Shown here piece by piece: positions 1 to 23,743 of a stretch of 23,743 bases of DNA. The translations under genes were made by a program, and so were the position numbers. A model generated the notes under the pieces. That model was given only the letters and a program-made list of their open reading frames with translations. It searched no databases and was not told the DNA's origin. How positions within the stretch are numbered: the stretch's first letter is position 1; every line of letters starts with the position of its first letter. Source of the DNA: a virus. The stretch spans positions 1 through 23,743 of the IMG/VR virus record IMGVR_UViG_3300032331_003198; one strand, written 5' to 3'.

Positions 1-1034
1 CTAGTTCCACTTGATGCGCTGCTTCCTGAAGTTCCACTTGAACCAGAAACTCCCGAAGAACCTGATGTTCCGCTTGAACCATTAGTTCCAGAAGTGCCAG
101 CCGAAGCTGAAGTTCCTGAGCTTCCTGATGAACCGTTAATTCCTGACGTTCCTGAAGAACCTGTTATTCCAGATGTTCCAGAAGATCCAGTTGTCCCAGA
201 AGATCCAGCAGAACCTGAAGCGCCTGAACTTCCTGAAGAACCATTTAATCCAGATGTTCCAGAAGATCCATTTGAACCAGATGTTCCTGAAGAACCTGTG
301 TTTCCTGATGTACCGCTGCTTCCAGAACTTGCGCTAGTTCCTGATGTTCCATTTGTTCCAGAAATTCCGCTACTTCCAGAAGTTCCACTACTAGCAGATG
401 TTCCACTGCTTCCTGATATTCCACTACTTCCTGATGTTGCGCTGCTACCTGAACTGCCAGAACTTCCAGAGCTTCCATTTATTCCTGAAGAGCCAGACGA
501 ACCATTAACGCCTGAAGTTCCAGAAGATCCTGTATTGCCTGAAGTTCCTGAAGTTCCTGTGGTTCCAGAGGTTCCTGAAGAACCTGATGTTCCTGAACTT
601 CCAAAGCTTCCATTTATTCCAGAAGTTCCAGACGAACCATTAATACCAGAAGTTCCTGAAGATCCTGTGTTACCAGAAGTTCCTGAAGATCCTGTAGCTC
701 CAGAGGTTCCTGAAGAAGCGGATGTTCCTGAACTTCCAGAACTTCCATTTATTCCCGAAGTACCAGAACTTCCATTTATTCCAGAAGTACCACTTGAACC
801 ACCTAGACCTGAAGTTCCTGAAGTACCACTTGATCCTGAACTTGCCGAAGAACCACTAGTTCCAGAACTTGCAGAAGATCCGGAAGATCCACTTATTCCA
901 GAAGATCCACTGCTTCCAGAATAGCCGCTTGTTCCAGAAGATCCACTTATTCCAGAAGATCCTGAAGCGCCATTAGATCCTGAAATACCACTTGATCCTG
1001 AACTACCTGATGTTCCCGGCAAACCGGGAGGGCC
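1..1034 (-). repeat. Degenerate 9-nt tandem repeat encoding Gly-X-Y triplets
   Basis: Codons GGA/GGT followed by Ser/Thr-rich pairs repeat every nine bases from 1034 to the window edge without any break of register. Common larger units read GTSGINGSS and GTSGNTGSS, which look like higher-order duplications about 18-36 bases long. Synonymous codons vary (TCT, TCA, AGT, AGC), so the array has been kept by selection on protein sequence rather than copied very recently. Confidence 0.9.
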
Positions 1035-1193
1035 TCTTTCAATAACAGTAGTAGATATAGTTGGCGGCGGAACAGATTGTACAATAACATTATTTTTATT
1101 TGTACTATCTGATGTTGCTATAGTAACACCACCAACAACTTCTACCTTTACTGCATTAGAATTTGAATCTACTTTTACATCAATATTCGCCAT
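1..1193 (-). CDS. Collagen-like Gly-X-Y repeat fibre protein, 5' part (runs off left edge)
   Basis: The minus strand is open from the ATG at 1193 to base 1 with no stop, giving 397 residues and no C-terminus. Residues 1-53 are a non-repetitive head beginning MANIDVKVDS, with a short Pro run (PPP, 42-44). From G54 to the edge the protein is an unbroken Gly-X-Y array that opens GPPGLPG and continues with GTS, GSS, GIN, GNT and GIS triplets, about two thirds Ser/Thr. It stays in register for about 115 triplets; eight triplets start with Ala instead of Gly (A108, A117, A159, A252, A267, A288, A363, A393). Such repeats form trimeric shafts in phage tail fibres and spikes, so a surface-exposed fibre is likely. 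The start lies one base after the stop of the upstream gene (TAA-A-ATG), indicating one transcript. The missing C-terminus would normally hold the tip or receptor-binding domain. The plus-strand Pro/Glu/Val-rich frame over this region is only the antisense of the repeats. Confidence 0.85.
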   Translation of the reverse strand, partial: MANIDVKVDSNSNAVKVEVVGGVTIATSDSTNKNNVIVQSVPPPTISTTVIERGPPGLPGTSGSSGSSGISGSNGASGSSGISGSSGTSGYSGSSGSSGISGSSGSSASSGTSGSSASSGSSGTSGTSGLGGSSGTSGINGSSGTSGINGSSGSSGTSASSGTSGATGSSGTSGNTGSSGTSGINGSSGTSGINGSFGSSGTSGSSGTSGTTGTSGTSGNTGSSGTSGVNGSSGSSGINGSSGSSGSSGSSATSGSSGISGSSGTSASSGTSGSSGISGTNGTSGTSASSGSSGTSGNTGSSGTSGSNGSSGTSGLNGSSGSSGASGSAGSSGTTGSSGTSGITGSSGTSGINGSSGSSGTSASAGTSGTNGSSGTSGSSGVSGSSGTSGSSASSGT

Positions 1194-1194
1194 T

Positions 1195-1524
1195 TTATAA
1201 TTGTGTTACATCTTGTTGTACATCTAATCTAAATTCGAATAAAGTACGATCCAAGATTCCTGTTGAATAAAAATGCAAATCACCATAAAGATTTATTGGC
1301 GGAAAACCTCTAGTTACTGATGATGGAATACTGAATTCTACAATTCCTGTTTTATAGTATCCAGTAACTACTGTTGGCACAAATTGATACAATAAATTTC
1401 CATCTGGGTGCGGTCTTAATTGACCAGTACAAACAATATTGGTAAAATCCAAAACATCAGAAGTTACAGTTACTGTTTGCGTTGGAAAAGTGTCTCCTCT
1501 TATAACTGATAACTGAATCGCCAT
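1195..1524 (-). CDS. Small beta-rich phage structural protein (BppU N-terminus-like)
   Basis: The 109-residue product starts MAIQLSVIRGDTF and is almost entirely predicted beta strand. The opening 'RGDTF' pattern, an internal 'GQLRPHPDG' turn and a closing 'RTLFEFRLDVQQDVTQL' strand recall the N-terminal beta-sandwich of baseplate/fibre adaptor proteins of the BppU type; this is a pattern match by eye only. I chose the ATG at 1524 because the longer frame from 1572 would start inside the terminator hairpin at 1561-1587. The gene sits directly upstream of, and one base from, the collagen-like fibre gene, which fits a fibre attachment or baseplate role. No Shine-Dalgarno is visible; GTGTAATAAATATCAA precedes the ATG. 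Confidence 0.6.
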   Translation of the reverse strand: MAIQLSVIRGDTFPTQTVTVTSDVLDFTNIVCTGQLRPHPDGNLLYQFVPTVVTGYYKTGIVEFSIPSSVTRGFPPINLYGDLHFYSTGILDRTLFEFRLDVQQDVTQL

Positions 1525-1560
1525 TTGATATTTATTACACGTTATATTAAATTTGGAGAC

Positions 1561-1587
1561 AAAAAAACCCAAGCTTTCGCTTGGGTC
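1561..1587 (-). terminator. Rho-independent terminator, minus strand
   Basis: Read on the minus strand, ACCCAAGC-GAAA-GCTTGGGT forms a perfect 8-bp stem (1567-1574 with 1579-1586) with a GAAA tetraloop. It is followed directly by seven T residues (1567-1561). It lies 17 bases after the stop of the 65-residue gene and before the ATG at 1524, so it should end or attenuate the transcript entering the fibre genes. A promoter for 1524 and the fibre gene would have to lie at about 1525-1566, or readthrough supplies them. Confidence 0.85.
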
Positions 1588-1603
1588 TTTGAATTATTTT
1601 ATA

Positions 1604-1801
1604 TTATTTAATGACTGGCAAATCTGGATTTACCACGCCATTACTAGAAGCTCCCGTGTTCTTTGCACGACTAGCTAGTTCCTGATTAATTAGTCGAAGA
1701 TTGGCCTGAGCCATTTCAATCTTACCTAGCTCATCATAAGCGAAAGCCTTGAGTTGAATGTCGCTAACTTGTGATAGATTTACTTGATTATTTTGTTCCA
1801 T
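1604..1801 (-). CDS. Small helical hypothetical protein (65 aa)
   Basis: The product begins MEQNNQVNLSQVSDIQLKAF. Its middle (about residues 8-45) is one predicted amphipathic helix with regular Leu/Ile/Ala spacing (IQLKAFAYDELGKIEMAQAN), followed by a Gly/Asn/Pro-rich tail. I cannot assign a function. Small helical proteins of this size are frequent among phage structural genes and may act as chaperones or minor virion components. It lies between the SAP-like gene and a strong terminator, 19 bases after the upstream stop. The leader is purely A/T-rich with no Shine-Dalgarno. Confidence 0.65.
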   Translation of the reverse strand: MEQNNQVNLSQVSDIQLKAFAYDELGKIEMAQANLRLINQELASRAKNTGASSNGVVNPDLPVIK

Positions 1802-1820
1802 AATTAGTTATTTATATATA

Positions 1821-2231
1821 TTATAGTTCTCCTAAAATTTTTAAAGTCTTTTTATGATCTGGATTCTTTGGATCTAAAACCATAGCAGGACTTTGAATAG
1901 TCATTGATAATGATCCTTTGTTATGAGATTTAAACTCACGAAACAATTTTTCTTTAATCTGTTGTCGCGAACCGCTTGGGAAAATGCCGATTCTATCGCA
2001 CAAACGCTGTAGATCGATCATAGTCATATCCGCCAACTTCTCCTTAAGAATTTCCAAATTAGTTGTGCCGAAAGGATTAAGCTTTTCCACGCCTAGCGCC
2101 AATTCTAGTTCTCTTATCCTCTTAATATCAGCATCTTCTTGAACCTTGCCATCTGCAAAAGTAAGATTGTCTAATTCTGAGGCGACAATTTCTGTAGGTT
2201 TAATTGCCTTATCTTTCTTCGATTTAGCCAT
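1821..2231 (-). CDS. Hypothetical protein with SAP-like helix-extended-loop-helix motif
   Basis: The 136-residue protein has a Lys-rich N-terminus and a charged helical region. Residues about 68-103 read LADMTMIDLQRLCDRIGI followed by PSGSRQQIKEKL. This matches the SAP motif: a helix with Leu pairs, a Gly-containing turn, then a basic helix. SAP motifs usually bind nucleic acid. The gene lies downstream of the capsid gene, past a strong terminator, so it is probably transcribed from its own promoter in the A/T-rich 2232-2264 stretch or by readthrough. A neck, head-completion or DNA-binding role is possible but unproven. The start is the only reasonable ATG; no Shine-Dalgarno. Confidence 0.6.
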   Translation of the reverse strand: MAKSKKDKAIKPTEIVASELDNLTFADGKVQEDADIKRIRELELALGVEKLNPFGTTNLEILKEKLADMTMIDLQRLCDRIGIFPSGSRQQIKEKLFREFKSHNKGSLSMTIQSPAMVLDPKNPDHKKTLKILGEL

Positions 2232-2264
2232 ATAATATAATATACAATAATAAAATAATTCAAT

Positions 2265-2294
2265 AAAAAAGGCGTTACCCTTTCGGATAACGCC
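2265..2294 (-). terminator. Rho-independent terminator after the capsid gene, minus strand
   Basis: On the minus strand GGCGTTA...TAACGCC pairs (2271-2277 with 2288-2294). An inner CC/GG pair closes a GAAAG loop, and six T residues follow (2270-2265). It begins 18 bases after the stop of the major capsid gene, so it should define the 3' end of the abundant capsid transcript. Confidence 0.88.
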
Positions 2295-2312
2295 TTCTTC
2301 GATATATTTAAC

Positions 2313-3485
2313 TTAGACGATTAGACCGACTAGAGCGCGGTTGTCGAGGACCATACGGCCTTCTTCAAGAGCGCCGAAGTAACCGATCTTGTTCTGACGG
2401 AGTGTGTACTGATCATCGGCAGTGAGTGTGAACTCAGAACCAGTATCAGAATCAACAGCTACGGCACGAACTAGAGAGTCACGGCTTCTGTCAAGACCAA
2501 CTACGATCTGTTCAGTTGTCTTGAAGGTTGTGCTGGAAGCAGCGATGCTGTAGTTATCAGCGAAAGTTACGCCACTGGCGACAGTGCTGAAGATTGTGTT
2601 GAATCGCTTACCGACACCGAGTTCAAGAATTTCCATGAGGGAAACACCATAGAACTCAGGAATACCAGCTTGGCTGAAGATTTGATTACGAACTGCATCA
2701 GGAGCAGCGATACCAACGTTACCAGCAGTCTGACCAGTAGAAGGAGAAGTAGAGTTAACTGGAGCTTGCTTGGTATTGATTGGGTTATAAGCCATACCGC
2801 GAATTTCTTCTATAATTTCAGGAGAAACTAGAAGATCGGTTAGACCACGACGAGCGCCTGAAGGAGTACCACCAACGAATGAAGCGTTGATACGCTTGAT
2901 CTTAGTGAACAACTTGTTCAAGTCGTTTAGCACGAAACGTCCAGCAGCAGCAGAACGGAAAACATGCAAGTTATCGGTAGCAGTACCGGAGTTACCAGTA
3001 GAAGCTTGAGCTAGAGCGGTCATGATGAGGTTAGCAGAAGTTCTTTCTTGCTTAAGCATAACTTCTTGAGCTACGCGAGTGAAAGACTTGCTAACTACGT
3101 CTAGACGGCTCTTGGCGGCGTACTTCTTATCGAAAGCTACAGCGCTGTCGAGGCGATAGGTAGCGATCTTCAATTCAGAAGCAGTAGGCTGAACGATGTT
3201 CTGAGGAAGACCACCGGGAACTGATTGGCTATAGACCTTGATGTAATCTTCATCGAAGATGTCATAATAGAGGTCTAGAGGAATTGAAGGATTATCTTCA
3301 GAGTTGTACTGAAGGCTGGTGAAAAGATTGGAAACAGTTGGAGCATTGTTGATAACTTCGGCTAGAACTGGACCAATGAATTCAGCCAAAGCTACTTGAG
3401 CTTCATAGGCTACTACATGGTTCTTTGAAGCCAAAGCTTTAATTAGCTCAACTTGTTCATCTGTTCTCTTTAAAACGATTTTCAT
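2313..3485 (-). CDS. Major capsid protein (HK97-fold, distantly T4 gp23-like)
   Basis: The 390-residue protein forms the icosahedral shell. Supporting features are: an N-terminal helical arm (about 1-50) with alternating charge; a central 'RRGLTDLLVSPEIIEEIRGM' segment of the kind found in gp23-type capsid proteins; and a C-terminal 'FGALEEGRMVLDNRALVG' stretch. It lies downstream of protease/scaffold and decoration genes and has its own terminator. It is shorter than T4 gp23 (521 residues). Its base composition is clearly higher in GC than its neighbours (32 of 60 bases in line 2341-2400), as expected for the most highly expressed gene. An N-terminal cleavage by the prohead protease is likely, but the site is not identified. 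The ATG at 3485 follows an A/T-rich leader without Shine-Dalgarno. Confidence 0.88.
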   Translation of the reverse strand: MKIVLKRTDEQVELIKALASKNHVVAYEAQVALAEFIGPVLAEVINNAPTVSNLFTSLQYNSEDNPSIPLDLYYDIFDEDYIKVYSQSVPGGLPQNIVQPTASELKIATYRLDSAVAFDKKYAAKSRLDVVSKSFTRVAQEVMLKQERTSANLIMTALAQASTGNSGTATDNLHVFRSAAAGRFVLNDLNKLFTKIKRINASFVGGTPSGARRGLTDLLVSPEIIEEIRGMAYNPINTKQAPVNSTSPSTGQTAGNVGIAAPDAVRNQIFSQAGIPEFYGVSLMEILELGVGKRFNTIFSTVASGVTFADNYSIAASSTTFKTTEQIVVGLDRSRDSLVRAVAVDSDTGSEFTLTADDQYTLRQNKIGYFGALEEGRMVLDNRALVGLIV

Positions 3486-3504
3486 ATTATTGTTAGATTA
3501 AAAA

Positions 3505-4173
3505 TTAGAGAGCGGTTGGGTTGACACAATCAATTTGAACTAGAGCGAACTTACCAGTAGTTGTACCGGCGAAGTAATCGTTCTTACCATTTTGGCTAGA
3601 GCGTGAACCAGTAGCCAATACTCTTCCGATAGCTGTATATTGTCCAGTAGTTGGGCTTTGGAAACTAGCAGCCAATCCTGAAACCTTACCAGCGTTAAGG
3701 GACACGACCAAGTGTGAATTTGGAACCATGTTTGCATCAACCCAGTCGATAGCTGTATCGGCTAGGGTGAACATACCGCGACTAGCTACTGGTACGGCCT
3801 GACCAGAGAGAACGGCTTGAAGCTCTTGTCTCTTGATTGGGTTATAAAGTAGCTTGATTCCGTTTTCGTCTTGTAGCAATGTTTGATTGAGCGTAACACC
3901 AAGAACAGGAACACCTGTGGTGGCCGCAGTGAATGTCAAAGGAACGGATGGATACTGAGCAGCGCCCAAGAAGGGGTAGTCAGTCTTACCGAGATAAGAG
4001 TTAGCAGCATAAGTAATAGGATCTAGGTCCATATTACCGGCTGAAACCTTAACGAATACGCCTTGACTTCCGTTGCCGTTATCAAATGGCGTTGTGTCGG
4101 CGGTATCACTTGCAAACAAGTTGATAACGTCGAACTCACTATATTGTCTGAATGGATATAATCTTAGTGACAT
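3505..4173 (-). CDS. Probable capsid decoration / head stabilisation protein
   Basis: This 222-residue, Gly/Ala/Thr-rich, beta-strand protein lies between the scaffold and the capsid gene, a usual place for decoration proteins. Its second half has the order 'SRGMFTLADTAIDW', 'LNAGKVSGLAASF', 'YTAIGRVLATGS' and 'GKFALVQIDCV'. This resembles the DUF2190-type trimeric decoration fold, in which a Gly-Met-Phe strand, a Gly-Lys-Val turn and an 'iGra' strand recur. It shares the raised GC of the capsid and scaffold genes, suggesting high expression. No signal peptide or transmembrane segment is seen. Alternatives are a minor capsid or vertex protein. It starts six bases after the stop of the upstream protease-scaffold gene. 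Confidence 0.55.
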   Translation of the reverse strand: MSLRLYPFRQYSEFDVINLFASDTADTTPFDNGNGSQGVFVKVSAGNMDLDPITYAANSYLGKTDYPFLGAAQYPSVPLTFTAATTGVPVLGVTLNQTLLQDENGIKLLYNPIKRQELQAVLSGQAVPVASRGMFTLADTAIDWVDANMVPNSHLVVSLNAGKVSGLAASFQSPTTGQYTAIGRVLATGSRSSQNGKNDYFAGTTTGKFALVQIDCVNPTAL

Positions 4174-4179
4174 AGTAGT

Positions 4180-4893
4180 TTAAAATTTTATTGTTATATT
4201 GTCTTTGCTGAAAGCTTTGCTGAGTCTTTCTTTCCAAGAAGGAGCGGTTTCAGTAGGAGTAATGCTCTGTTGTGGTGCGAGCGCATCTTCTGGCTTGGCA
4301 TTTGCGAGAGCAGTCTCAACTTCAACAGTAGTTTTTACTGAAGCATCAGCTTTTTGACTTGGCATCTTAGCCATTCTCTTAGCGATTTCAGATTCTACTT
4401 TTTCTTGGAAAGCTTTATCTTGCTGTGCCTTGAAAGCCTTATTCTTATGCTTGTAAAGAACAGCGACCTTATTTTTGAATGAAGCGAAGGCTTCATCAGA
4501 TTTGTCAAGGGCGGACATCTCACTAGCCAATAGTTGACGATCAGAATCATCAAACTCATATTCACTGTCGAGAGAAGCCATTCTTGAACTAAAAATTTCT
4601 TGAGAAGCTTGTGTAGAAATTACGGTTTCCAATTCTTGTAGCTTGGCAATTGTTTCATTAAGCTTCTTATTATTCTCCTCAAGATCGGTATGTAGTTTTT
4701 CAGCGCGAGCGATAGCTTCGGCTTTAGCATTTTCAGAGTTAATCAATTCAGCCTTGATTTCGTCGCTCTTGTTTTTAATTTTTTCAGCGATCTGTGCAGA
4801 GATACTCGCAACAGATTCTTCGCTGAAGTTTACGGTTTCTTGCTTTTCAGCGAGAACCGTCTTCATTGCGGATATAATTTGTTCTAAATCCAT
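4180..4893 (-). other. Possible internally initiated scaffold protein (237 aa) inside the fusion
   Basis: An in-frame ATG at 4893 (M293, MDLEQIISAM) coincides with the start of the helical scaffold half. It is preceded by an A-rich leader (CCAAAACTAAAACT) like the leaders of the separate genes here. GC content jumps at about this point: roughly 32% by hand count in line 5401-5460 of the protease half against 45% in line 4201-4260 of the scaffold half. The higher value matches the capsid and decoration genes. This suggests a separately translated, abundant scaffold, as with lambda C/Nu3. It is inference without expression data. Confidence 0.4.
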
Positions 4894-5769
4894 AGTTTTA
4901 GTTTTGGTATTATTTACAGGTATATTTGAAGTTTGTGAAAGTTTTTTATTAATAAGATTTAACAAAGTCGAAGAATTTACTTCGATTGATTCTGTTTCTT
5001 GTTCATTGTCTTCGTTTTCTTTAGTAATAGTCTCGCCATTATCAATTATAACACCTTGAACATCGGCGGCTGGATTTGTTGTAAAAGCGATACCTAAAGG
5101 ATAAATTCTTCCAGTTACCAAACGATAAACTGGAGTACCATCATCCATAAAACCAGAACCACTGAATCCCTTTAAATATTTTTTGAATTCACCGATTTGT
5201 TCTTTTTTACTAATGATTTCAGCGTCTTTTAAATTATCACTACCGATAGCAATTAAATAATCGTTAAAACCAATTTCCCAACTGGCGCTTATTCTTTGAT
5301 ATAAATTTGATATTGGATCGTTTGAATTAATTAATGCGTCAGCAAAATCTCTATCAACTGATTTATAAACAACAGCCGCCAAACCAATATTAAATGGATT
5401 AAATTGTTGAACTACTTGATTAACATCTAGAATTTGATTGTCTCCGTAAGAAGTGAAAGCGGCATTAACAATATGCCCAACGACTTTGTTTCTCTTGTGT
5501 TCAATGTTTGTTGGCTTATGAATAAAATAATCTTTAAAAGCAATAGCTGTATCAGTGTCAATACCATCACCATTTTTATTAAACTTATTTACAACTGCGG
5601 CATTAAATGCGGCTCCAACTAAATCAATATTTTTATTCAAATCAACATTTGAAGGAATAATAGATCTTAAAGACTCAAGCGAAGCTTGAGACAATACCAT
5701 CTTCTTATCAAAATTTGAAGAAGCTGATACGACGTTATCAAATGTTGTTCTATATTGAAATCTAGACAT
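4180..5769 (-). CDS. Prohead protease fused to coiled-coil scaffold protein (gp21-gp22-like)
   Basis: The 529-residue product appears to combine maturation protease and internal scaffold. Residues about 45-245 look like a prohead serine protease (S78/T4 gp21 type). They include a candidate catalytic His in 'NIEHKRNKVVGHI' (H91), a candidate Ser in 'RISASWEIGF' (S161 or S163), and a closing 'PLGIAFTTNPAAD' strand comparable to the 'SlVt-PA' end of these proteases. Residues 246-292 are a charged, Asn/Thr-rich linker. From M293 onward the protein is helical and Glu/Lys/Ala-rich with a long coiled coil (about 325-385) and a Lys-rich C-terminus, as in scaffold proteins. In T4 these are separate genes, although protease-scaffold fusions with internal restart are known in lambda-type phages. 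It sits between portal and decoration/capsid genes. Confidence 0.75.
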   Translation of the reverse strand: MSRFQYRTTFDNVVSASSNFDKKMVLSQASLESLRSIIPSNVDLNKNIDLVGAAFNAAVVNKFNKNGDGIDTDTAIAFKDYFIHKPTNIEHKRNKVVGHIVNAAFTSYGDNQILDVNQVVQQFNPFNIGLAAVVYKSVDRDFADALINSNDPISNLYQRISASWEIGFNDYLIAIGSDNLKDAEIISKKEQIGEFKKYLKGFSGSGFMDDGTPVYRLVTGRIYPLGIAFTTNPAADVQGVIIDNGETITKENEDNEQETESIEVNSSTLLNLINKKLSQTSNIPVNNTKTKTMDLEQIISAMKTVLAEKQETVNFSEESVASISAQIAEKIKNKSDEIKAELINSENAKAEAIARAEKLHTDLEENNKKLNETIAKLQELETVISTQASQEIFSSRMASLDSEYEFDDSDRQLLASEMSALDKSDEAFASFKNKVAVLYKHKNKAFKAQQDKAFQEKVESEIAKRMAKMPSQKADASVKTTVEVETALANAKPEDALAPQQSITPTETAPSWKERLSKAFSKDNITIKF

Positions 5770-5780
5770 AATATATAAAA

Positions 5781-7814
5781 TTACACAGAATACTTAGTGC
5801 TGTGATATAATAAACTTGAAGCATATGTGTCTAACTGATGTTCAGTTGATACGTTTTGAATTTCAGGAAGCACGTTAAGCTTGTCTAATAGAGAAGGATC
5901 GTTGACTACTTTTGCACCTAAATCTTGCCAAATTGCACTTTCCGCACCAACAATAATTGCTTCGCTAATACCTTCTGCTAACTTCTTTTGTTCAGCATTT
6001 AAAGTCTTTTTGCTGTACTTCTTTTTTAGACAGAGTTCTACAATACCATACAAAGCTTTGGTTTCATCAATCGTTTTAGCTAAAGCATTTTTTGAGAATG
6101 TAGAAGTAGTCTTGCTACCTGAAGGTCTGCCTTTTTCTGTAGGAGTTTTATTTGTTCCTTGAGGTGCAGATGCTACTGGCGCTTCACCCATTGCTGGAGC
6201 AACCATTGGAACACCACCAACAATAGGATTATAGAATCCTTTCTTTCTATCTTCAACGAACTTTTGTTGAGCAGCTAACAACTCTTCTTCAGTTGGATAA
6301 ATACCTGTTTCAATAACCTTGATGCCTTCTTCAGGAGGAAGAATGCCAAGTTCCATCATGCGAGTTACCACACGATTAAATTGAGTTTCGTCTTTCAATG
6401 ATACCTCTTCAAATTTAGCCACAGGACACTTGCCTTTAAAACCTAAGTTTCTAAATATTGTTTCGATTTCTGGTTGCAAGAAATCATTTAAGAAAGCTGC
6501 GCGAGATTCTTTCAATCTTTCGAAAAATACTTGAGCTTTGACCGTTGTATTTGAGAACTTTTCAGAACCAATTAATATATTTTGCAAACCTTCTTTGATG
6601 TCTTCATTTACAATCTTATATTTTTCATAACCTAATACTTTATGCATGTCAGGAATAACGAACTCAGCTTTTGTTGTATAATCAGCAATCAAAACACGAC
6701 CAACTGATTCATTGTTCATTAAACCTTGCATTGCTCTCATGTTTTTATGGTTAATGCCGCCTTTTGAAGGCTCATTACCCATAGTGATCAATAAAATTAC
6801 ATTCTCAATTGTACGACAAATAGCTTGATCGATCTTCTTCATTTCAAGCTTGAAGTTGATATCGTCAAGAACTGGAAAACCAAATGGAACCGCAAAAGGT
6901 TCGTAATCTTGTTTCTTATAGAAAGAATAAATAATATCTGTTGGATTCAATTGAATCTTTAGACCATCTCTTGCCCACTGACCATGTTTAACCTTGTCTT
7001 TAGCTTGTTCATCCAAACTCTCAAACAACATTTTATCTTGATCATTTTTTGGATTCTGTAACCTTTCCAATTCATACTCAGAAAGAATCTTTTGATAAAT
7101 AACTTTTCGCCAAGAAGTTGTGCGGCTTACTGTTAAATAATAAGGATTTAACAATGTATACTCTATAGGAATAAGATTCTTAATGTCAGGATCAGTTGGA
7201 TAGTTATATACATTCCAGTCAGTTGGATAAGATTGACCATCATAGTTTGCATAACTTTCTAGAATTTTAGAAAAATCTTCGATATCGAATTTAGCATTTA
7301 TCTTATAAAAGAATACGTTTCCGCTTCTATAGTATTCGCGAAAGTATTGGTCTTTTACGTTCCATATCTTGATATATCTCATCCAACGCATGAAGAAATC
7401 TTTTGATTTCTGTGTTCCGCCTTCTAAATAAATATTAGCATTTGCAAACTCAGACATGATATCGATTGCATTTCTAAAAATAGCTACGTTTGCATAAGCT
7501 TTTTGACACAATTCAATAGCATCACGAACATTGTAACCATTAATAGAAACTTCGAAAGGTAAGAGACCTTCGCGAATATTGGCGTACTTATAAATTTTAG
7601 GACCAAGATAAGCTAGATTTCTTCTTAGATTAGTTGGATCACCATTACCATTTCTTTCGTAATTAGCCTTAGATTCAGAATAAAAAGGCATACCAGTGAG
7701 ACTTGGCTCTCCAGTACTATTATCTAGAATCTTATCCAGAGGCTGGTTATTTTCGTCGTTGCCTTGGCTGAATTGATTCCAATATTCGGATCTCTTAGTA
7801 TATTTACGACTCAT
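5781..7814 (-). CDS. Portal protein
   Basis: The 677-residue protein would form the dodecameric ring at the capsid vertex through which DNA enters. Portal-like features are: the N-terminal 'YGPKIYKYANIREGL'-type region (about 70-90); 'EYYRSGNVFFYKI' (about 160-172), the strand pair typical of the clip/wing region; and 'LLNPYYLTV' further on. A long helical stem/crown region follows ('EDIKEGLQNILIGSEKFSN', 'FFERLKESRAAFLNDF'). After about residue 525 the tail is Pro/Ala/Gly-rich, then helical. It is longer than T4 gp20 (524 residues). It lies directly downstream of the large terminase with a 46-base gap. The leader has GTGTAACTATAATAGAT before the ATG and no Shine-Dalgarno. Confidence 0.85.
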   Translation of the reverse strand: MSRKYTKRSEYWNQFSQGNDENNQPLDKILDNSTGEPSLTGMPFYSESKANYERNGNGDPTNLRRNLAYLGPKIYKYANIREGLLPFEVSINGYNVRDAIELCQKAYANVAIFRNAIDIMSEFANANIYLEGGTQKSKDFFMRWMRYIKIWNVKDQYFREYYRSGNVFFYKINAKFDIEDFSKILESYANYDGQSYPTDWNVYNYPTDPDIKNLIPIEYTLLNPYYLTVSRTTSWRKVIYQKILSEYELERLQNPKNDQDKMLFESLDEQAKDKVKHGQWARDGLKIQLNPTDIIYSFYKKQDYEPFAVPFGFPVLDDINFKLEMKKIDQAICRTIENVILLITMGNEPSKGGINHKNMRAMQGLMNNESVGRVLIADYTTKAEFVIPDMHKVLGYEKYKIVNEDIKEGLQNILIGSEKFSNTTVKAQVFFERLKESRAAFLNDFLQPEIETIFRNLGFKGKCPVAKFEEVSLKDETQFNRVVTRMMELGILPPEEGIKVIETGIYPTEEELLAAQQKFVEDRKKGFYNPIVGGVPMVAPAMGEAPVASAPQGTNKTPTEKGRPSGSKTTSTFSKNALAKTIDETKALYGIVELCLKKKYSKKTLNAEQKKLAEGISEAIIVGAESAIWQDLGAKVVNDPSLLDKLNVLPEIQNVSTEHQLDTYASSLLYHSTKYSV

Positions 7815-7860
7815 ATCTATTATAGTTACACATCATGACTTTGAAAGTGACTTTTTAACT

Positions 7861-9726
7861 TTATCCAATAAACATAGGCTCAAACGTATAAGCATCTTCG
7901 TCTATTTGAAAAGCTTGTAGATCAAAATAGATTTTTGCCATCCAATTACCCAAAACTAATGCTGAATAACTATCTTTTCTTGGTTTATCAGGTCCAGATT
8001 TACGTTTTAAATTAGGTGGTAGATCAAAATTCTGCATACCTTGAGCAGAAGTTGTGATCTGTATAAGAGCGCATTCTGTCTTTGTTAACAATATCATGTC
8101 CGATAAATGTTCAACGAAATCAATCATTTTAGCTTCTTCGTTTTCTTTTTCGCTATCTAACATGTTAGAGAATTTTAAATTTGATATTCCGATATGCTTA
8201 CGAGTTTGACTTCTAAAGCTGTCATCAATAGCTCTACTAGCAAAGAAAATACGACGATGATCGAAATTAGCTTGCAACAATTCATTTGCTAAACGTATCC
8301 AACTTGAAGTAGGTTTTCTTAAAAATACATATCTGAAATCAGACTTATTATATTCTGATTTGGCGGTAAGAATATTTTGATTATACTCTTCTGGACGTTC
8401 AAACTCAGTTGCTATCGGTTTTAAATTGATATTAGCGTCGATGAAAACTTCGCTTTCATTACAAGAATTCATAAACTGTACGCCACCGTTATAGTCCATA
8501 CATATAGCGACAACATTGAAGTTTTGAAGCACATATAGAAAATATTTAATATGATCTTTTAATGATGATCCAGAAAGAGCATAAGAATGTACCAATGTTG
8601 CAATTTGTTTTTCTCTATTTATTTTTAATATTTGAATAGCAAAATCATCAGAAGATTCTGTTTCTGACCAAGAAGGATCAACTGAAACTATATACTCTTC
8701 GCCAGCAGCGCCTACAACTTCTACACAAGGCATTTCTCCATCTGGAACCGTACATAGAGCCATTTTAGATATTTTAAAATATCCAGAACTATCATCTGTA
8801 AACTGAGCGCCAAACTCTCGCAAAAACTGAGATTCACTCATTGTTGCTTTTGCTTGATTTATAAGATTTTGATCATACAACTGAACAGGAGCGCAATCAT
8901 ACGAAAACTGCATAACACATCTTTTTGACGAGTCTGCTTTTTTAGGATTAAATATCAAATTATCGTATTGCTCGTAAAGTTTATATAAATATTCAAATTT
9001 AAAAGATGCAGAAGATAGTGCTATCAATTTATTATTAGGCCATTGATAACGGTCCTCCTCAGTCATTTCTCCTTTTTCAATCAACTTTGTTTCTATGTTA
9101 TAAAGTTCTTCGCGCTGAGTAGGATTTTGCACTACAGACAAGAATGGCACTATAACTTCATTATAAATACGCTCAGGCATTAATAAAAACTCGTCAATAA
9201 TAATACGATGAAAGCGAAAACCACGAAGCTTTTCGCCGTCGCCTAATGGCAGCGCACGAATACGGCTTTTACCAATCTCCATTACCCATTCATCATTAGA
9301 CTTCGATATCTTTGTAATACATTGTTTTAAAAGATAGGCTTCAGGCTTCGCAGCAATGTCTTCTATCTTCTTGAATATCATTTTTGACTGACGAAACGAA
9401 CGCGATAAAATACCAGTCTCAACTCCTTGATTTAAAATAGCATCAAGTACAGCATAAATACCAGTGGTATAAGACTTACTCATACCACGCGACCATACTC
9501 CTAGAAAATAATCGCTTTCCAACATACCTTTGATAGCCATATGTTGAAATGGAAACAGTTTCACTCCAGTTATTAAATCTGTTGTGAAAGTTGTGTTATT
9601 TCTTAAGAATTGATAGAACAGCAACTTAGCTTCTTTTTCTTCAAGAAAACCTTCTTTCTTGAGAAGCTCTTCATTGCTGATTAGATAATTCTTTCTTTGT
9701 TTCTGACTGCCAGTTTCCCAACTCAT
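7861..9726 (-). CDS. Terminase large subunit (packaging ATPase-nuclease)
   Basis: The 621-residue motor protein contains both expected domains. In the ATPase domain a Walker A-like loop reads WSRGMSKSY (about 78-86), with Ser where the usual Gly precedes the Lys, and Walker B reads RIIIDEF (174-180). In the RNase H-fold nuclease the acidic residues are D350 (VSVDPSW), D411 (CMDYNGG) and D585 (RKDSYSAL). Length and domain order match T4 gp17 (610 residues). The ATG at 9726 lies inside the 3' end of the upstream nuclease gene (56-base overlap). The next in-frame Met is beyond residue 60, past the conserved start, so the overlap appears real and suggests translational coupling. Confidence 0.92.
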   Translation of the reverse strand: MSWETGSQKQRKNYLISNEELLKKEGFLEEKEAKLLFYQFLRNNTTFTTDLITGVKLFPFQHMAIKGMLESDYFLGVWSRGMSKSYTTGIYAVLDAILNQGVETGILSRSFRQSKMIFKKIEDIAAKPEAYLLKQCITKISKSNDEWVMEIGKSRIRALPLGDGEKLRGFRFHRIIIDEFLLMPERIYNEVIVPFLSVVQNPTQREELYNIETKLIEKGEMTEEDRYQWPNNKLIALSSASFKFEYLYKLYEQYDNLIFNPKKADSSKRCVMQFSYDCAPVQLYDQNLINQAKATMSESQFLREFGAQFTDDSSGYFKISKMALCTVPDGEMPCVEVVGAAGEEYIVSVDPSWSETESSDDFAIQILKINREKQIATLVHSYALSGSSLKDHIKYFLYVLQNFNVVAICMDYNGGVQFMNSCNESEVFIDANINLKPIATEFERPEEYNQNILTAKSEYNKSDFRYVFLRKPTSSWIRLANELLQANFDHRRIFFASRAIDDSFRSQTRKHIGISNLKFSNMLDSEKENEEAKMIDFVEHLSDMILLTKTECALIQITTSAQGMQNFDLPPNLKRKSGPDKPRKDSYSALVLGNWMAKIYFDLQAFQIDEDAYTFEPMFIG

Positions 9727-10627
9727 GATCGATAAAATATTGTATATCTACTTGCCACAGTGACTTACCATGATATAAAATTTTAGGTATTATATCCACA
9801 GATTTGTTTCTGCTACCCGTAAATATGAATTGAACATGTCTTGGATATTTATGCGTAAGATGGCGCATATTATGAAAAACATATTCTAAATTTGTTTTGC
9901 GTTTGTATTTCTTGTGGTTATCAATTATTTGATCAATACTGCTTTCTATAACCACGAATAAATAAGCGCCTAATCCACAAGCTCTTTCTATTTCTCTATC
10001 AAATCTTTCTACTCCAGAAGCTAGAGTGCCAAGAAAATCGTTCTCGCTCTTTCTATCTACAAATGTATAACTATAGTTGCCATCGTTTAATAAATAATCG
10101 CCAACATAAAGTTTTTCAACTTTATACTTAGCAAACGTAAGAGGATCTTGTTCTCTAGTATCTATTAAAATTTCTTTATTTCTAAGATTAACATCATTAA
10201 AATTTTTTGGCATATTCATATTAAACAAAGGCTCTTTATTCAACAACTTACAAGCAGCGCTATAAGATCCGAAATGTTTTTTATAAATAGATATCTCTGG
10301 CAGATTTAAAGTAAGCAGTTCATTATGAAATGGGGCATATATATAATTCTTTTCAGAAATTCTTTTCTCTAATATTTCTAAACATTTACTACGAACGATT
10401 TCCTTGCTGCTGCTTCTTTCCCACATTTCGAATTCCAACTTATCAAGAAATTCAGTCGCAAAATATTCCTTCTTATTACGAAAAGGAATTTGCTCTTTGT
10501 AGTATAAAGACTTACGAGGATAATGAGTGCAATAATATTCAGCTTGATAAATATTGTGTTTCTTTAAATGAGCGTGAAAAGACTTATCGTTACTATATTC
10601 TTCGTTACAGATTTTGCAGCTAATCAT
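9671..10627 (-). CDS. C2H2 zinc finger plus ERCC4 (XPF/Mus81)-type nuclease
   Basis: The 318-residue protein starts with a classical zinc finger (C4, C7, H20, H24). A middle helical region follows (about 55-145), then an ERCC4-type nuclease core: IDTREQ (155-160), VGDYLL (175-180) and VDRKSENDF (190-198). These correspond to the D-x-RE, GD and ERK-x3-D motifs of XPF/Mus81 nucleases, with Asp replacing Glu in ERK. Such enzymes cut branched or flapped DNA. The gene lies inside the packaging operon: it overlaps the upstream gene by 4 bases (ATGA) and the terminase by 56 bases. A role in resolving recombination or replication branches before packaging, as T4 endonuclease VII does, is a reasonable inference. 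A mobile or homing nuclease is the alternative, made less likely by the tight overlaps. Confidence 0.8.
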   Translation of the reverse strand: MISCKICNEEYSNDKSFHAHLKKHNIYQAEYYCTHYPRKSLYYKEQIPFRNKKEYFATEFLDKLEFEMWERSSSKEIVRSKCLEILEKRISEKNYIYAPFHNELLTLNLPEISIYKKHFGSYSAACKLLNKEPLFNMNMPKNFNDVNLRNKEILIDTREQDPLTFAKYKVEKLYVGDYLLNDGNYSYTFVDRKSENDFLGTLASGVERFDREIERACGLGAYLFVVIESSIDQIIDNHKKYKRKTNLEYVFHNMRHLTHKYPRHVQFIFTGSRNKSVDIIPKILYHGKSLWQVDIQYFIDHELGNWQSETKKELSNQQ

Positions 10628-11694
10628 ATAGCATCTTGTTTAGAAATGCCTAAAATTCTAGCTTTCCAAGATGACATGTTCTCAAGTCTATCTGCTTCTT
10701 CGTTGATAATTTTCTTTTGCATTTCAGCGATTTGAATCATCATTTTCCTTTCTTGTTCGTCTTGAAAAAGTTCAACAAGATTAATGATAGAAGCATTTTT
10801 TTGCTGATGTTGTTCTACACGCTTAGATCGTTCACCATTTAACTTTTGAATACTCTTATCAATACGACTAGCACATTGATTATATTCTTCACTGATTGTC
10901 TTTAACACCTCAGTTAAACGCATAGTTAGATCTTTTTGCTCCTGAGTGTCATTGAACATGTCATTGACTTTGTTCTTTTTAATATCAATCTGTCTAAGAT
11001 TAATATAATCCATACAAACATTTATATACAAATTAATTTCGTCAGTTGTTAAATCTGGCTTATCCCAAATCGAACGAACAAACTCCGCTTCGAATAAATC
11101 TTTATCTGTAGAACTGGTATAAGAATCGTAATTGCCTACAAATCGTGGACTAGCTAAATAAACCAACAATTTTTCTAACCACTTCCGATGTTGTAAAGAC
11201 AGCTTATCTTCACTAATGCTTTGACCACACCATTTATTTACTTTGTTGATTACAGTTTTAATAGAACGAGGAACTGAATACTTTTCACCAATTCCTGATT
11301 CATTATCCACTAAATTATCTGGATATTTTTCTTTAACATATTTATGAACAGCGCGATACTCTGGAGTGTTAAAAACATTTACATTCTCAAGACCCAAAAA
11401 CTTTTCATGAAATATTAATTCTGTAATCTGTTTTGGAGTAATACCTGTCTTTATATTTTGATCTATAAACTCAAAATGATTTTGATTAAGTATATCAGTA
11501 GCTTGAATAAGCTTAGGCTTTTCTTTCTTAGATACAAAACCGCTAGATACTAAATAATCTCTTACAGCTTTTGCTTCTTTAGAACGACCAGTTAAATCGT
11601 CGCGACCAAAAATAAGATTAGCAATAACTACATAATCATTTTGTCCTTCTTCAATTTTTTTAGCGATTAATGTTTTATGTTGATCGGTTAACAT
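10624..11694 (-). CDS. Putative small terminase subunit (HTH repeats plus coiled coil)
   Basis: The 356-residue protein has no clear family signature that I can name. Its N-terminus holds two similar segments (about 5-53 and 72-128). Each has the order helix, 'I..LIF', a variable loop, then 'AVRDYL' or 'AVHKYV', which looks like a duplicated helix-turn-helix. The C-terminal 120 residues are highly charged and predicted coiled coil (KTISEEYNQCASRIDKSIQK). DNA-binding N-terminus, helical oligomerisation region and position just upstream of nuclease and large terminase suggest the small terminase subunit, though it is larger than usual (T4 gp16 is 164 residues). The start follows the sigma gene by one base (TAA-T-ATG) and the end overlaps the nuclease start (ATGA). 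Confidence 0.5.
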   Translation of the reverse strand: MLTDQHKTLIAKKIEEGQNDYVVIANLIFGRDDLTGRSKEAKAVRDYLVSSGFVSKKEKPKLIQATDILNQNHFEFIDQNIKTGITPKQITELIFHEKFLGLENVNVFNTPEYRAVHKYVKEKYPDNLVDNESGIGEKYSVPRSIKTVINKVNKWCGQSISEDKLSLQHRKWLEKLLVYLASPRFVGNYDSYTSSTDKDLFEAEFVRSIWDKPDLTTDEINLYINVCMDYINLRQIDIKKNKVNDMFNDTQEQKDLTMRLTEVLKTISEEYNQCASRIDKSIQKLNGERSKRVEQHQQKNASIINLVELFQDEQERKMMIQIAEMQKKIINEEADRLENMSSWKARILGISKQDAI

Positions 11695-11695
11695 A

Positions 11696-12412
11696 TTATG
11701 AAGAAAATAAATCGTTACTCTTTAATAAATATTGCGCTTTTAAATACAACATCTTTTTTAAATTTTTAATTTGCTTGTATCCAGCCTTACGACCTTTTTC
11801 ATTGGTCTTAAACTTTAAAATCTTAGCTACCTGATCATCATTTAAATTATCAATAAAAAACATTTTATAAACAAAGAAATGTTTATCGCTCAAATGATCT
11901 TTCATTAATAAATGAAGTTTGTTTTCGGCGCTTTTATAATCATGCTCAACTGAAGATTCAAAATTCATGAAATAATTTTTATGATTTTCTAAACTTACCG
12001 TCATCTTAACGTCGTAAGCTGATTTTTTTATCTTTTCCCACTTAGCATATAAAGGACATTCTGAACACTGAATTCCGTTTTTAGTAAAACCGCATGACAT
12101 TTCGCCACTTGAATCGCCCTCTCTATTTTGATTAAAAGGGCAAGATAAACATGGACGAGCAAAGCTAGTATAATTATTTCTAATTATATTGCGTATTTGA
12201 TTTGTGACGATTCTGTTGACCCAAGGCTCAATAGCTCTTGATTGATCCCAGAGATGCCACTTTTTATAAATATGAAGCTTTATAATTTGTTCGATATCTT
12301 CAAAATCGAACCAAGTAATGGCTTTTAACTTCCATTTATTTTTTCTTTTCTTAACTACAGCATCAATAACTTCATACATGTCTTCAAACTTCTTTTTCGT
12401 TTTACGTTTCAT
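11696..12412 (-). CDS. Sigma-70-like transcription factor with inserted Cys cluster (possible late sigma)
   Basis: The 238-residue protein resembles small sigma factors. Residues 36-80 (FEDIEQIIKLHIYKKW, then EPWVNRIVTNQIRNIIRNN) match region 2, which binds RNA polymerase and the -10 element. Residues about 174-222 (LSDKHFFVYKMFFIDNLNDD followed by a basic helix) look like a region 4 helix-turn-helix. Between them lies a five-Cys segment (C88, C91, C107, C116, C119), probably a zinc-binding insert that standard sigma factors lack. T4 gp55 (185 residues) is the functional precedent for a phage late sigma factor. Placement upstream of packaging and capsid genes supports a late-gene role. Its start overlaps the zinc-ribbon gene by 11 bases (ATGAAACGTAA). 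An ECF-like or purely structural HTH protein cannot be ruled out. Confidence 0.7.
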   Translation of the reverse strand: MKRKTKKKFEDMYEVIDAVVKKRKNKWKLKAITWFDFEDIEQIIKLHIYKKWHLWDQSRAIEPWVNRIVTNQIRNIIRNNYTSFARPCLSCPFNQNREGDSSGEMSCGFTKNGIQCSECPLYAKWEKIKKSAYDVKMTVSLENHKNYFMNFESSVEHDYKSAENKLHLLMKDHLSDKHFFVYKMFFIDNLNDDQVAKILKFKTNEKGRKAGYKQIKNLKKMLYLKAQYLLKSNDLFSS

Positions 12413-12791
12413 CTATATCTGACGGCGTTCTAGTAGAACTACACTCCTTTAAAGACATTTTCAGATACTCTTCTTTAGTAGGTACTTTAAAATCAGATGG
12501 TAATGATTGAGTGATTCTATCATTAGACGGAGGACTGCTTAAAACTTCACTTACAGAGAATTTTTGATTAGCATGATATTTTTCAATTTCATAAGCTAAC
12601 CTTGCGGGTTTAACGAAACTAGTTGGAATGCCTTCTTCGTCCAAATCAGGTTTTCTAATTACAGGTTGAGCGGCTACCCTCTGTGGGGTTTCAAAATTGT
12701 TGAAACCCCCTAATTTACTACCGCATGATGAACAAAATTTTGATCCAACAACATGCTTAGAACCGCATTGAGAACAGTAAATATTACTCAT
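12402..12791 (-). CDS. Zinc-ribbon protein
   Basis: The 129-residue product opens with a double-zinc-ribbon-like module, CSQCGSKHVVGSKFCSSCGS, with four Cys at 6, 9, 20 and 23 that should bind one zinc ion. The rest is polar, Pro/Ser-rich and probably disordered, ending in a short helical patch (PTKEEYLKMSLKEC). No enzymatic motif is seen. Because it overlaps the sigma-like gene by 11 bases, the two are probably translated together; an accessory role in transcription is possible. The start ATG at 12791 follows a 10-base gap from PhoH. Confidence 0.65.
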   Translation of the reverse strand: MSNIYCSQCGSKHVVGSKFCSSCGSKLGGFNNFETPQRVAAQPVIRKPDLDEEGIPTSFVKPARLAYEIEKYHANQKFSVSEVLSSPPSNDRITQSLPSDFKVPTKEEYLKMSLKECSSTRTPSDIDET

Positions 12792-12802
12792 GCATTATTA
12801 TA

Positions 12803-13552
12803 TCATGCATTGTTCACTTTATCCAATTTCTTGAACATATGAACGATGTATTTCAGAATCTCGCTACGCATGATGTCTTCTTCATCAAATTGAAAACAAT
12901 AAATGCCGCGCTCTTCGCTTTCTTTATTATTAAAAATATCGTAAACTCTCATGAAACCAGACTTGTTTCCAATGTCTGATTGCATAGCGTCACCACAAAT
13001 AAACATCTTTGTGCCTTCGCCAATACGAGTCAAAAGAGTTACTAATTCTTTTGTGCTATAATTCTGAGATTCATCAGCTATGATTACCTTATCATTCCAA
13101 GTCGCACCTCTTAAAAAGTTAATTGGAAGAGCTTCAATGAAACCATTAGTTTCTAGATATTTAGATTGAGACATTGGCAATAGCTCATCTAACTTATCAT
13201 ACAATGGCATCATGAACGGATTGAACTTTTCATCGACCGTTCCCGGCAAAGAACCTAAACCTCTTTCTCCAGATTCAGCTATTGTACGAATATACTTAAG
13301 CTCTGATCTTGGATTCATATTTAACATATGAAGAGCGCAATAAACGGCCAAGAAAGTTTTAGAACTACCAGCAGGACCATTAATAAAAATAATTTTAGTA
13401 TTCTTATCAAAAGCTATCTGGGCGAAACTTTTTTGTTTATCTGTAAGTTTAAAATCTTTAATATTTAATCTAACAGCCCTGAAATGATTATCATCGATAG
13501 TCTCTTTGATATCTTCTTTTTCTTTTGGAGTGCGTTTCTTTTTAGTTGACAT
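12803..13552 (-). CDS. phoH: PhoH-like P-loop ATPase
   Basis: The 249-residue protein has the PhoH domain order: Walker A GPAGSSKT (59-66), the 'SGERGLGSLPGTVDEKFNPF' segment (94-113) that marks this family, Walker B VIIADESQN (156-164) and a sensor-like FICGDAMQSD (185-194). PhoH proteins are RNA-helicase-like ATPases, very common in aquatic phages, with unsettled function. The N-terminus is Lys-rich and lacks the PIN or KH domains of longer relatives. It is the first gene of the minus-strand structural/packaging series; the oppositely directed glycosyltransferase starts only 27 bases away. GTGTAACT lies 12-19 bases before the ATG. Confidence 0.9.
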   Translation of the reverse strand: MSTKKKRTPKEKEDIKETIDDNHFRAVRLNIKDFKLTDKQKSFAQIAFDKNTKIIFINGPAGSSKTFLAVYCALHMLNMNPRSELKYIRTIAESGERGLGSLPGTVDEKFNPFMMPLYDKLDELLPMSQSKYLETNGFIEALPINFLRGATWNDKVIIADESQNYSTKELVTLLTRIGEGTKMFICGDAMQSDIGNKSGFMRVYDIFNNKESEERGIYCFQFDEEDIMRSEILKYIVHMFKKLDKVNNA

Positions 13553-13579
13553 GTTATTAATTGAGTTACACTATATTGT
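13553..13579. promoter_or_regulatory. 27-bp divergent intergenic region
   Basis: This is the only divergent gene pair of the window and separates the packaging series (minus) from the plus-strand glycosyltransferase series. It is A/T-rich (TATATT at 13572-13577) and carries AGTTACAC (GTGTAACT on the minus strand). Both leaders must be extremely short or the promoters must lie inside the neighbouring coding sequences. No confident -35/-10 pair can be placed. Confidence 0.4.
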
Positions 13580-14626
13580 ATGGTTTTTCACTGTTTAGGT
13601 ATAGGTTATGCACCAACTAACAAAGATATTTCATTATGTGCGTTTGTGCAGAAAGTTTACAAGTTCTGTAACGAAATGACCAAGAGAGGTCATACTGTTT
13701 ATCATTACGGTCATGAAGATTCTATTGTAAATTGTACTGAACATATCACTGTTACTAATAATGATATATTAAAAACTAGTTATGGCAACTTAAATAGTTG
13801 GAAAGAAAAAGGTTTCGATCAAAATGTAAATAATAAAGCATTTGAAATCTTTAATAGCAATTGCGTGATAGAAATAAATAAAAGATTAAAAAGCAATAAT
13901 GAATTTATACTATGCTGGTTTGGATTTGGAAATGAAAGATGTGTTGAACATTTTTATAATAAAGCTATAGTAGTAGAAGCGAGCATTGGTTACGACAGCA
14001 TGTTTGCTCCAGTTAAAATATTTGAAACATACTCTCACATGCACAAAATGCATGGCAGTTGTAAAACTGAAATAAATTTCGGTTTAGAAGATGTGGTTTA
14101 TCCCGGTTTTGATTCTGATGATTTCTTATATAATAGCAAAAAATCAGAAACTGCTTTATTTTTAGGTAGAGTTAATGAAGCTAAAGGGGCCAAGTTAGTA
14201 TACGATATATGCAATCATGTAAAACAAGATATTATTTTTGCCGGACCTAATTTAACAAATCTTACAGATACAAAATACTGCAAATTCATTGGTTTTGTCG
14301 GTCCTAAAGAAAGAAAAAGCCTTTTAAGCGAAGCTAAATACCTTTTTGCGCCATCATTATTTATTGAGCCTTGCAATTGGACTGTAATTGAAGCTCAATT
14401 TTCAGGCACACCGACAATCACCACCAACTTTGGCGGATTTACTGAAACTGTAGTTCAAAATAAAACTGGCATACGATGCTCAGATATAAATTCAATGATA
14501 TCTACTGCTCAAAATATTAGTAAATTAATTGATCCTCAAGATTGTTATAATAATGCATGTTCAAAATTCACCTTGCAGCAACAATGTGATAAATATGAAA
14601 TTTTATTTAAATCATTGATTGGATAA
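13580..14626 (+). CDS. GT4-family glycosyltransferase (GT-B fold)
   Basis: The 348-residue protein has the two Rossmann-like halves of a GT-B enzyme. The C-terminal half carries 'FLGRVNEAKGAKL' (194-206; nucleotide-sugar phosphate contacts), 'IIFAGPN' (218-224), 'FIGFVGPKERKSLLSEAKYL' (236-255) and an E-x7-E motif (E263/E271, IEPCNWTVIEA), all hallmarks of GT4. It probably transfers a sugar from a nucleotide donor to a glycan or lipid; the sugar cannot be predicted. There is no signal peptide or membrane helix, so it is cytoplasmic. It opens a short plus-strand series of three genes and is 13 bases from the next start. The region is very A/T-rich. Confidence 0.88.
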   Translation: MVFHCLGIGYAPTNKDISLCAFVQKVYKFCNEMTKRGHTVYHYGHEDSIVNCTEHITVTNNDILKTSYGNLNSWKEKGFDQNVNNKAFEIFNSNCVIEINKRLKSNNEFILCWFGFGNERCVEHFYNKAIVVEASIGYDSMFAPVKIFETYSHMHKMHGSCKTEINFGLEDVVYPGFDSDDFLYNSKKSETALFLGRVNEAKGAKLVYDICNHVKQDIIFAGPNLTNLTDTKYCKFIGFVGPKERKSLLSEAKYLFAPSLFIEPCNWTVIEAQFSGTPTITTNFGGFTETVVQNKTGIRCSDINSMISTAQNISKLIDPQDCYNNACSKFTLQQQCDKYEILFKSLIG

Positions 14627-14639
14627 ATATTATATAAAA

Positions 14640-15479
14640 ATGACAACTAAAAATGTAATTAATAATAATAACGAACTTGATCCTCATGGAATTACATTAA
14701 CAATGACATGCTGTAAAAGATTACATCTTTTTAAAAAGACTATTAAGTCTTTTCACGAACATTGTTTAGATAAAAGTCTGATTGTTCAAATTATTATTTA
14801 TGATGATAATTCTAAAACAGAAGATAGATTTGAAATGGAAAAACAAATTGCAACTCTATTTCCTAATACAAATGTTTTTTATAAATATTTTTCCGAAATA
14901 CCAACAAAATATCGTCATGCTTACATAATGCAAAATTGGTACGATGATATAAAAACTGATTTTGTTTTTCACTTAGAAGATGATAGATTAATGATTAAAT
15001 CATTTTATTTATTTGAAATGGTGGATATTCTTAAAAGAGATAAAGATGTAGGTATTGTAAATATCGATCAAACAAAAAGAAATTTCCCTAAAGATTTAAT
15101 AGAAAAATATAATCTTGTAATTGATTATAATAAAAATGCAAATTATTGGGTATGGCCTTATATCAAAAGCCTCAAATGCGGCGAAATTCTTTTTTATGAT
15201 ACTGTTAGATGCGAAGAAGGTTCTAAAGAATATGGGTTTCCTTATTACGAACAATTTATTAATTATGCTGGCTTTTGTTTGCAGCCGTGCGTTATGGATA
15301 TGAGAAAGATAAAAACAATAGAAAAATTTAGATTAAATAATTCACTAGAAGCTGATTTTGGAATGAGATATTCTGAAAAATATATAACAATTTGCCACAA
15401 TGAATCAAAATCAACTCATTTAGGAGTTCCTTGGTTTCAAGAAAAATCAGCTTACGAAATGAATGACTCTAATAGATAA
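14640..15479 (+). CDS. GT-A glycosyltransferase (GT2-like)
   Basis: The 279-residue protein begins MTTKNVINNNNELDPHGITL. After a short polar lead, the GT-A core appears: ITLTMTCCKRLHLFKKTI (18-35), a nucleotide-binding IIIYDDNS (51-58), and HLEDDRLM (111-118), whose acidic pair is the metal-binding DxD equivalent. A later His near the end ('STHLGVPWF') may complete the active site. The tail is Tyr/Lys-rich with no membrane helix. I chose ATG 14640 rather than an in-frame TTG at 14619, which overlaps the previous gene. The gene lies one base before the cytidylyltransferase start, so both are probably co-translated. Confidence 0.75.
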   Translation: MTTKNVINNNNELDPHGITLTMTCCKRLHLFKKTIKSFHEHCLDKSLIVQIIIYDDNSKTEDRFEMEKQIATLFPNTNVFYKYFSEIPTKYRHAYIMQNWYDDIKTDFVFHLEDDRLMIKSFYLFEMVDILKRDKDVGIVNIDQTKRNFPKDLIEKYNLVIDYNKNANYWVWPYIKSLKCGEILFYDTVRCEEGSKEYGFPYYEQFINYAGFCLQPCVMDMRKIKTIEKFRLNNSLEADFGMRYSEKYITICHNESKSTHLGVPWFQEKSAYEMNDSNR

Positions 15480-15480
15480 T

Positions 15481-15888
15481 ATGACTACAGCATACACAAA
15501 TGGAGTTTATGATTTATTTCATGTTGGACATGTTAATTTATTCAGAAGAGTAAAAGAAAATTGCGACAAACTTATTGTAGGAGTTCATAATGATGAACAG
15601 GTATTTAGTTATAAAAATAAGAAACCTACCATTAGTTATAATGATAGGTTGGAAATGATTCGTTCTTGTAAATATGTTGATGAAATTTATGAAAATGCTG
15701 TACTTATAACAACTGATGATGTTTTATTAAAACTAAATGCTGATTGTATTTTTGTCGGAAGAGAAAATGAAGAGTTCATCAAAAAATTTTATCCAGTAAG
15801 TATCCATAAATTAAAACTTTTAGAGAGAACCAGCCATATCTGCTCTTCACAAATTATAAAAAAAATAATTAACAATCATAATATTTGA
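15481..15888 (+). CDS. CTP-type nucleotidyltransferase (phosphocholine/phosphoethanolamine cytidylyltransferase-like)
   Basis: The 135-residue enzyme is a minimal cytidylyltransferase fold. It shows TNGVYDLFHVGHVNLF with the HxGH motif (H14, H17), DKLIVGVHNDE (29-39), the 'R-x-x-M' plus 'YVDEI' segment (56-69), and a C-terminal RTSHICSSQIIKKI (116-129) matching the RTxGISTSxII signature. The 'YVDEI..NA' spacing and 'GVHNDE' resemble eukaryotic-type CCT/ECT and LicC/TagD-like enzymes, which make CDP-choline, CDP-ethanolamine or CDP-glycerol. ADP-heptose synthase (HldE C-domain) is a related but less similar alternative. The ATG at 15481 gives the usual short lead before the motif; ATG 15463 is a possible longer start. 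Its 3' end overlaps the convergent LicD gene by 20 bases, and LicD would use its product. Confidence 0.8.
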   Translation: MTTAYTNGVYDLFHVGHVNLFRRVKENCDKLIVGVHNDEQVFSYKNKKPTISYNDRLEMIRSCKYVDEIYENAVLITTDDVLLKLNADCIFVGRENEEFIKKFYPVSIHKLKLLERTSHICSSQIIKKIINNHNI

Positions 15889-16627
15889 TATTATTTTTTA
15901 TTAGATAATTAATGAAATCCTTATAAATTAAAATTTTAGATTCATCAGAGACGCTTATTCTTGAACTGTCAAAAATATTTATTTTTTTATTGTCAATATC
16001 TTTGCAATTTCTTTTAACGACAACTGATTTGAAAAATAGTTTAAGATTTTCTACTTGAAAATCCACTATATCATAATTACTGTCAGATGTGTAGAAAACG
16101 CATTCTGTTGCATGTAAATGATCGCCACCTTTTAAATTCGGATAATAAGAATCTTTTGGCGACATATAATCTCCATAAACTCCTTTTAAAAATATATCCG
16201 GTCTATAGAATGTATAAAATTCTTTATTTTCTAAAATAACTTTTGAAGGTTTAAATGTTTGAAAACTATGTATTTTTTCATTCATCCATGAAATATCTTT
16301 TATATAATAATTCAAATATCTTCTTGAGTAAACAAACAGATCGACCTTTTGTTTTTCATCTCCACTCAAATGCAAAGAAATAAAAAAATCATTTTTTGTC
16401 CAAGTGAATGTTGGTGCATAAGTGCATGAAATGTTTAAGATTTTATCTATATCTTCTTCATTTGTTATAGCAAAATCTATATCATCAGATAATAAGACAC
16501 CATTATCTCTTACTGTATTAATTAAAGACCCGCCAATTAAAAAACAATCAATCCCATTTTCTAATAAATTGTTTTGAATTAATTTTGCGAATTCTATATA
16601 TATTGTTTTACTTGGAACTGTTGTCAT
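15869..16627 (-). CDS. LicD/fukutin-family phospho-alcohol transferase
   Basis: The 252-residue protein carries the LicD pattern: 'CFLIGGSLINTVRDNG' (28-43), then 'LLSDDIDFAI' (45-54) with the Asp pair that binds metal, a third Asp in 'KVDLFVY' (94-100), and 'YRPDIFLKGVYGDYMSP' (141-157), corresponding to the 'yL...YGdWm.P' motif. LicD proteins transfer phosphocholine or related groups from CDP-alcohols onto sugars; fukutin relatives transfer ribitol-phosphate. The adjacent convergent cytidylyltransferase would supply the CDP donor. ATG 16627 places the motif at the usual distance; ATG 16696 would give a longer overlap (89 bases) with the upstream gene. Even the chosen start overlaps that gene by 20 bases. 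The transferred group cannot be read from sequence. Confidence 0.75.
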   Translation of the reverse strand: MTTVPSKTIYIEFAKLIQNNLLENGIDCFLIGGSLINTVRDNGVLLSDDIDFAITNEEDIDKILNISCTYAPTFTWTKNDFFISLHLSGDEKQKVDLFVYSRRYLNYYIKDISWMNEKIHSFQTFKPSKVILENKEFYTFYRPDIFLKGVYGDYMSPKDSYYPNLKGGDHLHATECVFYTSDSNYDIVDFQVENLKLFFKSVVVKRNCKDIDNKKINIFDSSRISVSDESKILIYKDFINYLIKNNIKYYDC

Positions 16628-17471
16628 ATAATTCTGAAATACATTTATCAATTTTTTCTTTAACTTGTTCAAAAGATATAGTTTTTGTGCATTCAAAATC
16701 CTTGTTTCTTGGACAATAAATCCAATGACCTACAATTCCCTTTACGTTATCTATATTGCTATCATTAAGACATCCATTACAAACATTTTTATTTATAACT
16801 CTATAACAATTTTTCTTAAATTCATTATCTTCGGCAGTGCATCCAGAAATCATTATTACTTTTTTATTTAAAGCCCATGCTAACCATGACAAACCGCTGC
16901 TAAGGCCAATAAAAAAACTACAATTTTTAATTTGCTGTATTCTATAATCAATAGGATAATTTCCAGTTTCATTAATTGCTCCATCTGGAATTTTATTCCA
17001 TTTATCTTTAAGACCAAATATCTCATCTCTATCTATGGCATAGACATCATAATTCAATTTTTTAAGATAACGAACAACTTTTTGCCATCCAACACCATTA
17101 TTCCAATATTTCATTTGAGAAGTAGAATGTACGCTGATACAAACGTATTTTTTCTTTTTATTGAAAGAATGTTTACTAGTTGTATTTATTAATGGAATTA
17201 ATTCTTCATAATCTAAACCTAAAGCATCACACGCAATTTTTTGCATTGGACCTTCTCTGAATATAAAATGAATATCTTTTACAATATCGTAATTATCTTC
17301 ATGATCAAGACCTACAAAAAAAACATTTGTGTTATCTGTATAAAATAAAAAATGCCATTTGGTTTTTACATACACTTGACCACCATATTTTTTTTGATAA
17401 GCGTCTGCATAAATAGAGAAAGCAATATTGTCTCCCAAACTATGAGTTACAAAATTTATTAAAGTCTTCAT
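16608..17471 (-). CDS. TibC-like (BAHT) O-heptosyltransferase, short form
   Basis: The 287-residue protein is a shortened paralogue of its upstream neighbour. The shared GT9/GT-B core is clear: 'CISVHSTSQMKYWNNGVGWQ' (111-130), 'DVYAIDRDE' (142-150), 'FFIGLSSGLSWLAWALNK' (186-203) and 'VIMISG' (205-210). The C-terminal four-Cys iron finger of bacterial autotransporter heptosyltransferases is present (C231, C234, C253, C261). Members of this family add heptose to Ser/Thr in repeats of autotransporter adhesins. It lacks the N-terminal domain of the longer neighbour and starts directly at a 'SLGDNIAF' donor-domain loop (11-18). It overlaps the longer gene by 4 bases (ATGA). Acceptor and sugar are unproven; ADP-heptose is the family precedent. 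Confidence 0.82.
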   Translation of the reverse strand: MKTLINFVTHSLGDNIAFSIYADAYQKKYGGQVYVKTKWHFLFYTDNTNVFFVGLDHEDNYDIVKDIHFIFREGPMQKIACDALGLDYEELIPLINTTSKHSFNKKKKYVCISVHSTSQMKYWNNGVGWQKVVRYLKKLNYDVYAIDRDEIFGLKDKWNKIPDGAINETGNYPIDYRIQQIKNCSFFIGLSSGLSWLAWALNKKVIMISGCTAEDNEFKKNCYRVINKNVCNGCLNDSNIDNVKGIVGHWIYCPRNKDFECTKTISFEQVKEKIDKCISELYDNSSK

Positions 17472-18658
17472 TTCTTAAGATCCGATATGCAAGCATCTAT
17501 TTTTTCTTTAACCATGTCAAATGTTATCGATTTAGTGCATTCAAAAATTCTTTCGTCATTTTTATGTTCTGGACACCATAACCAATCTCCAGCATTAAAT
17601 TCGTATTTAGTGTTGTTCCAACAACTATTGCAAACTTTATTATTATGAACGCGGTATTGTGTATAAAATTCAGCTTTAGGATCTGAAAAACCAGATATTA
17701 ATATTACAGGTTTTTTACAAGCCCAAGCTAACCAAGAAAGACCTGATCCCAAACCTATAAAAAAATCACAATTATAAAGATCACTAATTCTTTCAGATAA
17801 ATCTATTTTTCCAGTTTTATCTACACAGTTTTTAGGGATGCTATTAAAATTATTATTTGCACCAAAGGTATGTTCTTTATCGATGCATATGACTTTATAG
17901 CCTAAAGAATTTAGATAATCGACCACTTGCTGCCAACCGCTTTCATGGTTCCAATATTTTGCTTGCGCTGTACTATGAGTAGCGATACAAACGGTTTTTT
18001 GTTCAGAATTATTATTTAATATCGGTTTAATAAGCTCAGGAGCATTATTATCATAAGATAATCCTAATATTTCATTTGCTACATCGCTTAAAGATAAAGT
18101 CCTCCAATCTTTAGCGCAGTTTTCACTTGGCCCACACGGCCTGAAACAACCAATCTTATAAACGTAAATATACTTATTAGTATCAGCTTCAAAAAAATTA
18201 AAGAAATTTATATTCTTATAAAACGATTTATCAAAAATTTCATGAATAGTACAGTAGTAATCAACTATGCAATTATGTTTTTCTTGAAATTTTTTTATCG
18301 AATCCATCCATGCAATTGTATCTCCTAGAGATCCAGAATCATTAATTATGCAAACTTTTTGATTTTTAAGATCTAAATTTATTTCATTATAATAAGATTC
18401 AGATTTAATTTTTATTTTCCAAGGAACGTAATATTTTACATTACATGATGTCCACATATTATTATTAATTGTGGTAGAATGAACTAATGTAGAATTACTT
18501 TTATCTTCAAATGAAATTTCGTAATTTTCTTTCAATGCCCCAACAATTTCAACAAAAGGACCATTTTTAAAACCTATATTGATTATATTTTTTTGTTTTA
18601 AAATAGGCTGTATTTTAAAAGACGTTTCAAAATAATTTTTTAATAATTGTTCTTTCAT
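17468..18658 (-). CDS. TibC-like (BAHT) O-heptosyltransferase, full length
   Basis: At 396 residues it is close to the family length (TibC about 406). The N-terminal BAHT domain is present (about 25-90: 'NGPFVEIVGALKENYEISF', 'STTINNNMW', 'KYYVPWKIKIKS'). It is followed by the 'NDSGSLGDTIAWMDSIKKF' loop (106-124), a core 'CIATHSTAQAKYWNHESGWQ' (224-243), 'FFIGLGSGLSWLAWACKKPV' (299-318) and the iron-finger Cys C343, C346, C362, C374. These enzymes glycosylate Ser/Thr-rich repeats of surface proteins, usually as large oligomers. The tandem short paralogue downstream suggests duplication, possibly a hetero-oligomer or two specificities. It overlaps the GT4 gene by 4 bases (ATGA). Confidence 0.88.
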   Translation of the reverse strand: MKEQLLKNYFETSFKIQPILKQKNIINIGFKNGPFVEIVGALKENYEISFEDKSNSTLVHSTTINNNMWTSCNVKYYVPWKIKIKSESYYNEINLDLKNQKVCIINDSGSLGDTIAWMDSIKKFQEKHNCIVDYYCTIHEIFDKSFYKNINFFNFFEADTNKYIYVYKIGCFRPCGPSENCAKDWRTLSLSDVANEILGLSYDNNAPELIKPILNNNSEQKTVCIATHSTAQAKYWNHESGWQQVVDYLNSLGYKVICIDKEHTFGANNNFNSIPKNCVDKTGKIDLSERISDLYNCDFFIGLGSGLSWLAWACKKPVILISGFSDPKAEFYTQYRVHNNKVCNSCWNNTKYEFNAGDWLWCPEHKNDERIFECTKSITFDMVKEKIDACISDLKK

Positions 18659-19593
18659 TTGCTCGTTTCGATATTATATATGTTTAACATTCTGTCTACT
18701 ACAGCAGACCAATCATTTTCTTGTGCAGACTCTAAAGTTATTTTCTTATAAAAATTATAATTTTCTACAGTTTCTTTAATTTTATCTGCTATAAGCCTAT
18801 GATTTCGTTCTATTCGAATTAATCCTTTTAGTGAATTATTTTTTTCAAAAGTTGCAAGAACTATCAAACCACAAGCTTGAGCTTCCAAAAGCGTTAAATT
18901 AGGATGACCACCTTCAAGAATAGATGGATGAATAAAAATAGTATGTTCTTGATACGTTTCAACTAACTGTTGTTCCGTTAAATCAAAACGAATATCCAAT
19001 TTATCGTATTGAACCTTCATTCTATCAAAAAATTTTTGATTATTTTTGGGACCAGCTATTGTTATTGGCATATTAAGTTTTCTCGCAGCTTCAATAGCAT
19101 AAGAAAAACCTTTTCTATCTTCACTGCTATCATGACCAAAACCATTATTAGCTACACATAATAATTTATGTTCTTTAATATCATTTTTCGGTTTAAAAAA
19201 CGAATTATCTACCCCCAAAGATAAATAACTTACATTAGGCAAATCAAAATAATCAACAAGAAATTTTGCAGACACAAATGTATGTATTGAGTTTTTTGCA
19301 GCCAAGTAATTTTCTTTAAAAGTTGGCGAATCTTTTCCATACAAATAAGCATGATGATCATTCATACTAAAAAAATATGGAATATTTCTTTCGTGCAATA
19401 TATTTGCTAAATTTCCAACATGAACATGAACAATATCAAATTCATTTTTATTAATATCATTTGTATATCTTATTTCACTTGTATGACCTTTATTTAAAGA
19501 ATGAACGTGATAAAACCAAATTAATTTTTCAATAGCTCCCCAACCATTAGGAGGTATTGGTAATAAACCGGGATGCGTATGAACTATTTTCAT
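18655..19593 (-). CDS. GT4-family glycosyltransferase
   Basis: The 312-residue GT-B enzyme begins MKIVHTHPGLLPIPPNGWGA, a typical N-terminal donor-domain start with a Gly-rich loop. 'FDIVHVHVGNLANIL' (52-66) and 'HTFVSAKFLVDYF' (104-116) are in the first half. In the second half are 'LCVANNGFGHDSSEDRKGF' (145-163, phosphate-contact region), 'ITIAGPKN' (177-184) and 'PSILEGGHPNLTLLEAQACG' (223-242), the EG-x-LEA-x-G motif with Glu227 and Glu237. It probably adds one sugar to a growing glycan. It is cytoplasmic with no membrane helix. It overlaps the upstream fusion gene by one base (TAATG) and the downstream BAHT gene by four, so the series is one operon. Confidence 0.88.
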   Translation of the reverse strand: MKIVHTHPGLLPIPPNGWGAIEKLIWFYHVHSLNKGHTSEIRYTNDINKNEFDIVHVHVGNLANILHERNIPYFFSMNDHHAYLYGKDSPTFKENYLAAKNSIHTFVSAKFLVDYFDLPNVSYLSLGVDNSFFKPKNDIKEHKLLCVANNGFGHDSSEDRKGFSYAIEAARKLNMPITIAGPKNNQKFFDRMKVQYDKLDIRFDLTEQQLVETYQEHTIFIHPSILEGGHPNLTLLEAQACGLIVLATFEKNNSLKGLIRIERNHRLIADKIKETVENYNFYKKITLESAQENDWSAVVDRMLNIYNIETSK

Positions 19594-22500
19594 TATTTAA
19601 GTATTAAAAAATTATCAATATCAAAAGTATTTACGACTTCAATTGTTTTTTTGAAATTTTCTTTAATAATAGTAATTTTAGTCAACTTTTTATCAAACTT
19701 AATAAGCTCAAAATTATAAGGATTCGATTTATCTATTTCGAAATTGAATTCTTTTATTGTATTTTCTATTTCAACTACGAATTTACAACTATTTTTTTGA
19801 CCGTTACTCATATCAACAATTGCAATTGCAAAAGTATCTTCCAATAATACATTATTTTTGTAAACCTTAAAAATATTTGGTATGCATCCATTAACAATTT
19901 TATCGCTTTCTACTGGAGAAAGAATACGGTTCCATGAACTATTAGCACCATAATCAGAGAAAACTAAATTACTATCTTTTACTATTATTTCATCTATTCT
20001 AGGCTTGACTATATTAGTTAACAACTCTTCTGCTGATAAAAAATTTTCAGATTTAATATAATTTTGATAATCTTTTTCATTATTTATTTTTGGAAATAAA
20101 GATAGTAGATAATCAATTTCAAAATACATTATATGATAAGAAGTGAAAAAATCTCCATTATCATTATGTAAATAAATTAAACCTTTTTTATTTGAATCGA
20201 CCATATTTTGCAATTCTTCGTTTATTCTATTTGTATTTTCTATAACACAATCAGCTTCGGTTTTGATAATGTGAGTATAGTTTAAACTTTTTAAAAACTC
20301 TAACGATCTATAAAAATTAGACAATACGGATAATCCGTGTTTTTGTTTTCCTACAGTTGGAATATGAAAATTAAGGCATTCATTAGAAAAAAACAAGATT
20401 AAAGGTTTATAATTTTTGTAATCATATTGAAAAAGCCTATTTTCTTTATCATATATTAGATAATCTACATAATCAATAACTTTAGAATCAAATTTTGAAT
20501 TCGTCATTAATAAAAGTGGCAAACCTGTTTTACGCATATTAGTGGCATAATCAATGAAGTTATCAAGATTAGACTGTGTATGAAAAAACACATCAGCAGC
20601 TATCGCAGCTTTTATAACAGTACTGTTTTTAGAAAATATGAATTTTATATTTTTATCAAAAAAATCTATTTTTACACTTACATCATTTATTAAGTTTAAG
20701 GAATACCAATTGTAAGTTAATGCGGTAGAATCAAGTTCGCGACCTTCAATACTATAAGCAGAAAAATTAACTTTTTGTTTCTGTATTATAAGCTCATTAG
20801 TCGAAGCATTATAAACATCCACATAGCCTTCAAAGCTCGCTTCTCTGACATCAGTATACAAATCAATTATGTTTTTATTTCTTTTTATTCTTAAAGTTGA
20901 GTGCAATATATCTGCATCATGAATTTGCCCTAATTTTTTACCTTGTTTGAAAACTTTTTTTCTTTTTTCTTGTTCGACAAGATGAGAAAACTCAGAAGTT
21001 TCATGAAGTCTGTATACACAAGTAATTGGCCCAGTAGTTTCATTATATCCTTTACCAAATTGCAATAATAATAATGGGTATATCCAATAAAAATCAAACA
21101 CTTCTTCACAATTATATTTTTCTAACAAATTAAAATTTCTCTGTAAGATATCATTTCTATACATTACTCCGCAAGAAACATAATTAGCAAAAACATTTTG
21201 TTCAAAACTCAGTTCTTTAATTTTCGAACATAAAGATTGTTCGCTATCATGATATTTATAAACTGGGCTATGCAAAACATAATCATTATTTTTTTCTAGA
21301 AAATCAATTTGTAATTCGATTTTATTATCTACTAAATAATAATCATCACCATCCAAAAAAGTAACATATTTAGTTTTACAGCGAGACAAAAGATTGTTAA
21401 ATCTAGAAAAAACTGGGCCAACGTTTTTTTCTTCATGCATTATTGTTACATTGTTTAAATTTTTATATTTTTCAAGAACGCTTGATGTTCTATCCGTGGA
21501 GCCATCATTTGCTATTAAAATATTTATTTTATCAATATTTTTTTGCATAAGCACAGAATCTACGCATTGCTCAATATATTTTTCGTGATTAAAAGTCGGA
21601 ATAATAACAGTAACAAGTTTGTCAGAAATGTTTTTATTTGTTGCTAAAAACATTCCAATTGCAGAGTTGAGAAGTTGCGCTTCTGAGCATGGATTTTCTC
21701 CAATTGCGAAACTATTTATTTCAAATCCACAACTTCTCAAATGAGAAATCAAATTTTTGACTTTATCATTTGTATTTTCATGGATTTCCACCAATAAGTT
21801 TTTAACTTTAGAATAAAAATCCTTATTTAAAGAATTAAGGATCATATATTCAGCGCCTTCAACATCAATTTTTATAAGGTCTATAACATTTAAATTCTGT
21901 GACGCGCAATATTCATCTAATCTTATTGTTTCAACTTCGCAATTAATTATTTCGTGTTCTGGAAGATGAGGCGTGATATGATTTTTATCAAAAGCACTGA
22001 TGGTAGAATTATCAGGGTGATAATAAAAATTCAATTTGCCAGAACTATTGCTAATAGCTTTGTTTATAATTTTTACTTTTTCATTTGATCCATACCGATA
22101 AGCCAAATTATATAATGCATTTGGATTTGGTTCAAAACCATAAATATTTTTCACCCCACTACGCAACATTTTTTCGATAAAGATGCCATTATTAGCTCCA
22201 AGATCCAAAACCGTTTCAAGATTATTCAAATCAAGAGTTGGAAACTCTCTTTCGATATTTTTGAATACAAAAAATTCCTGATAATTCCAGAAAGTTCTAT
22301 CAAATGGATTACGCAGTGAAAATTCTATCTTATCTGGATATTTATTTGTATTTTTGATGAAAAATTCTTTACTGAATAAAAGTTTATAATTTAAATCATA
22401 AAAATCCACAATAAAACCTCTAAAATCTTCCATTCTAGCGAAATTAACTGATGGACCCATAGGTAAAACCCAAGTACTAATATCTTTAGCAAATTCATGA

Positions 22501-23633
22501 TTCTTCATCGAATAAAATGTAGTCAAAGAGTCAATATCTTTCATTACTAAATGAGCGCGAACCTCTGGATTGTCTACAGGGTTATTTGAACATGAAATCC
22601 AAAACTTATCATCATTCATATCGAAGTTCAATGAATAATGAGAACTATCAATATGCTTACCAATAACTTCATCATACACAGAAACAATCTTTTCTTTTAG
22701 CATATTAATATTAACGTCCTTATCTAAAGATAAAAACATCATATTATCATATTTATTGTACATATTACAATAAACAGGTAAGTTATATAAGAAAATAGGC
22801 AAGTTCCAACCAATACATTCTTTAATAACTAATGGACTAGTCTCTTTATCATGTTCAAAGCCTCTTGAAGCAAAGAAAAAGAAGTCGGCGGCATCATAAA
22901 AATTATCCACATCACTTCTTTCGCCCCAAATTTTACAGTTGGGCGGCAAATCTTTTATCGCATCTTCCCAGTAATACTTGAAATTATCTGCCAAAGAACC
23001 AATGAAGTGAAATTGTACAGGTAAATTAGTTAGTTTTCGCGCATACTCTATTAACTCTTTTTGGTTTTTACGAGCAGTAAATAATCCAATATTAATAATA
23101 TGAACAAGATTAGGATCAAGGTCTAGCTTTTTTAGTGCTGTCAACCTATTTGATTTCTTCTTGTATGTGATAGGGAATTCTACTACTTCCGAATCTACAT
23201 TGACACTCGCCATCATTTGACGCTGATACTCGCTAACAAATAAGAACTTATCGGGGAAAAATAACTTATTATCAGGATTAAAACTGCTATCATGTGATGT
23301 TTCAAATATCTTGTATGTACGATTAACGTTATAAATCGCTTCTGCGACTTCATAAGCGCAAAAATACTCTGGCATTTCCTCAAAATGAATAACGTCGGGC
23401 GCAATACGCTTCACCTCATCCACAACACGCATCTTATTTTCACCAATCGTAATTAGTTTATTACCTAGTATTGACGCTATTTCTGATCTCTGAACAACTA
23501 GTACGCCGCCAGTAATATCATGGTATTCAATACAATAAATATCACAGACATCATTTAATAGTTTAATTTTTTCTAGTAGATAACGAGGTGCGCCGCCAGT
23601 AGATAGATGCGGCGTAATGTACAATACCTTCAT
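19593..23633 (-). CDS. Four-domain fusion: GT4, FkbM methyltransferase, GT2 and GT-A-like
   Basis: The 1346-residue protein appears to join several glycan enzymes. Residues 1-325 are GT4-like: GG loop at 13-14, 'NIGLFTARKNQKELIEYA' (181-198), 'HFIGSLADNF' (209-218), and 'ETSPLVIKECIGWNLPIF' (264-281) as the Glu motif. Residues 335-465 form a beta-rich linker. Residues 472-662 are an FkbM-type SAM methyltransferase: 'VLDLGANNGIFIEKML' (475-490), 'GFEPNPNALYNL' (499-510), 'LIKIDVEGAEYMILN' (586-600). Residues 673-800 are GT2: 'VTVIIPTFNHEKYIEQCVDS' (674-693), 'ANDGSTDRT' (708-716), and DxD-type 'LDGDD' (760-764). A region from about 1005-1235, with 'HIIKTEADCVIEN' (1121-1133), looks like a third GT-A domain. 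The tail is beta-rich. It starts within an ATGA overlap with the upstream nuclease. GC content falls after about residue 400. Confidence 0.85.
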   Translation of the reverse strand: MKVLYITPHLSTGGAPRYLLEKIKLLNDVCDIYCIEYHDITGGVLVVQRSEIASILGNKLITIGENKMRVVDEVKRIAPDVIHFEEMPEYFCAYEVAEAIYNVNRTYKIFETSHDSSFNPDNKLFFPDKFLFVSEYQRQMMASVNVDSEVVEFPITYKKKSNRLTALKKLDLDPNLVHIINIGLFTARKNQKELIEYARKLTNLPVQFHFIGSLADNFKYYWEDAIKDLPPNCKIWGERSDVDNFYDAADFFFFASRGFEHDKETSPLVIKECIGWNLPIFLYNLPVYCNMYNKYDNMMFLSLDKDVNINMLKEKIVSVYDEVIGKHIDSSHYSLNFDMNDDKFWISCSNNPVDNPEVRAHLVMKDIDSLTTFYSMKNHEFAKDISTWVLPMGPSVNFARMEDFRGFIVDFYDLNYKLLFSKEFFIKNTNKYPDKIEFSLRNPFDRTFWNYQEFFVFKNIEREFPTLDLNNLETVLDLGANNGIFIEKMLRSGVKNIYGFEPNPNALYNLAYRYGSNEKVKIINKAISNSSGKLNFYYHPDNSTISAFDKNHITPHLPEHEIINCEVETIRLDEYCASQNLNVIDLIKIDVEGAEYMILNSLNKDFYSKVKNLLVEIHENTNDKVKNLISHLRSCGFEINSFAIGENPCSEAQLLNSAIGMFLATNKNISDKLVTVIIPTFNHEKYIEQCVDSVLMQKNIDKINILIANDGSTDRTSSVLEKYKNLNNVTIMHEEKNVGPVFSRFNNLLSRCKTKYVTFLDGDDYYLVDNKIELQIDFLEKNNDYVLHSPVYKYHDSEQSLCSKIKELSFEQNVFANYVSCGVMYRNDILQRNFNLLEKYNCEEVFDFYWIYPLLLLQFGKGYNETTGPITCVYRLHETSEFSHLVEQEKRKKVFKQGKKLGQIHDADILHSTLRIKRNKNIIDLYTDVREASFEGYVDVYNASTNELIIQKQKVNFSAYSIEGRELDSTALTYNWYSLNLINDVSVKIDFFDKNIKFIFSKNSTVIKAAIAADVFFHTQSNLDNFIDYATNMRKTGLPLLLMTNSKFDSKVIDYVDYLIYDKENRLFQYDYKNYKPLILFFSNECLNFHIPTVGKQKHGLSVLSNFYRSLEFLKSLNYTHIIKTEADCVIENTNRINEELQNMVDSNKKGLIYLHNDNGDFFTSYHIMYFEIDYLLSLFPKINNEKDYQNYIKSENFLSAEELLTNIVKPRIDEIIVKDSNLVFSDYGANSSWNRILSPVESDKIVNGCIPNIFKVYKNNVLLEDTFAIAIVDMSNGQKNSCKFVVEIENTIKEFNFEIDKSNPYNFELIKFDKKLTKITIIKENFKKTIEVVNTFDIDNFLILK

Positions 23634-23743
23634 ATATGGTACTCTATAATTGTGTTTTTATGTAGATATTCTATAGCTTTATGAAGAATATTAACGTCAT
23701 CGTTAAAGCGCCCGATACCTAGATTACAGCTATTACATATATA
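23630..23743 (-). CDS. C-terminus of an endonuclease VII-like HNH nuclease (partial)
   Basis: From the right edge a minus-strand frame encodes 37 residues ending at TGA (23632-23630). It reads CNSCNLGIGRFNDD, then a helix 'ILHKAIEYLHKN'. The CxxCN-x2-G-x-F-x-D pattern followed by 'A-x-x-YL' is the C-terminal zinc knuckle and helix of recombination endonuclease VII (T4 gp49) and related HNH nucleases. The upstream half with the catalytic HNH motif lies outside the window. The stop overlaps the start of the giant fusion gene (ATGA). It may be a homing-type HNH gene or a real Holliday-junction resolvase. Confidence 0.8.
   Translation of the reverse strand, partial: YICNSCNLGIGRFNDDVNILHKAIEYLHKNTIIEYHI

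What the first reader, a model, noticed from the sequence alone, without database searches (positions are those of the whole stretch)
1..18658. Phage-encoded O-glycosylation system: two BAHT enzymes with a Ser/Thr-rich collagen-like fibre
Seen: two tandem TibC-like proteins with full iron-finger Cys sets (16608-18658), other glycosyltransferases, and a fibre gene whose 115 Gly-X-Y triplets are about two thirds Ser/Thr (1-1034). Known: BAHT enzymes heptosylate Ser/Thr in repeats of autotransporter adhesins. Inferred: the phage may glycosylate its own fibre, shielding it, stiffening it or changing host binding. BAHT enzymes in a phage structural neighbourhood are, to my knowledge, unusual.
Basis: partly seen in the sequence, partly recalled or inferred. 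Interest (0 to 1): 0.75.

Follow-up and report, generated by a model that had tools for sequence, protein, structure and literature searches.

The report
Phage sugar-coating kit for collagen-like fibre
This virus of bacteria, like hundreds of relatives found in environmental DNA, carries enzymes of a family known to hang heptose sugars on serine and threonine of bacterial adhesins, and these enzymes turn up almost only in phages that also make a serine/threonine-rich collagen-like fibre, so these phages probably sugar-coat their own fibres.

Summary
Observation confirmed, with corrections. Both BAHT-like proteins pass the curated TIGR04414 cut-off and match TibC (PDB 4RAP), with the catalytic Asp, the sugar-site residues and the iron-finger Cys intact. 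BAHT1 lacks the N-terminal beta-barrel. The fibre is collagen-periodic: 106 of 114 in-register triplets begin with Gly, 81% of X/Y positions are Ser/Thr, 1% Pro; it is cut by the contig end.

BAHT genes are not rare in phages: at least 486 IMG/VR contigs, though only 4 of 50,697 GenBank phage records.

Collagen occurs in 35/50 BAHT phage records (22/23 of those >=50 kb), 1/50 random records and 3/44 records with an FkbM methyltransferase but no BAHT. Conversely, BAHT occurs in 19/47 records with Ser/Thr-rich collagen but 1/50 with Pro-rich collagen. In the window's lineage 6/6 loci long enough have both; 15 sister-lineage loci have neither. About a quarter of BAHT loci carry a split HldE next to BAHT, pointing to ADP-heptose as donor.

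Best reading: phage-encoded O-glycosylation, probably heptosylation, of the fibre. No glycan has been seen. Exceptions: a 636-kb phage with BAHT but no collagen, and one BAHT record with low-Ser/Thr collagen.

The parts
3..1193 (-). Collagen-like Ser/Thr-rich fibre gene (N-terminal ~53 aa domain, then >=114 in-register G-X-Y triplets), truncated by the contig end; proposed acceptor
   Evidence: Pfam Collagen 3e-46; composition; a homologous N-terminal domain and GTS repeat at the same place in G003 and G004
17468..18658 (-). BAHT2: full-length Aah/TibC-type O-heptosyltransferase homologue with N-terminal domain, catalytic Asp and iron finger; proposed transferase of the first sugar
   Evidence: TIGR04414 327.9 bits; TibC 4rap 3e-69
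16608..17471 (-). BAHT1: second Aah/TibC-type paralogue without the N-terminal beta-barrel; catalytic and iron-finger residues kept
   Evidence: TIGR04414 212.9 bits; AlphaFold2 model pLDDT 79, best PDB match TibC TM 0.80
18655..19593 (-). GT4-type glycosyltransferase (GT4b), overlaps the start of BAHT2; homologues often next to or fused with BAHT; possible glycan extension step
   Evidence: Pfam Glycos_transf_1 1.2e-9; 51/84 BAHT loci; fused to BAHT in the 735-kb phage
19593..23633 (-). GT4 + FkbM methyltransferase + GT2 multidomain protein; possible extension and O-methylation of the glycan
   Evidence: Pfam/NCBIfam; GT4 part in 56/84 and FkbM in 49/84 BAHT loci
13580..14626 (+). GT4 glycosyltransferase (GT4a), opposite strand; probably not part of the fibre module because it is also present in several sister-lineage loci that lack BAHT and collagen
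   Evidence: Pfam 7.6e-14; sister lineage
7861..9726 (-). Terminase large subunit, lineage marker used for the within-lineage comparison
   Evidence: phrog_2 1.2e-25; scan with alignment A4

Best explanation
The phage carries a protein O-glycosylation module for its own fibre. BAHT2, possibly as a mixed complex with the barrel-less BAHT1, transfers a sugar, most likely heptose from ADP-heptose, to Ser/Thr in the G-X-Y repeats of the collagen-like fibre during infection; the neighbouring GT4 enzymes and FkbM methyltransferase may extend and methylate it. Glycosylation probably stabilises and shields a proline-free stalk that would otherwise be a poor triple helix. Shown here: enzyme family, conserved catalytic and metal residues, Ser/Thr-rich repeat, two-way association, gene adjacency, heptose-donor genes in other BAHT phages. 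Inferred: that the fibre is the acceptor, that heptose is the sugar in this phage, that the fibre is in the virion, and what the modification is for.
For: TIGR04414 and TibC matches; fold. Collagen in 35/50 motif-chosen BAHT records (30 over cut-off; 22/23 of those >=50 kb) vs 1/50 random (0 over cut-off) and 3/44 FkbM records without BAHT; Fisher p 1e-13 and 2e-10. The two FkbM records that do have BAHT both have collagen. BAHT in 19/47 Ser/Thr-collagen records (17/23 >=50 kb) vs 1/50 Pro-rich collagen records, p 1.5e-6. Collagens of BAHT phages are nearly all 60-94% Ser/Thr. BAHT and collagen genes directly adjacent in L264, L494, L509, L515, L646, L816 and 417 bp apart in L010. Within the lineage 6/6 adequate loci have both; 15 adequate sister loci have neither. 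Split HldE next to BAHT in 26/105 BAHT-confirmed loci, 0/120 random, 0/119 FkbM loci. Mel-JY01, a complete cultured phage, has one BAHT and one collagen ORF 1.7 kb apart.
Against: No glycan or virion protein has been measured. A 636-kb phage (LR756504) has BAHT but no collagen, and G266 has BAHT with collagen of only 17-23% Ser/Thr. 6/23 large Ser/Thr-collagen records show no BAHT. Characterised BAHT acceptors are beta-helical autotransporters, not collagens. Neither the window fragment nor Mel-JY01 shows the HldE-type heptose genes by the search used. Part of the association may be shared ancestry: the within-lineage contrast may be a single evolutionary event and records were not dereplicated before the Fisher tests.
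Confidence: 0.75

Rival explanations
1. The glycosyltransferases, BAHT included, remodel the host's surface polysaccharide or LPS during infection, for example to exclude other phages; the collagen fibre is only a neighbour in a variable host-interaction region.
For: This is the published reading for glycosyltransferases in pelagimyophages (PMC7029224), whose variable region also holds fibres; GT4/GT2/FkbM genes fit it.
Against: Phages with FkbM but no BAHT rarely have collagen (3/44), and BAHT does not track Pro-rich collagen fibres (1/50). Characterised BAHTs act on protein Ser/Thr (PMC4358343).
Confidence: 0.1
2. BAHT glycosylates another virion protein, such as a beta-helical tailspike more like its autotransporter acceptors, and the collagen correlates because both belong to the same adsorption apparatus.
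For: Known acceptors are beta-helices (PMC4358343); LR756504 has BAHT and Ser/Thr-rich strand-type repeats but no collagen.
Against: The dependence on Ser/Thr content of the collagen (19/47 vs 1/50) and direct adjacency are not predicted.
Confidence: 0.1
3. Association without function: BAHT and Ser/Thr-collagen are both marks of a set of large aquatic phages and share ancestry.
For: Co-loss in the sister lineage can be one event; records are not independent.
Against: BAHTs of collagen-bearing records are spread over the major phage branches of the BAHT tree (13 label changes among phage rows); gene orders and fusions differ; the collagen N-terminal domain differs between relatives while the repeat persists.
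Confidence: 0.05

Closest known systems
BAHT / autotransporter pairs (TibC-TibA, AAH-AIDA-I; PMC4358343)
   Same: Same enzyme family with identical catalytic, donor-site and iron-finger residues; BAHT gene often next to its acceptor gene; Ser/Thr acceptors in a repeat
   Different: Phage-encoded; proposed acceptor is a collagen-like G-X-Y repeat, not a beta-helical autotransporter; the 11 bacterial representatives form one side of the tree with 100 support; residue 300 is mostly Gly in phages, Ser in the bacterial set; one paralogue lacks the barrel
Mimivirus L230 and collagen-like proteins (PMC9614988)
   Same: A virus encoding both low-proline collagen-like proteins and an enzyme that glycosylates them
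   Different: L230 hydroxylates Lys and adds glucose to hydroxylysine; unrelated enzyme, chemistry and host
Mycobacteriophage virion glycosylation (Che8, Rita; cited in PMC11256854)
   Same: Phage-encoded glycosyltransferases linked to glycans on virion proteins
   Different: Capsid proteins, other glycosyltransferases, no BAHT or collagen repeat reported there
Host-recognition clusters of pelagimyophages (PMC7029224)
   Same: Glycosyltransferases, rfaE genes and proteins with collagen repeats in phages of this general kind, glycosyltransferases and fibres in one variable region
   Different: Authors read the glycosyltransferases as host O-chain modifiers; no BAHT-collagen link made

Membership tests
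BAHT (Aah/TibC O-heptosyltransferases) | Curated family score TIGR04414 >= 200 bits | tested here: met
   212.9 and 327.9 bits
BAHT (Aah/TibC O-heptosyltransferases) | Catalytic Asp110 and donor-site Thr226, Lys230, Arg286, Trp305 | tested here: met
   Identical in both by alignment; residues named in PMC4358343
BAHT (Aah/TibC O-heptosyltransferases) | Four-Cys iron finger | tested here: met
   All four in both; 236/241 phage homologues
BAHT (Aah/TibC O-heptosyltransferases) | N-terminal beta-barrel (deletion abolishes TibC activity, PMC4358343) | tested here: inconclusive
   BAHT2 covers profile positions 9-372 (met); BAHT1 starts at 168 and lacks it (not met)
BAHT (Aah/TibC O-heptosyltransferases) | Dodecamer; ADP-heptose as donor | not testable with these tools
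   Donor only suggested by split HldE next to BAHT in other phages
BAHT (Aah/TibC O-heptosyltransferases) | Autotransporter partner gene | tested here: inconclusive
   None among the window proteins scanned, but the contig is a fragment
Collagen-like protein | Long Gly-X-Y periodicity | tested here: met
   106/114 triplets with Gly; Pfam 155.5 bits
Collagen-like protein | Pro-rich X/Y positions | tested here: not met
   1.3% Pro, 81% Ser/Thr
Collagen-like protein | Triple helix | not testable with these tools
   8 Gly-to-Ala triplets and almost no Pro make a standard triple helix doubtful

The most novel reading that the evidence does not exclude
A widespread, so far undescribed protein O-heptosylation system of large aquatic phages: a BAHT group distinct from the bacterial one, in part with its own ADP-heptose genes, decorates proline-free Ser/Thr collagen fibres so that sugars take over the stabilising role of hydroxyproline.
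Probability: 0.5. Interest if true: 0.85.

Novelty: new variant of a known kind. Interest (0 to 1): 0.78.

Why it matters
Protein glycosylation by phages is known from few cases. This would give a defined enzyme, a defined acceptor and a likely donor across hundreds of environmental phages, explain a puzzling proline-free collagen repeat, and point to a cultured test phage (Mel-JY01). It would also mean that the glycosyltransferases of such phages, at least BAHT, act on the virion and not only on the host surface.

Tried and rejected
Window gene 15463-15888 as heptose-1-phosphate adenylyltransferase: rejected, it fits ethanolamine-phosphate cytidylyltransferase far better (PDB 3elb 1.9e-28). 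BAHT as rare in phages: rejected. Association of glycan-modifying genes in general with collagen: rejected by the FkbM control. Association of BAHT with any collagen: rejected by the Pro-rich control. Gly at TibC position 300 as a sign of a donor other than heptose: not supported, since HldE-linked BAHTs also have Gly (19 of 21 scored). +-strand ORF 1-924: antisense shadow of the fibre repeat. LicD-like gene against PDB: no match. Paper searches for a phage BAHT-collagen link found none in the held library.

Full report
What is there. The window is a whole IMG/VR record of 23,743 bases, a fragment of a tailed phage. It encodes a terminase, an ERCC4-type nuclease, a sigma-factor-like protein and PhoH, a collagen-like gene at one end (3-1193, -) and a glycosyltransferase cluster at the other. 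Both BAHT-like proteins pass the curated TIGR04414 cut-off and match only TibC among solved structures. Asp110, Thr226, Lys230, Arg286, Trp305 and the four iron-finger Cys of TibC are kept in both. BAHT1 lacks the N-terminal barrel, whose deletion abolishes TibC activity (PMC4358343); its predicted fold still matches TibC best (TM 0.80), with low confidence in the iron-finger stretch 232-260. I infer that BAHT1 may work with BAHT2, since TibC protomers act as back-to-back dimers.

The fibre. After about 53 residues the protein runs in G-X-Y register to the contig end: 114 complete triplets, 106 with Gly and 8 with Ala, 81% Ser/Thr and 1.3% Pro in X/Y. Relatives G003 and G004 have the same N-terminal domain and repeat at the same place; G001 has another N-terminal domain but the same kind of repeat.

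How common is phage BAHT? Only 4 of 50,697 GenBank phage records match: Microcystis phage Mel-JY01 and three huge-phage records.

Does it go with the fibre? A sample of BAHT records drawn by a motif around FECTK (BAHT confirmed by profile) had Pfam Collagen in 35 of 50 (30 over cut-off), 22 of 23 for records >=50 kb. Controls: random records drawn by an arbitrary 14-mer 1 of 50, none over cut-off, and none with BAHT; records with an FkbM methyltransferase but no BAHT 3 of 44. The two FkbM records that proved to have BAHT both have collagen. The set nearest to the window gave 25 of 50 over cut-off. In reverse, records with Ser/Thr-rich collagen (a few of these 47 hold other collagen types) had BAHT in 19 of 47 (17 of 23 at >=50 kb), records with Pro-rich collagen in 1 of 50. 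Fisher p-values run from 1e-13 to 3e-4; records are not independent, so these overstate certainty. Many contigs end inside the repeat, as this window does, which hides collagens and lowers the counts.

Closer links. BAHT and Ser/Thr-collagen genes are within 0-119 bp in six loci and 417 bp apart in L010. In Mel-JY01 the only collagen ORF found (2-3049, +, open at the record start) lies 1.7 kb from the only BAHT gene; GenBank annotates antisense ORFs there. Among phages with terminase 83-89% identical to the window's, all six loci long enough carry both genes; fifteen long-enough sister loci (64-71%) keep the terminase, and mostly the capsid or PhoH homologue, but carry neither within about 10 kb. 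This is probably one event. In a tree of 55 BAHT domains the 11 bacterial rows form one side of a branch with 100 support, and collagen-bearing phage rows occur across the major phage branches.

Donor. In 26 of 105 BAHT-confirmed loci of the motif set, and in no random (0/120) or FkbM (0/119) locus, a ~250-aa kinase best matching heptose-7-phosphate kinase (RfaE domain I) lies shortly after BAHT; in the loci read, a ~130-aa protein best matching heptose-1-phosphate adenylyltransferase (RfaE domain II) lies between. Scores are below the equivalog cut-offs, so these are divergent. L572 has BAHT, both HldE parts and then a Ser/Thr-collagen in a row. The window fragment has no such genes; the host may supply ADP-heptose.

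Mechanism. Most likely BAHT puts the first sugar on fibre Ser/Thr; GT4b and the GT4-FkbM-GT2 protein may extend and methylate. GT4a is probably not part of this, being kept in several sister loci without BAHT or collagen. From general knowledge, a proline-free G-X-Y chain should be a weak triple helix, and glycosylated Thr can stabilise one; that is inference, and a mucin-like glycosylated stalk is possible.

Exceptions. LR756504 (636 kb) has BAHT and no collagen. G111 (53 kb) has BAHT and an HldE-like kinase but no collagen. G266 has BAHT with collagen of 17-23% Ser/Thr. Other acceptors therefore exist or the repeat is not the only one.

Verdict. Observation confirmed; interpretation supported by genomics at about 0.75; no biochemistry. 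A new variant of BAHT protein glycosylation, in phages and with a proposed new acceptor. The paper library searched shows no earlier report, but holds only openly licensed papers.

Noticed in passing
window 15463-15888 (+) and 15869-16696 (-): A cytidylyltransferase closest to ethanolamine-phosphate cytidylyltransferase (PDB 3elb 1.9e-28) faces a gene that looks LicD-like by eye (GGSLINTVRDNGVLLSDDIDF...YGDYM; no Pfam hit); perhaps a phosphoethanolamine/phosphocholine decoration pair. No match to either was seen in the close relatives L003-L008.
   Followed up: partly
L011/L045 (PP395634.1) 2-3049 +: Microcystis phage Mel-JY01: the collagen-like ORF is annotated in GenBank as antisense hypothetical proteins (1-651 and 739-2298, -) plus a short C-terminal CDS.
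   Followed up: yes
L572:3966-5092, L577:5572-6697, L592:3162-4296, L609:1083-2218: Split, compact HldE (separate adenylyltransferase and kinase genes) next to BAHT in phages; L577 also has an upstream 529-aa protein that looks HldD-like (298-1884).
   Followed up: partly
L003:13360-14022, L006:10997-11662: A small FkbM-like gene sits between the homologues of window 10624-11694 and the ERCC4 nuclease in two close relatives; absent in the window.
   Followed up: no
L163 (JABDKL010000107.1, Winogradskyella MAG): A 'bacterial' contig with BAHT and a Ser/Thr-rich collagen; may be phage DNA binned with the MAG.
   Followed up: no
L170, L179, L195 (Lentisphaeria MAGs): BAHT near Glu/Lys-rich (GEKGDR-type) collagen genes in bacteria.
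   Followed up: no
window 1-1034; G001, G003, G004, G008, G011, G012, G016 and others: Phage contigs often break inside the GTS/GSS repeat, so such fibres are under-represented in assemblies.
   Followed up: partly
G205, G235: Some large records hold two BAHT genes over the cut-off.
   Followed up: no
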